From assembly GCA_025359065.1 (NCBI GenBank), contig JANYHM010000080.1, forward strand, positions 1 through 64,000: a stretch of DNA of 64,000 nucleotides. The letters are read 5' to 3'. Below the pieces are notes generated by a model. That model was not told the DNA's origin. It did not search any database and saw only the letters and a list, made by a program, of their open reading frames with translations. Of this stretch, positions 1-64,000 are shown one piece after another. Position numbers and translations under genes: made by a program. Origin of the DNA: Synechococcales cyanobacterium GL140_1_metabinner_5_sub. Its GTDB lineage: Bacteria; Cyanobacteriota; Cyanobacteriia; Cyanobacteriales; Chamaesiphonaceae. The first letter of the stretch is position 1, and each line of letters begins with the position of its first letter.

Positions 1-87
1 GCTTATGAACAAATTTCTACTCAAGATATTCGCAGTTGGTTCACACATGATTGCTACGGTCATGACTCTATGGAGCTTACTGTATAA
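1..87 (+). pseudogene. IS630-like transposase, C-terminal end (cut by window edge)
   Basis: An open frame enters from the left edge and stops at TAA 85-87. Its last 28 codons read AYEQISTQDIRSWFTH followed by a Cys/Tyr-containing tail. IS630-family transposases commonly end with an Ile-Arg-x-Trp-Phe-x-His segment just before the stop, so I read this as the last residues of such a transposase. The catalytic DDE residues would lie upstream, outside the window, so I cannot say whether the element is intact. I did not find a convincing terminal inverted repeat after the stop. Confidence 0.5.
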
Positions 88-110
88 AAATTACCTGCTT
101 TATTCATTTA

Positions 111-335
111 ATGGACTTCATTCGAGCTGAAACCGCTATAGGTGCGATGTTGTTAGAGGAAATAGGCATTTATCAAAGTAAGGAAGTTGATCATTTCGGT
201 GAGAAAATCAATCCAATAGATTCAATTAATGCTGCTAAGAATGATCTTGAGGAAACAGAGAAAAAAGTTAAAAAAGAAATAGAAATGGAAGCTAATAAAA
301 TATTAGAAACTCTGCGACGGGCAATTCGGACGTAG
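111..335 (+). CDS. small hypothetical protein (74 aa)
   Basis: A 74-residue ORF beginning 23 bases after the transposase-like stop. The product is charged. Its second half (about residues 42-72) is rich in Glu and Lys with hydrophobic residues at helical spacing, so it should form an amphipathic helix or coiled coil. There is no clear Shine-Dalgarno sequence before ATG 111, and I recognise no family. Composition looks protein-like rather than random, but its position in a patch of mobile-element debris means it may be a fragment of a larger gene. Confidence 0.4.
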   Translation: MDFIRAETAIGAMLLEEIGIYQSKEVDHFGEKINPIDSINAAKNDLEETEKKVKKEIEMEANKILETLRRAIRT

Positions 336-489
336 AGTAGAATTGTTTTCCTTTGAGATAGGTTTTAAACCTGTAGCTGTCTTAGAGCATCAAGAGAGCT
401 GAAGTAAACCATTTTGGAGACTCTGGGGCTATAAACCCTTGATGGTAAATGCTAACTATGAATTGACACAAACTATTTTACAGACTCAA

Positions 490-762
490 CCAAAAACCCA
501 ATCAGCAGCTTGAAGATTTTCAGCTCGACAAGGTGTTCACCGGGCATCTGGGAAGGACACCCAGCGCCCTGAACTGAAAGCCCTGCTGGCCTATGCCCGC
601 GAGGGTGATACGGTGGTAGTTCACTCGATGGAATCTCGTCTGGCTTGAAACCTCGATGACCTCCAGCGCTTGGTCAAGGAACTGACGGACAAGGAGATTC
701 GGGTGCAGTTCTTGAAGGAAAACCTCACCTTTACGGGTGAGGAATCCCCGATGTCTACGCTG
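490..762 (+). pseudogene. serine resolvase/invertase fragment, copy 1 (decayed)
   Basis: From 544 the conceptual frame reads ASGKDTQRPEL, then AYAREGDTVVVHSM, NLDDLQRLVKELTDK and FLKENLTFTGEESPM: the N-terminal catalytic domain of a Tn3-type serine recombinase (TnpR/Hin family) from about residue 40 to 120. The frame just upstream (LDKVFT, 524-541) is joined by a frameshift. A TGA replaces the Arg of the expected RLARNL segment, and there is a three-base insertion before it. Similarity stops abruptly at 762. The active-site serine region and the DNA-binding C terminus are missing, so it cannot work. Confidence 0.75.
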
Positions 763-938
763 CACTTTCAAAAAGAAGAGCGCCAAGTGCTCAGTAGTAA
801 GCAGACTGAGGATCGCCGCTGCCTCCTATTGCGCCTAGCCTTGATGATTGGCTTAGATAGCAAGAGTCCCAAAAATTTCAATGATGTCTTCCTCCTCAGC
901 CTAAAATAGGGTTGTGTACAAAATTTTGGAGCGCCTAT

Positions 939-1748
939 ATGTTCCAGCCTCGCCACTTAAACCAACCGGCAGCCAATCTGCCCACCATGTACGACCTGCC
1001 CAGCGAAGACCCGGAGGAAATGGGTTTGCCCGATGAATTTCATGACTTTCAGCCCAGCCTATTACGTGAAACCTGCCTACTGCCAACCGTGGCTGACTAC
1101 TTTGTAGCTGCTGATCTCAATCTTTACTACGATGTGAAACATACTTTGTGGTACAAGCGACCAGATTGGTTTCTAGTACTAGATGTTCCAGCAAGCCGAT
1201 CGCAAGAAGAGTTACGTTGGAGCTATGTGCTATGGCAAGAAGGATCTGCGCCTTTTTTGATTGTAGAACTGCTTTCACCAGGTACCGAAGAGGAAGATCT
1301 CGGCAACTCTCTACAGGTTGTGGGTAAGCCGCCCACTAAATGGCAGGTCTATGAACAGATGCTGCGGGTACCTTACTACGCTGTTTATGACCGTACTACT
1401 AATCATTTTCGTCTCTTCCAACACCAAGGGCAGCGCTACCAAGAAGTAATGGTAGATGACAGTGGATTTTGGTTTGAAGAGCTGGCGCTAGGGTTGAAAG
1501 TGTGGCAAGGCACTTATAAAAGGGTAAGTGGTCAGTGGTTACGCTGGTTCGATCGGCAAGGCAACTGGATTCCAACAGAGGTTGAAAAAAATGAGCAGTC
1601 GAAGCAACAAGCTGAACGGGAAGCTCAACGAGCTGCTGAAGCTATGATGCGTTCTGAGCAGTCAGATTTGCGGGCTGAGGCTGCTCAAGAGCGGGCTGAC
1701 CGCTTAGCGGCTAAGCTGCGAGAGCTAGGCATTGATCCGGACAACTAG
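939..1748 (+). CDS. Uma2 family endonuclease-like protein (269 aa)
   Basis: Resembles the Uma2/DUF820 family, very numerous in cyanobacteria, with a PD-(D/E)XK nuclease-like fold. Visible family features are the N-terminal LPTMYDLPSEDPEE segment, a core with RPDWFLVLDVP and LIVELLSPGTEEED (acidic Asp/Glu positions of the fold), and a charged, Ala/Glu/Arg-rich coiled-coil tail ending ELGIDPDN (about residues 215-269). I chose ATG 939 because GGAG lies 7 bases upstream; an in-frame TTG at 912 has no such support. The gene sits between two resolvase fragments. The biological role of the family is not settled. Confidence 0.8.
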   Translation: MFQPRHLNQPAANLPTMYDLPSEDPEEMGLPDEFHDFQPSLLRETCLLPTVADYFVAADLNLYYDVKHTLWYKRPDWFLVLDVPASRSQEELRWSYVLWQEGSAPFLIVELLSPGTEEEDLGNSLQVVGKPPTKWQVYEQMLRVPYYAVYDRTTNHFRLFQHQGQRYQEVMVDDSGFWFEELALGLKVWQGTYKRVSGQWLRWFDRQGNWIPTEVEKNEQSKQQAEREAQRAAEAMMRSEQSDLRAEAAQERADRLAAKLRELGIDPDN

Positions 1749-1764
1749 GCTGTAGCTCTTTCGG

Positions 1765-1955
1765 GCATCTGGAAAGGACACCCAGCGCCCTGAACTGGAA
1801 GCCCTGCTGACCTATGCCCGCGAGGGTGACACGGTGGTAGTTCACTCGATCGATCGTCTGGCTCGGAACCTCGACGACCTCCAGCGCTTGGCCAAGGAAT
1901 TCACGGACAAGGGAAGGGGATTCGGGTACAGTTCTTGAAGGAAAATCCCACCTTG
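1765..1955 (+). pseudogene. serine resolvase/invertase fragment, copy 2 (decayed)
   Basis: A second copy of the same recombinase segment: ASGKDTQRPELEALLTYAR, then EGDTVVVHSIDRLARNLDDL, in frame with the intact RLAR that copy 1 has lost. It then breaks at 1908-1920, where extra bases (aagggaagggga) shift the frame before the expected IRVQFLKEN. Both copies begin at the same codon (GCATCT) and are nearly identical over about 190 bases, so they derive from one gene, by duplication or by two related insertions. Neither retains the catalytic serine region or a C-terminal domain. Confidence 0.75.
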
Positions 1956-2014
1956 TACGTGCGTGGTCGTTCATAATTGATCGAAAGGCTGAAAACCTGT
2001 GGAGACTCAGAGTT

Positions 2015-2614
2015 ATGCAATCGATCGAAAACAAACCCACGTTAATAGATATTGGCAGAATTACGCTTCGACTCACCCATGAGGACTTCGAGAAGCTGTG
2101 CCAAGATAACCCTGAGCAAAAGTTTGAGTTAACAAAAGATGGAGAATTAGAAGTTATGGCTCCAACTGGTGGAGAGAGCGGTAGAAAAGAATTGAATCTG
2201 GGCGCAGATTTGGTGATTTGGAATCGTCAGGCTGGACTAGGTGAAACCTTTAGCTCTTCCACCGGATTTATATTGCCCAACGGCGCGGAACGATCGCCCG
2301 ATGCAGCGTGGGTAGAACTCTCGCGCTGGGAAGCATTGACCCCCGAACAACGTAAAAAATTCCCAACCTTAGCGCCAGATTTTGCCCTCGAACTTCGCTC
2401 AGAAACCGATAGTCTGACAAAGTTGCAACAGAAGATGGTGGAATATCGAGACAATGGAGTGCGCTTGGGTTGGCTGATTAACCCTCAGCAGCGACAAGTA
2501 GAGATCTATCGCCAGGGGCGGGATGTTGAAGTGTTGAAAAATCCCAGTACTCTAAGCGGCGAGGACGTGCTCCCAGGATTCTTGCTAGATCTGAGACTCG
2601 TATTTGGCAGCTAG
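2015..2614 (+). CDS. Uma2 family endonuclease-like protein (199 aa)
   Basis: A compact Uma2/DUF820 protein unrelated in detail to the one at 939-1748. It has the typical N-terminal LTHEDFEKLCQDNPEQKFEL, then MAPTGGESG, the SPDAAWV segment carrying the first core acidic residue, the FALELRSETDSL strand with the second acidic position, and the common YRDNGVRLGWLINP and GFLLDL ends. Length is normal for the short subgroup without a coiled-coil tail. ATG 2015 is preceded by GGAG at 2001-2004, rather far upstream. Nuclease activity is inferred from fold only. Confidence 0.85.
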   Translation: MQSIENKPTLIDIGRITLRLTHEDFEKLCQDNPEQKFELTKDGELEVMAPTGGESGRKELNLGADLVIWNRQAGLGETFSSSTGFILPNGAERSPDAAWVELSRWEALTPEQRKKFPTLAPDFALELRSETDSLTKLQQKMVEYRDNGVRLGWLINPQQRQVEIYRQGRDVEVLKNPSTLSGEDVLPGFLLDLRLVFGS

Positions 2615-2825
2615 AGAGTGAAAAGTGCCTCTGGCTGTTTTTCTGAGCTGGTTTCATGGCTTATAAAATTCCCCCCTAATCTTTTCTTATATCGAATCTT
2701 GACCAGTTCACTGAAATAGCTGATTACCATTTTGGATTGCCCTGATTAAAATTTTGGTAGCAGCACATCGACCATTGATTGGGTACAATTAGAAACTGCG
2801 CTCAATTGATACAATCGAGGATCAC

Positions 2826-3062
2826 ATGTCAAGAGTCTGTCAACTAACCGGGAAAAAAGCCAACAATGCGATGTCGGTTTCCCACTCTCACCGTCGCACT
2901 AAAAAGCTGCAACAAGTCAACTTGCAGTGGAAGCGAATCTGGTGGGTCGAAGGCAAACGTTGGGTAAAACTGCACCTTTCTACTAAGGCACTCAAAACTT
3001 TGGAACTCAAAGGTTTGGCGGCTATGGCTAAGGAAGCAGGCTTGAACCTTAACAAGTTTTAG
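2826..3062 (+). CDS. rpmB: 50S ribosomal protein L28
   Basis: A complete 78-residue L28 of the large ribosomal subunit. It starts [20 protein letters not shown], the bacterial/plastid L28 signature, and continues with the Arg/Lys/Trp-rich body ([18 protein letters not shown]) and [12 protein letters not shown] near the end. Length agrees with the cyanobacterial family. It appears monocistronic: 211 bases of non-coding sequence lie upstream and 128 downstream before the pseudopilin cluster. Confidence 0.97.
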
Positions 3063-3190
3063 CCCCATTGTTACCCATGGGTTTCTTCCCCCGCTAGTTT
3101 TTCTAACTGGGGGCAGAAATTTTGGCCAAAATTGTAGACTTTTGAACAGGGACTTGCAGGTGCTGCTAATTAGTCACCAACTTTCCTGTC

Positions 3191-3673
3191 ATGCGAAATA
3201 TTTCCCCAAGCAATGCTGCTGGTTTTACGTTACTAGAGGTATTGGTTTCGATCGCTCTCACTGCCACCTTTGTTACTTTAGCCATGCAGGGGATGAGCGT
3301 AGCCGCCATTTTGCAATCTCGCGCCATTCAAAGCGCTGAAGCAGCCAACTGGATTCAATCTGATCTAGAAACCCTCCATTTTCAGACTTCTGCATCTCAG
3401 CTACCCTTCGATCCGCTGCGCTGTCATGCTCAGCAATCTCAGCAAGGGTTTGCCCAAGCTTTACTCGATAAATTAGCTAGTAGCGCCTTGCCATCGCTCC
3501 GCCAAAGTCGAACTGGCCAAAAATTCACGCTCGATCGACAGTTAGCAATAGAACCATCGGCTCCTTTCAACATCTTGAGCGTTCGCTATACTGTCCGACC
3601 ACAAAGCGGCTCATCATCAATCCTAAAATTTTATACTGAGGTGATCCCAGATGCGGCTTTCACCTGTGAGTAG
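3191..3673 (+). CDS. type IV pilin-like (pseudopilin) protein, 160 aa
   Basis: Starts with a short leader and the prepilin peptidase site AAG-FTLLEVLVSI: cleavage after Gly11, Phe12 as residue 1 of the mature protein and Glu16 as the conserved Glu5, followed by a hydrophobic helix. The rest is a small globular domain with three Cys. First of three genes with pilin-like N termini, overlapping the next by 23 bases, so they should be co-transcribed. Such minor pseudopilin trios occur in type IV pilus/type II secretion systems and in the hormogonium polysaccharide secretion (hps) loci of filamentous cyanobacteria; I cannot assign an exact hps name. Confidence 0.85.
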   Translation: MRNISPSNAAGFTLLEVLVSIALTATFVTLAMQGMSVAAILQSRAIQSAEAANWIQSDLETLHFQTSASQLPFDPLRCHAQQSQQGFAQALLDKLASSALPSLRQSRTGQKFTLDRQLAIEPSAPFNILSVRYTVRPQSGSSSILKFYTEVIPDAAFTCE

Positions 3674-4133
3674 TAAAGAGAATTTGGGCTTTACGCTGTT
3701 AGAAAATTTGACGATTTTGCTAATTTTAGGGATTGCTATGGCGATCGGTACTCCTAGTGTATTAGCTATGCAGCAGCGGCAGCGTCTGGTAATGGCAACT
3801 GATATGGTGTTGATTGCGATGCAAGAAGCCCAGCAAACTGCAATTGAACGGAGCATGGTGTGCAGTATCAAAATAGATGCTACTGCCATTGTGGATAGTA
3901 ATCACTGCCTGAGAGGAGGCAGTGTGACCTTGCCTAGTGGAGTCAGTATGACTTCACCTGGCTTAGATAACTCGATCGAATATGGGGTGAAGGGTAACAC
4001 GGTAGATAATCGCACAGTTCGACTCAACAGCAACAGTCCCGACGGTCGCTGTATTACGATTTCTGCGCCGCTTGGGATTACTCGCCAGGGTAATTACACC
4101 AAGCTCGATCAGTCTTGTCAAAGTAAAAAATAA
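3651..4133 (+). CDS. GspH/FimT-like pseudopilin, 160 aa
   Basis: Prepilin signal NLG-FTLLENLTIL with Gly13 before the cleavage site and Glu18 as mature Glu5, then a hydrophobic helix (LLILGIAMAIGTPSVLAM). The following QQRQRLVMATDMVLIAMQEA helix and a beta-rich C-terminal half with a Cys pair (SMVCSIKI, NHCLRGG) fit the GspH/FimT minor pseudopilin pattern. Overlaps the upstream pseudopilin gene by 23 bases and abuts the next gene directly (TAA then ATG), which indicates translational coupling. Confidence 0.85.
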   Translation: MRLSPVSSKENLGFTLLENLTILLILGIAMAIGTPSVLAMQQRQRLVMATDMVLIAMQEAQQTAIERSMVCSIKIDATAIVDSNHCLRGGSVTLPSGVSMTSPGLDNSIEYGVKGNTVDNRTVRLNSNSPDGRCITISAPLGITRQGNYTKLDQSCQSKK

Positions 4134-5402
4134 ATGAATAGCAAACGTTTTAATCAAAGATCTGGCGACCAGGGTTTTACCTTACCTACCGCTATGGGGA
4201 TGGGCTTTATTTTAATGATGATTACTGCGGCCATGCTGGAGCGGGCGCGGAATGAACAGGTTATTTCTAGTTCCCGCGCCAGAAGCGAATTATCGATGGC
4301 GGTGACGGAAGCTGGAGTTACTAGATTTCAATCTTTCCTCGATCGGCAGCGGCTACTAGTAACCCGTGACCTAGCCAATTGGCCGGTTGATTTGACTAAC
4401 TTGGTCAACAATGTGGGTAATTGTGTGGCACAGACTGAGGCGCAAGCCTACAGTCAACAAGATTGGCTGAGTTTACCGACGGGTCAATATCGGCTGCGCG
4501 ACTATAGTTATCAATCACAACCAGGCGCTAATGGCCAAATTGGTATTGGTAAATTGTTACTTGAAGGTCAAACTACCAGTAAGCCTAGTCAAGCCAGTAG
4601 TCTCTTGGCGGTGGAAATACCGGTATCTTTGACACCTACGACTTTGCCCGCACTGTGGGCGACTTCTGTAAACCTCGATCAAGATCAAAAAATTACTGGT
4701 GATGTGCGAGTACGGACTTGTCCAGATCCTGCTGGCAGGGTATCAGGTACGCGTCCAGAAAATATTGCTTTAGGAGCGAGCGGTCAACCTAATGGGTCTA
4801 TCTCAGCTACGATTTTTCCTTGGCCTCAAGCTCGCCCGGTGCCCTACCGGAATCTGGATTTGCCGATGATTGATAAGAGCAAGACTTTACCGCTGGCCGG
4901 TGATTCGCCAGATACCCATGGGGTTTATCACTATGTAGTGAAGAGCGATATTAACAACAACTCCATTAAGCTTTCGGCTAGTGAGAAATTGCAGGTAAAG
5001 TTGAAACCGGGGGAGTCGGTGAATCTTTATGTGGCTGGGAATTTGTCGATTAAGGGGCAGATTTTGGCGATCGATGAAGCAACTAAAACTTTGCAGCCTC
5101 AGAAGCTCAGGATCTATGGTGGTATTGATACCAAAGAAGTTGCACTATTTGATAGCGCAACGATTACAGCGATGATTCATGCACCATTGGCTGATGGTCG
5201 GGGGTATAAGGCCACCAAAATGGGGCAGGGGTTGAAAGGTATTTTGTGGTTAAAAAGTTGGAATAGTGATCATGACCAAGGCCGCATGTCGATCGAACAG
5301 TCGGGCAGTTGGGCAGATTTAGAAATTCCGCCAGAAGAGCGGTTAGGAGTGAGAATTCATCCCCCTAATAGCTGGCAGCGCCGGGATGTGAATAATCCTT
5401 AG
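4134..5402 (+). CDS. large pilin-like/PilX-type protein, 422 aa
   Basis: Begins DQG-FTLPTAMGMGFILMM: a prepilin-type leader with Gly14, but Thr instead of Glu at mature position 5, followed by a hydrophobic helix (to about residue 36) and a roughly 385-residue extracytoplasmic domain. PilX/PilV-like or HpsA-like minor pilus components have this layout. It starts immediately after the stop of the FimT-like gene, so it is the third gene of the cluster. The missing Glu5 suggests a special position in the pseudopilus, perhaps the tip; that is inference. The convergent ppsA follows after 57 bases. Confidence 0.75.
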   Translation: MNSKRFNQRSGDQGFTLPTAMGMGFILMMITAAMLERARNEQVISSSRARSELSMAVTEAGVTRFQSFLDRQRLLVTRDLANWPVDLTNLVNNVGNCVAQTEAQAYSQQDWLSLPTGQYRLRDYSYQSQPGANGQIGIGKLLLEGQTTSKPSQASSLLAVEIPVSLTPTTLPALWATSVNLDQDQKITGDVRVRTCPDPAGRVSGTRPENIALGASGQPNGSISATIFPWPQARPVPYRNLDLPMIDKSKTLPLAGDSPDTHGVYHYVVKSDINNNSIKLSASEKLQVKLKPGESVNLYVAGNLSIKGQILAIDEATKTLQPQKLRIYGGIDTKEVALFDSATITAMIHAPLADGRGYKATKMGQGLKGILWLKSWNSDHDQGRMSIEQSGSWADLEIPPEERLGVRIHPPNSWQRRDVNNP

Positions 5403-5459
5403 GGTTCATACAGCCTCAGATCCCCGTTTGGCGATGATTCACATCGTTACCAGTAAAGC

Positions 5460-7877
5460 CTACGACTTAGACTCAGCGGCCTCCACCTGCGCAATCTCCA
5501 GCAAAGTTTTCAACACCGAATCAGGATTTAGGCTCATCGAATCGATGCCCTGCTCTACCAAAAACCGCGCAAACTCAGGATAATCACTGGGAGCCTGCCC
5601 ACAGATCCCAATCTTACGCCCCTGCTGCTTCGCCACCCCGATCGCCATCTGAATCAGTTTGCGCACAGCCGGACTGCGTTCATCAAACAAATGCGCCACC
5701 AGCGACGAATCTCGATCGAGGCCCAAAGTTAACTGAGTCAAATCATTTGAGCCGATCGAAAACCCATCAAATACCTGAGCAAACTCCTCCGCCAAAATCA
5801 CATTGCTAGGCAGTTCACACATCACATACACCTGCAACCCATTAACCCCCTGCACCAAACCACTCTTAGCCATCTCAGAGATCGCCAACCGCCCCTCATC
5901 AGGAGTCCGACAGAACGGCACCATCAAAATCACATTAGTCAGCCCCATCTCATCTCGCACCCGCTTCATCGCCTTACATTCCAACGCAAACCCATCCTTA
6001 TAGCGATCGTCATAGTAACGAGAAGCCCCTCGCCAACCAATCATCGGGTTTTCTTCGATCGGCTCAAACTGCCGACCTCCCAGCAAATTGGCATACTCAT
6101 TACTCTTAAAATCTGACAGCCTTACAATCACCGGCTTCGGATAAAAAGCCGCCGCAATTGTCGCTATCCCATAAGCCAATCGATCAACAAAAAAGTCTGA
6201 TTTATTTTCATACTGCGCCGTCAACTTCTCGATCTTGGCCTTCGCTACCTGATCTTCTAACTTATCAAAATTCAACAGCGCCAAAGGATGCGCCTGGATA
6301 TGGTTGGCAATAATAAACTCCATCCGGGTCAGCCCCACACCATCATTCGGAATCGCCGCCAAGCTAAACGCCTCCTGCGGATTCCCCAAATTCATCATCA
6401 CTTGAGTACGTGTACGCGGCACCTGGTCAAGTTCTACTTCCTTAATCTCAAACGGCAGCATTCCCGGATACACGTGGCCTTCCTCGCCCTCCGCACAGCA
6501 AACCGTCACGGCCTGCCCCGATCGAATGGCATTAGTAGCTTCATCACAACCCACGATCGCTGGTATTCCCAACTCCCGCGCAATAATTGCCGCATGACAA
6601 GTCCGACCACCCTGATTAGTTACGATCGCACTGGCTTTCTTCATGATTGGCTCCCAGTCTGGGTCAGTGCGACTAGTTACCAACACATCACCGGCTTGGA
6701 ACAACTCAATTTGCTGCACGTCCAAAATTACTCTCGCTACTCCACTGCCGATCAGTGCCCCTACCGCTCTACCATTAGCGATCGGAGCCGGTCTTTGAAT
6801 ACCCGTTAAATAATAGCTGCGCAGTACCGTCTGAGTTTTCTGGGACTGCACAGTTTCTGGGCGAGCTTGCACAATAAATAGCTCCCCAGTGCGGCCATCC
6901 TTAGCCCACTCAATATCCATCGGCGTGGGCACACCCCGAACTTGAGAATAGTGATCTTCAATAATGCAAGCCCACTTAGCTAACTGCATAATTTCATCGT
7001 CATTCAAAGCAAACCGCTGTCGGTCAATCTCTGGTACCGGCACATTTGTAGTTAACTTCAGACCACCAGTGTCATAAACCATCTTGATCTCTTTGCTGCC
7101 CAATCGCTTGTCGATAATTGGCCGAAAGCCTTCTTGCAGCTTGGGTTTATACACCAAATATTCATCGGGATTCACCGAACCTTGCACTACCGTTTCTCCT
7201 AACCCATAAGCAGCGGTGATCAGAGCCGAATCTTTAAAGCCAGTTTCGGTATCGATCGAAAACATCACTCCTGAAGCAGCTAAATCCGATCGCACCATTT
7301 TCTGCACTCCCACAGAAAGGGCAACTTCTAAATGATCAAAGTTCTTTTGGTGACGGTAAGAAATTGCTCGATCAGTAAAGATCGAAGCAAAACATTTGCG
7401 ACAGGCTTCCAAAACTCCCGTAATACCATGCACATTTAAGTAAGTCTCTTGCTGCCCTGCAAAGCTAGCATCTGGTAGATCTTCAGCAGTAGCACTAGAA
7501 CGCACTGCCACATCGGTGTCCGCGCCATATTGCAAGCAGAGTTCGCTGTATGCAGCGGTAATCTCTGCTTCTATCTCTGGCGAGAAAGGCGTTTCGATCA
7601 TCAACAGGCGGGCTTTCTTGCCCCGTTCTTGCAGATTAGCCAAGTTATCTACATCCAAATCAGCAAAAAGAAGTTGCAGCTTGGCACTTAGCCCAGCAGA
7701 TTCGATGAAGCTACGATAGGCATGGGTAGTCGTGGCAAAGCCGAGAGGGACTTTCACCCCCTTACTAGAAAGCTGTTGAATCATTTCGCCCAAAGAGGCA
7801 TTCTTGCCGCCGACGATGCTAATATCGGCAATTCCAACGGCACTGAGAGACAAGGTGAGAGCTGTGGAGTTTGGCAT
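5460..7877 (-). CDS. ppsA: phosphoenolpyruvate synthase
   Basis: Converts pyruvate + ATP + water to PEP + AMP + phosphate (gluconeogenic direction). Full length at 805 residues. The N-terminal ATP-binding domain starts with VGGKNASLGEMI and has AVRSSATAEDLPDASFAGQQ. The swivelling phosphohistidine domain carries GGRTCHAAIIARELGIP (catalytic His at about residue 428). The C-terminal PEP/pyruvate barrel has GSNDLTQLTLGLDRDS and GICGQAPSDYP with the catalytic Cys. All motifs are intact. It is a single gene, convergent with the pseudopilin cluster; the upstream 560 bases are AT-rich. Confidence 0.97.
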   Translation of the reverse strand: MPNSTALTLSLSAVGIADISIVGGKNASLGEMIQQLSSKGVKVPLGFATTTHAYRSFIESAGLSAKLQLLFADLDVDNLANLQERGKKARLLMIETPFSPEIEAEITAAYSELCLQYGADTDVAVRSSATAEDLPDASFAGQQETYLNVHGITGVLEACRKCFASIFTDRAISYRHQKNFDHLEVALSVGVQKMVRSDLAASGVMFSIDTETGFKDSALITAAYGLGETVVQGSVNPDEYLVYKPKLQEGFRPIIDKRLGSKEIKMVYDTGGLKLTTNVPVPEIDRQRFALNDDEIMQLAKWACIIEDHYSQVRGVPTPMDIEWAKDGRTGELFIVQARPETVQSQKTQTVLRSYYLTGIQRPAPIANGRAVGALIGSGVARVILDVQQIELFQAGDVLVTSRTDPDWEPIMKKASAIVTNQGGRTCHAAIIARELGIPAIVGCDEATNAIRSGQAVTVCCAEGEEGHVYPGMLPFEIKEVELDQVPRTRTQVMMNLGNPQEAFSLAAIPNDGVGLTRMEFIIANHIQAHPLALLNFDKLEDQVAKAKIEKLTAQYENKSDFFVDRLAYGIATIAAAFYPKPVIVRLSDFKSNEYANLLGGRQFEPIEENPMIGWRGASRYYDDRYKDGFALECKAMKRVRDEMGLTNVILMVPFCRTPDEGRLAISEMAKSGLVQGVNGLQVYVMCELPSNVILAEEFAQVFDGFSIGSNDLTQLTLGLDRDSSLVAHLFDERSPAVRKLIQMAIGVAKQQGRKIGICGQAPSDYPEFARFLVEQGIDSMSLNPDSVLKTLLEIAQVEAAESKS

Positions 7878-8151
7878 GGTTCTGTTTCCTTGAATGCAGA
7901 GAAATAGCTGTCCTGTAGCTAGATCTATTTTCCCTGGAAATCAAAAATTTGTCTGGTTGATCGGGCTGACTTTACAAAAATTGACTGTTTTGGATAATTC
8001 TACTAGTCCGAATTTTTATATTTGACCTTATAATCGAAGGTAAGACAAATATGGCTTTGAATGCCTTGTATTGATAGGTTTGTCAGTTAAGGAGTTTTTG
8101 AAGTAAGTTTTTGTCTTTTGGCTAAAATTAATTCTCTCCAGAGGTGATTTT

Positions 8152-8259
8152 ATGAGATTTTTGCTACCCCTTTCGTTTGAAGAAATTGACGTATTGTCAC
8201 AGTTGGGCGGCTTGCTAGTTCTGATATTGGCGTTACATTTGACAGGAGTAAGGCTTTAG
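8152..8259 (+). CDS. putative small membrane protein, 35 aa
   Basis: An ORF of 35 codons preceded by a strong Shine-Dalgarno sequence (AGAGGTGA, 8140-8147, ending 4 bases before the ATG). The product starts MRFLLPLSFEEIDVLSQ and ends with one hydrophobic stretch, GGLLVLILALHLTGVRL, long enough for a single membrane helix. It occupies the otherwise empty 560-base gap between ppsA and the M16 protease gene. A TATAAT hexamer lies at 8029-8034 and a terminator-like hairpin at 8394-8417. It does not match any small photosystem, cytochrome b6f or NDH subunit I can recall. Function unknown. Confidence 0.5.
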   Translation: MRFLLPLSFEEIDVLSQLGGLLVLILALHLTGVRL

Positions 8260-8385
8260 ATAACCTGACCATCAACTAATAGCTGTTTACAATTAATATT
8301 ACAGCTCTAACTATTTTTAGCGTAGTGGCATCTGCCGTGGAGGTTAAATCTACTTTCTTGCATATCACATTACTTAGTAACCATA

Positions 8386-8417
8386 TAAAAAAGCAGGAAT
8401 TAATATTCCTGTTTTTT
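8386..8417. terminator. bidirectional rho-independent terminator
   Basis: A perfect 7-bp stem (CAGGAAT 8394-8400 / ATTCCTG 8405-8411, loop TAAT) is flanked by A6 on the left and T6 on the right. It can end both the plus-strand 35-aa ORF transcript and the minus-strand M16 protease transcript. Confidence 0.7.
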
Positions 8418-8439
8418 ATGCGGCATTTACTTAGAGCAC

Positions 8440-9705
8440 CTAATTTGGTGATCGAACAGTCATTACACCATAGGCATCTATTGGTAGATATTGATTGACA
8501 GCAGCTTGTAAAATATCCGCATCGATCGACTGAATTTTTGCCGGATAGTCAATACCAGCGCTTAAATCACCACACATCGCCTGATAGTAGCCGTACATAC
8601 TAGCGCGGGCGCTGGGGGTTTCGTTGCCAAAAATATGCCGGTTAGCAACTTGACGACGTACTCGATCAATTTCTTCGGGGCTAATTTTTTGCTGCTGTAA
8701 AATTTCGATATGATCCAAAATTCGTTTCTCTACTTCTTTTAAATTAGCTGTAGGCAACTGCGCTGTCACACCAAAAATCCCTTGCCAAGCATAAGTGCTA
8801 TTACTCGCCCCAATACCTGTAACCAATTGTCGCTCTTCGCGCAGATCTCTTACCAGACGAGAGGTTCGCCCTTGAGACAGTACTGCTGCTACAATATCCA
8901 GCGGATAAGTTGCGGCTAATTCAGTCATTCCAGGTACCCGCCACATCATGATTAGGCGAGTTTGTTGTAGTTCAGGGTCTACTACATCTTGACGAACGAT
9001 CTTAGCAAAAGGTTTTTCTTGGGGCGGTGATGAATTAGCGCTAGCAAACTGGGTAGAGCCTTCATGGCTAGAGTAAGTATTGAAACTCTCGGTCACAATG
9101 TCGATTAAGTCTCGGACTGGCAGGTTGCCAACAGCTACAGCAGTCATCGCTGCTGGTCGATAATTGCTTGCATGAAAATAGCGCATTTGTTGATTAGTCA
9201 AGCCTTCAATAACTTGGCTATTGCCCAAGACTGGGCGACGGTAAGGCAGAGTTTCGCAGGCCATTTCGATCGACTGCTGATAAATTCGCCGCTGCACATT
9301 GTCTGCCGATCGGGCGATTTCTTCTAAAATCACTGGCCGCTCTTGGTCAAAATCTTTAGTGTCGATCGTCGGATTCAAGACCAAATCTACTTGCAATGGG
9401 CAGAGTTCAGCAAAGTATTGGGGCGCAGTGGTGATGTAATAGTTGGTGTAATCTTGGCTGGTAGCGGCGTTGGTGATGGCTCCTCGGGTTTCCACTCGTT
9501 TCTCAAATTCTCCTAAACCCAACCGAGGTGTACCTTTGAAGATCATATGCTCCAAAAAATGCGCCATGCCATTTATGCTATTGCTTTCGATGCGAGAGCC
9601 GACGTTCAGCCAAATGCTAAGGTTAACAGCTTCGACGGGAATGCTTTCGGCAATGATAGTCAGGCCGTTGGTGAGTTTATGGATGGTAGGAGAATTAAGG
9701 CTCAT
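8440..9705 (-). CDS. M16 family zinc metallopeptidase
   Basis: Pitrilysin/processing-peptidase family. The inverted zinc motif HxxEH is HFLEH at residues 49-53, with the usual MAHFLEHMIFKGT context; the downstream acidic ligand should be within PVILEEIARS (about residue 125). The later R-Y segment of the family appears as the MYGYYQAM region. A length of 421 residues equals one N-terminal plus one C-terminal half-barrel, as in bacterial PqqL/mpp-like proteins. Cyanobacteria often have a second, inactive M16 gene next to the active one; none is adjacent here. No signal peptide is evident. Confidence 0.92.
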   Translation of the reverse strand: MSLNSPTIHKLTNGLTIIAESIPVEAVNLSIWLNVGSRIESNSINGMAHFLEHMIFKGTPRLGLGEFEKRVETRGAITNAATSQDYTNYYITTAPQYFAELCPLQVDLVLNPTIDTKDFDQERPVILEEIARSADNVQRRIYQQSIEMACETLPYRRPVLGNSQVIEGLTNQQMRYFHASNYRPAAMTAVAVGNLPVRDLIDIVTESFNTYSSHEGSTQFASANSSPPQEKPFAKIVRQDVVDPELQQTRLIMMWRVPGMTELAATYPLDIVAAVLSQGRTSRLVRDLREERQLVTGIGASNSTYAWQGIFGVTAQLPTANLKEVEKRILDHIEILQQQKISPEEIDRVRRQVANRHIFGNETPSARASMYGYYQAMCGDLSAGIDYPAKIQSIDADILQAAVNQYLPIDAYGVMTVRSPN

Positions 9706-9887
9706 GCGGTTAGCGGGCGAAGGAGTAGGTGGTCAGCAGTTGCGGCTTGAAGTTTATATGTAGTGAAATAATTGATGGAACCAAGGAGATATCAGCATTT
9801 TAAGACTGATCACTCCATTTTACTTCACCCAAAGATATAATGTCAGGTTGATGGTTTAGCAAAGTCAAAGTCTCTCAAACTAAAGTA

Positions 9888-10157
9888 TTAGTTTTTGGAG
9901 TGGTATTCAGTGGCTCCATAGCGGTTGTGGTAGTACTCTATAATTTCGGTGACTTTAGTGCGATCGACCACACTGAGCTTACTGCAATTAATCGATAAAC
10001 CACCAACTTGGCTTTGCAAATAATCGAAATCAGGATTAGTCTGAGGCAATATCTCTACCTGGATGCCCGACAACTGCCGCAAATGCGCTGCGATTTCATA
10101 ATATACGGCCAGGGGCAGGCGCTCGATCGACAGTGATAGGGTGTCAGAAGTAGACAT
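9888..10157 (-). CDS. small hypothetical protein, 89 aa
   Basis: Starts MSTSDTLSLSIERLPLAVYY from ATG 10157; an upstream in-frame extension to 10247 overlaps the SWIM gene and lacks support. Predicted mixed alpha/beta, soluble, with one Cys and a Tyr-rich end (IIEYYHNRYG). It lies 49 bases downstream of the SWIM-protein gene on the same strand and could be the last gene of that operon. I recognise no family. Confidence 0.6.
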   Translation of the reverse strand: MSTSDTLSLSIERLPLAVYYEIAAHLRQLSGIQVEILPQTNPDFDYLQSQVGGLSINCSKLSVVDRTKVTEIIEYYHNRYGATEYHSKN

Positions 10158-10206
10158 GAGAATCAATATTGGTGGCTGTGAACATGATAGCCTATCAGCC
10201 GAAAAG

Positions 10207-12183
10207 CTATTTTGTCTCTTCCGCAAGGGCTTGGTGAGATAGTTCACAGAGAACGGTCAGAGTGCTGAGAGCTTGGCTAGCGGGCTGCAAATCACAGGCT
10301 AGAGCGTGATTTTTTTGACAGAGCACTCCGCTCAACAATTCCAGCGGCGGTAATAATTTTTGAAATCCGATCGATTTTCCTTGTTCCAATAGCTCTTGCC
10401 ACTGCCGACAGTGCATTTCATCAGCTTTGTTTAATCCTACCAACCAGATCTCTGCTAGAGCGATCGATAGCTGTTGCAGGTAACTAACTACTGGTGATTG
10501 CAATGTCATTACTAAGGTATCCAATGAAGCCGCAGTTACGTTTTTGCTGGCATCAATCCAAGGTTGCAGCAGGCTTCGCTGACCATCAGATTCAAAGACC
10601 AATGATAATGGCGCTAGCACCAATCTACCCTCTCCCAAGCTCACCTGAGCAGCCACAAACCGCAGATCTTGAGATTTTAACTGCTTCAACAAAGCCTCGG
10701 CTCCTGCTGCGCCACGACTGGTATAAGGATGAATTAGTGATGCTTGGTCGCCCGCTGCATCTAACAAAACAGCTCGAACAGTTTGGGTGATTGGGTCAAA
10801 AGATACTTGCTCTACCTGGTCGATCGGCAGCACATGTAAGCTCTCAGTCACGCGGCGGGGGCGGAGAGATCGAGGCGGTAAATTGACCAAGACTGCCTGT
10901 AAATCGGCAAAGCAATCAGCTAATAAGGGCGATCGAAGCTGCTCCCAACGAAAAGATTGGGGGTGTAGGCTTAGGGCACTGCGACCGGGCACAAATTCAT
11001 AGCTAGGGGTGCGTTTTCCGCCCTTAATTAACAACTGTCCTGCGCCGATACTCGCCAAGCTCAAGCCTTTGCTGATAGTAGTTTGGGCGAGCTGCTGAAA
11101 ATCTGCTGGCTGGTCAGCAATATTGACAAAGTGCCTGGGTATCGCCATCAAAGTACCTGAGTCGGCATCTTGCAAATAAGTAGTCAAAGTGACTCCTTTG
11201 GCTTGGATGGTAACACCACACCCCAGACCCACTAAGCGACTGGCACCTAAATTGCTAGTTTTATCTAGCTGGCTTCCCCCAATTAAAAGCTGAGGAATTT
11301 GATGACTGCCCCGGTGACGAATAGCATCACTACGCATCCATAATTCAGCTAAGAGAGTAACTACTCGATCGGGGGCAAAGCTACCATCCCGCTGTTGATA
11401 GAGATGATAAGCTTGCAGTAGATCCACTAAGATTTCTGCTAACCACACTAAGTTCCCAACCCGACAGCGTTGTTCTAGGCGGTTTAATCTGTCGGGCAAA
11501 GTGCGTTCCATGTTAGCAATTCCGCATTCGGCTAGCTCCGCTAAATGAGTTTCAATGTCGTCAAGTAAAGCGGTAGGAATTACTTCAATAGCCGTAGAAA
11601 TCAATCCATGATAGCGGTCTCCCAATTCTCGAAAAGCCCATACGGCTAGAGGCACATGACTACAAGGTGCTGATTCACTACAGTCGCAATGGGTATAGCG
11701 CGGATCGTTGGGGACTAGAAAGCGCAGGTTTAAAGACAGGGTGTGAAAGTGGGCAGTGGGCTTGGTGCCGCAGTTTACGCCAATCACCAAACCTGCTGAA
11801 TACTGCGATCGCAGCCTAGCCAATTGAGGCTTGGAGTACTGAGCATTTAATAACTCATCACTAATCTGTGCCGGATTCCAAGAGATCGCCTCTGGCTCTT
11901 TTTTATTCAGATCATTAGCTTGATAAGCCAGCACCGATCGCACAATATGCCGACAGAGACCAGTGGCCAGACAACTACACTGCCCCCGGGCGATCGTTAC
12001 ATTAGCAGGAAGCTTACAGCAAACCTCATCAGACCATTGAACTTCAACATTACCCGCCGCATCTTCCTGAAGCTTGGCCTGTAGCTCTAATGACTGCATC
12101 TCTTGCTGAGCACGTTTTACAATCCCCCGATTGCTCAAGGTAACTAAATCATCGCTGGTCAGCAGCAATAAATCTTGGCGCAT
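10207..12183 (-). CDS. SWIM zinc-finger protein (YehQ-like), 658 aa
   Basis: The N terminus has two CxC...CxH SWIM-type zinc motifs: C69-S-C71...C77-R-H79 and C166-D-C168...C174-S-H176. The large remainder, about 480 residues, is helical and Leu/Gln-rich. SWIM domains bind DNA or proteins. The size and gene order (VWA gene directly upstream) match the E. coli YehP-YehQ pair, part of a MoxR ATPase-associated system. The start ATG lies one base after the VWA stop codon, so the two are translationally coupled. A DUF5682/YehM-like partner is at 54874-57252. Function of the system is not established. Confidence 0.85.
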   Translation of the reverse strand: MRQDLLLLTSDDLVTLSNRGIVKRAQQEMQSLELQAKLQEDAAGNVEVQWSDEVCCKLPANVTIARGQCSCLATGLCRHIVRSVLAYQANDLNKKEPEAISWNPAQISDELLNAQYSKPQLARLRSQYSAGLVIGVNCGTKPTAHFHTLSLNLRFLVPNDPRYTHCDCSESAPCSHVPLAVWAFRELGDRYHGLISTAIEVIPTALLDDIETHLAELAECGIANMERTLPDRLNRLEQRCRVGNLVWLAEILVDLLQAYHLYQQRDGSFAPDRVVTLLAELWMRSDAIRHRGSHQIPQLLIGGSQLDKTSNLGASRLVGLGCGVTIQAKGVTLTTYLQDADSGTLMAIPRHFVNIADQPADFQQLAQTTISKGLSLASIGAGQLLIKGGKRTPSYEFVPGRSALSLHPQSFRWEQLRSPLLADCFADLQAVLVNLPPRSLRPRRVTESLHVLPIDQVEQVSFDPITQTVRAVLLDAAGDQASLIHPYTSRGAAGAEALLKQLKSQDLRFVAAQVSLGEGRLVLAPLSLVFESDGQRSLLQPWIDASKNVTAASLDTLVMTLQSPVVSYLQQLSIALAEIWLVGLNKADEMHCRQWQELLEQGKSIGFQKLLPPLELLSGVLCQKNHALACDLQPASQALSTLTVLCELSHQALAEETK

Positions 12184-12184
12184 C

Positions 12185-13315
12185 TTATTTCACCTTCTCC
12201 GCCACCCAAGCCGCTAACTCTCCTGGAGTCATGGCTCCTACTTGGGCACCCAAATTTACCATCTGCTGCGCTAGATCTCGATCGTAGTTCGGGTTAGCCT
12301 GCCCATCCAACGCCGCTAAGCCCAATAAATGCACGCCGCTTTCGACAAGCTGCTTAGTCACCGATAACAATCGATCGATCGGTGCACCCTCATAAAAATC
12401 AGTAATCAAAACAACTATAGTTCGACGTGGATTTTCTACCAAAGTCGCCCCATAGCTCAAAGCTCCCCCAATATCTGTACCGCCCCCTAACTGCACCTTC
12501 ATCAAAGTTTCTACCGGATCGCTACAGTCTGCTGTTACATCTACCACCGAGGTATCAAATAGACACAAGTGAGTTTTGAGGCTCTTCACCCCCAAGAAAA
12601 TCGCCGCTGTCACTGCCGAATGAATCACGCTATCTAACATGCTGCCAGATTCATCGACCAAAATAATCATCTGCCATTTATCGGCTTGGCGACGAACGCG
12701 GGAGTTGAAATAAGGGGTTTCAATAACTAGCTGCTGCCGATCGGGGTGATAGTTCCGTAAATTCCGTCTCACGGTAGTCCGAGCATCAAAGTTCTTGGCG
12801 ATTTTCAGGTAAGAGCGCTGCTGACGATTAATACTCCCTAAAAACGGCGATTGTACCAATCGAGCCAATTTTTCCATTAATTGTTCTACTACTTTCCGCA
12901 CCAGTTCTCGCGCTATTTCTAAGACAGCTTGATTCATTAAATGCTTTGTCCGCAATACTGCTTTGAGTAAGGTGGAGCTGGGCTGCACCCGCGCCAATAG
13001 ATCGGGGTTAGTTACCATTTCTTCTAGATGATATCGCTCTAGGGCATCTTTTTCTAGCCGCTCGATCGTCTTTTGGGGAAATAGTTCATGGACAGCATTA
13101 ATCCAATCGGGCACAGTGAGGCTGCTCGGATCTAAACTGCCCGAGCGATCTTGCTGATCTTTGCGGATATTCCGATCAGCGTTTTCTCGATCGTATAGAT
13201 AGCTGACCGTTGTTTCTCGGTCTTGCCATTCTGCGGACAAGCCGCCCAATAAATCTTCGGTGCTTTCGCCCAACAGTAATCGCCATCGCAGTCTGCGCTT
13301 ATCTTGTTCTGCCAT
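12185..13315 (-). CDS. VWA domain protein (YehP-like), 376 aa
   Basis: C-terminal von Willebrand factor A domain with an intact metal-ion-dependent adhesion site: D221-E-S223-G-S225, T280 in GGGTDIGGAL, and D306 in VLITDFYEG. The N-terminal half is basic and helical. I chose ATG 13315 (MAEQDKRRLRWRLLLGE) over the longer frame to 13417 because the product then matches E. coli YehP in length (about 378). VWA proteins of this class work with MoxR AAA+ ATPases as metal-dependent assembly or insertion factors; no MoxR gene is visible in the window. Operon with the SWIM gene (one-base gap). Confidence 0.88.
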   Translation of the reverse strand: MAEQDKRRLRWRLLLGESTEDLLGGLSAEWQDRETTVSYLYDRENADRNIRKDQQDRSGSLDPSSLTVPDWINAVHELFPQKTIERLEKDALERYHLEEMVTNPDLLARVQPSSTLLKAVLRTKHLMNQAVLEIARELVRKVVEQLMEKLARLVQSPFLGSINRQQRSYLKIAKNFDARTTVRRNLRNYHPDRQQLVIETPYFNSRVRRQADKWQMIILVDESGSMLDSVIHSAVTAAIFLGVKSLKTHLCLFDTSVVDVTADCSDPVETLMKVQLGGGTDIGGALSYGATLVENPRRTIVVLITDFYEGAPIDRLLSVTKQLVESGVHLLGLAALDGQANPNYDRDLAQQMVNLGAQVGAMTPGELAAWVAEKVK

Positions 13316-13449
13316 CTTCTTCACCCGAAACAGGTGTAAATGTGCTGGATGTTTTCCAGATAAGTAAGGGTCTGGTAGCCGTAACCACCAGACCCTTATC
13401 AAACTAAACCAGTTCACATTGAGTCAATTCAAATAGTGTCTTGAACAAA

Positions 13450-15162
13450 TTAATAGTGATTGCCAACTCGGCGGTGATGCACTGCCGTCAGGCCCACATC
13501 TTTAGCCACCCGACCGTCGGCCACCGTGGCATAGACAATGTGATGATCATTGCAGGCTAAGCGACTGACAACCTCGCATTCTAAATAAGCCAAAGCATCA
13601 GTGAGAATCGGAATCCCATTAGCAGCCTCTTGAGTTTTGACATTGGCAAACCGATCGGCACCCGGAGCAAATCGCTTCAAAAAGTGGCGCATCAATAGTT
13701 GATAGTTACCTTCTTCTAAAATATTCAGAATAAACTTATCGCCCACCTGCATCAAAGAATCGATCGCCCGATCATTAGCCACCGCGATCGACACCCCCAA
13801 AGGTTCAAAGCTAGCCTGAGTTACCCAAGAAGCCAACATCGCACTGCTCGAATCGCCTTTCTTGGCCGTAATGATGTACAAACCACCGCTAATTCGCCCC
13901 AAAGCCTTATCTAGATCAGAATCCAGCGACTTCATTTGCTTAATCGCCTGATCTTTCGTCAATAACTGGCCCAGGTCAGTCCCGGCTTCTTCGCACTGCT
14001 GATACACCGCCTCACTGGGCACATCTAACACCCGAATCGGCGGGAAAGCAACCACCGCCCCAATTTCTCGGAACCTAGTCAAAATTGGATCCACTGGCTC
14101 ATCGTCACCGCCGTAGGATTCTAGTAACCCTACGGCCTGCTTACCAGTAATCGCCGCTAGCACAGTACCGATCGCCGCCGTCGCAGTCCCGGCTGTAGCC
14201 GGCGGCATCGCAATCACAATGCCAGTACTGCGACCAACAAGTTCTTGCACCTCTTGAGGATCTGAGGCATTCAGATCCATCATTTCTACAGCCACACTGG
14301 TTTTAGTAATACCTCGGGCGATCGATTGAGTCAGCCGATCGCTATAGCCATAGTCTGACACATAAAACACTGCCACCGTGGTTTCGGCCTTGGCCTTCAC
14401 CTGACTCCATTGGCGATAGCGTTCTACCAGCTCCGTGGTGTTATATTTCAACATTGGGCCGTGGCCAGTGCCGATCATCTTGACCTCTGGCAGCTCACCC
14501 ATACGTTTTAAGGCCGAGAGCACCGATCGAGCATTGGGAGCCATCAAACACTCATAGTAAAACCGATAGTCTGGCGAGATCCGCTCCAAATCTTCATCAA
14601 AATCTGCATCAGAGCAATAGTGCAAGCCAAAAGCATCGCAGGTATATAAGATCTGGGTGCCGTGGTCGTAAGTAAAAATGGTATCGGGCCAATGTAAGTT
14701 GGGAGCCATCACAAACTCTAGCTCATGCCCCTGACCCAAATCGATCTTGTCGCCGTTTTTAATGATTTGAGTAGTAAACTGCTGATGGACAAAGTTTTTA
14801 AGAAACTCGATCGCCACTTTAGAACCCACCACCGTAGCCTGGGGAGCTAAGGCTAATATATCTTTCACCAAGCCACTATGGTCTGGTTCGGTGTGGCTGA
14901 TGACTAAGTAATCAATTTTGCCAGGGTCAATCTGTCCCCGCAAAGCATCTAAATAAAGCTGCCGGAACTTTTCGTGGGAGGTGTCAACTAGGGCTAACTT
15001 GTCGCCTTGAATAATGTAAGAGTTGTAGGTGGTGCCATTTTGCAGCCCAAACTCAATATCAAATCGATCGCGTTCCCAATCTAGCGATCGAATGGTGGTG
15101 GTATTGGTGCCGACCGCTGCGGTCTGGATGGTGAGCCGCTTGGTGACTGTTGCTGAAACCAT
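13450..15162 (-). CDS. flv3: flavodiiron protein, Flv3-type
   Basis: Reduces oxygen to water with NAD(P)H or ferredoxin electrons, protecting photosystem I. Three domains: a metallo-beta-lactamase-like diiron domain (1-250), flavodoxin-like (about 265-405) and a C-terminal flavin reductase domain (about 420-570), the cyanobacterial class C arrangement. All six diiron ligands are canonical: H90-x-E92-x-D94-H95, H157, D176 and H234. That fits Flv3 (or Flv2) rather than Flv1/Flv4, which have substitutions. The N terminus (SLDWERDRFDIEFGLQNGTT) is like Flv3. No flv1 partner is adjacent. Flv3 versus Flv2 is my judgement from recalled sequence. Confidence 0.88.
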   Translation of the reverse strand: MVSATVTKRLTIQTAAVGTNTTTIRSLDWERDRFDIEFGLQNGTTYNSYIIQGDKLALVDTSHEKFRQLYLDALRGQIDPGKIDYLVISHTEPDHSGLVKDILALAPQATVVGSKVAIEFLKNFVHQQFTTQIIKNGDKIDLGQGHELEFVMAPNLHWPDTIFTYDHGTQILYTCDAFGLHYCSDADFDEDLERISPDYRFYYECLMAPNARSVLSALKRMGELPEVKMIGTGHGPMLKYNTTELVERYRQWSQVKAKAETTVAVFYVSDYGYSDRLTQSIARGITKTSVAVEMMDLNASDPQEVQELVGRSTGIVIAMPPATAGTATAAIGTVLAAITGKQAVGLLESYGGDDEPVDPILTRFREIGAVVAFPPIRVLDVPSEAVYQQCEEAGTDLGQLLTKDQAIKQMKSLDSDLDKALGRISGGLYIITAKKGDSSSAMLASWVTQASFEPLGVSIAVANDRAIDSLMQVGDKFILNILEEGNYQLLMRHFLKRFAPGADRFANVKTQEAANGIPILTDALAYLECEVVSRLACNDHHIVYATVADGRVAKDVGLTAVHHRRVGNHY

Positions 15163-15292
15163 TGGTATTCTCCCGCATCATAAACGTGTGAGTATTTGTT
15201 CCTATTGTGACACGATCGCGGGGCATAGGTTCAGGGTCGGGGCAAATTTTCTTGCCAATAAGCACCAACCTGCGCTAACATGTTAAATCTAT

Positions 15293-15366
15293 GGCGAGTG
15301 TCGCCAAGTGGTTAAGGCAGCGGCTTGTGGTGCCGCCATTCGCGGGTTCGACCCCCGTCATTCGCC
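15293..15366 (+). tRNA. tRNA-His (GTG)
   Basis: A full cloverleaf. Acceptor GCGAGTG (15294-15300) pairs with CATTCGC (15359-15365); the anticodon loop TTGTGGT has anticodon GTG between GCGGC/GCCGC arms; the T arm is GCGGG-TTCGACC-CCCGT. The extra G at position -1 (15293) opposite C73 (15366) is the identity mark of tRNA-His. CCA is not encoded. Confidence 0.95.
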
Positions 15367-15376
15367 CTCATAGATC

Positions 15377-15410
15377 AAAAAGGACAGAGATAAAACTCTG
15401 TCCTTTTTGT
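15377..15410 (+). terminator. terminator after tRNA-His
   Basis: An 11-bp perfect stem (AAAGGACAGAG 15379-15389 / CTCTGTCCTTT 15396-15406) with a six-base loop and a T-rich tail, starting 12 bases after the tRNA. The flanking A run also lets it act on the minus strand, where it follows nothing closely. Confidence 0.85.
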
Positions 15411-15480
15411 TTTGTTCGATCACTGAAATCCATGTCGTGGGCAGTGTCCACCCTACAATAGAGGAATAGATCTTCTGCTT

Positions 15481-15891
15481 CTAGCGTTTTTTGGTGCTCA
15501 ATACTTTGATCTTAGTCACCAAAGCGCCCTTGATTTTTTCGTAGTCAGTAGCGGTGCCGCTGTTAGGTTTAGGGAAAAAGTCTAAAGCGCCTGCTTTCAT
15601 GAGGCTATAGATATTTTCTACATCATTAGGGTGAACAGCATTGCTGATTACCAACACTGGTAAGGGATTTTGAGCCATTAGCTTTTGAGTAAACTCTAAG
15701 CCATCCATAGTAGGCATTTGCAAATCGGTGCAAATTACATCTGGCTTGGTTTGTTCAATTATTCGTAGACCTTCCGCGCCATCACGGGCGGTGCCCACCA
15801 CATCAATTTCTGGTGAAGAATTGAGCAAGCGCTCCAAAACTTCTAAGGCAACGATCGAATCTTCGACTAGTACTACTTTTACAGGGGTCAT
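15481..15891 (-). CDS. CheB-like response regulator receiver, no methylesterase domain
   Basis: A 136-residue stand-alone receiver. The acidic pocket includes D11 and the phosphoacceptor is D56 in VICTDLQMPTMDG; the conserved Ser (VLVISN) and Lys (FFPKP) follow. The ALEVLERLLNSSPEIDVVGTA and ALDFFPKP signatures are those of CheB receivers, yet the protein ends after the domain, without linker or esterase. Last gene of the chemosensory operon: its ATG overlaps the CheA stop by 4 bases. With no methylesterase and no CheR nearby, it probably acts as the CheY-like output or phosphate sink. Confidence 0.85.
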   Translation of the reverse strand: MTPVKVVLVEDSIVALEVLERLLNSSPEIDVVGTARDGAEGLRIIEQTKPDVICTDLQMPTMDGLEFTQKLMAQNPLPVLVISNAVHPNDVENIYSLMKAGALDFFPKPNSGTATDYEKIKGALVTKIKVLSTKKR

Positions 15892-18329
15892 GGCTTGGTT
15901 TTTATTAATGTATTAAGTGTGTTTAACAGCAGAGACTGATCAAAGTCTCCTTTGGTCAAGTAAGCAGATGCACCGGCTCGTAGACCGCGCTGGCGATGCT
16001 CTTCTTTGGCGAGGGTTGTCACCAAAACGATCGGGAGATCTTGGTATGCAGCAATTTCTCGAATACTCTTGGTCATTTCCAGACCAGTCATATTGGGCAT
16101 TTCTACATCCGAAACGATCGCATCGAAAGAGCCAGCCTGTAATTGGTTGAAGCCATCCAAACCATCTACGGCAGCAGTTACGTTATAGCCAGCTTGAGCC
16201 AGAATACGCTGTACCTGCGTCCGAATCGGAGCGGAATCTTCGACTAACAGAATATTGGGTGGTTGATATTCTGTAGTTAGTGACAAGCGGCGCTCAGAAC
16301 TAATCAACTTGCCACCGGCAGCCACGAATAAATCTAATGGATTTAGCACCATACAGATTTCGCCACTGCCTAAAATGCTCGCGCCAGAAATATTTGGGAC
16401 ATTTCTTAAGAGCTTGTTGAGCGCTTTTACTACAATTTGCTGTTGTTCGAGTAGCTCATCTACCAGTATGCCCAAGTAATCCCCGTCGATCTTCATGAAA
16501 ATACAGGGGATTTTTTGCTGGAGTTTAAATATGGCACCAGTAGAACTCGGTGATACTGGCGACAGCTCTAGTAAGTCGGCCAACCAAGCTACCGATACGC
16601 CTCGATCTTGCCAATGAACTGTCAGCTTGCCATCGAGACTGAAGATTTCTTGCCGATCAATAAACTGCATAGACTCGATCGAATCCAGCGGCATAGCGTA
16701 GGGCAACTTTTGCACCTGTAAAATCAGAGCATCTACTGTCGCCAAACTATTGTTCAACAAAATGCGGAAAGTACAGCCCTGGCCAGGAATCGAGTCGATT
16801 TTGATCGAACCCTTGATTTTTTCGATGTTGGTGCGCACCACATCTAAACCTACGCCCCGCCCCGAAATTTCGGTAACTGTAGTTTTTGTAGAGAAACCTG
16901 CCGCAAAAATTAGTGATTGAATTTGATCTGAAGTCATCAGATCTAGCTCAGCTTCGCTGTATAAACTCCGGCGAATTGCAGTTTGACGAATAGCATCTAG
17001 ATCCAAACCACGACCATCATCAGAAATAATAATTTCGATTTGATTGCCGCGCTGCACGCCCCGCAACAGCAGCTTAGAAATTGCTGGCTTGTCGCCCCGC
17101 TGGCGGGTAGGTTCAATACCATGATCGATCGCGTTACGCAAAATGTGAGTAAGAGGATCTTTTAGAGCTTCGATAATTTGCTTATCGGCTAAGACATCAC
17201 CGCCTTCGATCGCAAAATCAATGTTTTTGTCTTGTTGACGACCTAGATCGCGCACCAATCGAGGGAATACCCCAAACACGCTCTGTAGTGGCAACATTCT
17301 AATTTGGCGAATGCCACCTTCTAGATCGGTTGCGACTGAAGCTAGACGAGTGGTATCTTCTGCCGAAGCCACCTGCATGTGGCTCAGAATATTGCCAAAC
17401 TCTTGAAGCTGAGGAATAGCAGCAAAATCAGCACCTTGGAATCTAACCCAGTCTTCCCAGAGACGAGTGAGAGTCATGAGCTGTTCGTGGCGCTGTAGAA
17501 TGCGCAGTTTGGCCACCGCTAATTCATCGGCCTGCATCATCAGGCGCTCTAGCTTGATAGCTTCTACCCGAATTGTGCTAATTTCAAACGTTTCTTTATT
17601 GTCGTGAGGATCTGTGGCAGTGACCTCTGGTAAATCTGCAACCGGAGTTGCTCTATTAGTAACAACAGGGGTTACGGGGGCTTTTTGATTTGCTGCTGAT
17701 TCCGCAGCTAAACTGGCCAGCATGTCTTGAAGATTTGGTAAATCTAGATCGCCACCCTCGGCAAATGCCATGGCCACAGCGGCAGCCGTAGCAGCTTGTT
17801 CTTCTAAAGTTTGCTCATCAAAACCCGGAATTCCCGACAGTGAATCTTCATCAAAGGCCAAAATCTCGGCAAAATCCAGCGTAGTTTCTGGTTCTAGAGT
17901 AGCTACAATATTGCTCTGCTCCGCAGTCTGGTCATTACCAACCATCGCACCACTGGCTTTTACCATTGCTGCTACTACCTGAAATAGTTTCAGATTAGCC
18001 GGTTCGCCAGTAACAGCCTCGTGAGCAATTTTGCCCACGGCATCTAAGCCCTGGTAAAGGCTATCGCAGATTGCAGGGGTGACTTCTAGTTTGCCCTGAT
18101 CGATCGCCATCAGCACTTCTTCCATTTGATGCACGACTGTTTCGGCATCGACTACTCCCAACATGCGGGAGTCGCCTTTGAGAGAGTGGGCATCGCGCAG
18201 CAACGCCTGTAAGGGCGATCGATCAGTAGGCTGTCGCTCTAATTGCAGCAGGCCATTTTCGATCGAAGCGAGGTGTTCGGCACTGGCAGCTTCATATAAA
18301 CTGCGGAGTTCTTCATCATCAATGAACAT
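15888..18329 (-). CDS. CheA-type hybrid histidine kinase with C-terminal receiver, 813 aa
   Basis: Domains in order: HPt (1-110, phospho-His48 in RDAHSLKGDSRMLG), an acidic/Ala-rich linker (about 120-250), a dimerisation helix pair, a HATPase (N box HILRNAIDHGIEP, G1 DDGRGLDLDA, G2 GRGVGLDVVRT), a CheW-like regulatory domain (about 540-670), and a receiver (NILLVEDSAPIRTQ... SDVEMPNMTG). This is the kinase core of the second chemosensory system in the window. It overlaps the CheB-like receiver gene and follows the receptor gene by 33 bases. Built-in receivers on CheA are typical of type IV pilus/alternative systems (PilL-like) in cyanobacteria. Confidence 0.94.
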   Translation of the reverse strand: MFIDDEELRSLYEAASAEHLASIENGLLQLERQPTDRSPLQALLRDAHSLKGDSRMLGVVDAETVVHQMEEVLMAIDQGKLEVTPAICDSLYQGLDAVGKIAHEAVTGEPANLKLFQVVAAMVKASGAMVGNDQTAEQSNIVATLEPETTLDFAEILAFDEDSLSGIPGFDEQTLEEQAATAAAVAMAFAEGGDLDLPNLQDMLASLAAESAANQKAPVTPVVTNRATPVADLPEVTATDPHDNKETFEISTIRVEAIKLERLMMQADELAVAKLRILQRHEQLMTLTRLWEDWVRFQGADFAAIPQLQEFGNILSHMQVASAEDTTRLASVATDLEGGIRQIRMLPLQSVFGVFPRLVRDLGRQQDKNIDFAIEGGDVLADKQIIEALKDPLTHILRNAIDHGIEPTRQRGDKPAISKLLLRGVQRGNQIEIIISDDGRGLDLDAIRQTAIRRSLYSEAELDLMTSDQIQSLIFAAGFSTKTTVTEISGRGVGLDVVRTNIEKIKGSIKIDSIPGQGCTFRILLNNSLATVDALILQVQKLPYAMPLDSIESMQFIDRQEIFSLDGKLTVHWQDRGVSVAWLADLLELSPVSPSSTGAIFKLQQKIPCIFMKIDGDYLGILVDELLEQQQIVVKALNKLLRNVPNISGASILGSGEICMVLNPLDLFVAAGGKLISSERRLSLTTEYQPPNILLVEDSAPIRTQVQRILAQAGYNVTAAVDGLDGFNQLQAGSFDAIVSDVEMPNMTGLEMTKSIREIAAYQDLPIVLVTTLAKEEHRQRGLRAGASAYLTKGDFDQSLLLNTLNTLIKTKP

Positions 18330-18362
18330 ATTAGCGACTCAACGGTTTTCAATATGACGGTG

Positions 18363-19694
18363 TTAAACAATCCCTTGTAGTTGATTGGTAGTGTTAACTA
18401 AATCATTCGTAGCTTTTTTCACTTGGGCAACCCCAGAAGCGGTTTCTTGAGAACCCAAGTTGATGGCGTTAATTGCCGCAACTGCTTGCTGTACCGTAAT
18501 CGCCTGCCGCTTGGAGCTAGACGAAATTTCTTGAGTGTTGGTAAACACCTCGTTAATTGACCGTTCAATACCAGCAAACGCTTCGGCAGTATCGATCGCT
18601 AGGGTAATGCCTCGGGCAGCAGTTTTGGTTCCTTCATCTGTCACCATTACCGTACTGTTAATCGAAGCTTGTACTTCAGAGATTAGGGTGTTGATTTTTT
18701 CGGCAGACTTTTTACTTTGGTCGGCCAGTTTCCGTACTTCACCCGCTACTACGGCAAATCCTTTCCCTTGTTCACCGGCACGAGCTGCTTCTACCGCTGC
18801 GTTTAGCGATAGCATGTTGGTTTGGTTGGCAATATCGGCCACGAGGTCAGATACCGAGGCAATCTGAGTAGTTTGTTGACTGAGCTGCATGATTTTTTCG
18901 GCGATCGCTTCTACTCTGGCACTGAGGTCGGTAATACCTTCAATGGTACGAGATACCGCTTCTGAGCCAGTTTCGGAGAGCGTCAATGCTTTTTGAGCCT
19001 CAGTTGCGGAGTTTTCTGCTCTCATTGCGGCCTGCATCGATGCCGAACCCAATTCTTCAATTGTGGCGGTAGTAGTTCGTACCGAATCAGCTTGTTCCAA
19101 AAGCTGAGATTCTTGTTGGCTAACAGTTGCCGCAATTTGCTCTGAAGATTTAGATACACTATTAGTAGAATCAGTCAAAACTTTAGAGATGCTTTGAATA
19201 ATTAATCCCATGAAGGCCAACGCCAACAGGTTAATAAAGGCCGTAGTTAAAGCTACTAAGCGCAAGTTGGCAACGTGAGCTTCGCTTTTGCCTTCTTCTG
19301 CGGTAGCCAGTTTGCTGGAATCTGCAAAAAAGATTTGGGCAGCATCAACCAAATCGCCCAGTAGTCGTGGGTTGGTTTGGTATTCAGCACCGATTGCCTG
19401 CATTTTAGCAAAATCAACCTGTAGTTTTTTGGCAAGATTACTAATAGCTACATCATCTTCTTTGACCATAATGGCCAATAGCTGATTCATAGTGCTGACA
19501 ACTTCGTCAGTTTTGCGACCAGCAACTGCGAGAGTAGCAAATCGTTGTGATCCCCCCCGGAGCGCCCCCGCATTGTTCAGAAATTTCGCATCGTTGGTCA
19601 TTTGTCCTACCCCAGACTGAATGACGGCGGTGCTGACAACAGTAAGGCCGATTAATCCGGCAACAGCAAATTTAAGGCGAGTGGTAATTTTCAT
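18363..19694 (-). CDS. methyl-accepting chemotaxis protein, PilJ/NarX-like sensor, 443 aa
   Basis: An N-terminal membrane helix ([20 protein letters not shown]), a short periplasmic domain of about 115 residues, a second helix (about 147-167, [19 protein letters not shown]), then the cytoplasmic signalling coiled coil with the conserved hairpin tip ([21 protein letters not shown], around residue 300). The periplasmic [14 protein letters not shown] segment resembles the PilJ/NarX type helical sensor motif (GxxRxxSQR). I see no clear HAMP domain. Third of five genes spaced by 31-33 bases. The ligand is unknown. Confidence 0.92.
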
Positions 19695-19725
19695 GATCTT
19701 GTGATTTTTAGGTAGAAGGTTAGAA

Positions 19726-20757
19726 TTAAGCTATTTTTAAAAGCTGAGGCAGGTTAAGGACACTCAGCATCGTGTCACGGTAAGGGGTGGTGCTCTCTAT
19801 TAAGCCGATGCGACTCTGCTGATTAGCCACCGGCACCACTGCAAAAGCTGAGCGATCAATATACAAAATATCGTGGAGTTCGTCGATCGAGAGACCAGCA
19901 ATCACATCACCAATTTGAGTGACTACTGCTTGGCTACTGGGGACAGTAGCGATCGGCAGATTCAGGGCAGGCCGCATATCTACCAAGGTCATGATTTCGC
20001 CCCGCAAATTCATGTTGCCGATAATTTGGCTAGGAGCACAGGGAATAGGCCGAATATTTTGGGTATTAATAAACTCCCGCACCAAGGCGAGGCTGATACC
20101 AAAGTATTCCCCGCCCAAACCAAAAACTGCTAGTGGCACAGCCTGACTGTTATCACTAGCTTCTACGGCAGGGCGTAAACTGGCTGCTCGTTGGCTCATG
20201 AGCTGACGCTCTACCGCTGTTGCTGTCGGAAAATACAGGTCGTAGAAACTACCAATTTTCTCGATCGGCACATCGGTCAACAGACCACCGGTTTCATCGG
20301 CCTGCCAGACCCAGTCGGCCACTTCGTCTGGTAAAGAAACTAAGGCATCGGGATTTAAAATCAATAGGTTTTCATCACCATATTGGGTAACACCACTCAA
20401 AAAAGCAGTGTTGGTATGACCTTGGCGGCCATAGGCTAAGTCTCGATCAATGGCTAGTTCATCTAAAACACAGACTTCACTCACTCGATCGACAATGGCA
20501 CCAATTTGGAAACCACTACAATCCAGTACTATTACGGTGTCAGATGCAGTACAGACCAAGGGCGCTCTACTGATACGCCGTCGCAGGTGCATTACCGGCA
20601 GCATTTTACCCCGTAGGTTAATCATGCCCAGCAAATCTGCGGGAGTTTCGGGCACTATTTGTAGTTCGGGCAATGGAAAGATTTCTAATACATGATCGGT
20701 AGAAATCGCGTAATGGGCATCCTGTAAGTGACAGGTGAGATAAGATTGCTGACTCAT
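19726..20757 (-). CDS. double CheW-domain protein, 343 aa
   Basis: Two CheW-like SH3-fold domains in tandem. The first (about 1-165) has LPLPELQ-type text as [20 protein letters not shown] followed by [13 protein letters not shown]; the second (about 205-343) has [20 protein letters not shown] and [10 protein letters not shown]. It couples receptor to CheA, and two docking domains in one chain could crosslink array units. Most cyanobacterial systems use single-domain CheW proteins, as does the hmp locus here. Located between the PatA-like regulator and the receptor, with 31-33-base gaps. Confidence 0.9.
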
Positions 20758-20790
20758 AAGCCGGGGTAGATGTTTAAATAATTAATGAGA

Positions 20791-21933
20791 TTAATGGGCA
20801 ACGGCTTTGACAATGTATTTTTCTAGCACCGGCAGCAGCTTCTCTCGATCAACTGGCTTATTTAGATAATGAGTAGAGCCAGCAAACTGTCCTCTCATTT
20901 TGTCGATTAATCCATCTTTGGCAGTGACCATGACGATCGGGAGAGTTTTAAATTTACCAATGTTGCGAATAGTGCGACATAGTTCTAAGCCATCAATATC
21001 TGGCATAGTTACATCTAGTAATAGCAAAGCTATCGGCATAGCGTTCAGAATATGCAGGGCATCCATGGCATTGCTAGCAAACTGCACGTTATACAGATCA
21101 CCTACAGCCTTGCGGATACTAACCTGGACGATTTTGCTGTCATCTACACTTAAGATAATTGGTCGCGTATCTGTTGCGGTGGCCTTGGAAGAATTAATTT
21201 CACCGGTTTCATTGCTATTACGCAAGTGAATCCATTTATCTTGCGACCACCTGAGATAGGCTTGGGCTAATTGCAGGGGGTCTTCACCGCAACCTCCGGC
21301 AATTTCAGAGAGTTTGAACTTGCCCGATGCCCATTTGTTTAAATGTGGTAGTATATTTTCCGAAATATTTGCTGCTTCTTCTAGGCGAATAATAGGGATG
21401 GTATTTAATGAAATTTGGGGTGCCAGCTTTCGCCACATTTGCTGACGACCAATAAAGACTTCTTCAATTTTGGCCAAGTCTAAACCGCGATGATTTTCGC
21501 CATAGGACAAATCAAATTCGCTATGGGTGCGTTCAACTAAGGTGCCACTATAGGGTGATACACATTCAATGATGGTGGCAATCTCCATTTGCATGGCGGC
21601 TTCTAAGTCTTCCCAGCGCACCAAGCCAAATCGGGCAATGAATTCTACTAGTTCTCTTAGAGAGTCTTCGTTTTTGGTACGAGTTGAGACAATTTTAAGA
21701 GTAGATTCTAAATGCTTGAGCTTCATGCGTTTCCGCATCCAATCAGCAAACTCCAGAGGGCTAGGAATTCTTTTACCGGCGTAGGTAACTTCGCCCTGCT
21801 TAAAGGCAAAGCTATATTGCAATGGCTGCTGCCGATCGGTGATGCCATCAAAGTCCGTAATGCCAGTAAAACCTTCTGCTTTAATTTGTTTAAGGGACGC
21901 TATTAAACCATTTGCTTTAACTTGTAATACCAC
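20791..21933 (-). CDS. PatA-like response regulator (PATAN/DUF4388 + receiver), 380 aa
   Basis: The N-terminal ~250 residues match the PATAN/DUF4388-containing region of cyanobacterial PatA/PixG/PilG/HmpA-type regulators (IKAEGFTGITDFDG, YSFAFKQGEVTYAGKRI). The C-terminal receiver (about 255-378) begins ILSVDDSKIV and has LLLLDVTMPDIDGLEL as the phosphorylation site and LNKPVDREKL. These regulators are outputs for pilus motility, phototaxis or heterocyst patterning. First gene of the five-gene operon, 297 bases from the divergent DUF4336 gene, so the operon promoter should lie in 21934-22230. Confidence 0.9.
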   Translation of the reverse strand: MVLQVKANGLIASLKQIKAEGFTGITDFDGITDRQQPLQYSFAFKQGEVTYAGKRIPSPLEFADWMRKRMKLKHLESTLKIVSTRTKNEDSLRELVEFIARFGLVRWEDLEAAMQMEIATIIECVSPYSGTLVERTHSEFDLSYGENHRGLDLAKIEEVFIGRQQMWRKLAPQISLNTIPIIRLEEAANISENILPHLNKWASGKFKLSEIAGGCGEDPLQLAQAYLRWSQDKWIHLRNSNETGEINSSKATATDTRPIILSVDDSKIVQVSIRKAVGDLYNVQFASNAMDALHILNAMPIALLLLDVTMPDIDGLELCRTIRNIGKFKTLPIVMVTAKDGLIDKMRGQFAGSTHYLNKPVDREKLLPVLEKYIVKAVAH

Positions 21934-22230
21934 ATTAACCCCTTAGATGATGCTCGTCGCTCTGAATACCAGATCGAATGCAGTGGAAGAAACTACTAAC
22001 TTATCTTTCCCCCAAAAATAGATCGAACTATCAAAATGACTGAATCTAAAATATCCAAGAGATGTTTGCAGATATTTGATTAGCTAATTAGACTAATAAA
22101 CTATAAATTTATTTCTCCGTAGAAATAGGCCGATCGATTAAACCATTAGCTCTATTCCCGAGATTGGCCCATAAGATCAGCTTAGGTTTTAGACTGTAGG
22201 ATGCAGACTTCTTAATTTTCTAGACCTAAA

Positions 22231-23400
22231 ATGCCGCCTTCACCTACATATTCACCCGATTGGCAATGGCGCTGGTGGCTGCCCGTCCCCTTATATCCCT
22301 ACAGTCAGCGTCGTACTCTACGCCGCGAAGTGATTCCCGAATGGGTGTGGGTGTTTGAGCAAATTCAGGGCGTGCTGTATGTGGTCACACCCATTCGGAT
22401 GACCGTGTTGCGTTTAGAAACTGGTGGGCTAATGGTCTATGCCCCGATCGCCCCTACTCCAGAATGTTTGAGATTACTTCAAGAGTTGGTTGATAAATAT
22501 GGCTCGGTGCAACACATTATTCTTTCTACAACCTCGGGGATTGAGCATAAAGTTTTTGTTGGTTCGTTTGCCCAAGCTTGTGCCAGTGCCACTGTTTATG
22601 TGGCTCCAGGACAGTGGAGTTTTCCATTAAACTTACCGGTGAGCTGGCTGGGTTTACCCGCTCGCCGCACCCAATTGTTGACTGAAAAACAGCCTTGGGG
22701 TGAACGCTTTGACCTAGCTATTTTGGATTCGATCGAGCTGGGCTTAGGCAAGTTTGGGGAAGTAGCAGTGTTCGATCGGCGTTTTCAGATACTGTTAGTC
22801 ACCGATACAGTGATTTCAATTCCTACTACACCACCAGAGGTAGTGCAGTTAGACCCATATCCACTGCTGTTTCACGCTCGCGAATCAGCCAGTGACCCAG
22901 TAGTAGATACCCCTGATCAACGCCTAACTGGTTGGCAGCGGATTGTATTGTTCACTTTTTACTTCCGTCCCAGCATGGTAAAAATTGATAAAACGTTGGT
23001 GATGCTGCGAGCCGCCCAAAAGGCTCCAGACAAGTCTGCTCGGGCTTTTTGGGGGCTGTATCCTTTTGATTGGCAACCCAGTTGGCAAAAATCTTTTGAT
23101 CAAACCTATGATCAAGGTCGCTTAATGGTGGCACCGATTTTGCAACAGCTTATTTTGAGTCGTCAAACTCCCAAAACCCGAACTTGGGTAGAACAGGTAG
23201 CCCAGTGGGATTTTCAACAGGTAATTTCTTGCCACTTCCAAGCGCCCGTGGTTGCAAATAGTGCTGATTGGCGAAGAGCTTTTGAGTTTTTGGATGGTAA
23301 ATCACATTTACCAGGAGAAGATTTGGCTTTGCTGCGAGATATTGATGGTTTATTGAGTCGTAGTGGGGTATTGCCAGCGGTAACGGTGATCGATCGGTGA
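22231..23400 (+). CDS. DUF4336 family protein, 389 aa
   Basis: A cyanobacteria/plastid-type DUF4336 protein (metallo-hydrolase-like fold). Typical features are the Trp/Tyr-rich N terminus (PDWQWRWWLPVPLYPYSQRR), VTPIRMTVLRLETGGLMVYAPI, the IILSTTSGIEHKVFV strand where the family's His sits, and YVAPGQWSFPLNLP. Length is normal for the long subgroup. Biochemical function is unknown. Expressed alone, divergent from the chemosensory operon, and ended by the hairpin at 23461. Confidence 0.88.
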   Translation: MPPSPTYSPDWQWRWWLPVPLYPYSQRRTLRREVIPEWVWVFEQIQGVLYVVTPIRMTVLRLETGGLMVYAPIAPTPECLRLLQELVDKYGSVQHIILSTTSGIEHKVFVGSFAQACASATVYVAPGQWSFPLNLPVSWLGLPARRTQLLTEKQPWGERFDLAILDSIELGLGKFGEVAVFDRRFQILLVTDTVISIPTTPPEVVQLDPYPLLFHARESASDPVVDTPDQRLTGWQRIVLFTFYFRPSMVKIDKTLVMLRAAQKAPDKSARAFWGLYPFDWQPSWQKSFDQTYDQGRLMVAPILQQLILSRQTPKTRTWVEQVAQWDFQQVISCHFQAPVVANSADWRRAFEFLDGKSHLPGEDLALLRDIDGLLSRSGVLPAVTVIDR

Positions 23401-23460
23401 GATTAAAAGCTGGGTGGGATAGCAAAAAATTGCACTCGCTTTCAATTGAGATCTAAGTAC

Positions 23461-23497
23461 GAATCCCCAAGCTCTTTTTAGAGGAGCTTGAGGATTC
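23461..23497. terminator. long hairpin between convergent genes
   Basis: GAATCCCCAAGCTC (23461-23474) pairs with GAGCTTGAGGATTC (23484-23497): 14 base pairs with a single C/A mismatch and a nine-base T-rich loop. No T run follows, so it may block transcription by structure alone. It separates the plus-strand DUF4336 gene from the minus-strand gene ending at 23516. Confidence 0.55.
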
Positions 23498-23515
23498 ATA
23501 ACAGCCGAATTTTAC

Positions 23516-23809
23516 TTACTGGTTGCGGTGACTGGGGAAATGATAGAAGGCATAGGTATCAAACAGTGCGCCCACGATCGCGCAGACAACAGAGATGGTG
23601 AGCATTCCTTGTACCATCGAACCGTTGCCAAAAATTATTAAGAAAACGGCAATGCCTTGATTGATGCTAGCTCCTAGCCCGCCAATCCAGGGCAGGTAAG
23701 TCCAAAGCTGTAGACCGGAGCAGGCGATCGCCAACAGCAATAATGGCGCAACGAAGCTGGTGGCGACAGCTAGCAGCAGAGAGTGAGCGAAGCTAGACAC
23801 ACTTTTCAT
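23516..23809 (-). CDS. small membrane protein, 97 aa
   Basis: Three hydrophobic segments (about residues 9-32, 36-60 and 64-85), starting MKSVSSFAHSLLLAVATSF, suggest a three-helix membrane protein with a short polar end (FYHFPSHRNQ). Conserved Gly residues (GGLGASINQGIAV) sit in the middle helix. I recognise no family beyond cyanobacterial hypothetical membrane proteins. The first helix could instead be a signal peptide. Isolated gene. Confidence 0.65.
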   Translation of the reverse strand: MKSVSSFAHSLLLAVATSFVAPLLLLAIACSGLQLWTYLPWIGGLGASINQGIAVFLIIFGNGSMVQGMLTISVVCAIVGALFDTYAFYHFPSHRNQ

Positions 23810-24086
23810 GAGTTTAAAACCAGAGGGTGGCTAAAAGGCTTTGAAGCGAAGGCTGTTGAGCTGGGAAATATGATCAGATAATAGATCCCAACAGCATTAA
23901 GCATAAGAGGCGATCGAGGGGAATGGCTGTTTTTGTGAGAAATCTTAAAACTTTGTTAAATTATTATGAAAGTTTATAAAAGTACCCACTCTGCTGATCT
24001 CGTGTATTTCCTGGTTTTTTGGCCTCTCTTTTAGCTTCTGAGCCTTTGCTGCGCTAAGCTAGAGCCAGATCGGTTAACAATTCAAT

Positions 24087-24791
24087 ATGAATTTTCTTGT
24101 CACGCCTGACTATACATCTATCGCATCAGCATTTATGGAAACGTCAACATTATCGAAGATAGAATTGCGGCAAGTTTTTCAGCAGATTAACGCTCAAAGC
24201 TGCCCTAGCCGCTATAACTTTCACATGCACACCCATTATTCTGATGGGCAGATGACTCCCGAAAATTTACTGACCCAAGCCATCTCGATCGGCTTGGAAG
24301 ATATGGCCATTACCGATCATCACAGTGTAGAAGGCTATTTACACGGCAAGCAATGGCTAGATCAGCAAGATACCAACTTGCGACTGTGGGTGGGCACTGA
24401 AATTACTTCATATATAGATGATGTGGATATTCACATTTTGGGGTTTGATTTTGACCACGAAGCCATTTCATTAGCTCCCTATTTACGTGGAAAAGAAGCC
24501 GATCGAGATTTCACCCCAGCGCCAAAGGTGATTGATGCGATTCATCAGGCCGGTGGTTTAGCGGTACTCGCTCACCCCTCTCGTTATAAGCTGCCAGCCC
24601 CAGAAGTAGTTGCGGCGGTGGCAGATTGGGGGATTGATGGCATGGAAGTTTATTATGCCTATCGCAACACTAACCCCTGGTTGCCAACTCCTGGCGAAAC
24701 TGAGGCTAACAAAGAAATGGCCGATCGGTATGGGTTACTAGCCACCTGTGGTACTGATACTCATGGCACTAATTTATTGGTACGCATCTGA
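24087..24791 (+). CDS. PHP-domain metal-dependent phosphoesterase, 234 aa
   Basis: Polymerase-and-histidinol-phosphatase fold. Metal-binding motifs: FHMHTHYSDG (HxH, Asp), ITDHHSVEGY, GTEITSY (Glu), VLAHPSRY (His) and GTDTHGT (DxH) near the C terminus. The set is complete, so activity on a nucleotide or sugar phosphate is likely; closest known types are RNase AM/YciV-like or histidinol phosphatase-like enzymes. The start could also be ATG 24135. Its stop overlaps the ATG of the alpha/beta hydrolase gene by one base, so the two form an operon. Confidence 0.88.
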   Translation: MNFLVTPDYTSIASAFMETSTLSKIELRQVFQQINAQSCPSRYNFHMHTHYSDGQMTPENLLTQAISIGLEDMAITDHHSVEGYLHGKQWLDQQDTNLRLWVGTEITSYIDDVDIHILGFDFDHEAISLAPYLRGKEADRDFTPAPKVIDAIHQAGGLAVLAHPSRYKLPAPEVVAAVADWGIDGMEVYYAYRNTNPWLPTPGETEANKEMADRYGLLATCGTDTHGTNLLVRI

Positions 24792-25645
24792 TGGAAGTAA
24801 AGTCCCCTAAATATCGTGACTTATATATAGAGGTGGCAGGAGTTAAAACTCGCTATTGGCAAATAGGTGATCAGGGTAGTCCGTTGATTTTGCTACATGG
24901 GGGCAATGGCTCGATCGAGTTTTGGTTGTACAACGTTGCACCTTTGGCTCAGCAGCACCGGGTATATGCTTTTGATATGTATGGTTGTGGTCGGTCTAGC
25001 CAGTTGGCCAATGCCGATTACAGCTTGGCGGCTCAGGCTGAGTTTATTCGGGCTTTTGCTGAGAGTCAGGGTCTAGAAAAAATTAATTTGTTGGGTAACT
25101 CCATGGGCGGTGGTGCGGCAATGACCTTTGCGCTGATGTTTGCAGCTATGCTTGATCGACTAATTCTTTCTGCACCTCTAGGTTGGGGACAACAGATCAA
25201 TCTGGGTTTGCGGCTGCTGACGATTCCGGGGGTAATTAATTTACTGCGACCGAGCCGCGCCATGATCCCCTCGATGTTGAAATGGAACTTTGCCAACCCA
25301 GGCAACTTGCCGCCAGATTGGATCGAGAGACGTTATGAGGTGTTTGCTTTGCCCGATCGGCAAAAATCGATCGCCGGCTTGGCCCGAGCCAATATTAATC
25401 TTTGGGGAGTGAAACCCCAGGTATATCAAGAAATTATCGCTAAGCTGCCCCAGATCCAGCAGCAGACTTTGGTGATTTGGGGCGAAGCCGATCGGGTATT
25501 GCCAGTATCTCAAGCCAAAATGGCTGCCAAAATTCCTCAGCATCAATTAGAAATTTGGCCAAACTGTGGGCATCATCCGTTTTTGGAATTCCCCGATCGA
25601 TTTAACAACACAGTTTTAGAGTTTTTGAAACAGCGGATTTGTTGA
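24791..25645 (+). CDS. alpha/beta hydrolase, 284 aa
   Basis: A canonical alpha/beta hydrolase: oxyanion-hole segment LLHGGNGSIEFW, nucleophile elbow GNSMGGG (Ser at about residue 105), acid in VIWGEADRVLP and the catalytic His in NCGHHPFLEFPDRF. It has a cap domain between strands 6 and 7. The family includes C-C bond hydrolases and esterases; the substrate cannot be told. Translationally coupled to the PHP gene by a TGATG-type overlap. Confidence 0.9.
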   Translation: MEVKSPKYRDLYIEVAGVKTRYWQIGDQGSPLILLHGGNGSIEFWLYNVAPLAQQHRVYAFDMYGCGRSSQLANADYSLAAQAEFIRAFAESQGLEKINLLGNSMGGGAAMTFALMFAAMLDRLILSAPLGWGQQINLGLRLLTIPGVINLLRPSRAMIPSMLKWNFANPGNLPPDWIERRYEVFALPDRQKSIAGLARANINLWGVKPQVYQEIIAKLPQIQQQTLVIWGEADRVLPVSQAKMAAKIPQHQLEIWPNCGHHPFLEFPDRFNNTVLEFLKQRIC

Positions 25646-25657
25646 CCATGGCCGTAT

Positions 25658-26482
25658 CTACTGCTTCTGTTCGATTACGTGGGTGGAGCTTACCCATTCG
25701 CCTTTGTCATTATAATTGCGCAGCAGGCGCTGCCGATCGGTATCTGTCACTAGCCATCCGGCTTCTACAAATACGGGGGTACGAGAATTGACCTGTAATG
25801 GGACGTTACTTGAGCCGCCATCTGGGAGCAGTAAAATTTCTCGATTGGTGTCAGTAAAGATTAGTTTATTATCTGCAATCAATGCTGTAGAAGAGATACT
25901 GCGATCGCCAAAAGTGAGGGTTTGCTGTAATTTATCAGATCCTATTTTTTGGATCTCTAGGCAAGTTTCCATCACCTCGGGGGTGCGTAAATCGGCATAT
26001 GCGGTGGTGGCTTGGCCAACCCAGCGACCAATTAATCGATCAACTGTCAAAGGCGGCTGCTCTACTTGCTCGGTGTCAGCCAAAAATTCTCGAATTAGCA
26101 CCACTTTACTAAAATTGCGTTCCATATCAAACAACTGCACAAACCGCAGGCGGCGATGTTTGGCCACAAAGCCATATTCGGCGGCAAAATCTGAGACGGG
26201 CGAAATTTGGATAGTGCCCTTAGAAAAAGCGCCCGTATCAAAGAAAACATTCTGTCGCCCGATCGTCCGATATTCTTCGGTGAAATCAGCAGTAGGTGCT
26301 GAGCTATAGCCCTCCGCACTGTAGCGACGCACTCGAAATTTCACTAATTGATTTTCTGCAGAAGCTACTAAATTTAAAATGGATACGGTGTTGCTCAGTA
26401 TTTCTCCGGCAGCAGAAAATGTGGTGAAAGAACCATGCCATTCACCCAAGTTTTGTAAAAAATTTTCCCAGTTACTATTCAT
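25658..26482 (-). CDS. DUF3598 family protein, 274 aa
   Basis: Starts MNSNWENFLQNLGEWHGSF, the typical opening of cyanobacterial DUF3598 proteins, which are predicted lipocalin/nitrobindin-like beta-barrels in two repeats. The second barrel here begins VDRLIGRWVGQATTAYADLR. I chose ATG 26482 because the frame upstream to 26581 lacks family character and overlaps the promoter region of the divergent kinase gene. Function unknown; a ligand-binding role is inference from fold. Converges with the hydrolase gene, 12 bases apart. Confidence 0.82.
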   Translation of the reverse strand: MNSNWENFLQNLGEWHGSFTTFSAAGEILSNTVSILNLVASAENQLVKFRVRRYSAEGYSSAPTADFTEEYRTIGRQNVFFDTGAFSKGTIQISPVSDFAAEYGFVAKHRRLRFVQLFDMERNFSKVVLIREFLADTEQVEQPPLTVDRLIGRWVGQATTAYADLRTPEVMETCLEIQKIGSDKLQQTLTFGDRSISSTALIADNKLIFTDTNREILLLPDGGSSNVPLQVNSRTPVFVEAGWLVTDTDRQRLLRNYNDKGEWVSSTHVIEQKQ

Positions 26483-26669
26483 TATCTTTATTATTTTGGA
26501 TCGTGTAGAACAAATAACGATTGATCCCCATGTTGAAATCAACGAATCTAGCGATTCATCAATTTTACCGGGTATATCCATCGGAAAAACTGATTTTAAA
26601 AAGTCGTGTCTAATACAGTTCAGGTATCATCGCTGGTGCATAATCGACTGGTATCCTACCGGCTACCTG

Positions 26670-27626
26670 ATGAATACTATTCTTGACGGTCGTTTTCAAA
26701 TAATCAAAAAACTTGGTCAAGGAGGCTTTGCCGCAACCTACTTGGCCAGAAACCTCTCTTCTCCAGAAAAATCACCCTGTGTAATTAAACATCTTAAGCC
26801 TCGAGTACAGCATCCTCGGGTTTTACAGTTGTTTCAAGCCGAGGCCAGAGTTTTGGATTTGCTCAGCCATGGTCGTATCCCCAACAGCACGGAGTGTTTT
26901 GAGCGTAATGGGGAAATGTTTATGGTGCAAGATTTTGTTGCTGGTGCTGACCTGGGCAAACAGTATTTGCGTGGTCGTAATTGGTCGGGGATAGAGATCA
27001 GAGACTTTTTGCTGGATATGTTGGAAGTTTTGACCCACGTTCATCAGCACCACATTATCCATCGAGATATTAAGCCCGAAAATATTATTCAGCGCAGTGA
27101 AGATAATCGATATGTGTTGATTGATTTTGGGGCTGTCAAAGAGTTAAATGCCGATGAATCCAGCGCTGATGCTTTAGTTGTGGGCACTGCTGGCTATCGA
27201 TCGCCAGAACATCTGCGAGGCGAACCGGGTTTTGCTAGCGATATCTATGGATTGGGAATTACCACTATTCAGTTGCTAACTCGTACCCATCCCAGCCGCC
27301 TGACCCGAGTAGACGATAAATTATCTTGGAGAGAAAACGCTGTGGTAGCTCCAGAACTAGCCAGCATCATAGATCGGATGATTTGTCCCCAGGTAGCCGA
27401 TCGGTATCAGTCCACCCAAGAAGTTATTGCCGATTTGCAACAGTTACCCGATTCAGCCATGACCGCAGAGGCTGATCTCCCACCAGCTAAAACCAATCCC
27501 AGAGCGCCCTGGAAGCCATTGTTATTTGGCACCTTATTTACCTTCAGTCTCTTGGCTGCTGCTGGAGTTTACTGCAACTTCCAATTCACCGATTCGACCC
27601 CCCAAGGGATCGGACAACAGCTCTAA
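26670..27626 (+). CDS. serine/threonine protein kinase, 318 aa, membrane-anchored
   Basis: Hanks-type kinase domain (about 8-260): Gly loop GQGGFAATY (16-24), ATP-binding K40 in CVIKHLKP, catalytic loop HRDIKPENI, DFGAVKE, and SPEHLRGEP in place of the APE motif. After a Pro/Ala linker, one membrane helix (PLLFGTLFTFSLLAAAGVY, about 285-303) and a short tail follow, so the kinase is cytoplasmic with almost no outer domain. I took ATG 26670 since MNTILDGRFQIIKKLGQGG is the usual SpkB/SpkC-like start. Likely target pathways cannot be told from context. Confidence 0.92.
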   Translation: MNTILDGRFQIIKKLGQGGFAATYLARNLSSPEKSPCVIKHLKPRVQHPRVLQLFQAEARVLDLLSHGRIPNSTECFERNGEMFMVQDFVAGADLGKQYLRGRNWSGIEIRDFLLDMLEVLTHVHQHHIIHRDIKPENIIQRSEDNRYVLIDFGAVKELNADESSADALVVGTAGYRSPEHLRGEPGFASDIYGLGITTIQLLTRTHPSRLTRVDDKLSWRENAVVAPELASIIDRMICPQVADRYQSTQEVIADLQQLPDSAMTAEADLPPAKTNPRAPWKPLLFGTLFTFSLLAAAGVYCNFQFTDSTPQGIGQQL

Positions 27627-27810
27627 AATTTGTTTGGCAAAGAATCTTAAGAGAATGTGATGAAAGCAGCAGAATATTTGTAAATCGTGAGAACATTTAC
27701 TTAGATAAAAAATATATTGAGTAGCATATAGCCAGCAAGAATGCCACATCAGCATCGTGTGAGTGACTGACGCGGCAAATTGCTAGGAAAACACCGAATA
27801 AATTTAGACC

Positions 27811-27996
27811 TTAGTAAGCCAGAGTTTCTAGCGTTTCAGATAAGTAAGTTTGAATTAAACGATCGAGGTCACATCCTTCGGGCTCTTGACTAACGCTGCA
27901 CCAATGTTGAAATCCTGGGGTGTCGGCGATTACTTTTCTGAGGTCGCCCCATGTTGTAGAGGCACTAGAAGCGAGGGGAGATAAAGTTTTGCTCAT
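27811..27996 (-). CDS. small hypothetical protein, 61 aa
   Basis: An acidic/neutral soluble peptide, MSKTLSPLASSASTTWGDLR, with two Cys (HWCSVS and EGCDLD) and a helical C terminus (LIQTYLSETLETLAY). It lies in a 500-base gap, same strand as the redoxin gene upstream. No strong ribosome-binding site. Codon use and composition look genuine but I recognise no family. Confidence 0.5.
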   Translation of the reverse strand: MSKTLSPLASSASTTWGDLRKVIADTPGFQHWCSVSQEPEGCDLDRLIQTYLSETLETLAY

Positions 27997-28129
27997 CGTG
28001 TTTTTCGGGTAGAGGAGTTTATTGTTACCGAGATGGTAGGCTAGGGCAACCTAGGCCATGCACACTTAGCTTTAAGTATACACTCTGAGACTATACCGTG
28101 CCCAGCTTGTTGCGCCTGAGGCTGTAAGT

Positions 28130-28729
28130 CTATTCTTCCGCTCTAACTCCGGTGAAGTATTCTGGTGCATTGCCTTCAATCCATTTGATATTGCAGCCAA
28201 TGCTGGGACGCTGATTGATGTCTACCGGTTCGCCAGAAAGAGCTGCGACGATCGCGGCTCGTAAATCTTTGCCCGTTACTGGTTTGCCATTGCTGGGGCG
28301 GCTATCATCGAGTTGACCACGGTAGCATAGACGACGATCGGCATCGAATAAAAAGAAGTCGGGAGTACAAGCCGCAGTGTAATTAATGGCTGTCTGCTGG
28401 GTTTGGTCATAGCAAATCGGGTAATTTATCCCAACCGTCTTGGCCATTTCCTTCAAGCTTTCTGGCCCATCGTCTGGATACTTGACAGCATCGTTGGGGC
28501 TAATGCCTACAATCCCCAAGCCGTAATCACTGTAATCTTTGCCCAGTAAAGCTAGCTCGGTTTGAATGTGCTTCACAAAAGGGCAGTGAACGGAAATAAA
28601 CATGACCAACAGCGCTTTTTTATCGGCAAAGCTATCGATCGAAATTGTTGCACCGCTGACCACATCGGGTAATTCAAAGGCTGGGGCGGCAGTGCCGAGG
28701 GGAAGCATAGTAGAAGCGGTGCGTACCAT
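28130..28729 (-). CDS. thioredoxin-fold redoxin family protein, 199 aa
   Basis: AhpC/TSA-like redoxin, with LGTAAPAFELPDV at the start and VHCPFVKHI where thioredoxins have CxxC; only the first Cys is present (CPFV). A second Cys sits in AACTPDFFLFD, next to the cis-Pro, and a third in SIGCNIKW. This is the common bacterial thioredoxin-family protein that follows the peroxiredoxin-like pattern; activity as a thiol peroxidase or reductase is inferred. The gene is divergent from the tandem pterin-synthase gene. Confidence 0.87.
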   Translation of the reverse strand: MVRTASTMLPLGTAAPAFELPDVVSGATISIDSFADKKALLVMFISVHCPFVKHIQTELALLGKDYSDYGLGIVGISPNDAVKYPDDGPESLKEMAKTVGINYPICYDQTQQTAINYTAACTPDFFLFDADRRLCYRGQLDDSRPSNGKPVTGKDLRAAIVAALSGEPVDINQRPSIGCNIKWIEGNAPEYFTGVRAEE

Positions 28730-28937
28730 GATGTCGGAAATTTTTGAGATGTGTCTCTATAAGTTACATGGGTTTGAGCTTTTTGTTAACAGCAAAATCT
28801 ATCAAAATTCTTTGGAATTCGATCCGCCGGGTTTCATTTTGCGGAAGCTCCCCGAAGATCCCAATCGGTTTATAATTCGTAACAGAGAAAATTCTTCTTT
28901 TAGCTACCTCCAAAACCCATTCCCAAGACACCCCAAA

Positions 28938-29816
28938 ATGAAGTGTGTAATCAATCGGCGAGCGCAGTTCTCGTCTAGCCATCGCTACTACTTACCAGAG
29001 CTGAGCTTGGCAGAAAACGAAGCTCGGTTTGGTTTGGGAGCTTTGCCCAGCGGCCATGGCCACAACTACGAACTGTTTGTGCGCATGTATGGTGATATTG
29101 ATCACAAAGGGATGGTCTTGAACCTATCTGATGTTAAGCATGTGATCAAAAAAGAAGTCACCGCTCAGCTTGATGGTCGTCTGATTAACGAGACTTGGCC
29201 AGAGTTTATCGAGACTTTGCCTACCACCGAAAATATCGCCCGTCAGATTTGGCTAAGGTTAGCTGATCATCTGCCGATCGTCAGCATTACTCTATACGAA
29301 CATCCCGAACTTTTTGCAGAATACCTAGGTAATGACATGGAAGCTTTTTTGACCGTTGGCACCCACTTTAGCGCAGCGCACCGCCTAGCTCTTGATAGCC
29401 TCAGCCTAGAAGAAAACACTGAAATTTATGGCAAATGTGCCCGGGTTAATGGTCATGGCCACAATTACCACCTAGATGTGACTGTCAAAGGTGAAATGGA
29501 TCCTCGTACCGGCATGTTGGTAGAGCTAGTGGCTCTGAACAAATTAATTGATGAGATTGCGGTAGAGCCTTTAGACCACACTTTTTTGAACAAAGATATT
29601 CCTTACTTCAAAGACATCGTCCCTACCGCTGAAAATATCGCTTTTTATATTGCCAACTTGTTAGATAAACCTATCAGTAAGCTTGGTGCCTCTCTGCACA
29701 AAATCAACCTGATTGAAAGCCCCAACAACTCTTGTGAGATTCTGTGGAGCAAAGATGCGCCAAAAGTTTCTGAGCAAATAGCTGAAGCCAAGATTCCAGC
29801 CATAGCTGCCAGGTAA
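28938..29816 (+). CDS. tandem 6-carboxytetrahydropterin synthase/PTPS-like protein, 292 aa
   Basis: Two complete PTPS/QueD-type domains in one chain. Domain 1 (about 1-135): zinc ligands H15 (FSSSHRY), H40 and H42 (SGHGHNYEL). Domain 2 (about 136-285): HFSAAHRLAL and NGHGHNYHL, with the catalytic Cys in YGKCARVNG and the later LDHTFLN and PTAENIA segments. Domain 1 has Gly34 where the catalytic Cys should be, so only domain 2 looks able to catalyse. The family makes 6-carboxytetrahydropterin for queuosine/deazapurines or pterins. I chose ATG 28938 (MKCVINRRAQFSSSH); the longer frame has no family match. Confidence 0.88.
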   Translation: MKCVINRRAQFSSSHRYYLPELSLAENEARFGLGALPSGHGHNYELFVRMYGDIDHKGMVLNLSDVKHVIKKEVTAQLDGRLINETWPEFIETLPTTENIARQIWLRLADHLPIVSITLYEHPELFAEYLGNDMEAFLTVGTHFSAAHRLALDSLSLEENTEIYGKCARVNGHGHNYHLDVTVKGEMDPRTGMLVELVALNKLIDEIAVEPLDHTFLNKDIPYFKDIVPTAENIAFYIANLLDKPISKLGASLHKINLIESPNNSCEILWSKDAPKVSEQIAEAKIPAIAAR

Positions 29817-30035
29817 TCTAGAGCTTTTTTGGCCTAGTTTTGTAACGAGAACCGATACATTTTGTCAATCTTGCCAGGGATTGGAAATGAGCATGATAAG
29901 ATGTAGAGAAATTTGCTCATTCTGAGCGTCGATCGAGGCATAAAGTCTTGCTAGGCCGACGTTCGGGGCATTGAGGAAGAATGAATCGTACAGATTTCAT
30001 AAAGAATACTCCCTATAAAACTTAGGATAAAAATA

Positions 30036-30476
30036 ATGAGTGACACCCCAGCAGAAACCAAGGTTGTAGAAACCACCATGGCAGACATGCCCAATCCTTT
30101 GGGGATAAATTCTGGCACTAGTGCCCCCTTAGCGAAAATTTCCACCAATGATATGGGTCTGAATGACATGACCAAGCAGGCCACCGAATTTTTGGCCTCA
30201 CTGCCCAATGACGTTAAAAAATTCTACGCTGATAACAAAAGTGCCGTTACCACTGTAGGCATTGTGTTTGGCACCATTGTCGGTCTGAAGTTGACCCTTG
30301 CCGTACTGTCGGCTATCAACGAGATTCCGCTGCTGGCACCAACTTTTGAAATGGTTGGCCTAGGATATACTGCTTGGTTCGTATGGCGCTACTTGTTTAG
30401 AGCTGAGACTCGCAACGAACTTACCAGCGAACTCAACAACTTCAAATCTGGCATTTTTGGCAAAAAAGACGCTTAA
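30036..30476 (+). CDS. CAAD-domain (CURT1/CurT-like) membrane protein, 146 aa
   Basis: An N-terminal disordered ~60 residues, an amphipathic helix (about residues 57-70), two membrane helices (TVGIVFGTIVGLKLTLAVLSA and LLAPTFEMVGLGYTAWFVWRY) and a final amphipathic helix (ELTSELNNFKSGIFG). This is the CAAD domain, found fused to aminoacyl-tRNA synthetases in cyanobacteria and alone in CURT1/CurT, which bends thylakoid membranes. Length and layout match stand-alone CurT. Preceded by TAGGA upstream of the ATG and followed by a clear terminator. Confidence 0.88.
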   Translation: MSDTPAETKVVETTMADMPNPLGINSGTSAPLAKISTNDMGLNDMTKQATEFLASLPNDVKKFYADNKSAVTTVGIVFGTIVGLKLTLAVLSAINEIPLLAPTFEMVGLGYTAWFVWRYLFRAETRNELTSELNNFKSGIFGKKDA

Positions 30477-30494
30477 TCTCTAATCTTTGAATAA

Positions 30495-30527
30495 CACCTG
30501 ATCGCATACAATCGATCGGGTGTTTTT
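30495..30527 (+). terminator. rho-independent terminator after CAAD gene
   Basis: CACCTGATCG (30495-30504) pairs with CGATCGGGTG (30513-30522) with one G-T wobble and an eight-base loop, followed by T5. Confidence 0.85.
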
Positions 30528-30595
30528 ATATAGCTCATGGAACTTATTAAAACAGCCACTCGTCCCGACCAGTATTCCTTATTACCCAATCCTAC

Positions 30596-31069
30596 ATGTC
30601 TTTTCGTACTCTACCAATTTTGACTGCCTTAGTTTTGACTACTGCCCCCGCGCTAGTTGCTAACGCTGCTAGCCCCCGATCAGAAATTCAAGGTACCTAT
30701 AGCAAAATCGCTAGTGCTTTTGCGAGAAAAGATCTGAACACTGCCACCAGTTACTTTACTTCTGACTATGCTTACACCGATACCCAAGGTGTAAATCGCA
30801 GCGCCTCTGACCTGCGAGACTACTATGCTCCTTTGTTGAATCCAGTCAATGTTACTAGCAGCAAAATATCTATTCAGCAGTTTAATGCTCAGAATAACCA
30901 GATACAAACAGTGGTGAAGCAAACATCCAACATGAGCTTAGGCCCCAACAAAATTGTTTATGAAACAACTTCTCGCGATACTTGGGTAAAGACCTCGGCG
31001 GGCTGGCGAATTCAGCAAAGCCAAGTACTAACTGTCAACCAAACGGTCAACGGTAAGCGTTCTACCTAA
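30596..31069 (+). CDS. secreted NTF2-like (SnoaL/DUF4440-type) protein, 157 aa
   Basis: A Sec signal peptide (MSFRTLPILTALVLTTAPAL, cleavage probably after ANAA, about residue 25), then a single NTF2-like domain: an initial helix SEIQGTYSKIASAFARKD, YFTSDYAYTDTQG, and the final strands DTWVKTSAGWRIQQSQVL. Such periplasmic domains bind small ligands or are non-catalytic; no active site can be argued. Its last four bases overlap the end of the convergent AEC transporter gene. Confidence 0.82.
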   Translation: MSFRTLPILTALVLTTAPALVANAASPRSEIQGTYSKIASAFARKDLNTATSYFTSDYAYTDTQGVNRSASDLRDYYAPLLNPVNVTSSKISIQQFNAQNNQIQTVVKQTSNMSLGPNKIVYETTSRDTWVKTSAGWRIQQSQVLTVNQTVNGKRST

Positions 31070-32004
31070 GCAAAAAAGTAGACCCAAACCGGAATCATGA
31101 TCAAGAAGATCACCGTGCTGTTAATAATGCTGCTGGCTGCCAAATCTCGATCGAGGTTATATTCTTCTGACAAGATGAGTGCCGCAAAAGCCGAAGGCAC
31201 GCCAGCCATAATTACCAGCGCCAGTCTCGCCTGACTGGGCATCTCTACTAGTAATGTGACTAATCCCACCACTCCGGGCATTACCACAGTTTTTAAAACC
31301 GCCGGGATAGCTGCTAGCCGCAAGCTCTGCCAGCCACCAATTTGACTAAGACGAATCCCCATCAACACAAAAGCCCCAGCAATTACCACCATCACTGAGC
31401 CATGCAGACTAGTTTCTACCAGCGGTGGAAAAGGAATAAAACGAGTGGTAAAACCAAAAAAGAAACCCCAGAGAGAAGGTACCGTTGCTAAATCTTTGAG
31501 CAGCTCCCACCATGGTCTGCTGGTGCCCATTTGGCGACCATAGTAACTGGAGACTAGTACCCCAATTCCATAGGTGCCAATCACGTTTTGAGTGACGCTG
31601 TAAAACACCGCCCAAGGCACACTCGCGGCATCTACTAAAAAAGGCACCACCGAGAGACCAATAAAACCAGTATTGCCCAGCATCGAACAGAGCAGCCAAC
31701 TGCCTTGCAAACTGGGGTTTTCTAGCCGTGGTTGCTCCATTAATCGCCGACTGAGGGCTAAACTAATTGCCCCCAAGGCCAAACCCAACAAAATTGCCCC
31801 CGCTGTCAGAAATGGGGCGATTTTGGTACTTGTTAATTCACCGCTCTGGCGAGCTAAGGCAAAAATTTCACAGGGCACCCCGACCCAATACAAACCTCTG
31901 CCTAGCAGCTTAGGAAAACTTTCTGGGAGAAATTTTACGATCAAGAAGCCGAGTCCTGTCCAGAAAAACAGTGGGGTATAGGCTTGAAGCAGACTGTCTG
32001 GCAT
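31066..32004 (-). CDS. AEC family transporter, 312 aa
   Basis: Auxin efflux carrier-type permease. About ten hydrophobic helices in two inverted halves; the internal NTGFIGLSVVPFLV segment and the later ALIILSEEYNLDRDLAASSIIN before the last helix are family hallmarks. The substrate of bacterial members is usually an organic acid such as malate, not auxin. Two bases separate its ATG from the stop of ftn2 upstream, so it is read in one operon with the cell-division gene; the functional link is unclear. Confidence 0.88.
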   Translation of the reverse strand: MPDSLLQAYTPLFFWTGLGFLIVKFLPESFPKLLGRGLYWVGVPCEIFALARQSGELTSTKIAPFLTAGAILLGLALGAISLALSRRLMEQPRLENPSLQGSWLLCSMLGNTGFIGLSVVPFLVDAASVPWAVFYSVTQNVIGTYGIGVLVSSYYGRQMGTSRPWWELLKDLATVPSLWGFFFGFTTRFIPFPPLVETSLHGSVMVVIAGAFVLMGIRLSQIGGWQSLRLAAIPAVLKTVVMPGVVGLVTLLVEMPSQARLALVIMAGVPSAFAALILSEEYNLDRDLAASSIINSTVIFLIMIPVWVYFFA

Positions 32005-32006
32005 GT

Positions 32007-34220
32007 TTATTGAATTACGGTCATGTCTTTGATCAACCAGCGACCATCATTATTGACCAAAGCATATCGCACCCGTACACTTTTGGCGTAAGAGTGGTCG
32101 CTATCGAGCTGTTTGTCGGCAATATAAAAATTAGACATTTCATTGACAGTGGCTTCGATGATGCCGCCCCCAGGACTATTACTAACTGCATTGATTTTTA
32201 CGGTGTGCTGATGCTCCCAGTGAGCGCCATCAGCCTTAGCTTCTGTCGATCGGCGTTTGGTTCGAGCTAAGGCCGGATCAGCCAAAATTTGATCTAGAGC
32301 AGCAATATCATATTGGGCAGATAACGCCTTATTCTTGGCCTGTAGCCAAGATTCTACTAACATTTGAGCATTGGCAACAGTGAGCGTAGAGTCAGTAACT
32401 GTTGCTACTTCTGTCTTGGGTAATGTTGCTGCTTTTTTGAGGGGGGTTGCATTGGTCGGTGCCGAAGGCGCGACTTTCTTTTGATTAGCAACTTCTACCG
32501 ATGTTTTAGTTTTGAGGGTGCTGTGAGCAATCAATACCAGGGCGATCGCCGATAATAAGCCACCAAAGCCAATCAGAGCTTGACGCAACAAAATTGGTCG
32601 CCAGCGCTTGCGCCGCGCAATTGCCGATTTTGGTCGATGAGTGAGAGCTGTACTTTCGATCGCTGCCAAATTCCCTGCGCCCAAAGGTGGTTCCACCAAA
32701 GGCAATCCAGAGGATTCAGGACCGGGATCTTCCATAAATGAGGCATCTGGCACTGAGGCTCGTTTCTTTTGGGGACGCTCGAAGGGCACCACATTATCGC
32801 CAGCCCCAGGCGGAATGGTGGGACGAGTCACCAAAGTTCTTTCGACCATTGGCAAATCAACCTGGGATCGATCGATCGGTTTGGCCGTTCCAAAGGTTGG
32901 TGCCGAAGGAGTGCCAAAAGCTGGTAATGCGACCGAAGCTGGTACATTGGCAAAAGGAGCTAGTTCTCCAGAAGTCTCATTAAACAGCGTCAGATCGCCA
33001 GAGGCTGGAGGTAAATCGTCTAGATAAGCCTGTACCTGGCGATTATCGAAATATCCTTGCAGAGAAGCCTTGTGATGAGCTAAGTCAGCAAAGTGAGGAA
33101 AAACTTGAGACTGGAACCACAGCTCACTGTAACGGCAGAGTCCTAACAATAGGTCTTCGTTAGTGCTGGAGTTCTTGCGAATATACTCTAATGATTCGCG
33201 GTCTTGACTGCGTTCTAGGGCATTTTGGGCTTCTTTTGTTTGGCCTAGCAGCAAATAGCAGAGAGCTTGTTCAATAAAAACATCTTGACGACGACCTAGA
33301 TTTTTCAGCAAGAGCTGCTTGGCTCGATGCACCAACTCGGGCATTTGGTAATAGAAGCCCCTGGCCACCATGGCATAGACCAAAAGGTAGGTAAACACGG
33401 GGTTGCCAGATTGCAAGGCGGGTTCTTCAAACAAGCCCTGCTGCTCGTGGGTAGTCAAATAACGGCGAATTTGATCGACGTAGGCAATAAAGCCATCTTG
33501 GGTCATGCCATAAGTTTTATAGCCCTGGGGACTGCTGCAAGCACTGACTACTTCTTGTAATAGGGAAAGCGCCTGCTGATGGTTTTCTACTGAGGTATCG
33601 GGGCTACAGAGCAGCGATAAAATGTACTGCGGGCGGAATTTGGATAGCTCCTTGTTGATTTCGGCTTGGACGGTGGGGTAAATTCCTTGCTGACGCAGCA
33701 GCTTAATGCTGGTTTCTAGTGCCTGACAGCCTTCAGCGGGTTTGTTTTGCCGCCATTCTTCGCGGCCTAGTTCTAAGAGAGTAAGCGCGACGGTTAGGTG
33801 CAAAGAATTTCGAGTTTCTTCTAGATCAGCGTTGCCGATCGACTGCTGCAAAATTTGATCGCTGCCTAACAATGGCCACGCGATCGTCAGCAACCCCTCA
33901 TATTCGCCAATTTCCGACATGATTAGCAAACCACCCAAGAGGCGATCTGCCGGGATTTCTAGGCTGCTAGGGGGCTGTTCTCCAGCAGGGAAATGTGGAT
34001 TGGCTTCCGTCTGGGCAGCATCATACTGTGATCGTTCTGAGGGATGAGCTAAAACTTCGTAGGCATCACCCAAGAGCTTCCGGCGAGACTCGATCGCCGT
34101 GGAGGTATATTCATGGCGGGGCTGTTGCAGATTTCGGTCAGCATAAGCCTGCTGAATTTGACCCATTGTTGCAGCAGTGGGAACACCAAGAATCTGATAG
34201 TAATCGAGTGGAATGCGCAT
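32007..34220 (-). CDS. ftn2: cell division protein Ftn2/ZipN (ARC6 homologue), 737 aa
   Basis: Anchors and organises the FtsZ ring in cyanobacteria. It begins with a J-like domain, MRIPLDYYQILGVPTAATMG...LLGDAYEVLAHPSERSQYD, but the HPD motif that activates DnaK is absent (QQPRHEY at that point). A long helical middle (about 80-430), a Pro-rich basic linker, one membrane helix (about 575-595, LIGFGGLLSAIALVLIAH) and the C-terminal ARC6-like IMS domain (AQMLVESWLQAKNKAL ... RYALVNNDGRWLIKDMTV) follow. ATG 34220 is the normal family start; the longer frame upstream is not. Confidence 0.95.
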   Translation of the reverse strand: MRIPLDYYQILGVPTAATMGQIQQAYADRNLQQPRHEYTSTAIESRRKLLGDAYEVLAHPSERSQYDAAQTEANPHFPAGEQPPSSLEIPADRLLGGLLIMSEIGEYEGLLTIAWPLLGSDQILQQSIGNADLEETRNSLHLTVALTLLELGREEWRQNKPAEGCQALETSIKLLRQQGIYPTVQAEINKELSKFRPQYILSLLCSPDTSVENHQQALSLLQEVVSACSSPQGYKTYGMTQDGFIAYVDQIRRYLTTHEQQGLFEEPALQSGNPVFTYLLVYAMVARGFYYQMPELVHRAKQLLLKNLGRRQDVFIEQALCYLLLGQTKEAQNALERSQDRESLEYIRKNSSTNEDLLLGLCRYSELWFQSQVFPHFADLAHHKASLQGYFDNRQVQAYLDDLPPASGDLTLFNETSGELAPFANVPASVALPAFGTPSAPTFGTAKPIDRSQVDLPMVERTLVTRPTIPPGAGDNVVPFERPQKKRASVPDASFMEDPGPESSGLPLVEPPLGAGNLAAIESTALTHRPKSAIARRKRWRPILLRQALIGFGGLLSAIALVLIAHSTLKTKTSVEVANQKKVAPSAPTNATPLKKAATLPKTEVATVTDSTLTVANAQMLVESWLQAKNKALSAQYDIAALDQILADPALARTKRRSTEAKADGAHWEHQHTVKINAVSNSPGGGIIEATVNEMSNFYIADKQLDSDHSYAKSVRVRYALVNNDGRWLIKDMTVIQ

Positions 34221-34504
34221 GGATCGCCTGATAGATGCAGTATTTGACATCAATTGATCTGCCGCCATAAAAAGTTTGGAAAAGACGAAATTTCGATCCC
34301 CCCTATTATTAGTTATGGGGTAATTTTTGGCAACGATTGTTAGGATAATCTTCACTGATCCACTGTCGATACAATGGCCGATTGTTGATTGATCGCTGCC
34401 CTAAATATCTAAATTTGCAGAAAAACTGCGGTATCAGGTAGAACTTAATACCGATTAAGTCTTAAAATGTCTGCTGAAGACATCCACACAAGAGCACGGA
34501 ACCA

Positions 34505-35536
34505 ATGCCTCAAGAGCGAATTGCACCAACCTTTCAGCCCCGAGCCAATGAAATCACTCAAGCTGAAGGAATAATTCTGTACCGAGACATGGTGCTCGGG
34601 CGCACCTTTGAAGACAAATGCGCCGAGATGTACTATCGGGGGAAGATGTTCGGTTTTGTCCACCTCTACAACGGACAAGAAGCGGTTTCTTCGGGGGTAA
34701 TTAAAGCCATGCGCGGTGGTCAGGACTACGTATCTAGCACCTACCGCGATCACGTTCACGCTCTGAGTGCTGGGGTGCCTGCCCGTCAGGTAATGGCCGA
34801 GCTGTTTGGCAAAGAAACGGGCTGTAGTAAGGGTCGCGGTGGCTCCATGCACATGTTTTCGGCAGAACACCGAGTTTTGGGGGGCTATGCCTTTATTGCC
34901 GAAGGTATTCCGGTGGCTACTGGAGCAGCTTTTGCCAGCAAGTATCGACGGGAAGCTTTGAATGATCCCAGCCACGACTTAGTATCGGCCAGCTTTTTTG
35001 GTGATGGTGCTGCCAACAATGGCCAGTTCTTTGAATGTTTGAATATGGCAGCTCTTTGGAAGCTCCCAGCGATTTTTGTGGTGGAGAATAATAAGTGGGC
35101 GATCGGGATGGCGCACGAACGAGCTACTTCGATCCCAGAAATTTATACCAAGGGTGCAGCCTTTGGGATGCCAGGAGTAGAAGTAGACGGCATGGACGTG
35201 TTAGCGGTGCATCGGGTGGCTAAAGAAGCCGTAGCCCGTGCCCGAGCAGGTGAAGGCCCAACTTTAATTGAGGCTCTAACTTACCGGTTTAGGGGTCACT
35301 CCTTAGCCGACCCCGATGAGCTGCGGTCTCAAGAAGAAAAAGATTTCTGGTTTGCCCGCGACCCAATTAAAAAGTTTGCTGGCTATTTGATCGAAAACAA
35401 ATTGGCTACTGCGGAAGAGTTGAAATTGATCGATCAAGAAATCCAGGCGATCGTAGATGATTCGGTAGAATTCGCCGAAGCCAGCCCCGACCCCGATCCT
35501 AGCGAACTACGCCGCTATATTTTCGCAGAAGATTAG
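34505..35536 (+). CDS. pdhA: pyruvate dehydrogenase E1 component, alpha subunit
   Basis: Thiamine-diphosphate enzyme subunit that decarboxylates pyruvate for acetyl-CoA formation. Complete at 343 residues. The TPP-Mg motif is [35 protein letters not shown] and [16 protein letters not shown] are the conserved phosphorylation-loop regions of E1 alpha. The beta subunit gene is not adjacent, as is usual in cyanobacteria. Transcribed alone; the 284-base gap to divergent ftn2 should contain both promoters. A perfect hairpin follows the gene. Confidence 0.97.
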
Positions 35537-35578
35537 GATTTATGCGGAAGGTCAGAGAACCACTGTTTTTTCTTTAAT

Positions 35579-35605
35579 TCCTAGCTCTAAGAAATAGAGC
35601 TAGGA
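35579..35605 (+). terminator. perfect hairpin after pdhA
   Basis: TCCTAGCTCTA (35579-35589) and TAGAGCTAGGA (35595-35605) form an 11-bp perfect stem with loop AGAAA, 42 bases after the pdhA stop and 31 bases before ccsA. It lacks a T run, so it may terminate poorly or act as an RNA-stability element between the two genes. Confidence 0.55.
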
Positions 35606-35636
35606 TGTAATTTACACTTATAAAAAATTTTTAGCC

Positions 35637-36611
35637 ATGAACTTAGTCGAGCTACAGAGCTACTTAGACAATATTTCCTTTGGCATACTGCTGCTTACCA
35701 TGTTGGTTTACTGGGTGGGAGTAGCTTTTCCCCAATTGCCCCTCAAAACCCTGGGGACAGTGGGCATGTTGATTGCCAACCTCTGTATCGCTGCTCTGTT
35801 GGCCGCCCGCTGGATAGCCGCCGGATATTTTCCCCTCAGCAATCTTTATGAATCTTTATTTTTCTTGGCCTGGGGGATCACTGCGATCCATCTAGTCGCC
35901 GAGAAAATGAGCCAGAGTCGTTTAGTGGGAGCTGCTACTGCACCAGTCGCCATGGGCATTTGTGCCTTTGCGGCTTTGACATTACCGGACGAAATGCAAA
36001 ACTCGGCTCCTTTGGTTCCTGCCCTGAAATCCAACTGGTTGATGATGCACGTAAGCGTGATGATGATCTCTTACTCCACCCTAATGGTTGGTGCAGTCAT
36101 GGCCATCACTTTTTTGATTGTCACTGCTGGGCAACAAGTAGAGCTGCAAGGTAGTTCCTTGGGCATCGGCGGCTATCGGCTGAACTCTAATCTAGATTTG
36201 GAAGATAATGGTTCTTCTACTGCGACTATGCCCATTGGTAATGTGGCAACTATGACTAGAGCCACTGTAACCCTTTCGCCTCAGCGACTTAGCCTTGCTC
36301 AAACTCTAGATAACGTCAGCTATCGGATCATTGGCTTGGGCTTTCCGTTACTAACGATCGGGATTATTGCTGGTGGTGTTTGGGCCAACGAAGCTTGGGG
36401 TTCTTATTGGAGCTGGGATCCCAAAGAAACTTGGGCGTTGATTACCTGGCTGTTTTTCGCGGCATATCTGCATTCTCGCATCACCAAAGGTTGGCAGGGT
36501 CGCAAACCAGCGATCTTGGCGGCTACTGGGTTTGTGGTAATTTGGATCTGCTATTTAGGCGTAAATATTTTGGGCAAAGGATTACATAGCTATGGCTGGT
36601 TCTTTAACTAG
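35637..36611 (+). CDS. ccsA: cytochrome c biogenesis protein CcsA (System II haem handling)
   Basis: Haem delivery/attachment subunit acting with Ccs1 for cytochrome f, c6 and c550. 324 residues with about eight membrane helices. The WWD signature is [18 protein letters not shown] (near residue 255), and the flanking conserved His are in [15 protein letters not shown] and [11 protein letters not shown]. An internal hydrophilic loop (about 175-225) is long and Ser/Thr-rich. Databases sometimes name this cyanobacterial protein CcsB. It follows pdhA in the same direction. Confidence 0.94.
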
Positions 36612-36692
36612 CTGCTAAGATAGTGGCGCGTTCGACACCAGTAGTGTAATCGACCTGTAAGATAAGTAACACCAAATAATTGGGAGATATTC

Positions 36693-37301
36693 GTGAGCAA
36701 ACAGTTTCATCCCCTAGCCGATGGGGAAGTAGTTTCGGTTAAAGACACCTGCCGGGTGAGTGAGTTAGCCGCCCAAATCCGCAGTAAAGTGGCCGATAGC
36801 TTGGCCGAGTGGTCTGACGAGCATGGCGTAGATGGGGAAGTGCTGCGCTTTGGTGCTCAAGGCTGGGAAAAAGGCAAAGTCCGTCTGCATCTGGCGATCG
36901 AGTTCTGTCCAGATGATGCGAGCAGTGCCGTTGCGCCCCCCCAAGCTGTTCATCAACCAAATGCTGCCGCTTCAGGAGCTACCAACATGCTAGCCGCACC
37001 TGCCGGTGCCGTGGCCACCGCAGCGATCAATTTACCAGCAGTTGCTATCCAACCTCATGGCGACTCTACTGCTGTAGATGACAACTTTGAGCTGGGCACC
37101 ATGTCTGATATCAGCGGTGAGGTTAACCTAAATCTCAGTGATGCCCCTGGTGGCTATGTAGATTTCGATCTTTCTGCTGCCATGCCCGATTTAAACCTCG
37201 AAGAACTGGTGGCCAACGTGCAGGCCAATCGGCCTTCTTTGGTAGAAGAAGTTTGGAGCGAAATCGAGCAGCCCAATTGGCCAGGAGTCACTCGCACTTA
37301 G
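36693..37301 (+). CDS. KGK domain-containing protein, 202 aa
   Basis: The first ~75 residues match the cyanobacterial KGK family: a short start (FHPLADGEVVSV), a helix, and GWEKGKVRLHLAIEFCPDD containing the eponymous KGK followed by FCPDD. The rest is a low-complexity Ala/Pro/Val stretch (about 80-125) and an acidic tail with repeated Leu-Asn-Leu/Asp. The family's function is unknown. The gene ends about 15 bases before the likely TTG start of tilS, so both are probably in one transcript with ccsA upstream. Confidence 0.75.
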   Translation: MSKQFHPLADGEVVSVKDTCRVSELAAQIRSKVADSLAEWSDEHGVDGEVLRFGAQGWEKGKVRLHLAIEFCPDDASSAVAPPQAVHQPNAAASGATNMLAAPAGAVATAAINLPAVAIQPHGDSTAVDDNFELGTMSDISGEVNLNLSDAPGGYVDFDLSAAMPDLNLEELVANVQANRPSLVEEVWSEIEQPNWPGVTRT

Positions 37302-37315
37302 GTTGGGGGTTCGTA

Positions 37316-38281
37316 TTGGGAGCGAAACCATCGCTATCTGCTCAACTGCAAGCTCATCTAGAGCGTCAACAGCTATTGCCTCAGGGTTCCAAAGTGCTAG
37401 TGGCCGTTTCTGGTGGCCAAGACTCTCTTTGCCTGGGGCAACTTTTGCTAGATTTGCAAACCCGCTGGCAGTGGCAGCTAGCAATAGGTCACTGCGATCA
37501 TGGCTGGTCAGCAGATCAGGGTATTGCCGATCGAGTGCGCACTATGGCTCAAACCTGGCAGTTGCCCTTTTATTGTTGGAATGCCCAAAACTTACCCGAA
37601 ACCGAAGCAGCAGCCCGCCACTGGCGCTACCAAGCTCTAATTGCCATGGCACAGACCAGAGGCTACCAGTATGTGGTGACGGGGCATACCCAAAGTGACT
37701 TGGCTGAAACCTTGTTGTACAATCTGATTCGGGGAGCAGGCAGTGAGGGTTTAAGCAGCTTGCGTTCTTTTCGTCCTCTTGCTCCTGGTATTCAGTTAGT
37801 TCGCCCGATGCTCCATATTGATCGCCAGTCCACCGGCCTATTTTGCCAACAGCAGCAGTTGCCCGTGTGGCTAGATACCTATAATGACCAGCCGCGCTAC
37901 GCCCGCAATCGGGTGCGCCAAAATATTGCCGAACTTACAGCGCAGTTTCATCCCCGAATTACTTTACACTTTGCCCAAACTGCCCAAATTTTGGCTGCTG
38001 AATCAGATTACTTACAAGAATTGGCCGCAGCCCAATATCGATCGGCCTTAATTGCCCCCGGTCAGCTCGATCGTCAGGCTATCAATGTTTTGCCCTTGGC
38101 ACTGCAACGCCGGGTAATTAAGCTATTTTTGCAAAACTATGACCCAAGCTTTGGGTTGATCGAAGAAATTGTCGGACTACTTAAATCTCCTCACCATAGT
38201 CGCAGTAGCTCTTTGCGGGGCGGTAGCACTGTAGCCGTAGTCCATGACCAGCTCCACATCCAAACGCAGAAAAGGGTGTAG
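37316..38281 (+). CDS. tilS: tRNA(Ile)-lysidine synthase
   Basis: Adds lysine to C34 of the AUA-reading tRNA-Ile. The PP-loop is VSGGQDS (residues 31-37 from the chosen start), followed by GHCDHGWSADQG and VTGHTQSDLAETLLYNLIRG, the standard N-terminal synthase core; the shorter C-terminal region is typical of cyanobacteria. No ATG lies near the N terminus; I chose TTG 37316 with GGGGGT 5 bases upstream. A TTG at 37253, inside the KGK gene, is a less likely alternative. The stop codon lies within the hairpin at 38274. Confidence 0.93.
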   Translation: MGAKPSLSAQLQAHLERQQLLPQGSKVLVAVSGGQDSLCLGQLLLDLQTRWQWQLAIGHCDHGWSADQGIADRVRTMAQTWQLPFYCWNAQNLPETEAAARHWRYQALIAMAQTRGYQYVVTGHTQSDLAETLLYNLIRGAGSEGLSSLRSFRPLAPGIQLVRPMLHIDRQSTGLFCQQQQLPVWLDTYNDQPRYARNRVRQNIAELTAQFHPRITLHFAQTAQILAAESDYLQELAAAQYRSALIAPGQLDRQAINVLPLALQRRVIKLFLQNYDPSFGLIEEIVGLLKSPHHSRSSSLRGGSTVAVVHDQLHIQTQKRV

Positions 38282-38296
38282 CAACAGGCTACACCC
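38274..38296. terminator. hairpin between convergent tilS and hmpF
   Basis: GGGTGTAGC (38274-38282) and GCTACACCC (38288-38296) pair perfectly, loop AACAG. The tilS stop TAG lies inside the stem. The AAAA on its left gives a short T run when read on the minus strand, so it serves hmpF better than tilS. Confidence 0.6.
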
Positions 38297-38323
38297 TTCA
38301 AGCAAATAGGTAATCTTCAGATA

Positions 38324-40006
38324 TTAATTAGAAACAGCAGATCGCCGACTGTAGCTAAAGTCATTTAGCATCGCTTCTAAGCGTTCGATCGCCCCACTGC
38401 CACCCATTTGAGCAGTTACACCACCCAAATTGCCCTTAAGGGTGTCAATCTGGTTTTGGAGCGGCTGAATCAACTCTTCGTAAAGAGCAATTTTGGTGCG
38501 CACTTCGGTAGTGTTTTCTCGGAGCGACTGCAAGCTTTGCTCCATTTTTTGCAACTCTTCCGATCGAACCAGATATTCATTTACCTGTTTCTCGACGTTA
38601 GCTTTGGTGCTGTTGATAGTAGCTTCTAACTGCTGAATTTCAGACTTGGTATGCTCTAGCTCTTCTTGCTGTTGACGACGCTGCTCGGCCAAGATGCTCA
38701 AAATGGCGTGCCACTCCATGTCACCGCTGCTGTTACCCTGACGGTGGTTGAGCACCCCAATGTAAACTTCTAAGGCGGACTGGCGATCGGCCAAGGTTTC
38801 CCGCTGACCTTGAAGGGTTTGCTCCAACATTTGATAAGCATCTTGTTCATCAGCTAACTCATTTTCGAGATTGAGTTTGTCGAAAGCAGTTGCTTCGGCC
38901 ATCTCCTGCTCCATTTTGGCAATATCGGCCTGCCGTTCTTGGAGTTCTTCTTCTTGCAGATGAACCATGTTAGTGGATTGGTCTACTTCTTTTTGCAGAG
39001 TAGCCACCATTTCTTGCAGCTCTTCTAGCGGCAGGTTTTCTACTTGCTGAATATCTACTCGATCGCTGACGGTCACATCCACACCACCTCGGGACATCAT
39101 CAAAATCTTTTGATAACTTTCCTCTTCGGTTTGCACCCGATTAGTAAGCTGCTGGGAATATTCTTGGCGAATGCTCAAGGCATTTTGCTGCACTTCCCAC
39201 TCGGTTTGCGCCTGCTCTAAAGAGGCTTGCAGTTGTTGCAGCTCTTGCTTGCGATCGGTAATGAGCTGCTGTTGCCGAGCCATTTCGGCTTCATCAGTTT
39301 GAGATTGCTTTTGTTGCTGTTGCAGTTTGTCCAAGTGCTGTTGCAGCAAATCTTGCTGTAACTCTACCGCTTGCAGGGTTTCTTGCACATTGCCGGGGGT
39401 AGACTGCTGCAACTGCGAAATCAATGAGCGCATTTCAGAAATTTGCTGCACCGACAGACCTTCGCCGCCTTGGCTCTGGTGCTGCTCCACTAATTCTTGC
39501 TCAACCCGCAGCTTTGCCCAAGCCGATTCCAGTTCTTCTCGCTGTTCGCGGCTAGAACGTAGGCTTTCTTCGAGATGCTGTGACTCTAAAGTCAGGCGAT
39601 CTAACTCACTCCGGGTAGATTCCAGCTCTTCTTCACGGCTGTAGATTTCTTCTTGACGCAACTGCAACTGCTGACTTTGCAAACTCAGAGACTGTCGCCA
39701 GCTCTCAATTTCATCAGCTTCTTTTTTGTATTTTTCAATTTGGCGGGAGAGATTTTGCAAAATCCCTACCAAATGGCGGCCAGCTTCACGCAGTTGGCCT
39801 TGCAATTGGCGATTGGCATTCATTTCTACCAACACCAGCACACCGCTGCCGTAATTGTTGGCCTCGTCAGGAGCCGAAATTAGCTCTTCACCTTGAATGG
39901 CACTCCAGTTTTGCTCGGTGCGCTGGCAAGCCAGTAACCGTAATTCTGCTTTGCCAGAGCCAATAAAGCCGCCTTTTTGTTTCTGAATTTCTGCTAGGTA
40001 TAGCAT
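38324..40006 (-). CDS. hmpF: pilus motility taxis protein HmpF, 560 aa
   Basis: The conserved N-terminal ~100 residues (MLYLAEIQKQKGGFIGSGKA, LLACQRTEQNWSAI, YGSGVLVLVEMNANRQLQG) are the HmpF domain; from about residue 110 to 540 the chain is nearly continuous coiled coil rich in Gln, Glu and Leu. HmpF is needed for type IV pilus-driven gliding and localises to cell poles/junctions in filamentous cyanobacteria. It is divergent from the hmpB-E chemosensory genes across a 660-base gap, the expected partnership. Confidence 0.92.
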   Translation of the reverse strand: MLYLAEIQKQKGGFIGSGKAELRLLACQRTEQNWSAIQGEELISAPDEANNYGSGVLVLVEMNANRQLQGQLREAGRHLVGILQNLSRQIEKYKKEADEIESWRQSLSLQSQQLQLRQEEIYSREEELESTRSELDRLTLESQHLEESLRSSREQREELESAWAKLRVEQELVEQHQSQGGEGLSVQQISEMRSLISQLQQSTPGNVQETLQAVELQQDLLQQHLDKLQQQQKQSQTDEAEMARQQQLITDRKQELQQLQASLEQAQTEWEVQQNALSIRQEYSQQLTNRVQTEEESYQKILMMSRGGVDVTVSDRVDIQQVENLPLEELQEMVATLQKEVDQSTNMVHLQEEELQERQADIAKMEQEMAEATAFDKLNLENELADEQDAYQMLEQTLQGQRETLADRQSALEVYIGVLNHRQGNSSGDMEWHAILSILAEQRRQQQEELEHTKSEIQQLEATINSTKANVEKQVNEYLVRSEELQKMEQSLQSLRENTTEVRTKIALYEELIQPLQNQIDTLKGNLGGVTAQMGGSGAIERLEAMLNDFSYSRRSAVSN

Positions 40007-40668
40007 TTTTACATACCCTGTCGTTATTGAGATTACCTAAATTTGCCGTTAGCAGCTTGATTTTATTCTACGTATATAGATATTAAAAGCGAAGTGCTAT
40101 TGGAATGAAGCTTGGTCGTTGTAGCAGTCACAGTTGCGAAGTTAGATCTACTGAAATTATGGCAAGCCATTAGGTCTGCGTATTCACGGCTGCCAATTTC
40201 AAATTGTCAACGTGTAATCATACAGTTACTAGCCCGTCATTATTGTTGAGAATACACTAAAGATAGTGTTGCAACGAAGCTGATAACCTCAGTACGCCCC
40301 ATCAGGGGTGAGCCTTGAATTAAAGTTTCGCGCTATGTCCTCAACTATATCTACCAAGTTTTCATGCTGCCATCAGCACAAAATCCCAACATATTTAGAC
40401 CTTTAGAAAAGCTTTAACCATTTTAATCAAAGCAATATGGTAAATCTGGTGCTCAGGTTGGGCAAAATGAGATTGCAGGACGGAGGTAGTGGATGATGGA
40501 TTAGACCAGGATAAGCTCCTTAGCTTTCCTTAACAGGCAGGGCGTTGATCGCTCGAACATTATCCCTATAATTGTTACCAACATACAGATGTCACCGCCG
40601 AGATTTCATTATCGTAAGCAGCATCTTTTGCCGCTAGCGTCCATCTACCTTCAATGTCAGAGATATAT
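40007..40668. other. divergent intergenic region, hmpF/hmpB
   Basis: 662 bases without an ORF that has both a ribosome-binding site and coding character. It is AT-rich and should hold the promoters for hmpF (leftward) and hmpB-E (rightward). I could not identify reliable promoter hexamers. It has no strong inverted repeat and no tRNA. It is much longer than other gaps in the window, so it may carry long leaders or several start sites. Confidence 0.5.
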
Positions 40669-41034
40669 ATGAGAACAGTACTAATCGCCGAAGACAGCAG
40701 CAGCCAACGGGAGATGATGAAAGATCTTCTTCAGTCCAGCGGAATGACAGTCAATATTGCTACCGATGGTGAGCAGGCAGTAGACATGGCGCTACTGATC
40801 TTGCCCGATATCGTCATTTTAGATGTGGTAATGCCCAAAATGAATGGCTACGAAGTATGTCGCAAGCTGAAATCTGACCCCAAAACTCAGAACGTGCCAG
40901 TAATCCTGTGCAGTTCTAAAAGTGAGGACTTCGATCGGCATTGGGGAATGAAACAAGGGGCTGATGCCTATGTTTGTAAACCTTTTGATCCTTACGAATT
41001 AGTCTCTACCATCAAACAACTTCTCAACGGTTAG
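40669..41034 (+). CDS. hmpB: CheY-like receiver HmpB
   Basis: A single receiver domain, MRTVLIAEDSSSQREMMKD, with phospho-Asp in IVILDVVMPKMNGYEVC and the conserved Lys in YVCKPFDPYEL. I favour ATG 40669, which gives the usual N terminus of this class; ATG 40654 would add MSEIY. By homology to the hmp/pil loci it is the CheY-like (PilH-type) regulator of type IV pilus taxis. It is 8 bases from the next gene, in operon. Confidence 0.88.
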   Translation: MRTVLIAEDSSSQREMMKDLLQSSGMTVNIATDGEQAVDMALLILPDIVILDVVMPKMNGYEVCRKLKSDPKTQNVPVILCSSKSEDFDRHWGMKQGADAYVCKPFDPYELVSTIKQLLNG

Positions 41035-41042
41035 TAGCAACC

Positions 41043-41582
41043 ATGGCTGTAAATTTAGATTTTTTGGCTGATGTCGACGAATCAGACACTGAAATTGGCA
41101 CCGAAACTGTTGTTCATGAGCTAGAAGAACGAGAGGGCGAACTTTGTTTGACCTTTTTCGTGCCCTCGGGGCGAAAGTTCGCCCTGCCAGCTTTTGGAGT
41201 GCGAGAAGTAATTTCTACTTTGGCCGATCGCATTACCCCGATCCCTAATGCTTCTCCTTGTCTCTTGGGCACCTTTAACTGGCGAGGCCAGGTAATCTGG
41301 ATTGCCGATTTAGGGCAGTTTCTGGGGGATAGCCTGTTGGTGAACGTCGATCGGGGGGAAGTTTCGTTGTTGGTGGTAGAAGAACAAGAAACAGTAATGG
41401 GTTTTGCCATCAGTAATGTCGCCGATACTGAGTGGTTGAAAATCAACCAGATGGCCATCACTCAATCTATTCCAGAAGGTACTTCAGCTTTTGTGAAAGG
41501 TGAGTACAGCCTGGGTGAAGGGAAATTTCTCCACTTGTTAGATCAAGTTTCGATCTTATCGTCTACCAGATGGGCAAACTAA
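41043..41582 (+). CDS. hmpC: CheW-like adaptor HmpC
   Basis: A CheW domain covering about residues 30-175: CLTFFVPSGRKFALPAFGVREV, ITPIPNASPCLLGTFNWRGQ and IWIADLGQFLG are the typical docking-surface strands. It couples the receptor HmpD to the kinase HmpE. It has an acidic N-terminal extension of about 30 residues. Same operon as hmpB; followed by a 154-base gap before hmpD that may contain an internal promoter. Confidence 0.9.
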   Translation: MAVNLDFLADVDESDTEIGTETVVHELEEREGELCLTFFVPSGRKFALPAFGVREVISTLADRITPIPNASPCLLGTFNWRGQVIWIADLGQFLGDSLLVNVDRGEVSLLVVEEQETVMGFAISNVADTEWLKINQMAITQSIPEGTSAFVKGEYSLGEGKFLHLLDQVSILSSTRWAN

Positions 41583-41736
41583 AAACATGAGCAATTTTAA
41601 GAATTAGTTCACATTCCGCCTTTGTTGGGTGGAGTCAAAAGCACCTCACATAGCCGCACTTATGCAGCTATTGGTCAGGCTTCTCGGTATATCTTTTGTA
41701 AATTTGCACTCTAGGTACAGTTAATCAGGTTACATC

Positions 41737-44247
41737 ATGGTTTCTACTCCCAATTACGATCGAGAATATCAGCAGGCCGAAGCCGCATACTCCCAAGGTG
41801 ATTACAAAAAAGCCGCTGGGATTATCGACAAGCTGTTACCTGCTTATGCCGAAGACTCCAACACCCGACTATTGCGCGGCCACATTTATTGCTACGGATT
41901 GCAGCAATACGAAGTGGGTCGTCAAGAATATGAGGCAGTCCTAAAAATTGCCCGCGACCCCCAGTCGCTCCAATATGCTCGGGATGGCATCGACTACGCC
42001 CACAGCAATGGGGGTGACTCTGGTGGTCATCAGCCCGAAAAATTACCCCAAGACCAAAGCGAGCTAGAAATGCTTACTTGGCAACAGCCTGAGATGTTGA
42101 CTATGGATGATGAGTTTGACATGGCCGCAGCTAAGTTGGGCATTGAAAGTGGTGATGCGTTTGAGCAAAGATCTACCGATTTTGGTAGCAGTCTTGGCCA
42201 GAAAAAACCGGCTGCAACAACGAACTTTCATGCTAATGAGCAAGAAACTCTGACCGATGCCTTTGCCTTCGATTACCCCAGTGGTGAACCAGCAACTGAA
42301 GCCTTTATCAGTAACCCTTTTGAAGATATTCCAGTAGAACCTACTATTTCTGAAGACAGTAAACCGTCTCTAGATCAAGTTCCCGATCTCAGTGCCGATG
42401 AATCTTCGATTTTCAACAACGAAAATGATACTTTAATGACTGGTAATGGTCAGCCAGTTCCTTCAGATGTTTGGAATGCTGAAGATGATGACGATGCTCC
42501 CGAAAACACTTCCGATTTTATCTCGGGCTTTTTGGAATATGAAGCACCCAAAGGTAATAATAAGCCTCTAAATTCGTCGCTGTTAGAATCTTTGCAAGAA
42601 GGTATTAAGCCCGAAAAATCTGGATTTATGGCAGCCAAAGGCACCCCCGAACTTTCTGGTTCTCTCAGCCCTGAAGAATTACGGCTGGCCGTGCCAATTT
42701 CGGGCAATATTAGTCCGCCTACTAACTTCGACCTCACTTCTACCTTTATCAACTCTAGCCCTGGGCTAGCAGCTAAGGGTGTCGATAATTTAGTAGTCGG
42801 TGGCCGGGAAGAAGTCAGTGCCGACAGTAATAGCCCCCTAGCTGAATTCCGTCAGCCATCTCTGGCCAAAAGCCCTTGGGTATTGGGGGCGATTGGTGGT
42901 AGTGTAGCTGCTGGTGCGGTGTTAGTAGTGGCGATCGGCACCATGATTGCCGGACCAAAAGACCTGAAGCCTTCTCCACTGATGGCTGGATCATTGGCTT
43001 TAGCTGCTGGACTGAGTGCCTGTGGTGCCACAGCCGTCATGGGTCGCAAGTATAATCGAGCAGTAGAAGAAACTATTGTCGATTTGCAATCTACTTTCGA
43101 CCAAGTATCCCAAAACAACCTAAAAGCGCGCGCCACTGTTTCTAGTGGTGGTGAGCTGGGCAGATTATCGGCTTCTTTTAACAACATGCTGCAAAGCGTG
43201 GTGGCCAGCAACAGCGAAGCCCAACGCAAAGCGCGGGAAATGGAGCAGGCCAAAGATGAACTGCAACGCCAAGTAATTCGTTTGCTAGATGACGTAGAGG
43301 GCGCAGCACGGGGTGACTTAACCGTAAAAGCCGAAGTAACTGCCGACGTACTGGGTGCAGTTGCCGACTCGTTTAACTTAACCATCGACAGTTTGCGCCA
43401 GATTGTACAGCAAGTACAAACCGCAGCAGTACAGGTAAACAACAGCTCTACCGAAAGTGAAGCATTCGCTCGTCGCTTGTCTTCAGATGCACTGCGCCAA
43501 GCCGAAGAGCTAGCGGTCACAGTGAACTCGGTACAAATGATGACCGCTTCCATTAAACGAGTAGCCGAAAGCGCTCGGGAATCGGAAGAAGTAGCCCGCA
43601 CTGCTTCTGCCACTGCCCTTAAAGGCGGTGAAGCGGTAGAAAGAACGGTAGCCGGTATTTTAGAAATCCGCGAAACAGTAGCCGAAAGTACCCGCAAGGT
43701 AAAACGCTTGGCCGAATCTTCTCAACAGATCTCCCAAATCGTATCGGTAATTTCGCAAATTGCTTCTCGTACCAACCTCTTGGCACTGAACGCCAGTATT
43801 GAGGCAGCCAGAGCAGGTGAAGCCGGTAAAGGCTTCGCCATCGTAGCAGACGAAGTAAGACAGTTGGCAGATAGAAGCGCCAAGGCTCTGAAAGAAATCG
43901 AGCACATCGTACTGCAAATTCAGAGCGAAACCGGCTCGGTAATGGCAGCGATGGAGCAAGGTACTCAACAGGTAATTCAGGGTACGAAGTTGGCCGAACA
44001 GGCCAAAACTTCTTTGGATGACATCATTCAAGTATCCAACCGCATCGATTCGCTGGTGCGATCGATTACCGCCGATACCATCGAGCAAAAAGAGACTTCC
44101 AAGTCGGTTACAGAAGTAATGCAATCGGTCGAAATCCAGGCACAATCAACGTCTCAAGAAGCTCAAAAGGTTTCGTCTTCGTTGGAAAACCTGGTAATTG
44201 TAGCCCGCAACTTGCTCACTTATGTTGAACGATTCAAGGTAGATTAA
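41737..44247 (+). CDS. hmpD: methyl-accepting chemotaxis receptor HmpD (PilJ-like), 836 aa
   Basis: The N terminus (about 1-85) is TPR-like ([37 protein letters not shown]), followed by a long acidic disordered region (about 90-375), two closely spaced membrane helices (around 378-403 and 412-432) with almost no outside loop, then HAMP-like repeats and the signalling hairpin with tip [21 protein letters not shown] (around residue 690). With no periplasmic sensor, input must come from the cytoplasm or membrane, possibly via the TPR region or HmpF. Matches PilJ/HmpD of cyanobacteria. Confidence 0.92.
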
Positions 44248-44285
44248 CTGCCTGCTGTTACCCAATTTTAATTTCCGGCAAAATC

Positions 44286-47200
44286 ATGGCAGAAACTGAC
44301 AGAATACTTGGATACTTTCTCGATGAGGCACAAGAACACTTGCGCACCATCGAGGAAGGACTGATTCTCCCGATGAGTCTGGCTGAACCTGCCAAAATCA
44401 AAGAGGTATTTCGGGCAGCCCACTCTATTAAGGGTGGAGCAGCAATGCTGGGTCTAGAGGTGGTGCTCCAGCTTGGCAATCATTTTGAGCAGGCTTTTAA
44501 GGCCATCAAGGATCGATCGATTCCGGTCGATGACAAACTGCAAGATTTACTTCTGGAAGGGTTAGAAATTTTGCGGTTGAGCATTCAAATGGTGCAGCAC
44601 GGTCAAACTGTTCCTACCGATCTATTAAAAGAAGCGGTATTTGCCAAGATCGCTAAACGCATTCAGAAATCAGGCGGTGAAATTACTACTGATGATTCCG
44701 ATTTACCTTTTACCGACCCAGCAATCGAGCAAGTATTTGGTAACTATGTTAATCAAAAACTTCAGCAGTTTGTAGATATTTGCAAAAAGACTCAGCCAGA
44801 AGTTGTTACCAAACAGGAGTTACAGCCGATCTGCCAAAAAATTGGCAGTCTGGGCGAGAGCTTTGAATATTTAGCTTGGACTAACTTGTTAATTAGCTGT
44901 CGCTTGGCAGTGAATAATCCTTTAAACAGCGTAGTGCAGTTGCGGGAAGTAATTCCCAATGCTATTCATCAAGCCCAAATGTTGGTGATGGCTGGCAAGC
45001 ACCATGCTATTACTTCTACGCCCGAGCTAGAAATTTTACTCGCTCCCAATGCAATCACTAACACTCGCACCCAAACAGGCTTGAGCGCTTACGACACCCT
45101 CGATTCTATTACTGGTGTTTGGGATGATGTAGTGATCAATGAAGATGAATCTTCGGACTTTACCCCAGAGAAGCCACAGCCCACTAGTGCCGACTTCTTA
45201 TTTGAACCCCAAATGGTTTCTACCGAAACTATTGGTGATGATAGTTTTGGTGATTCGGAGTTAGATGAGTTCATGCAGCTCTTTGATGAAGAGCTATCGT
45301 TTGATGGTACTTGGGTGCAGAACGAAGATATCCTCACCCACGAAGATCCGCAAACTGAATATGCTGAGCCAAATATTTCCAAAAATCTCTGGGATGAAGA
45401 CATTGCCACTCGTCCAATTAGCAACTCCTTAATGCCGATGGAATCAACTTTTAGCGAAACAGAAACTATTGGTCGGCTACCCCAATTCGATTTTGAGCAG
45501 GTATCCGACTCAGACCTTTTCATAGAAGATGTTACGGATACCGCTGTTAAACCATCCCCAGTTCGGCCAACTGCGGCGATCGATTGGAGTGGTCTGTTAG
45601 CCGATATCCCCGACCAGATAATTGTAGAGTACAAAGAACCCAGTCAACCGCTACCCGATTTACCACCTGCTATGGAAAAAGTCCCAATCGAATTAACCAA
45701 TGATTTATTGGACGATTTGCCAGCTAACCTCCCGGCTCAAATCAATTTAAGCCCTACTAATCATGACGACAATTTTAGTGATTCATTTACCGACGACCCC
45801 TTCTTGAGTGATTTCTCAGATTTACCATTTGGTCTAGATTTAGAAGATCCTTTTGAAGTCGCAGCTTCCCCCGATATCCCGCCGCCATTTGAACACTCAG
45901 TTGCACAGAGAGAAACAATAGCTTCAGACTTTAATGACCCATTCTTAATCGATGAATTATTAGATGATGAGCCAGTTATTGAATCTGGAGATGAACTAGA
46001 TGACCTAATCAATGAACTCAGTGAGCCGTTTGAAGTCAAGGCATCTGTCTTCTCACCCCCAGACCATCCGCAGCTTAAGCCGATCGACGCTGACTATCTC
46101 AAAGAACTGGCAATGTTCGACGATTTGTTAGCAGACACCAAGACTACTGATGTAGACTTAGCTGATCTAGAGCAAATGATTGCCAATGGCAATCTGGAAG
46201 AAGAACTAGACCTGGAGAATATTGAGGATTTTTCGCCAGCCTCAGTCAACTCTAAAGTTAATTCTAAACTCCTAATTAATTTTGATGATTTTTTGACTGA
46301 GGCTAAAACCACCGTGAATAACGCTACTAATTTCAACAATTTTCCCGATTCCCCACCGACCGGTACAGAGCATAGCACTGTTATGACAGTGCCAGTCGTA
46401 ATTACGGCAGAAGCAGCAGCTACTTCTATAGCAGAGCGAGCAGCTACTTTTGCAACAGAGCGAGCAGCTACTGAAGACGAGTTGGGTTTAGAAGATTTAG
46501 ATTTATTGGATCTACAATCTATCGAGAATCTTGCTGATCTCAACTACGAATTAGATGATGTTTTGGCTGGCTTAAATATGCTAGATATTTCTGATGCCGA
46601 GTTACCATCAAGGAATTTGGCAGATTTATTAGATCAAGATTTTGAATTTGGTGATTTGGACTCTGAAAGCTTAAATTTCGGGAATCAAGAGGCATCTGAA
46701 GATATCGATCTAGAAGATGATTTAGAAAACCCCGATCAATCTACCGAATTAACTAGCTCCATCTCAGAGCTATTTATGGATGATTTTGATAGTAGTTATT
46801 ATCCCACAACAGAAAATAATTTATTTACAGCACCGTTATACGGTCAAAACAATTCAGATAACTTAACCTCGTTGAGTTTATCATATATGGATTTGGAATC
46901 TGAATTAGAATCAGTAACTCATCAGCCAGCAGATTCAGATCTTCTGGATTTACTCAATGGTGCAGAGCAGCCCAGCCTTCCTATAGTCAGAAATGAAGCT
47001 ACTGAGGCAATGAACTTTGACTCATTTGATTTGGATTTTAATAATCAGACCGTTGACAAAAACAAATTCGGTAGAAATGCAGATGAGTTAGCGTCGTTAG
47101 ACTTGGTTGGTGTTGATTTTGATTCTATCAGTGCAGATCAAAGCCCAGCAGCTAATCCAGAAGAACTCGATGATGACTTGAATGGTTTGGATATTAACTC

Positions 47201-49532
47201 TGACCTAGAGATGAATGCCGACTTGGTAGGTCTAGATCTAAATGAACTCGATGATGACTTGAATGGTTTGAATATCAACTCTGACCTAGAGATGAATACT
47301 GACTTGGTGGGTCTAGATCTAAATGAACTTGATGGTGACTTAAATGGTTTGGACGACTTATTAGGTACACCAGCACAAAGTTCTTTAACAGATCTTGATG
47401 AACTGCTGGCTGAAGAAACCTTTGAGGATCTTGATGCCTTTTTAACCGTACCGCCTGTTGATCTGCCAACTGTATCTATTGCTACTGCCGCAGTTACCTC
47501 GGATGTAGATGCTGCGATTATCCCTACTGCCCAACCCATTTCAGAACACAAAGCTGCCACACCAGCAGCTAGGAATTCTCGCAGTAAGCAGCGCACCTTT
47601 GAGCAGACCATGCGGGTGTCGGTGAAGAACCTAAACAACCTGAATAACCTCACAGGAGAATTGGTTGTCAATCGCAACACCTTAGAGCAAGACCAAAACC
47701 GGATGCGGCAGTTTATCGATAAACTGTTGTTAGAAGTGCAAAAGCTTAACGAAGTGGGCAAATCGATGCAGGATTTATATGAAAAATCTTTGCTAGAAAG
47801 CTCGCTATTGGCCAGTCGCCAACAAAGTCAGCAAGCCAAATCAATGGTGCCTGGTAGCACCGGTAGCAATGGCGGCGATGCTGAATACGATCCATTAGAA
47901 ATGGATAAATTTACGCCTGTCCACTTAATCTCTCAACAGATGATTGAGTTGACAGTGCGGATTCGCGAGTCTACTTCGGATATTGAATTTGTGGTAGACA
48001 GCAGCACCGAAGTTACCCGCAGCTTACGTCAAATTACCAGCCAGCTCCAAGAAGATCTAAATAAGAGCAGAATGTTACCATTCTCGCAAACCTCTGATCG
48101 ACTTCAGCGAGGTGTGCGTGACAACGGGCTGAAATATGGCAAGGAAGTAGATCTGCGGGTAGAAGGTAGCGATACTTTAATTGACAAGGTGATTCTAGAA
48201 AACCTGAACGACCCGCTAATTCATATGGTGAATAACGCGATCGCCCACGGTATTGAGTCTCCAGCAGAACGCCTAGCCGCAGGCAAACCACCAGAAGGTG
48301 TGATTACTATTAGTGCTACTCACCAAGGTACTCAAACCATTATCTCAGTAAAAGACGACGGTGCGGGTATTGATGCCGATCGGGTAAAAAACAAAGCGAT
48401 CGAAAAAGGCATTATCACTCCAGCGCGGGCAGTAACTATGACCAAGCAAGAAGTTTATGAACTACTCTTCTTGCCCAGTTTCTCTACCAGAGACCAAGCC
48501 GATGAATTGGCCGGTCGTGGCGTAGGGATGGATGTAGTACTGAGCAGTTTGCAAGAAATTCGCGGTACCATCACCACTGAATCGAAGCTGGGTAAAGGCA
48601 CCATCTTTACCATTCGTTTGCCGCTTGCTTTAAGTATTACCAAGGCGCTAATGGCTTCCAACAAAGATGTGGGAATTGCTTTCCCCATGGATGGGATCGA
48701 AGACAGCTTATCAGTGAAGCCTTACAGCGTTATTGAAAACGCCGACGGTCAGAAGTTCTTCCCTTGGCGCGATCAGCAAATGCCTTTCCGTCCACTCTCC
48801 GATTTGTTGGCTTTCAATCGCCCCATGAAGCGAGTGAACTATTACGGTGCAGCGATCGAAGATTCTGAGCAAACTATCTCCATTATCGTTTTACGCAGCG
48901 GCGGTGATTTGGTAGCTGTCGAAGTCGATCGAGTGCTGGGTGAACAAGAAATTGTAATTAAGCCTCTCCAAGGCCCTGCTCCTAAGCCACTAGGAATTGC
49001 TGGAGCCACAGTGTTAGGTGATGGCCGAATTATCCCGATCGCTGACGTGTTGGAATTAGTAGACCTAGCTTCTGGCAAGTTAGAGAAAAACATCAACCAA
49101 ACTTGGTCGATGGGCGATATCCCCGAAGACCAAGCAGCTCAAAGAGAACCCATGGTGTTGGTAGTAGACGACTCCATTACAGTTCGTCAGCTTCTATCTC
49201 TCACCTTTACCAAGGCGGGCTACCGAGTAGAACAAGCCAGAGACGGTCAAGAGGCTTGGGACAAACTGCGGGCTGGTCTCCCTTGCGATATCATCTTCTG
49301 CGATATCGAAATGCCTCGGATGGACGGGCTAGAGCTGTTGTCTAAGGTACAAGCCGATGAAGTGATTCGTCAGATTCCGATGGCAATGCTTACCTCCCGT
49401 GGCTCCGATCGCCACCGGCAAATTGCTTCTCAGTTAGGGGCTAGTGGTTACTTTATTAAGCCTTACCTCGAAGATGCGCTGTTAGAAGCGGTGAAACGGA
49501 TGCTCAAAGGCGAAGTGCTGGCGATCGTCTAA
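44286..49532 (+). CDS. hmpE: giant CheA histidine kinase HmpE with receiver, 1748 aa
   Basis: HPt domain at 1-110 (phospho-His46 in RAAHSIKGGAAML) and a second helical region (about 140-240). Then an acidic Asp/Leu/Glu-rich insert from about 255 to 1095, the kinase (dimer helices about 1101, N box HMVNNAIAHGIES about 1309, KDDGAGIDADRV about 1357, GRGVGMDVVLS), a CheW domain (about 1455-1600) and a receiver (MVLVVDDSITVRQ... CDIEMPRMDG, about 1622-1745). The insert makes it roughly twice the usual CheA length and contains an 81-base tandem duplication. Kinase of the pilus-motility system; ends at a strong terminator. Confidence 0.93.
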   Translation: MAETDRILGYFLDEAQEHLRTIEEGLILPMSLAEPAKIKEVFRAAHSIKGGAAMLGLEVVLQLGNHFEQAFKAIKDRSIPVDDKLQDLLLEGLEILRLSIQMVQHGQTVPTDLLKEAVFAKIAKRIQKSGGEITTDDSDLPFTDPAIEQVFGNYVNQKLQQFVDICKKTQPEVVTKQELQPICQKIGSLGESFEYLAWTNLLISCRLAVNNPLNSVVQLREVIPNAIHQAQMLVMAGKHHAITSTPELEILLAPNAITNTRTQTGLSAYDTLDSITGVWDDVVINEDESSDFTPEKPQPTSADFLFEPQMVSTETIGDDSFGDSELDEFMQLFDEELSFDGTWVQNEDILTHEDPQTEYAEPNISKNLWDEDIATRPISNSLMPMESTFSETETIGRLPQFDFEQVSDSDLFIEDVTDTAVKPSPVRPTAAIDWSGLLADIPDQIIVEYKEPSQPLPDLPPAMEKVPIELTNDLLDDLPANLPAQINLSPTNHDDNFSDSFTDDPFLSDFSDLPFGLDLEDPFEVAASPDIPPPFEHSVAQRETIASDFNDPFLIDELLDDEPVIESGDELDDLINELSEPFEVKASVFSPPDHPQLKPIDADYLKELAMFDDLLADTKTTDVDLADLEQMIANGNLEEELDLENIEDFSPASVNSKVNSKLLINFDDFLTEAKTTVNNATNFNNFPDSPPTGTEHSTVMTVPVVITAEAAATSIAERAATFATERAATEDELGLEDLDLLDLQSIENLADLNYELDDVLAGLNMLDISDAELPSRNLADLLDQDFEFGDLDSESLNFGNQEASEDIDLEDDLENPDQSTELTSSISELFMDDFDSSYYPTTENNLFTAPLYGQNNSDNLTSLSLSYMDLESELESVTHQPADSDLLDLLNGAEQPSLPIVRNEATEAMNFDSFDLDFNNQTVDKNKFGRNADELASLDLVGVDFDSISADQSPAANPEELDDDLNGLDINSDLEMNADLVGLDLNELDDDLNGLNINSDLEMNTDLVGLDLNELDGDLNGLDDLLGTPAQSSLTDLDELLAEETFEDLDAFLTVPPVDLPTVSIATAAVTSDVDAAIIPTAQPISEHKAATPAARNSRSKQRTFEQTMRVSVKNLNNLNNLTGELVVNRNTLEQDQNRMRQFIDKLLLEVQKLNEVGKSMQDLYEKSLLESSLLASRQQSQQAKSMVPGSTGSNGGDAEYDPLEMDKFTPVHLISQQMIELTVRIRESTSDIEFVVDSSTEVTRSLRQITSQLQEDLNKSRMLPFSQTSDRLQRGVRDNGLKYGKEVDLRVEGSDTLIDKVILENLNDPLIHMVNNAIAHGIESPAERLAAGKPPEGVITISATHQGTQTIISVKDDGAGIDADRVKNKAIEKGIITPARAVTMTKQEVYELLFLPSFSTRDQADELAGRGVGMDVVLSSLQEIRGTITTESKLGKGTIFTIRLPLALSITKALMASNKDVGIAFPMDGIEDSLSVKPYSVIENADGQKFFPWRDQQMPFRPLSDLLAFNRPMKRVNYYGAAIEDSEQTISIIVLRSGGDLVAVEVDRVLGEQEIVIKPLQGPAPKPLGIAGATVLGDGRIIPIADVLELVDLASGKLEKNINQTWSMGDIPEDQAAQREPMVLVVDDSITVRQLLSLTFTKAGYRVEQARDGQEAWDKLRAGLPCDIIFCDIEMPRMDGLELLSKVQADEVIRQIPMAMLTSRGSDRHRQIASQLGASGYFIKPYLEDALLEAVKRMLKGEVLAIV
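47166..47366 (+). repeat. 81-bp tandem repeat inside hmpE
   Basis: Two near-identical 81-base units (47166-47246, 47247-47327) and a partial third (47328 on), each encoding 27 residues of the form LDxDLNGLxINSDLEMN + xDLVGLDLNE. The units differ at only a few bases, so the duplication is recent. It keeps the reading frame. Confidence 0.9.
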
Positions 49533-49551
49533 AGTAAACTTCAAAATCAAC

Positions 49552-49591
49552 AAAAAAAAGACCTCATCTATTGCAGATGAGGTCTTTTTTT
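49552..49591. terminator. strong bidirectional terminator after hmpE
   Basis: GACCTCATCT (49560-49569) / AGATGAGGTC (49575-49584), loop ATTGC, flanked by A8 on the left and T7 on the right. It ends hmpE on the plus strand and the DUF6600 gene, which stops at 49594, on the minus strand. Confidence 0.95.
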
Positions 49592-49593
49592 GA

Positions 49594-50904
49594 TTAACGT
49601 CCTTGTCTGCCGTGTCGTTCACCGCTATCTCCATGAGAGCGATGGTTTCCACTGCCACCCTGGCTAGGAATGCTTGCCGGTGGGTTAAAAGATTCTTGCC
49701 GAGAAGAACGACCTCGTTCAATTTGTTGACCACTGCCATTACTAGGAATGCTTGGAATCACTGGATTAAAAGATTCTTGGCGAGAGGAACGACCTCGCTC
49801 AATTTGTTGACTACCGCCATTGTTAGGAATGCTTGGAATCACTGGATTGAAAGATTCTTGGCGAGAGGAACGACCCCGTTCAATTTGTTGATTGCCGCCA
49901 TTGCTAGGAATGTTTGGAATCACTGGATTGAAAGATTCCTGGCGAGAGGAGCGACCTCGCTCAATTTGTTGACCACTGCCATTACTAGGAACGTTTGGAA
50001 TGTTTGGAATCACCAAACCACCACTATCGCGACGAGAGGAACGGCTCCGCTCAATTTGTTGATTGCCGCCATTATTGGGAATAAAATTAGTAGCTCTCTC
50101 TATGCGTACCGCTGGTTTCGGTTGATAAATGCGCACGCTGCGTCCTTCTACCTGAGATTGACCTGGTTTATTTAAGCGATCGACTTTATAAACTGCCACC
50201 TGACTGTTGGTAACTCTCTCAATATCTTGTTTCTTTGGCCCATACACATAAACATGGTTATTCACCCTATAGTGACTTTTAATAACCGTAGTGTTGTTAT
50301 AAACGTTCACCACCTGGGTTGCAGGAATATAGTGGTTATAGACGTGATGATGGGTGATATAAGTCTGAGGTACAAAAGTCCAATAGAAAGAAGGAAAATT
50401 GATGTTAATGCTAACGCTCGGGCCTAAAGGTGCCCAGCCATAATAGCCGCCACCTGATCGCCAAGCCACCCAGGCTGGCCCCCATACTCTACCGGGTACC
50501 CACACCCAGCCCCAAAGATTATCTCGATACCAACGACCGTAATGGAAAGCTGCCCAGCCCCATTCGTAATCTGAAACCCAAGTGTTGCCGTAACTAGTTA
50601 CTACCCAGCGGCCATTGGTGGCATAGGGACGAAAGTTTTCGTCCACGTTAGGAATCCACACTCTGCCATATTCGGAAGTGTTTACCCAACGGCCATGAGG
50701 TGCCAGTTCTTCTTCAAAAGTCGCAATATCCACATCTTCGATCGGCTCGTCAGTAGGCGGGGTATCACCAGGCAAAATAGTAGCCGACTGACTTTCAGAA
50801 GACTGTCTTTCAAAAGACTGTGCCGCCGCTGGATAATTGGGCAACAGAGCAGTGAGAGAGCAACCAATGAGACACAGCGATCCGATGCGGATGAGAGGTT
50901 TCAT
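49594..50904 (-). CDS. secreted DUF6600-type protein with C-terminal tandem repeats, 436 aa
   Basis: A signal peptide with Cys residues (GSLCLIGCSLTALLPNY, cleavage about AAA-Q30); the LIGC box could make it a lipoprotein. The Trp/Tyr/Gly-rich region (about 65-170) has repeats such as APHGRWVNTSEYGRVWIP and FHYGRWYRDNLWGWVWVPG, the DUF6600 pattern. After a Val/Asn-rich segment, residues about 278-415 are five copies of a 26-30-residue unit with core QQIERGRSSRQESFNP, and a basic His/Arg/Gly tail ends the protein. Probably an exported or surface protein; function unknown. Confidence 0.82.
   Translation of the reverse strand: MKPLIRIGSLCLIGCSLTALLPNYPAAAQSFERQSSESQSATILPGDTPPTDEPIEDVDIATFEEELAPHGRWVNTSEYGRVWIPNVDENFRPYATNGRWVVTSYGNTWVSDYEWGWAAFHYGRWYRDNLWGWVWVPGRVWGPAWVAWRSGGGYYGWAPLGPSVSININFPSFYWTFVPQTYITHHHVYNHYIPATQVVNVYNNTTVIKSHYRVNNHVYVYGPKKQDIERVTNSQVAVYKVDRLNKPGQSQVEGRSVRIYQPKPAVRIERATNFIPNNGGNQQIERSRSSRRDSGGLVIPNIPNVPSNGSGQQIERGRSSRQESFNPVIPNIPSNGGNQQIERGRSSRQESFNPVIPSIPNNGGSQQIERGRSSRQESFNPVIPSIPSNGSGQQIERGRSSRQESFNPPASIPSQGGSGNHRSHGDSGERHGRQGR
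49663..50073 (-). repeat. five tandem repeats (about 81 bp each) in DUF6600 gene
   Basis: Units at 49663-49740 (78 bp), 49741-49821, 49822-49902, 49903-49983 (81 bp each) and a diverged 49984-50073 (90 bp). Each encodes a unit of the form NGGxQQIERGRSSRQESFNP + VIPxIPS. Differences are multiples of three, so the frame is kept. Confidence 0.92.
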
Positions 50905-50999
50905 GATGAAGTAAGGAGGGTCTTGTATATTAAATCAACAGACTGACTAAATGTCTGTGTAGTTCCCTCTACCTAACAGCGTACCTAACTCTTAATCCT

Positions 51000-51470
51000 T
51001 CAGCCAATTTTTAAGCAAAAATCTGGGTGCTGAAGACCCGTCAACCACATCACTACCGCGTCTTCTTCAGGGTTTTGATAGTACTTGGTGCGCCAACCCA
51101 GGTTCTCGAACCCCATTTTTTCATAGAGTTGAATCGCCGCAGTGTTCGAGCCACGCACTTCTAAGGTGCCATGGCGCATTTCAATTTTTACCGCTTGCTT
51201 CAAAATGCCTCGCAAAATTTGCTGGCCTCCTCCCTGTCGCCGATAGTCGGGATGCACCGCCAGCAAAGTAATATGTGCCTCATCCACGATCGCCCAAAAG
51301 CAGCCCATCCCCACCAGTAAACCTTCGGAGTTGAACCAACCCACAAAATGACTGTTGGAACTATTTAACTCCCGCCGATAAGCGCTGATCGTCCAGTGCT
51401 GCCCAAAACAAATTTGATCGATTTCCACCATCTCATCTAAGTGATCGATCGTCAGAGCTGCTATTTTCAC
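51000..51470 (-). CDS. rimI: ribosomal protein S18-alanine N-acetyltransferase
   Basis: GNAT acetyltransferase of 156 residues. Acetyl-CoA loop DYRRQGGGQQILRGIL (the R-x-x-G-x-G/A motif), preceded by AHITLLAVHP and followed by LEVRGSNTAAIQLYEKMGFENLGWR, the typical RimI end. The N terminus (ALTIDHLDEMVEIDQICFG) matches too. RimI acetylates the N-terminal Ala of ribosomal protein S18. Two small genes lie upstream on the same strand, the nearer 12 bases away. Confidence 0.9.
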   Translation of the reverse strand: MKIAALTIDHLDEMVEIDQICFGQHWTISAYRRELNSSNSHFVGWFNSEGLLVGMGCFWAIVDEAHITLLAVHPDYRRQGGGQQILRGILKQAVKIEMRHGTLEVRGSNTAAIQLYEKMGFENLGWRTKYYQNPEEDAVVMWLTGLQHPDFCLKIG

Positions 51471-51482
51471 AAAGTCTCCAGC

Positions 51483-51815
51483 CTAACTCTGTTGCTCAAT
51501 GTACATATCTAAATCGGCAATCATCGCCGTTAGCTCTGTTTCGGTGCTAACTCGAATCCGATCGTCTCGCAAAGTCACCAATACTTTGGCGGCAAAAGGA
51601 TTTGGCCAAATATTGGGGTTGCAAAACACCTCAAAAAAAACATCCCCAGTAAACTGATACTCGGTGGGGGCGTGGGGTTTAGTCTTCCCCGGTTCTTTGG
51701 TTTTTAAATGCAGCAGCAGCTCCTCGATCGCTTTTTTCAGATCTTGGGCTGCTGAGAGGGTAAAGCTAAAGCTGATAGAGCCAGCAGCTAAATTGATTAC
51801 AAATTGTCCAGGCAT
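51483..51815 (-). CDS. conserved hypothetical protein, 110 aa
   Basis: A soluble, mixed alpha/beta protein with no signal or membrane segment: MPGQFVINLAAGSISFSFTL, an Ala/Leu helix, then FTGDVFFEVFCNPNIWPNPF and a final helix LTAMIADLDMYIEQQS. 12 bases upstream of rimI, so they share an operon. I recall no named family. Confidence 0.7.
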   Translation of the reverse strand: MPGQFVINLAAGSISFSFTLSAAQDLKKAIEELLLHLKTKEPGKTKPHAPTEYQFTGDVFFEVFCNPNIWPNPFAAKVLVTLRDDRIRVSTETELTAMIADLDMYIEQQS

Positions 51816-51857
51816 GGGGAGTGGGTACGATTAGATCCAACCCCATCCTACCGCGCC

Positions 51858-52097
51858 TTAAGAGATAAATTCGCCGCATTCATCTGCCAGGTAGCAGAGT
51901 GCCCGCCAGCGCAAACTAGTAACTTCCTCGTAAAGTGGGTTGAGTTTGCAGAGAGGGGGAATGTGAAATAAATGATGACCGAAAAATGTCACGTCTCGGG
52001 CAAATGGGCATTGTGCTGGTACGACCTCACAAATCCAACGAGCTAGCTCAGGATTACTGACTTCAATACCGTCTAGATAATTACGGATAGGTTTCAT
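51858..52097 (-). CDS. Mo-dependent nitrogenase C-terminal domain-like protein, 79 aa
   Basis: Shows the signature of the small cyanobacterial family named for the C-terminal domain of Mo-dependent nitrogenase: ARWICEVVPAQCPFARDVTF, then LFHIPPLCKLNPLYEEVTSL and ALCYLADEC. Four Cys positions suggest a metal or redox role, but the stand-alone proteins occur in non-fixing strains and have no known function. I chose ATG 52097; an in-frame TTG at 52154 would add 19 residues without family similarity. Preceded by an AT-rich gap. Confidence 0.8.
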   Translation of the reverse strand: MKPIRNYLDGIEVSNPELARWICEVVPAQCPFARDVTFFGHHLFHIPPLCKLNPLYEEVTSLRWRALCYLADECGEFIS

Positions 52098-52278
52098 CAG
52101 GTCAATTGTGTTACTGGTAGTCTTCAAACAGGAAGATCTCCTTACGTTCGCCAAGGATATCTTCAGTGTAGACAGAAAGATATCCGGAATTAATACATTT
52201 CCTACGTTAATTTCCTTACTATTCTGCGACTGTATCTAAGATCACAAAAAACACGGATTTATTTTGTTCTTCTGAAAG

Positions 52279-52923
52279 TTAATTCAGGCGGGCAATCGCA
52301 GATACGGCGATCCCTACTATGTTTACGCCAGCATTTTGCAATGGTTGGCTGGCCGCGCTGATAGTGGCTCCGGTAGTGTAAATGTCGTCGATGAGGATGA
52401 TCGATCGACCCTGTATTTTATGACCAGACTTAAGCGTAAAGGCATCGCTGAGGTTTTGTTGGCGATCGGTAGGATTAAGCTGAAATTGAGCTTCGGTAGA
52501 TTTGACCCTGAGCAATGACTGATTTAATTTAATTCCGGTGCGATGACAAAAGCCTTTGGCGATGAGTTCGGCCTGGTTAAATCCCCGCTGTCGCTGTTTA
52601 TCGGGATGTAGAGGAATGGGGATCGCTAAGATTTGTGATTTATCAGGTGGATTTGCCAGCCAGCTTTGTCCGAGGAGTTCACCCAGATAGTAGCCAAGCT
52701 GAGGATGATTGTGATATTTACATTGAGCGATCGTTCTTTTGAGAGTACCGCTGTAGTTACCCCAAGCTAGGATGAATGGGGTGGTGTTTTGCCGGGGATC
52801 GCTGAGTTTTTCTGATTGAAGCTGTCGATCGCAGTAAATACAGAGAGTAGTCGATGTTGGCCGATCGCACAGCGGACAGTTAGGTTTTAAGAAGAAATCC
52901 AGCAGAGGTTTCCAAATAGCCAC
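52279..52923 (-). CDS. ComF family phosphoribosyltransferase-like protein, 214 aa
   Basis: An N-terminal zinc ribbon (CPLCDRPTSTTLCIYCDRQL, Cys pairs) and a type I phosphoribosyltransferase domain with RQRGFNQAELIAKG and the PRPP-binding loop SIILIDDIYTTGATISAA. ComF proteins are needed for natural transformation; in cyanobacteria they have been linked to DNA uptake together with type IV pili. Single gene, divergent from lepA across about 110 bases. Confidence 0.92.
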   Translation of the reverse strand: MAIWKPLLDFFLKPNCPLCDRPTSTTLCIYCDRQLQSEKLSDPRQNTTPFILAWGNYSGTLKRTIAQCKYHNHPQLGYYLGELLGQSWLANPPDKSQILAIPIPLHPDKQRQRGFNQAELIAKGFCHRTGIKLNQSLLRVKSTEAQFQLNPTDRQQNLSDAFTLKSGHKIQGRSIILIDDIYTTGATISAASQPLQNAGVNIVGIAVSAIARLN

Positions 52924-53037
52924 AAATTTAACCTAGTGTAGTCGAGACATCTTCTAACTTCTTCTTCCATCAGGAACCAGGATTCCTTTAGAATGGAGAT
53001 AGTGAAATTTTGCGCGCTTCAACCATTCAAGGCTTCT

Positions 53038-54849
53038 ATGACCAATACTCCAGTCGATCGCATCCGCAACTTCTCGATTATCGCCCACATTGACCACGGC
53101 AAGTCTACTCTGGCCGATCGGCTGCTGCAAGACACCGGCACAGTCGGCAACCGAGAAATGAAAGAACAGTTCCTCGACAACATGGACTTGGAAAGGGAGC
53201 GCGGCATCACTATCAAGCTGCAAGCCGCCCGCATGAACTATACGGCCAAAGACGGCAAGCTTTACGTCTTGAACCTGATCGACACTCCTGGCCACGTCGA
53301 TTTTTCTTATGAAGTATCTCGTAGCTTAGTAGCCTGCGAAGGAGCGTTGCTGATTGTCGATGCCTCCCAGGGCGTAGAAGCCCAGACTCTGGCCAACGTA
53401 TATTTGGCTCTAGAGAGCAACCTAGAAATTATCCCTGTCCTGAACAAAATAGATCTCCCCGGAGCCGAACCCGAAAGAGTTCGCGCAGAAGTAGAAGAAA
53501 CCATTGGCTTAGACTGCTCCAATGCCATTTTGGCTTCAGCTAAGACCGGCATCGGCATCGTAGAAATTTTGGAAGCGATCGTTGAGCTAGTACCGTCGCC
53601 TGCTGATACCGTTGACCAACCATTGCGCGCCCTGATTTTTGACAGCTACTATGACACCTACCGAGGCGTGGTGGTTTACTTCCGGGTGGTGGACGGCAGT
53701 GTTAGTAAAGGTGATAAAGTGCGGCTAATGGCCAGCGGCAAAGAATATGTCATTGACGAATTAGGCATTTTATCTCCCCAGCAGATTCAGGTAGACGAAC
53801 TGCACGCCGGAGAAGTAGGCTATTTTGCCGCCTCAATTAAAGCGGTTGGCGATGCCCGGGTTGGTGACACCATCACCATGGTTAGTCGGCCAGCGCTGGA
53901 GGCTCTGGGTGGATACAGCGAAGCTAAACCCATGGTATTTTGCGGATTGTTTCCGATCAATGCCGACCAATACCCCGACCTAAAAGAAGCCCTGGATAAG
54001 CTGCGTCTCAATGATGCCTCACTCAACTACGAGCCAGAAAGCTCTAGCGCGATGGGCTTTGGTTTCCGCTGTGGCTTTTTGGGGCTGCTGCACATGGAAA
54101 TTATCCAAGAGCGCCTGGAGCGTGAGTACGACCTAGATCTGATTACTACCGCGCCTTCGGTGGTTTACAAAGTAAACGTTCCTAACGGGGAGCCGATCTA
54201 CATCGATAACCCCAGCACCTTGCCCGATAATAACCACCGCACTTCGATCGAAGAACCCTACGTTAAGCTAGAGATGATTACCCCCGAAGACTATGTGGGG
54301 ACTTTGATGGATCTCTGCCAAACTCGGCGAGGCATTTTTGTGGATATGAAGTATCTGAGCAAAGGGCGTACCACGCTGATCTATGAGTTACCCTTAGCAG
54401 AAGTAGTTACAGATTTCTTTGACCAGATGAAGTCTCGCACCAAAGGCTACGCCAGCATGGAGTATCAGCTCATTGGCTACCGAGAAAACAATCTGGTTAA
54501 ACTAGATATCGCTATCAACGGCGATCCGGTAGATGCTCTAGCCATGATTGTCCATCGGGACAAAGCTTACAACATTGGGCGGGCAATGACCGAGAAGCTC
54601 AAGGAGCTAATTCCTCGTCACCAGTTCAAGGTGCCAATTCAGGCAACGATCGGCGCTAAGATTATTGCCAGTGAGCAGATTCCGGCCATTCGCAAGGACG
54701 TGTTGGCAAAATGTTACGGTGGGGATATTTCCCGCAAGAAAAAGCTGCTGCAAAAACAAGCTAAAGGTAAGAAGCGGATGAAGTCTTTAGGTACTGTGGA
54801 TGTGCCGCAAGCGGCTTTTATGGCTGTGTTGAAGTTGGATAAAGATTAG
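53038..54849 (+). CDS. lepA: elongation factor 4 (LepA)
   Basis: Translational GTPase that remodels ribosomes (back-translocation). 603 residues from ATG 53038 ([20 protein letters not shown]), the usual start; the frame to 52993 is an extension. G1 is [15 protein letters not shown]2/switch I GITIK, G3 [12 protein letters not shown]4 NKIDLPGA and G5 SAKTG. The C-terminal LepA domain ends with [20 protein letters not shown], as in the family. 24 bases before the DUF5682 gene. Confidence 0.97.
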
Positions 54850-54873
54850 GTGAACTGGCGCGCCATCAAAATT

Positions 54874-57252
54874 ATGGAACAACCTCTCCAGCTAGATTCC
54901 AAGATTTATCAAACTGATGGCAATGTCGTATTCTTCCCTGTTCGGCACCATAGCCCTGCTGCTGCCCGCATTATCCGGCAACTGATCCAAGAAATCAAAC
55001 CAACGGCGATCGCCATCGAAGGCCCCAGCGACTTCAATGCACAGATCTCGGAGCTCTTTTTATCTCATCAACTGCCGATCGCTATCTATAGTTACATTCA
55101 AACTACCGAAACTCGCCGAGGAGCTTTTTACCCTTTTTGTATTTATTCTCCCGAATGGCAAGCCCTGCAAAGCGCCCATAAATATAATATCCCGGTAGAG
55201 TTTATTGATCTTCCCTGGGCAGATTCTCCCACTAATCGCACAAGCCAAAATTACTACAGCGACGAAAGCTTTAGTCACAGCAGCTATGTAGATACCCTCT
55301 GTCAAAAGCTTGGTCTTCCGGACTTTGATACTCTTTGGGACACCCTCTTTGAAATAGATCCCAACCTATCTATTAACGAATACTTAGAACGCTGCCATCA
55401 GTTTTGCTATCATCTGCGCACCAGTGAGCAGCAATCATCCAGCTCTGACCAACAGCGGGAAGCTTTCATGGCCGAGCAAATTCGATCGCTGATCTCACGA
55501 TATCCCGGCAAAACATTAGTAGTTACCGGCGGTTTTCATAGTTATCCTTTATATCGATTAGTCGTCCTTCACCAAGACCCTCCAGAAATACCTATAGATC
55601 TCACCCCGATCCCTGTACCAGAGGTGATCGTTCAAGGTATTGCCCTTACCCCCTACTCCTATGATCGGCTAGATAATCTCACCGGCTACAACTCAGGGAT
55701 GCCCAACCCCGGTTTTTATCACGCAGTCTGGCATCAAAGATCTCAACAGAACGCATCTAACCAAACAATCCCGGCTTCCTTGATGGGTGAGGGTGAGTCA
55801 ACATCGCACAGCCTAGTCGATCGCCTTCTCTCCAAAATCATCACATTCCTCCGCCAGCGCCAACAAATCGCTAGCACCGCCGATTTCATCGCTGTCAAAA
55901 CCCTTGCTCAAGGACTCGCTGACCTGCGCAGTCACCCCGAAATTTGGCGACAAGACCTAATCGATGGCGTAATTGGTGGACTAGTCAAAGAAGACGCAGG
56001 CAGCGCTCATCCCTTTTTGGCCGCAGTGCAAGCCGTATTTCGAGGAGGCGATCGAGGTCAATTAGCTGTTGGAACCACTTTACCCCCTCTAGTCCAAGAT
56101 CTTTATCAACAGCTACATCATCTCGACATTTTTCCTACCGACAAACCCCGAGATATTGACCTAGATCTTACTCCTCATCAAGAATCTGCACGCCCAATAT
56201 CCGCATTACTACATTCGATGAAGATTCTAGGAATCGCTGGCTGCAATCGAACCGGTGGCACTAATTTTACAACTCGCCAAGATTTGGTGAAAATCTGGGA
56301 ATGCTGGCAACTACAATGGTCTCCAGAATTTGATGCCAGCTCCATCGAAGCAGCAATTTACGGTACAACAGTAGCCGAAGCCACTGTCGCTAAGTTAAGA
56401 GAACGCGCCGATCAGCTCCAGCGTAACGCCGAAGGCGCAGCTTTACTGTTATTAGATGCCGGTTTAGCGGGAGTACAAGAACTTACTCCCGAGTTTTATC
56501 CACGTCTAGTAGAGCTGATTCGTCAAGATGGAGATTTTTTGTCGATCGCCCGATCACTCCGGCATTTGCTTTATCTCTATCGCTATGATGAAGTATTAGG
56601 CACCAGGTCAAAAACAGATTTAGCCACTATTTTAGTAGAAGCCTTTCAGCGAGGACTATGGTTATTAGATAGTCTGGGTACGCCAGGAGCAGATCAAGAT
56701 TTATTAAAAGGCTTGGCCGGTTTGTTGGAAGCTTATGAATGTTGTGGTGCTCTGTTGCTCGATCGCAAGCCAGAATTTTTACAGGTGCTAGAGCGGGTAA
56801 GTCAAGATACCTCTCAGACTGCTTCAATGCGGGGCGGATCGATCGGTGTTCTTTGGGTGCTAGGTGCGATGGGAGCTAAAGATATTTTGGCAACTATCAA
56901 CTATTATTGTCAGCCAAATTCTTTAGGCGATTTTCTCACTGGCTTATTTTATTTGGCACGAGAAACTACTCAGCGGGCACCCGGATTGCTGTTAAGCATT
57001 GATAAATTATTGTTAGCTTACGAAGACAATGAATTTTTGGAAGCCTTGCCCTCTTTGCGTTTAGCCTTTGGTTACTTTACCCCACGGGAGAAGCATTTAA
57101 TGGCCAAAAATTTGCTGCAATCTACTGGCTCTATTGGTGTGGCCACTAATGAACTGTTGTTACCGGTGAGAATTGAAGATGCCATGCAGGCTATCGAGTT
57201 GGAATCTAGACTGTTTGCGTTGGCCGATCAGTATGGTTTTCGGCAATCGTAA
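54874..57252 (+). CDS. DUF5682 family protein (YehM-like), 792 aa
   Basis: The N terminus (VVFFPVRHHSPAAARIIRQLI, then AIAIEGPSDFN) has the family signature: conserved RHHSP and EGP, and later PVEFIDLPW and LVVTGGFHSYPL, resembling TraB/EreA-like folds. The C-terminal half (about 420-790) is helical and Leu-rich. E. coli YehM, of similar length, belongs to the yehL-yehM-yehP-yehQ MoxR cluster; here the YehP- and YehQ-like genes are at 10.2-13.3 kb. ATG 54874 is 24 bases after lepA; an in-frame GTG at 54850 is possible. Followed by a strong terminator. Confidence 0.85.
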   Translation: MEQPLQLDSKIYQTDGNVVFFPVRHHSPAAARIIRQLIQEIKPTAIAIEGPSDFNAQISELFLSHQLPIAIYSYIQTTETRRGAFYPFCIYSPEWQALQSAHKYNIPVEFIDLPWADSPTNRTSQNYYSDESFSHSSYVDTLCQKLGLPDFDTLWDTLFEIDPNLSINEYLERCHQFCYHLRTSEQQSSSSDQQREAFMAEQIRSLISRYPGKTLVVTGGFHSYPLYRLVVLHQDPPEIPIDLTPIPVPEVIVQGIALTPYSYDRLDNLTGYNSGMPNPGFYHAVWHQRSQQNASNQTIPASLMGEGESTSHSLVDRLLSKIITFLRQRQQIASTADFIAVKTLAQGLADLRSHPEIWRQDLIDGVIGGLVKEDAGSAHPFLAAVQAVFRGGDRGQLAVGTTLPPLVQDLYQQLHHLDIFPTDKPRDIDLDLTPHQESARPISALLHSMKILGIAGCNRTGGTNFTTRQDLVKIWECWQLQWSPEFDASSIEAAIYGTTVAEATVAKLRERADQLQRNAEGAALLLLDAGLAGVQELTPEFYPRLVELIRQDGDFLSIARSLRHLLYLYRYDEVLGTRSKTDLATILVEAFQRGLWLLDSLGTPGADQDLLKGLAGLLEAYECCGALLLDRKPEFLQVLERVSQDTSQTASMRGGSIGVLWVLGAMGAKDILATINYYCQPNSLGDFLTGLFYLARETTQRAPGLLLSIDKLLLAYEDNEFLEALPSLRLAFGYFTPREKHLMAKNLLQSTGSIGVATNELLLPVRIEDAMQAIELESRLFALADQYGFRQS

Positions 57253-57285
57253 AAAAAGCTGAAGAAAATCATCTTCAGCTTTTTT
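57251..57285. terminator. rho-independent terminator after DUF5682 gene
   Basis: AGCTGAAGA (57257-57265) / TCTTCAGCT (57272-57280) with a six-base loop, A6 before and T5 after. It can also stop minus-strand transcription coming from the aquaporin gene. Confidence 0.92.
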
Positions 57286-57304
57286 CTGTAAACCTATCTG
57301 TTGA

Positions 57305-58084
57305 CTATTCCGTCACATTGCCCGCCTTTTCTTCAAACACGTTTAGATATAAGTAACCAGCCAACACCGCCCCTAAAATCGGAGCCAACCAAAACAACCA
57401 AACCTGTGCCAACATTTCTGCCTTACCAAATATCGCCACCACGATCGCGGGGCCAGTAGTCCGAGCCGGATTCACCGAAGTATTAGTCACCGGAATACTC
57501 ACCAAGTGAATCAACATCAGCATCAGACCAATCGGAATCCCTGCAAAACCCTGAGGCGCACGTTTATCAGTAGCTCCCAAAATAGTCATCAAAAAGAAAA
57601 AAGTCATCACCATCTCCACCAAAAAGCAGGCCACCAAACCGTAGTTTTGAGGAGAATGTGCCATAAATCCATTGGTCGCCAAAGGATTAGTACCATTTAA
57701 AGAATAACCATCTTTACCATTAGCGATCAAATAAAGAAACAGCGCCGATGTAAAAGCCCCTGCTACCTGTGAACCAATATAGGGTAACAGCTCCTTAGAC
57801 GGAAACCGCTTGCTAGCCCACAGACCAAAAGACACCGCCGGATTGAGATGACAACCCGAAATGTGCCCGATCGCGTAAGCCATGCTCACCACCGTTAGAC
57901 CAAAGGCGATCGACACCCCAAAAGTCCCAATACCCAACGCCGAAGCCGCCTTCGCCGCAGCCTCACCAGCCCCCTGAGTCTTTGCCTCAGTATAAGAAGC
58001 CGCCAACACAGCACTGCCACAACCACCCAACACCAACCAAGCTGTGCCTAAAAATTCGGCAATACAGCGCTTCGTCAAATTCAT
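57305..58084 (-). CDS. aquaporin/MIP family channel (AqpZ-like), 259 aa
   Basis: Six membrane helices and two half-helices with the paired NPA motifs: [12 protein letters not shown] and [14 protein letters not shown]-terminal [19 protein letters not shown] is the AqpZ opening, and the Arg after the second NPA is the selectivity-filter Arg. A loop of about 20 residues near 75-95 of the first half ([19 protein letters not shown]) is longer than in E. coli AqpZ. Water channel; cyanobacterial AqpZ helps volume regulation. A terminator for ndhA lies just upstream, so it is read separately. Confidence 0.93.
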
Positions 58085-58100
58085 ATTTCAGTTCCTAATA

Positions 58101-58139
58101 GAAAATCACTCCAAAAGCCTCACAAAGCTTCTGGAGTGA
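58101..58139 (-). terminator. terminator of ndhA
   Basis: On the minus strand ATCACTCCA...TGGAGTGAT (58131-58139 / 58104-58112) forms a 9-bp stem, extended by AAGC/GCTT after a one-base bulge, followed by TTTT. It lies between the ndhA stop (58206) and the aquaporin ATG (58084). Confidence 0.75.
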
Positions 58140-58205
58140 TCTTACCCTAATTTCGTTTTTTGTAAGTGATTCCTAACCAGAACAATAAAAAATCAGCCGA
58201 TTATT

Positions 58206-59324
58206 CTAACCGCCAAAGAAAGCCGGAAAAGAAATCTTTAGCGCCGCAGTTAACAGCAAATTCGCCAAGGCGATCGGCAGCAAGAATTTCCAACCCAAAT
58301 TCAATAGCTGGTCAATCCGTACCCGAGGCACAGTCCAACGAGTCAGCACTGCCAAAAACACCAGCATATAAGCTTTCAGCACAGTCATGGTGATGCCTAA
58401 CGAAGCATCCAAAACTTGCAGCCAAGCACTGTTGGGGTCGGCATTAATCAAATTAGCAATCAGCTCGATCGGAATCGGACTCGACCAGCCGCCCAAATAC
58501 AAAATCGCCACAAATAGCGCCGACAGCACCAAGTTCACATAAGAAGCAATGTAGAACAAAGCAAACTTCATCCCAGAATACTCCGTCTGATACCCTGCTA
58601 CCAGCTCCTCCTCAGCCTCTGGCAAATCAAACGGCAGTCGTTCGCACTCAGCTAACGCCGCAATCCAAAACACCACAAACCCAAAAGGCTGTCGCCAAAT
58701 ATTCCAAGACAGAATACCCATTCCAGCTTGCTGATCCACAATGTCGATCGTACTCAAACTATTCGACATCATCACCACCGCCAATACCGCCAGCGCCAAT
58801 GGAATCTCGTAGCTAATCGACTGTGCCGCAGCTCTCAAACCGCCCAACAAAGAATATTTATTATTGGAGGCGTAGCCCGACATGAGCAGACCGATCGGCG
58901 CAATGCTAGACAAAGCAATCCACAAAAACACCCCAGTAGTAATGTTAGTCACCACCAAATTCTGACCAAAGGGCACAATCAGATAAGAAAGAAATACTGG
59001 CAATACTACTAAAATTGGCCCGATCGTAAACAGGTAAGGATCAGAGTTTGCCGGTGAAATATCTTCCTTAAACAGCAACTTCAAACCATCTGCCACCGGC
59101 TGCAACACTCCCAACGGGCCAGCAAACTCTGGACCAATTCGCTGCTGCGCCGCCGCCGACACCTTGCGCTCTAGCCACACGTTCACAAACACCCCAAAAA
59201 CAGCACCAATCAGCATCAGCACCATCGGGAAAGGCATCCACAGCACCTTGGCCAGCTCACTGGTAATCCCAAAGTCAACCAGGGATTCGATAAAAGTTCC
59301 TTGTAAGTCAATACCAGCGTTCAT
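58206..59324 (-). CDS. ndhA: NAD(P)H-quinone oxidoreductase subunit 1
   Basis: Membrane subunit of the photosynthetic NDH-1 complex, homologous to NuoH/ND1; it forms the quinone-binding site. 372 residues from [12 protein letters not shown], the usual cyanobacterial start (an ATG two codons upstream is possible). Conserved pieces include [51 protein letters not shown] and [20 protein letters not shown] with the acidic quinone-channel residues. ndhI, ndhG and ndhE, commonly next in cyanobacterial operons, are not downstream here. Confidence 0.96.
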
Positions 59325-59379
59325 CGCCACCTCATAGTCGATCGACAGAATTTTCCAAATATTGGGGACAGTCTATCCC

Positions 59380-59412
59380 CCTGCTCAGTATATCCCTCCT
59401 GCTCAGTATATC
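59380..59412. repeat. 15-bp direct repeat upstream of ndhA
   Basis: CCTGCTCAGTATATC occurs twice (59380-59394 and 59398-59412) with an 18-base period, 56-88 bases upstream of the ndhA start codon. The spacing is about one and three-quarter helical turns. Could be a tandem operator or a local duplication; nothing recognisable binds it. Confidence 0.7.
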
Positions 59413-59475
59413 GGCGAAAATTAATACATAGAGTTTTGCAGCAGCCTACCAGGATTCGACTCTGCCAGCTCCTAT

Positions 59476-60273
59476 TTAAGCCCAGCCCTTTAAAATGTAA
59501 GTCCACAGTCCCACATACTCTTTCAAAGCCACCGTAAACTTATCCAATTTTTCGGTATTAGGAATAATCCCCAAAATAAATGCTTCCGCAGTACGAAACG
59601 GTTCATCTAACTCATTCTGAGAAATCAAATAGTCACTGGGAGCCGGAATGATATCCATACCCAACTTGCGAAAAATTCGCACTGATCGGGGCATGTGAAA
59701 GGCTGATGTAACCAGCAGCACCTGTTTGATATTGCGCTCTTTCATGATTTTTTGCACATTCACCGCATTCTCATAGGTATTCAAAGAGGTAGGATCTTCA
59801 ATAATTGCTGTCGCCGGAATACCATAATCTTTTTGAAACATCTTCGAGATATCAGAAGATTCTGGATCACCCCCATCCATCCAATCCGCCCGACCACCGC
59901 TAATAATTACCAGCGGAGCCTTACCCTGTTTATAGAGCTGTGCCGTATAAGTCACCCGATCGCCCTGCTCCCGTAAATCTGGGTTCACTCTGGGGTAAGC
60001 CACCGATCGAGTGGCACCGCCCAATAAGACAATCGCCTCAGCTTTGGGCAACTCACCGGCTGGAATATATCGCCACTCCAAAGATTGCAGCATTCCATTA
60101 ACCACCCACACATTACTCGATAGCCAAATTACCGCCAAAGAAAGGCCGATCGGGATTGCCGACCACTTAGATTTACGCCAGATCATCACCAGCGCCACTA
60201 TTAGTAAAATACTGGCTACGCCTAAAGGATAGATCAACAGCAGGGGAAAAAGTTTAGAAAGAAAAAGTGCCAT
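59476..60273 (-). CDS. YdcF family protein (DUF218), 265 aa
   Basis: Two N-terminal membrane helices (LFPLLLIYPLGVASILLIVALVM by about residue 30, and IPIGLSLAVIWLSSNVWVV) then a DUF218 domain: AEAIVLLGGATRS, KAPLVIISGGRADW, EDPTSLNTYENAVN and VLLVTSAFHMPRSVRIFRKLG. These SanA/ElyC/YdcF-type domains bind a nucleotide-like ligand and are linked to envelope or cyclic-nucleotide biology. Same strand as ndhA, 151 bases upstream of it. Confidence 0.88.
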   Translation of the reverse strand: MALFLSKLFPLLLIYPLGVASILLIVALVMIWRKSKWSAIPIGLSLAVIWLSSNVWVVNGMLQSLEWRYIPAGELPKAEAIVLLGGATRSVAYPRVNPDLREQGDRVTYTAQLYKQGKAPLVIISGGRADWMDGGDPESSDISKMFQKDYGIPATAIIEDPTSLNTYENAVNVQKIMKERNIKQVLLVTSAFHMPRSVRIFRKLGMDIIPAPSDYLISQNELDEPFRTAEAFILGIIPNTEKLDKFTVALKEYVGLWTYILKGWA

Positions 60274-60315
60274 GGGCTTGGTAAATAACCGTTGCCCACA
60301 TTGTAGCCTGCCAAA

Positions 60316-61518
60316 CTACTTGGGTTGCGACGCTATGCTCGATAACTTGGCACGATCCCAACCATTTTTAAAGAGCTTTTTGGAATCATCATTTACTTCC
60401 GCCGCCTTAGCAGCCAGAGCACTAAGCTGATCCACCGGGCGGTCTTGATAGCTGTCACTCATCGTCATGTACTTTTTATACAGTTTTAATCCAGGCAGGT
60501 CTACTGTGAATTCTGTCGGGATACGATAGGTTTTAGCTGGGTATTTTGCTCGAATTGCAGTGATCGATTGGTAATAGCGGTGAAATTCTTTGACTGTAGC
60601 TAACAAATCTTGAAATTTGGCATAAGATGCCTGATAACGCTTCTTGAGTCCAATAAACTGCAAAACTTTCCGGTGAGTATCTGGAGAGTTAGCTTCTTCT
60701 TTTAACTCTAGCACCGCACCGATTTTTTCAAAGGCATTAGATTTTTCTAACACCATCAACATCAAACCATCTAAATCGACTAAATTCGCCCCGTCCAACC
60801 GCTCGATCGACTCACCAATTTTGCCAATGATCGAATAGTCTGACATGTGGCTTTTCTTGAACAGTCGTAGCAGCTCCACCCCAAAGTCATTTTCTGAAAC
60901 CTTGACTATTTCTGAAGCATAGGTGGCGATCGCCGATCGTCCTTCTTCAGTTTTTAGCTCACCACAGACGGCCTCAGCCTTACGCAGAACTTTCTTTTTT
61001 AACTCAGCTCTATCTAGTTCTTCTTTGTTTAAATTATGAGTAACATAATCATAAAAATCTTGCTGAGATTTGCTATGAAATTGAGACTCTATCTGATAAA
61101 TTGCAGCAAAGCTCTTCTGGGCAGATATTGCCACATTTAGCATATCTACTACCGCATTTAAATCGGTATATTCATAGACATTGTGAGCAATATAGCTCTT
61201 GATTTTAGAGAACATCGAAAATTCATTGTTCTGGAATTTCTCGCTGTCTAAATTTTCGGCCTTTTGCACCAAATACTTTAAATTGGTCAAATCTCGGCGA
61301 TGCTGTCTGATATCGTTTTCCGGTACTTGCTCCTTCAAAAATCTTTGTACCATGTTGTTGGAAGAAGATGCCGAAAATTTCTTAAAATTTTTGACAGCAT
61401 AACCAACGGACAACAAAAACAAGCTACCAGCAACTACCGCTAAAACTGGTGCTGCACCAACCAATGGTGAAGAATCAGGGATATTGGAATTAGAGGGTGT
61501 GGTAGTGGAAGTCGGCAT
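60316..61518 (-). CDS. membrane-anchored protein of unknown function, 400 aa
   Basis: One membrane helix near the N terminus (PVLAVVAGSLFLLSVGYAV, about 21-40), a Ser/Asn linker, then about 350 residues, helical and strongly charged, with Lys/Glu-rich coiled-coil stretches (NLKYLVQKAENLDSEKFQNN) and a basic C terminus. Cytoplasmic orientation is likely by positive-inside. I chose ATG 61518 with AGGA upstream rather than the in-frame TTG at 61536. No family recognised. Located 43 bases upstream of the YdcF gene on the same strand, so an operon is possible. Confidence 0.75.
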   Translation of the reverse strand: MPTSTTTPSNSNIPDSSPLVGAAPVLAVVAGSLFLLSVGYAVKNFKKFSASSSNNMVQRFLKEQVPENDIRQHRRDLTNLKYLVQKAENLDSEKFQNNEFSMFSKIKSYIAHNVYEYTDLNAVVDMLNVAISAQKSFAAIYQIESQFHSKSQQDFYDYVTHNLNKEELDRAELKKKVLRKAEAVCGELKTEEGRSAIATYASEIVKVSENDFGVELLRLFKKSHMSDYSIIGKIGESIERLDGANLVDLDGLMLMVLEKSNAFEKIGAVLELKEEANSPDTHRKVLQFIGLKKRYQASYAKFQDLLATVKEFHRYYQSITAIRAKYPAKTYRIPTEFTVDLPGLKLYKKYMTMSDSYQDRPVDQLSALAAKAAEVNDDSKKLFKNGWDRAKLSSIASQPK

Positions 61519-61634
61519 TGGAATTCCTAAACGCAAAAATAAATTCTGGCGACCGCACCACCAAAAGAATGGGTTACAGAACTATTTTTAGTTTACCCAG
61601 TTTACTGACTGGTCACACACCCCCACATCAAAAA

Positions 61635-63320
61635 TTAAAATAAATCGAGATCGGTCAAGGCACCCAAGCTACTCGAAGAAACTAGCTTGGCATACTTGCC
61701 TAAAACGCCAGTGCTATAGCGGGGAGCCGGAGCTTGCCATTGAGCGCGCCGAGTAGCCAACTCCGCAGCCGATACGCTTAGTTCCAAAGAAAGTTTTTCA
61801 GCATCGATCGAAATAGTATCGCCTTCCTGAACCAAAGCGATCGTGCCACCCACATAGGCTTCGGGTGCCACATGCCCCACCACCATGCCATAGGTGCCAC
61901 CCGAAAAACGTCCGTCGGTAATTAGACCAACCGAGTCTCCCAAGCCCGCCCCAATAATCGCTGCTGTGGGAGCCAACATTTCTCGCATTCCCGGGCCACC
62001 TTTAGGGCCTTCGTAACGAATCACAATTACATCACCAGCCTTGATTTTGCCGGCCAAAATGGCATCTAAGCAAGCTTCTTCCGATTCAAACACTCGTGCA
62101 GGGCCAGAGATCTTTGGATTTTTTACTCCACTAATTTTTGCCACTGAGCCTTCGGTAGCCAAGTTGCCTTTGAGTACCGCCAAGTGGCCTTGGGCATACA
62201 TTGGTCGCTCCCAAGGTCTAATCACATCTTGGTCAGCCCGAGGAACTGCTGGAATCTCAGCCAACACTTCCGCCACAGTTTGACCACTGATAGTCAACGC
62301 ATCGCCGTGGAGCAAACCATGCTCTAAGAGCATTTTCATGACTTGAGGAATGCCGCCCGCTCGATGCAAATCAGTAGCCACATATTTTCCGGAAGGCTTC
62401 AGGTCACAGATTACCGGTACTTTTACCCGGATAGCTTCAAAGTCATCGATCGACAACGGCACTCCGATAGTTTTAGCGATCGCCAGCAAGTGCAGCACCG
62501 AGTTAGTGGAACCACCCACCGCCATAATTACAGCGATCGCATTTTCAAAAGCTTTGCGGGTCAGGATGTCGCTGGGCAAAATCTGGTTCCGAATCGCTTC
62601 GACTAATACATAAGCCGACTTCTCGGCGCTCTCGGCTTTTTCTTCATCTTCCGCCGCCATCGTAGAAGAATGTGGCAAACTCATTCCCATCGCCTCAAAG
62701 GCCGAAGACATCGTATTAGCCGTAAACATCCCCCCACAAGAACCTGCCCCAGGACAAGCTTTTTTCTCTATCGCAGTCAACTCGGCCTCATCAATTTTAC
62801 CGGCGCTAAACTGACCCACGGCCTCAAAAGAACTCACCACCGTCAGATCTTTACCATTGTGATGACCGGGCTTAATGGTGCCACCATACACAAAGATTGC
62901 CGGAATATTCATTCGTGCCATGGCCAACATGGCTCCCGGCATATTTTTATCACAGCCCCCGATCGCCAATACCGCATCCATACTCTGACCAGTACAGGCC
63001 GTTTCGATCGAGTCTGCAATCACTTCCCGCGATACCAACGAATATTTCATCCCCTCAGTACCCATCGAGATCCCATCACTGATGGTAATGGTGCCAAACA
63101 TTTGGGGCATGGCCTGGGCTTTCTTTAAAGCGGCTTCTGCCCGCAGCGCCAAAACATTGATTCCCATGTTACAGGGAGTAATCGTGCTGTAACCATTAGC
63201 CAGACCAACGATCGGTTTAGTAAAATCTCCATCTCCAAAACCCACTGCCCGCAACATAGCGCGGTTAGGGGATCTCTGTGTGCCTTGGGTAATGGCCTGA
63301 CTGCGACGATTATCTGCCAT
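61635..63320 (-). CDS. ilvD: dihydroxy-acid dehydratase
   Basis: Third common step of branched-chain amino-acid synthesis, making 2-keto acids from dihydroxy acids with an iron-sulphur cluster. Complete at 561 residues, cyanobacterial length. Cluster Cys appear in [12 protein letters not shown] and [18 protein letters not shown], a third upstream in TPCNMGIN; the C-terminal [20 protein letters not shown] binds the substrate/Mg. Monocistronic. Confidence 0.97.
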
Positions 63321-63411
63321 GCTGAAACTCCGCTGGAAAACCTACAAAATTGCTTAGGCTTTATATCTTAGTGCGATCGTGGGCTTTTGCCACAGGAAAA
63401 TTTCGGCAGCT

Positions 63412-63591
63412 TCATGATTGAGAAGGCACAGACTTGCGATTTCGACGATAAAAGCGATGGCGACAGAGTCGTTCTTCGCAAATAAAAGGATAAAAACCAA
63501 ACAGCGAAATGAAGCGATCAATACTACGTCTTCTGGAACGATAGACATCGGGGCAACGACACTTGGGACATCTATAACTAGTAACGCTCAT
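63412..63591 (-). CDS. zinc-ribbon small protein, 59 aa
   Basis: Too short for most gene finders but convincing: MSVTSYRCPKCRCPDVYRSR, an Arg-rich run, DRFISLFGFYPFIC, EERLCRHRFYRRN. Cys8 and Cys11 form one knuckle, Cys38 and Cys43 the other, with an extra Cys13. The CPKC...R-S-R-R-R...FGFYPF...C..C..RFYRR pattern is that of small bacterial zinc-ribbon proteins of unknown role. The second knuckle spacing (C-x4-C) is wider than the usual C-x2-C. Between ilvD and gatC, same strand. Confidence 0.7.
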   Translation of the reverse strand: MSVTSYRCPKCRCPDVYRSRRRSIDRFISLFGFYPFICEERLCRHRFYRRNRKSVPSQS

Positions 63592-63698
63592 TTAACGTAT
63601 TCCTGAAAATCTTGCTAAATATCTCAAGCTCAGTCTATCAGAAGAGTATGGTTTGTATTACATATTAAGTAAAAATAATTTAGCAAGATTTACTAATG

Positions 63699-63986
63699 TT
63701 AATCTTTCATGATTTTCGGCACTTTAAAAAAGCCACCTTCGATCGAGGGCGCGCTGTTATAAAGACCTTCTAAGTTAGGGTAGTCTACATGTTCATCGAC
63801 CCGAGTGATATTCTGCACGTCGATCGCCCGCAGAGTAGGCTCCACATTTGTAGTATCCAATTCGCTAAGCTGCTCAAAGTAATCTAAAATACTACTCATT
63901 TGTTGAGCATACTGTTCTTCTTCGGCAGCAGTTAATTCCAATCTGGCCAACAGAGCGACTTTGTGAACTTGGGCGGAGTCGAGCAT
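63699..63986 (-). CDS. gatC: aspartyl/glutamyl-tRNA amidotransferase subunit C
   Basis: The small stabilising subunit of GatCAB, which converts Glu-tRNA-Gln (and Asp-tRNA-Asn) to the amide form. 95 residues from ATG 63986: MLDSAQVHKVALLARLELTA, then YAQQMSSILDYFEQLSELDT, VEPTLRA and a C-terminal GFFKVPKIM, all standard. The frame upstream to the edge starts with TTG and adds only four residues. gatA and gatB are not in the window, as is normal in cyanobacteria. Confidence 0.96.
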   Translation of the reverse strand: MLDSAQVHKVALLARLELTAAEEEQYAQQMSSILDYFEQLSELDTTNVEPTLRAIDVQNITRVDEHVDYPNLEGLYNSAPSIEGGFFKVPKIMKD

Positions 63987-64000
63987 AAAAATCCCCAAAA

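Follow-up and report, generated by a model that had tools for sequence, protein, structure and literature searches.

The window, by which we mean the whole stretch of 64,000 nucleotides analyzed here, holds three genes that we read as YehP, YehQ and YehM of a dispersed five-component system built around a MoxR ATPase of the YehL subfamily, and on balance we favor this assignment coupled to a mechanism in which a hydrolase is steered. Judged from sequence comparison, the identity of the members and their co-inheritance are close to certain, while a nucleic-acid-guided hydrolase mechanism is put forward tentatively. All three ORFs are intact. On the minus strand, the VWA (CoxE-like) gene (12185..13315) encodes a 376-aa YehP orthologue that matches PF05762 VWA_CoxE (E 1.6e-50), has no Pfam match to any domain besides VWA, and shares 52.6% identity with E. 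coli YehP (E 1e-145); its MIDAS residues D221, S223, S225, T280 and D306 are identical in all 66 aligned relatives. It is followed in the direction of transcription, across a 1-bp gap, by the gene for a 658-aa YehQ-like SWIM protein (10207..12183, minus strand) with 25.7% identity to E. coli YehQ over 568 columns (E 7e-35). The DUF5682 gene (54874..57252, plus strand), separated from the VWA gene by 41,559 bp, encodes a 792-aa YehM orthologue matching PF18934 (E 1.2e-118) with 32.8% identity to E. coli YehM (E 6e-88); it begins 24 bp after the host gene lepA (52993..54849, plus strand; TIGR01393 match), and a terminator-like perfect 14-bp inverted repeat with a T6 end lies at its stop codon (57252..57285, plus strand). 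No NCBIfam model is specific for these proteins. An earlier sequence-only reading had named the three as YehP, YehQ and YehM relatives, compared the coupling of VWA and SWIM genes with yehP-yehQ, placed a flavodiiron gene beside the VWA gene and seen no MoxR ATPase in the window; these points all hold, the last by the absence of any AAA_3 or AAA_5 match within the window, and only the length it gave for E. coli YehQ (about 678) needs correction, the current RefSeq protein being 614 aa. The flavodiiron gene (13450..15162, minus strand), with the VWA gene 134 bp downstream, is probably no clue to function, because DUF5682 is found with, and upstream of, VWA in 62 of 65 related loci. The flavodiiron, lepA and kaiC neighbors were set aside as functional clues since G196, a genome of the same family, is arranged otherwise, with the DUF5682, VWA and SWIM genes near one another and MoxR instead behind DUF4132.

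A YehL-type MoxR ATPase, for which the sequence-only reading had proposed a search of the whole genome, was found on contig C47, 14 bp behind the circadian gene kaiC. This protein is 53.7% identical to YehL over 356 columns (42.4% for a second MoxR copy), and the Walker A residues K94 and S95 are conserved in 54/54 aligned sequences. The fifth member is a YehI-like DUF4132 protein, present as a single copy on contig C64, that scores 573 bits against the system-linked DUF4132 protein of G196. Six other cyanobacterial DUF4132 copies score 28-128 bits against the G196 protein and the G137 copy gives no match; system-linked DUF4132 proteins of other phyla also score low (L073, 122 bits; E. coli YehI, 235 bits). 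The four named families thus occupy three places and the five members four places in this genome, and all five genes are open. The earlier description of a system split over two loci was right about the scattering and wrong about the number; likewise, its three members stand, and the DUF4132 protein and a second, complete paralogous cluster had been overlooked. This second cluster (contig C85) runs SWIM-DUF5691-MoxR-DUF5682-VWA, its proteins being 25-45% identical to the dispersed copies, and is followed by what we read from the sequence as a DUF262-like gene. Scattering as an assembly artefact was rejected, because the DUF5682 and VWA-SWIM genes share one contig 41 kb apart, the MoxR and DUF4132 genes lie inside their contigs with other genes on both sides, and the second subtype is scattered on the single-contig chromosomes of G002 and G060, where MoxR, VWA, DUF5682 and DUF5691 are all kept, no two of them closer than 0.78 Mb.

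The usual arrangement in many phyla is one cluster, DUF4132-MoxR-DUF5682-VWA-SWIM. The order MoxR-DUF5682-VWA-SWIM is kept in 53 of the 54 loci holding all four families, and DUF4132 is also present in 51 of these; at two loci (L019 and L046) DUF5682 and VWA are fused in one frame. A third such frame (L030) is not counted as a fusion, since its DUF5682 portion ends at model position 729 and is followed by an arginine-rich stretch. The single directional cluster L-M-P-Q is not present in this genome; membership rests on orthology and co-inheritance, and the claim is therefore of a dispersed variant. Co-inheritance, which the sequence-only reading had named as the test, was found at two levels. 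Of 194 cyanobacterial genomes, the same 9 contain MoxR, VWA and over-cut-off DUF5682 (hypergeometric 1e-15, a value that ignores shared descent; 8 of 94 when counted by genus), and the set is still shared in those of the nine where member genes lie about 0.8-2.4 Mb apart. In addition, distance matrices (54 MoxR, 59 DUF5682, 66 VWA, 39 SWIM and 56 DUF4132 sequences; loci without near-full-length proteins left out) correlated with r 0.77-0.98 in all ten pairs of the five families, with 0/999 permutations for each pair, and the nearest relative of this genome is G196 in four of the five families. The congener G194 has the second system only, as judged by VWA and MoxR. DUF4132 occurs without other members in 6/194 cyanobacteria, and the SWIM profile matches in 1/194, a count that covers the first subtype only because the profile misses the SWIM protein of the second system, which was not located where that system is scattered.

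In the structural model of the DUF5682 protein, residues 3-235 (54880..55578, plus strand) form a predicted TIKI/TraB/ChaN-like domain and residues about 260-790 (55651..57243, plus strand) a mostly helical, HEAT-like part. The TIKI/TraB/ChaN signature consists of two GX2H motifs and a glutamate. Candidate active-site residues in the N-terminal part are H25, E49 and GGxH222: H25 and E49 are present in 58 of 59 DUF5682 rows, the remaining row being gapped, and G219 and H222 in 59/59, while the first GX2H motif has G in 35/59 and P in 23/59, the window protein having P. The model aligned with 5t09, which we take to be a TIKI/TraB/ChaN superfamily structure (Z 8.6, 153 residues, rmsd 4.1), and with a chain of Tetrahymena complex IV (Z 10.5, 197 residues, rmsd 4.6). 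As far as the available text of PMC10060162 goes, the Tetrahymena complex has a TraB-family subunit, its chain not named, and we infer that the matched chain is a member of this superfamily. Sequence searches gave little: PF04187 ChaN/Tiki matched 4/51 DUF5682 members (best E 0.0011) and TraB 1/51 (E 0.31), the ChaN/Tiki matches being barely above noise, since AAA_lid_2 also matched 4/51 (best E 0.017) and an unrelated family reached E 0.002. When aligned by hhalign with YbaP, a TraB-family protein of E. coli, the DUF5682 profile reached a probability of 0.3%, which is not significant; in Foldseek neither the DUF5682 nor the YehQ-like model matched a PDB structure at E 0.001 or below; a sequence search of solved structures returned nothing relevant for the two profiles at E up to 1 and no TraB chain for YbaP at E up to 10. 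The fold list for the whole DUF5682 model holds mostly HEAT-like helical matches and was taken as arrangement only.

The YehQ-like protein looks like zinc fingers combined with tandem OB folds, as judged in part from its model. Two SWIM-type CxC..CxH motifs (11947-11979 and 11656-11688, minus strand) line up with those of YehQ; their cysteines are not invariant (C71 in 30/39, C166 in 28/39), and the Pfam SWIM model does not reach E 0.1 on the window protein. The predicted tandem OB fold (residues 306-539; 10567-11268, minus strand) matched RPA70 with Z 7.8 over 175 residues and HIN domains with up to Z 8.4, Z of about 8 being a level that the tool calls common; the model's best-scoring match (Z 8.7), a designed helical protein aligned along the last helices, speaks to arrangement only. 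WGR domains were found on four of the six DUF4132 proteins scanned (L018, L022, L037 and L075); they are absent from the DUF4132 proteins of L121 and E. coli (YehI), present on E. coli YehF, and without a match in this genome. In favor of a link to DNA damage, in the portions of the sources available, molR is listed as LexA-regulated (PMC11039860, PMC4576408) and the Deinococcus radiodurans DUF4132 protein DRA0166 is reported as up after mitomycin C, and not so in an irrE mutant (PMC8533742). In E. coli, a CTGN10CAG site lies 9 bp before yehF, with 16 such sites in 26 kb vs 6.4 expected; a strict 20-base LexA pattern misses this site in the E. coli stretch and has one match there, inside yehM (0.44 expected). 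Among the 43 of 65 loci with room upstream, beta/gamma LexA-type boxes occurred in 8 upstream regions, about twice the control of 8.4% (860 segments), gram-positive boxes in 9 vs 27.9% of controls, and the gram-positive core and both alpha forms in none. LexA boxes as a general feature of the system are not upheld by these counts.

In the steering mechanism that we propose, the MoxR ATPase would act on the VWA protein. The latter would use its MIDAS site to hold a target or partner and would be attached to DUF5682, the N-terminal domain of which is a probable hydrolase, predicted to be peptidase-like. Positioning of the machine on nucleic acid or on damaged nucleoprotein would probably fall to the SWIM/tandem-OB and (WGR-)DUF4132 proteins, the WGR part having presumably been lost in this genome, and the whole may serve in quality control or under stress, driven by ATP and equipped with a hydrolase of its own. 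A fuller joint reading, which is possible and still doubtful, is a five-subunit nucleic-acid-guided MoxR machine delivering a protease of the TIKI family: damaged DNA or nucleoprotein would be found by the WGR-DUF4132 and SWIM/tandem-OB proteins, remodeled by MoxR-VWA and cut by DUF5682. Dispersal of the cyanobacterial cluster would have happened repeatedly and in both subtypes, with the set not lost, and the machine would for that reason be assembled in trans; in this genome the MoxR motor probably shares a transcript with the clock gene kaiC.

Other explanations account for parts of the data. The MoxR-VWA core is the same as that of ternary conflict systems, in the part of PMC7159879 available, and the system could serve defence as one of these vWA-MoxR ternary systems, its ATP-driven switch arming a TIKI-like effector when invading nucleic acid is sensed; its patchy occurrence in cyanobacteria (the 9/194 above) would fit, as would four small toxin-antitoxin-looking genes that we read in the sequence between DUF5682 and VWA in G196, and the DUF262-like gene after the second cluster. 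Such a role is nonetheless unlikely: when the ten proteins of both systems were compared with PADLOC, only the second-cluster SWIM protein touched a model (19.1 bits), the VWA protein is without a further domain, and in E. coli yehLMPQ is nearly core, with 5,162 of 5,426 genomes carrying 80% or more of it. Plasmid records with a MoxR relative (E up to 1e-40) numbered 40 out of 72,556, some of them being chromosome-sized, and phage records with a VWA relative numbered 1 out of 50,697. By analogy with CoxD, NirQ/NorQ and chelatases, the MoxR-VWA pair might instead supply an enzyme, or the ChaN-like DUF5682 protein itself, with a metal or haem. The CoxE-like character of the VWA protein, the adjoining flavodiiron gene and the fall of the weak Pfam match on the haem-binding ChaN branch point this way, and the passages available describe other MoxR proteins as maturing metalloenzymes (PMC3893208) and suggest that DUF4132 and MolR are connected with molybdopterin or molybdate (PMC8533742). 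However, moeA and moeB are given there as not differentially expressed (PMC8533742, available part), the constant fifth neighbor is DUF4132 (51/54) and no known cofactor enzyme, and the SWIM, OB and WGR parts are not obviously required, so that we consider a metal or cofactor insertase improbable.

Decay would explain the scattering in another way, the genes being near loss or in unrelated use, and the loss of WGR from this genome, the retention of only the second system in G194 (by VWA and MoxR) and the spread of the G196 DUF4132 gene over two ORFs are consistent with it. However, the five genes are open and inherited together, no key residue is damaged in MoxR, VWA, DUF5682 or the SWIM motifs (none are known for DUF4132), and G002 and G060 keep four genes of the set at their wide spacing; a relic is therefore quite improbable. 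That the window holds three unrelated single genes merely resembling yeh genes, as the DUF5682 gene not being adjacent to the other two might suggest, is barely credible given the co-occurrence, the co-inheritance, the conserved cluster elsewhere and the DUF5682-VWA fusions.

Compared with known systems, the dispersed MoxR system has all five families and the VWA-SWIM coupling in common with E. coli K-12 yehI-yehL-yehM-yehP-yehQ. The E. coli genes form one directional cluster accompanied by the WGR protein YehF, in contrast to the four places, the lack of WGR and the MoxR gene following kaiC in this genome. The C85 cluster shares MoxR, DUF5682, VWA and a SWIM protein with the dispersed system, and differs in being clustered, in another gene order and in DUF5691 replacing DUF4132. 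The predicted DUF5682 N-terminal fold and its H, E and GGxH residues resemble the TIKI/TraB/ChaN-EreA superfamily; what sets the predicted hydrolase domain apart is the large helical part in the same chain and the tie to MoxR-VWA. RavA-ViaA, to our knowledge, belongs to another MoxR subfamily and has no DUF5682, SWIM or DUF4132 partner. As described in the available parts of the sources, it shares a MoxR protein with a VWA cofactor (PMC3893208), and vWA-MoxR-VMAP/ternary conflict systems share the MoxR-VWA pair (PMC7159879). The ternary systems carry VWA-fused effector domains, whereas the 376-aa VWA protein here has VWA matches only; no protein of this system has a Pfam VMAP match, and the bpMoxR model stays below its cut-off (19.3 vs 27 bits). 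In the accessible portions of the literature searched, we found no paper assigning a function to the yehLMPQ cluster, which occurs in about 95% of E. coli genomes and in many phyla. New here are the fifth member, the predicted hydrolase-like fold, the predicted OB module and the physical link between DUF5682 and VWA, and with these additions a set of DUFs therefore becomes a testable machine. Cyanobacterial genomes either retain the core parts as a set or lack them as a set, also when the genes are dispersed, and this scattering is a natural experiment in which genes are held together by function, not linkage.

The sequence-only reading had assigned three proteins of the window to a system related to E. 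coli YehP, YehQ and YehM, and this relatedness was borne out for all three: a VWA protein (12185-13315, reverse strand), a SWIM protein (10207-12183, reverse strand) and a DUF5682 protein (54874-57252, forward strand) are encoded by intact genes and show similarity to YehP, YehQ and YehM, respectively. Direct reading of the E. coli K-12 genome showed yehF, yehH (a pseudogene), yehI, yehK, yehL, yehM, yehP and yehQ as a run of genes in the same direction. Also in agreement with that reading, which had seen no MoxR ATPase here, profile searches of the window with AAA_3 and AAA_5 gave no MoxR-type match. Other genes of the window include a chemotaxis-like cluster with a CheA-like kinase, an MCP, CheW and response regulators (15481-21933), a second such cluster with a second MCP and a 1748-aa CheA-like protein (41737-49532), and an ARC6-like cell-division protein with a DnaJ domain (32007-34355).

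The usual arrangement of these genes was determined from 65 loci, which span many phyla and were collected from GTDB genomes through the similarity of their VWA proteins. MoxR, DUF5682, VWA and SWIM were all found within the fetched stretch at 54 loci, in the order MoxR-DUF5682-VWA-SWIM at 53 of the 54, and a fifth member, a YehI-like DUF4132 protein, was present at 51, lying upstream of MoxR in 46, between DUF5682 and VWA in four and behind SWIM in one. An N-terminal WGR domain was carried by four of six scanned DUF4132 proteins; the protein of the window's host and E. coli YehI are without it. At L066, L068, L074, L075 and L081, rhizobial or other proteobacterial loci, DUF4132 was read between DUF5682 and VWA and not upstream of MoxR, with an additional copy on the opposite strand at L068. 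A further, more divergent MoxR-DUF5682-VWA set lies behind the first set of locus L046 (16432-21041), and a third divergent subtype, ordered VWA-MoxR-DUF5682 with a DUF5682 protein of only about 100 bits, was seen at L096 (genome G168) and L108 (G216); at L109 (G204), also of this subtype, VWA alone was read.

A genome-wide profile search of the host (3.92 Mb, 121 contigs, 99.84% complete) did find a YehL-type MoxR ATPase: the top two of 17 AAA_5 matches were YehL-like, and the copy on contig C47 is closer to YehL (53.7% identity) than that on C85 (42.4%). The C47 gene begins 14 bp behind the circadian gene kaiC (TIGR02655, 1034 bits), itself preceded by kaiA (PF07688), and kaiC and the MoxR gene are likely co-transcribed. 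At no other of the MoxR loci read was kaiC seen; a cupin-like gene, recognized by reading and without an NCBIfam match, follows the MoxR gene (L015, 8547-11957). The single DUF4132 protein of the host, on C64, scored 573 bits against its system-linked counterpart in G196, a genome of the same family, and a genome-wide search for the WGR domain gave no match. Behind this gene a weakly NblB-like protein was observed (L121, 9644-10303; 76.8 bits, cut-off 300). With DUF4132 on C64, MoxR on C47 and two places on C84, the contig of the window, the five members thus occupy four places. The C85 MoxR copy belongs to a second, complete paralogous cluster, SWIM-DUF5691-MoxR-DUF5682-VWA (L014, 5086-12448), in whose surroundings an IS1182 transposase (816-2462) and, downstream, a DUF262-like gene were read.

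Scattered sets were found in other genomes as well. DUF5691, MoxR, DUF5682 and VWA lie mutually 0.78 to 2.36 Mb apart in the one-contig chromosomes of G002 and G060 (about 5 Mb) and on four contigs in G112. G196 has DUF4132 with MoxR at one place and DUF5682, VWA and SWIM about 0.4 Mb from there; its WGR-DUF4132 gene is spread over two consecutive ORFs (L115, 10961-14295). Four small genes between its DUF5682 and VWA appear, on reading, toxin-antitoxin-like, the two pairs resembling RES/Xre and MazEF (L091, 10915-12622). Clustered copies occur in cyanobacteria too (L018, L024, L040), and the 19-kb cyanobacterial stretch L019 holds DUF5682-VWA, with MoxR, SWIM and DUF4132 absent from it.

Co-inheritance and co-occurrence, on which the proposal of a common system had been staked, were both found. 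When the five families were compared through their matrices of pairwise distances, the correlations had r of 0.77 to 0.98, and none of 999 permutations reached any of these values. G196 was the nearest relative of the host for MoxR (79.6%), DUF5682 (61.4%), VWA (80.6%) and SWIM (56.2%); for DUF4132 the nearest was L018 (56.1%), then L024 (54.0%) and G196 (51.9%). Across one cyanobacterial sample of 194 genomes, the identical nine held MoxR, VWA and over-cut-off DUF5682, a tenth DUF5682 match being a 17.7-bit scrap below cut-off. DUF5691 exceeded its cut-off in eight genomes, every one within these nine; it was listed in 16, eight of them below cut-off only, including G168, the ninth system genome. 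YehQ-type SWIM was matched in the host only (1/194), a count that covers the first subtype, that of the host's dispersed set, the profile being blind to SWIM of the second, DUF5691-containing one. DUF4132 is looser, with other members present in just two of its eight genomes. Among 60 relatives of the host, eight have the VWA protein, and by VWA score G196 is alone in sharing the first subtype with the host; that of the congener G194 is the second. MoxR, checked in seven relatives, was present in all five with VWA and absent from both without it. In addition, a single open frame encodes both DUF5682 and VWA in L019 (7370-11107) and L046 (7577-11116), each domain near full length, a fusion that physically links the two. 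A third candidate fusion, L030, was set aside as doubtful.

Structure models had a mean pLDDT of 89.4 for DUF5682 and 90.6 for the YehQ-like protein. For DUF5682 residues 3-235, structural matches were chain 8b6h_DQ of Tetrahymena complex IV (Z 10.5 and rmsd 4.6 over 197 aligned residues) and HopBA1 (5t09; Z 8.6 and rmsd 4.1 over 153), the latter of which we take to be a member of the TIKI/TraB/ChaN superfamily. H25, E49 and H222 are near-invariant in an alignment of relatives. The Pfam ChaN/Tiki model was matched weakly, scarcely above noise, by 4 of 51 DUF5682 members, and hhalign of DUF5682 against YbaP was not significant. An accessory subunit of the TraB family is described for Tetrahymena complex IV (PMC10060162), and we infer that 8b6h_DQ is this subunit. 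Two SWIM-type motifs are present in the YehQ-like protein, whose residues 306-539 are predicted to form a tandem OB fold; the closest matches of this fold, with Z from 8.4 down to about 6.2, are HIN, RPA70, LEF-3 and telomere-end proteins. These scores are moderate.

The YehL subfamily is already known, as are the DUF names, and our literature search found no paper on the function of the cluster. Nor did these searches bring up a description of the fifth member, the DUF5691 subtype, the fold assignments, the fusion or the dispersed but jointly retained state of the genes. In E. coli, yehF, of which molR is the old name, has a CTGN10CAG site 9 bp upstream; 16 sites of this kind occur in the 26-kb stretch versus 6.4 expected, a stricter LexA pattern did not pick up the one before yehF, and LexA boxes were not general upstream of related loci. 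Two papers list molR among LexA-regulated genes (PMC11039860, PMC4576408). In D. radiodurans, DRA0166, which is a DUF4132 protein, and DR2173, which has WGR, are reported to rise after mitomycin C, and not in an irrE mutant (PMC8533742). A link to DNA damage is suggestive. The near-core state of yehLMPQ in E. coli (5,162 of 5,426 genomes) speaks against a patchy defence island in that species. The proposed role of MoxR proteins, whose seven subfamilies include YehL, is the maturation or activation of complexes (PMC3893208). This role, the DNA-damage hints and the near-core state favor an ATP-driven quality-control or stress machine. As a tentative mechanism, which we hold to be possible and somewhat doubtful in this exact wording, such a machine would include a predicted TIKI-like hydrolase and would probably act near nucleic acid.

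Follow-up and report, generated by a model that had tools for sequence, protein, structure and literature searches.

An apparently undescribed cyanobacterial chemosensory operon with a stand-alone CheB-type receiver and a probable role in type IV pilus control

The five genes and their products

Based on open reading frames and domain searches we identified five chemosensory genes, all on the minus strand, between positions 15481 and 21933 of a 64,000-nucleotide stretch of DNA (the window) from Synechococcales cyanobacterium GL140_1_metabinner_5_sub (GCA_025359065.1 JANYHM010000080.1:1-64000). In the order of transcription they encode a PATAN-type (PatA-like) response regulator (20791-21933, 380 aa, GTG start, Pfam Response_reg), a double CheW adaptor (19726-20757, 343 aa, two CheW stretches in Pfam), a chemoreceptor or MCP (18363-19694, 443 aa, Pfam MCPsignal), a CheA-REC kinase (15888-18329, 813 aa, Pfam Hpt, HATPase, CheW and REC) and an esterase-free CheB-type receiver (15481-15891, 136 aa, Pfam REC only). 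The first four genes are separated by 33, 31 and 33 nt, and cheA overlaps the gene of the short receiver by 4 nt. A five-gene operon had been proposed in a preliminary description made from the sequence, and it proved real, as the reading frames, the gaps and overlap and the Pfam and NCBIfam matches agreed. A chance operon was ruled out, because the sister species (G291, locus L168) keeps exactly these five genes together with their flanking genes, with dN/dS values of 0.03-0.17.

Between the end of the operon and a tRNA-His gene lies a terminator-like hairpin of 14 pairs with a T run on both strands (15376-15409, not assigned to either strand), found by inspection of the sequence, which is a probable bidirectional terminator for the operon and the facing tRNA gene. 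The tRNA-His gene (GTG anticodon) and the shared hairpin together take up 15294-15409. The operon is adjoined by a gene for a flavodiiron protein with a metallo-beta-lactamase core and a flavin reductase domain (13450-15162), which is kept in the sister species and not in more distant relatives. A promoter scan gave sites no more numerous than in shuffled sequences.

The PATAN-like region of the first gene product covers approximately residues 1-242 (21208-21933, minus strand). Compared by hhalign with the PATAN-type regulators of the other clusters of the genome, this region alone gave a probability of 98.2% (E 5.7e-14) and the whole protein an E-value of 3.4e-43. Pfam DUF4388 was matched directly by two of those regulators and weakly by the window's regulator (E 0.099). 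With the receiver residues D264/D265, D307, T337 and K359 present as well, the protein has both parts of a PATAN response regulator, an N-terminal PATAN domain and a REC domain. CheA consists of a single Hpt domain (H48), dimerisation, ATPase and CheW domains and a C-terminal REC (D741). The phosphotransfer residues of the operon are intact, including H48, the ATPase boxes and the D/K/T-S sets of all three receivers.

The receptor is predicted to cross the membrane near residues 7-29 and 141-170, and its signalling hairpin reaches the C terminus; no HAMP domain was detected in it. A PilJ-type periplasmic sensor region was located at approximately residues 31-113 (19356-19604, minus strand). 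The window's receptor alone matched PF13675 (PilJ) weakly (E 0.0025), and all 14 of its 14 relatives matched this family, with a best E-value of 1.7e-9. The best solved structure for a profile of these relatives was PilJ of P. aeruginosa (E ~1e-7). Of the earlier designation as a PilJ/NarX-like receptor the PilJ part can be kept, and the likeness to NarX goes back to a short P-box-like motif only. Between congeners the sensor region (residues 1-170; 19185-19694) was 65% identical, in comparison to 90-97% for every other domain, which suggests that the ligand changes fast.

NCBIfam CheB models matched the short receiver over residues 2-135 of its 136, which corresponds to the receiver half only, and its best NCBIfam and PDB matches were CheB receivers. 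The methylesterase domain PF01339 was absent from this protein and from the genome, and the protein is classified here as a CheB-type receiver and not as a CheB methylesterase. Its residues E10, D11, D56, S83 and K108 are intact. Across distant relatives the short receiver was 67-73% identical to that of the window, in comparison to 43-52% for CheA, and within the same operons its mean pairwise identity was 74%, against 69% and 62% for the other two REC domains. The conservation continues into the helix LITKIKVLASK, which in CheB leads into the linker. Between congeners dN/dS was 0.029 for the short receiver, 0.074 for the double CheW, 0.091 for the PATAN-REC regulator, 0.095 for CheA and 0.166 for the receptor, values that show purifying selection. 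The short receiver is the slowest-evolving and most conserved component of the operon, and it looks like a copy of the receiver of the operon's own CheB.

Genome context and distribution among cyanobacteria

The host genome (3.92 Mb, 99.8% complete) contains six CheW-bearing clusters. The operon had been described as a second chemosensory operon; it is indeed a distinct one, whereas the implied count of two is too low. An hmp locus lies at 38-49 kb of the same window, with HmpF divergently placed. The order PatA-CheY-CheW-MCP-CheA is found in three other clusters (C51, C111 and C66), and a diverged version of it in a fourth (C91). Among the six, the order PatA-CheW2-MCP-CheA-REC was found in the window's cluster only, in line with the earlier remark that the layout differs from those of hmp and pix. 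The receptors of two other clusters of the genome carry GAF domains, four in one (L081, 9007-12327) and one together with dCache in the other (L079, 6558-9338), and are candidate PixJ-type photoreceptors.

Six-frame searches of the 99.8%-complete genome gave no CheR and no CheB methylesterase, so the absence previously noted for the operon extends to the whole genome, and receptor methylation is not expected in any of the six pathways. Likewise, no CheR or CheB was found in the genome of the sister species. Despite this, the receptor keeps one canonical methylation-site consensus of ten letters (residues 209-218; 19041-19070, minus strand; consensus as in PMC12632253), and the loss of methylation may therefore be incompletely explained.

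Of 291 genomes of the class, 78 contained a double CheW of the same family as that of the window, and stand-alone short receivers were present in about 33 of the 390 sampled genomes, as read from the table. No full CheB scored above 192 bits, whereas complete stand-alone copies reached 240 bits or more, with the exception of a diverged tandem pair in genome G198 (172-174 bits). The gene-neighbourhood survey that the preliminary description had suggested showed the five-gene order to be no private oddity of this genome but common to many cyanobacteria. The relatives have one of two layouts, either with the PATAN gene and the short receiver, or with neither of them and with CheR and a full CheB. 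Four loci (L040, L042, L048 and L060) contain the same five genes in the same order as the window, but retain an upstream CheR and a downstream full CheB (CheR-PATAN-CheW2-MCP-CheA-short REC-full CheB), and a fifth (L075) has all of these genes with CheR last. The state without CheR and CheB was seen again in G198 and in G063.

Some genomes (G169:C57 and G162:C5; loci L039 and L044) have a pair of double-CheW clusters tens of kilobases apart, of which one has the layout with CheR and CheB and the other the layout without them. The short receiver is found in tandem duplicate within one operon at L047 (3117-4172) and L040 (4002-5075).

Ancestry of the operon

In a maximum-likelihood tree of CheA, all 50 cyanobacterial CheAs linked to a double CheW formed one clade (100/100), which was the sister group of sequences from Niveispirillum and Methyloversatilis (100/95) and stood apart from the Hmp/Pix-type CheAs of the same genome, from ChpA, a long branch in this tree, and from WspE. 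When joining with the genome's own Hmp/Pix-type CheAs was forced, the AU test gave p 0.062, which favours separation from these without proving it. The Niveispirillum cluster, CheW-CheR(TPR)-CheW-MCP-CheA-CheB, is colinear with the cyanobacterial operons. Clusters with CheR-TPR are mainly of the ACF family (PMC3447774), and the Niveispirillum-type proteobacterial cluster looks like a member of it. The operon descends from operons with CheR-TPR and CheB, which were probably of the ACF family. The CheA of the window is related to those of CheR-TPR, ACF-like clusters in a tree that held no curated ACF reference set; a CheR-TPR is absent from the window's cluster and present in related operons, and the PATAN-REC protein is a multidomain response regulator, a trait of the ACF class.

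When gene presence was mapped on the CheA tree, a single change of state sufficed for the PATAN gene and likewise for the short receiver, whereas the CheR of the operon needed six and its CheB five. Because of the order of the outgroups, the latter changes are best read as losses, and CheR and CheB would have been lost repeatedly. All loci with a short receiver fell into one clade of the CheA tree (100/99). By contrast, a tree of the receivers placed the short receivers from another genus in this family inside that genus's own CheB, and a single origin of all short receivers was rejected at p 0.012 for a group that was chosen after the tree had been seen. Either the short receiver would have had two origins, or it was overwritten by gene conversion from CheB. 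Two loci of that other genus (L170, 9527-11387; L173, 9520-11270) have the short receiver beside their own full CheB.

Horizontal transfer of the operon into the genus is not claimed: the tree sets the window apart from its own family, but monophyly of the family was not rejected (AU p 0.259).

Comparison with known systems and possible output

The Synechocystis tax2, tax3 and pix (tax1) clusters and Nostoc hmp resemble the window's operon in that PATAN-REC, CheW, MCP and CheA-REC are clustered, two stand-alone regulators are present and CheR and CheB are not needed (PMC5812497, PMC12288463). The window's operon differs from them in a second receiver that is CheB-type and comes last, in its doubled CheW and in a CheA placed outside the genome's own Hmp/Pix group (AU p 0.062, as above). 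With the Pil-Chp system of Pseudomonas and Acinetobacter it shares a PilJ sensor domain, CheA-REC, two regulators and, presumably, type IV pili as the target; unlike that system it has a PATAN domain, a lone CheB receiver, no PilK or ChpB, and one Hpt domain instead of many. A multi-Hpt CheA with a C-terminal REC is a frequent, though not universal, trait of the Tfp class (PMC10782961), and the CheA of the window has the REC and a single Hpt. The ACF-type clusters of a Niveispirillum cyanobacteriorum plasmid (L167) and of Methyloversatilis (L084) have CheAs in the sister clade, and L167 is colinear over CheR-CheW-MCP-CheA-REC-CheB; however, both are without a PATAN gene and a short receiver, and L167 keeps a full CheB and CheR. 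The Wsp system was set aside, as the operon contains no GGDEF domain and WspE lies elsewhere in the CheA tree. Phage and plasmid records were drawn on solely as a source of reference CheA, Wsp and Pil clusters. Two records labelled as phage (L184, OQ572403.1; L185, CAKLQH020000002.1) carry bacterial Wsp and Pil-Chp clusters and are probably mislabelled or contaminated.

In the literature searched, mostly without subscription journals, we found no matching gene order and no operon of this kind with a stand-alone CheB receiver. A characterised cyanobacterial locus that agrees in both order and phenotype, which according to the preliminary description would have spoken against its proposal, was likewise not encountered in these sources. 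The operon appears to represent a separate and so far undescribed chemosensory lineage of cyanobacteria.

We lean towards a self-contained, ACF-derived phosphorelay, complete in its parts, that was rewired to serve type IV pili; its output would be the PATAN protein and its second regulator the CheB-type receiver. The PilJ-type membrane receptor, coupled through the double CheW, would control the one-Hpt CheA, and phosphorylated CheA would pass its phosphate to three receivers, namely its own REC, that of the PATAN protein and the stand-alone CheB-type receiver. PATAN domains bind PilB in Synechocystis, the pilus systems of Pseudomonas and cyanobacteria use two regulators, and PilG is held in check by PilH, which reduces PilG phosphorylation (PMC10519157, PMC12288463, PMC12632253). 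By analogy, output would likely pass through the PATAN regulator, which would act on the extension motor PilB as PixG and PixE do. The CheB-type receiver, a copy of the CheB of the operon minus the esterase, is likely an antagonistic or restraining regulator like PilH or PixH, and with receptor methylation lost it may limit the phosphorylated PATAN protein or the activity of the kinase. In favour of a pilus role, the host genome encodes PilB/PilT-type ATPases of type IV pili, and the window itself carries the hmp locus with HmpF. Recurrent neighbours other than che genes that would hint at an output or at pili were not found beyond close relatives. Of the earlier suggestion of an extra pilus, phototaxis or development-control pathway, control of type IV pili is probable and development control found no support in this analysis. 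Counting against the pilus reading are the weak direct Pfam match of the PATAN region and the nearest proteobacterial relatives, which are ACF-like and not pilus systems.

It is equally possible that the short receiver serves as a phosphate sink, or that its target is the array and not the motor. As a general account, a receiver that mainly drains CheA to end the signal and has no specific partner beyond it seems unlikely to us: a protein with neither esterase nor output domain, an intact acceptor site and an overlap suggestive of co-translation with cheA would suit this role, but CheA already has its own REC, the conservation of the short receiver above the other two RECs and into the LITKIKVLASK helix suggests further contacts, and the sink idea has been disproved for PilH in P. 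aeruginosa (PMC10519157). We consider it similarly improbable that the operon is an ACF pathway, Wsp-like in principle, which governs aggregation, exopolysaccharide or gene expression and not the direction of pili. The sister position of its CheA, the colinearity with a CheR-TPR cluster and the presence of a multidomain regulator favour such a role, whereas WspE does not group with the window's CheA and a GGDEF or DNA-binding output is missing, the only multidomain regulator being PATAN-REC, of a class tied to PilB. The repeated losses of CheR and CheB could also mean that adaptation has gone and the system is on its way out. Such a decaying remnant is very improbable and largely refuted by the selection estimates, with low dN/dS in all five genes between congeners and every catalytic residue intact.

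Returning to the rewired pilus pathway, we tentatively propose an order of events, which we regard as possible but doubtful. The receiver half of CheB would have been duplicated, possibly twice, without the esterase and come under the strongest constraint in the operon; it would have taken over from methylation the feedback or reversal function in pilus steering, and CheR and CheB would then have been dropped repeatedly. In this lineage an ACF-like pathway that adapted by methylation seems to have given way to one of the pilus type that lacks such adaptation. The series of species with both CheR and CheB, one of them or neither is a natural experiment on a chemosensory array after the loss of adaptation, and makes the role of the stand-alone CheB receiver directly testable.
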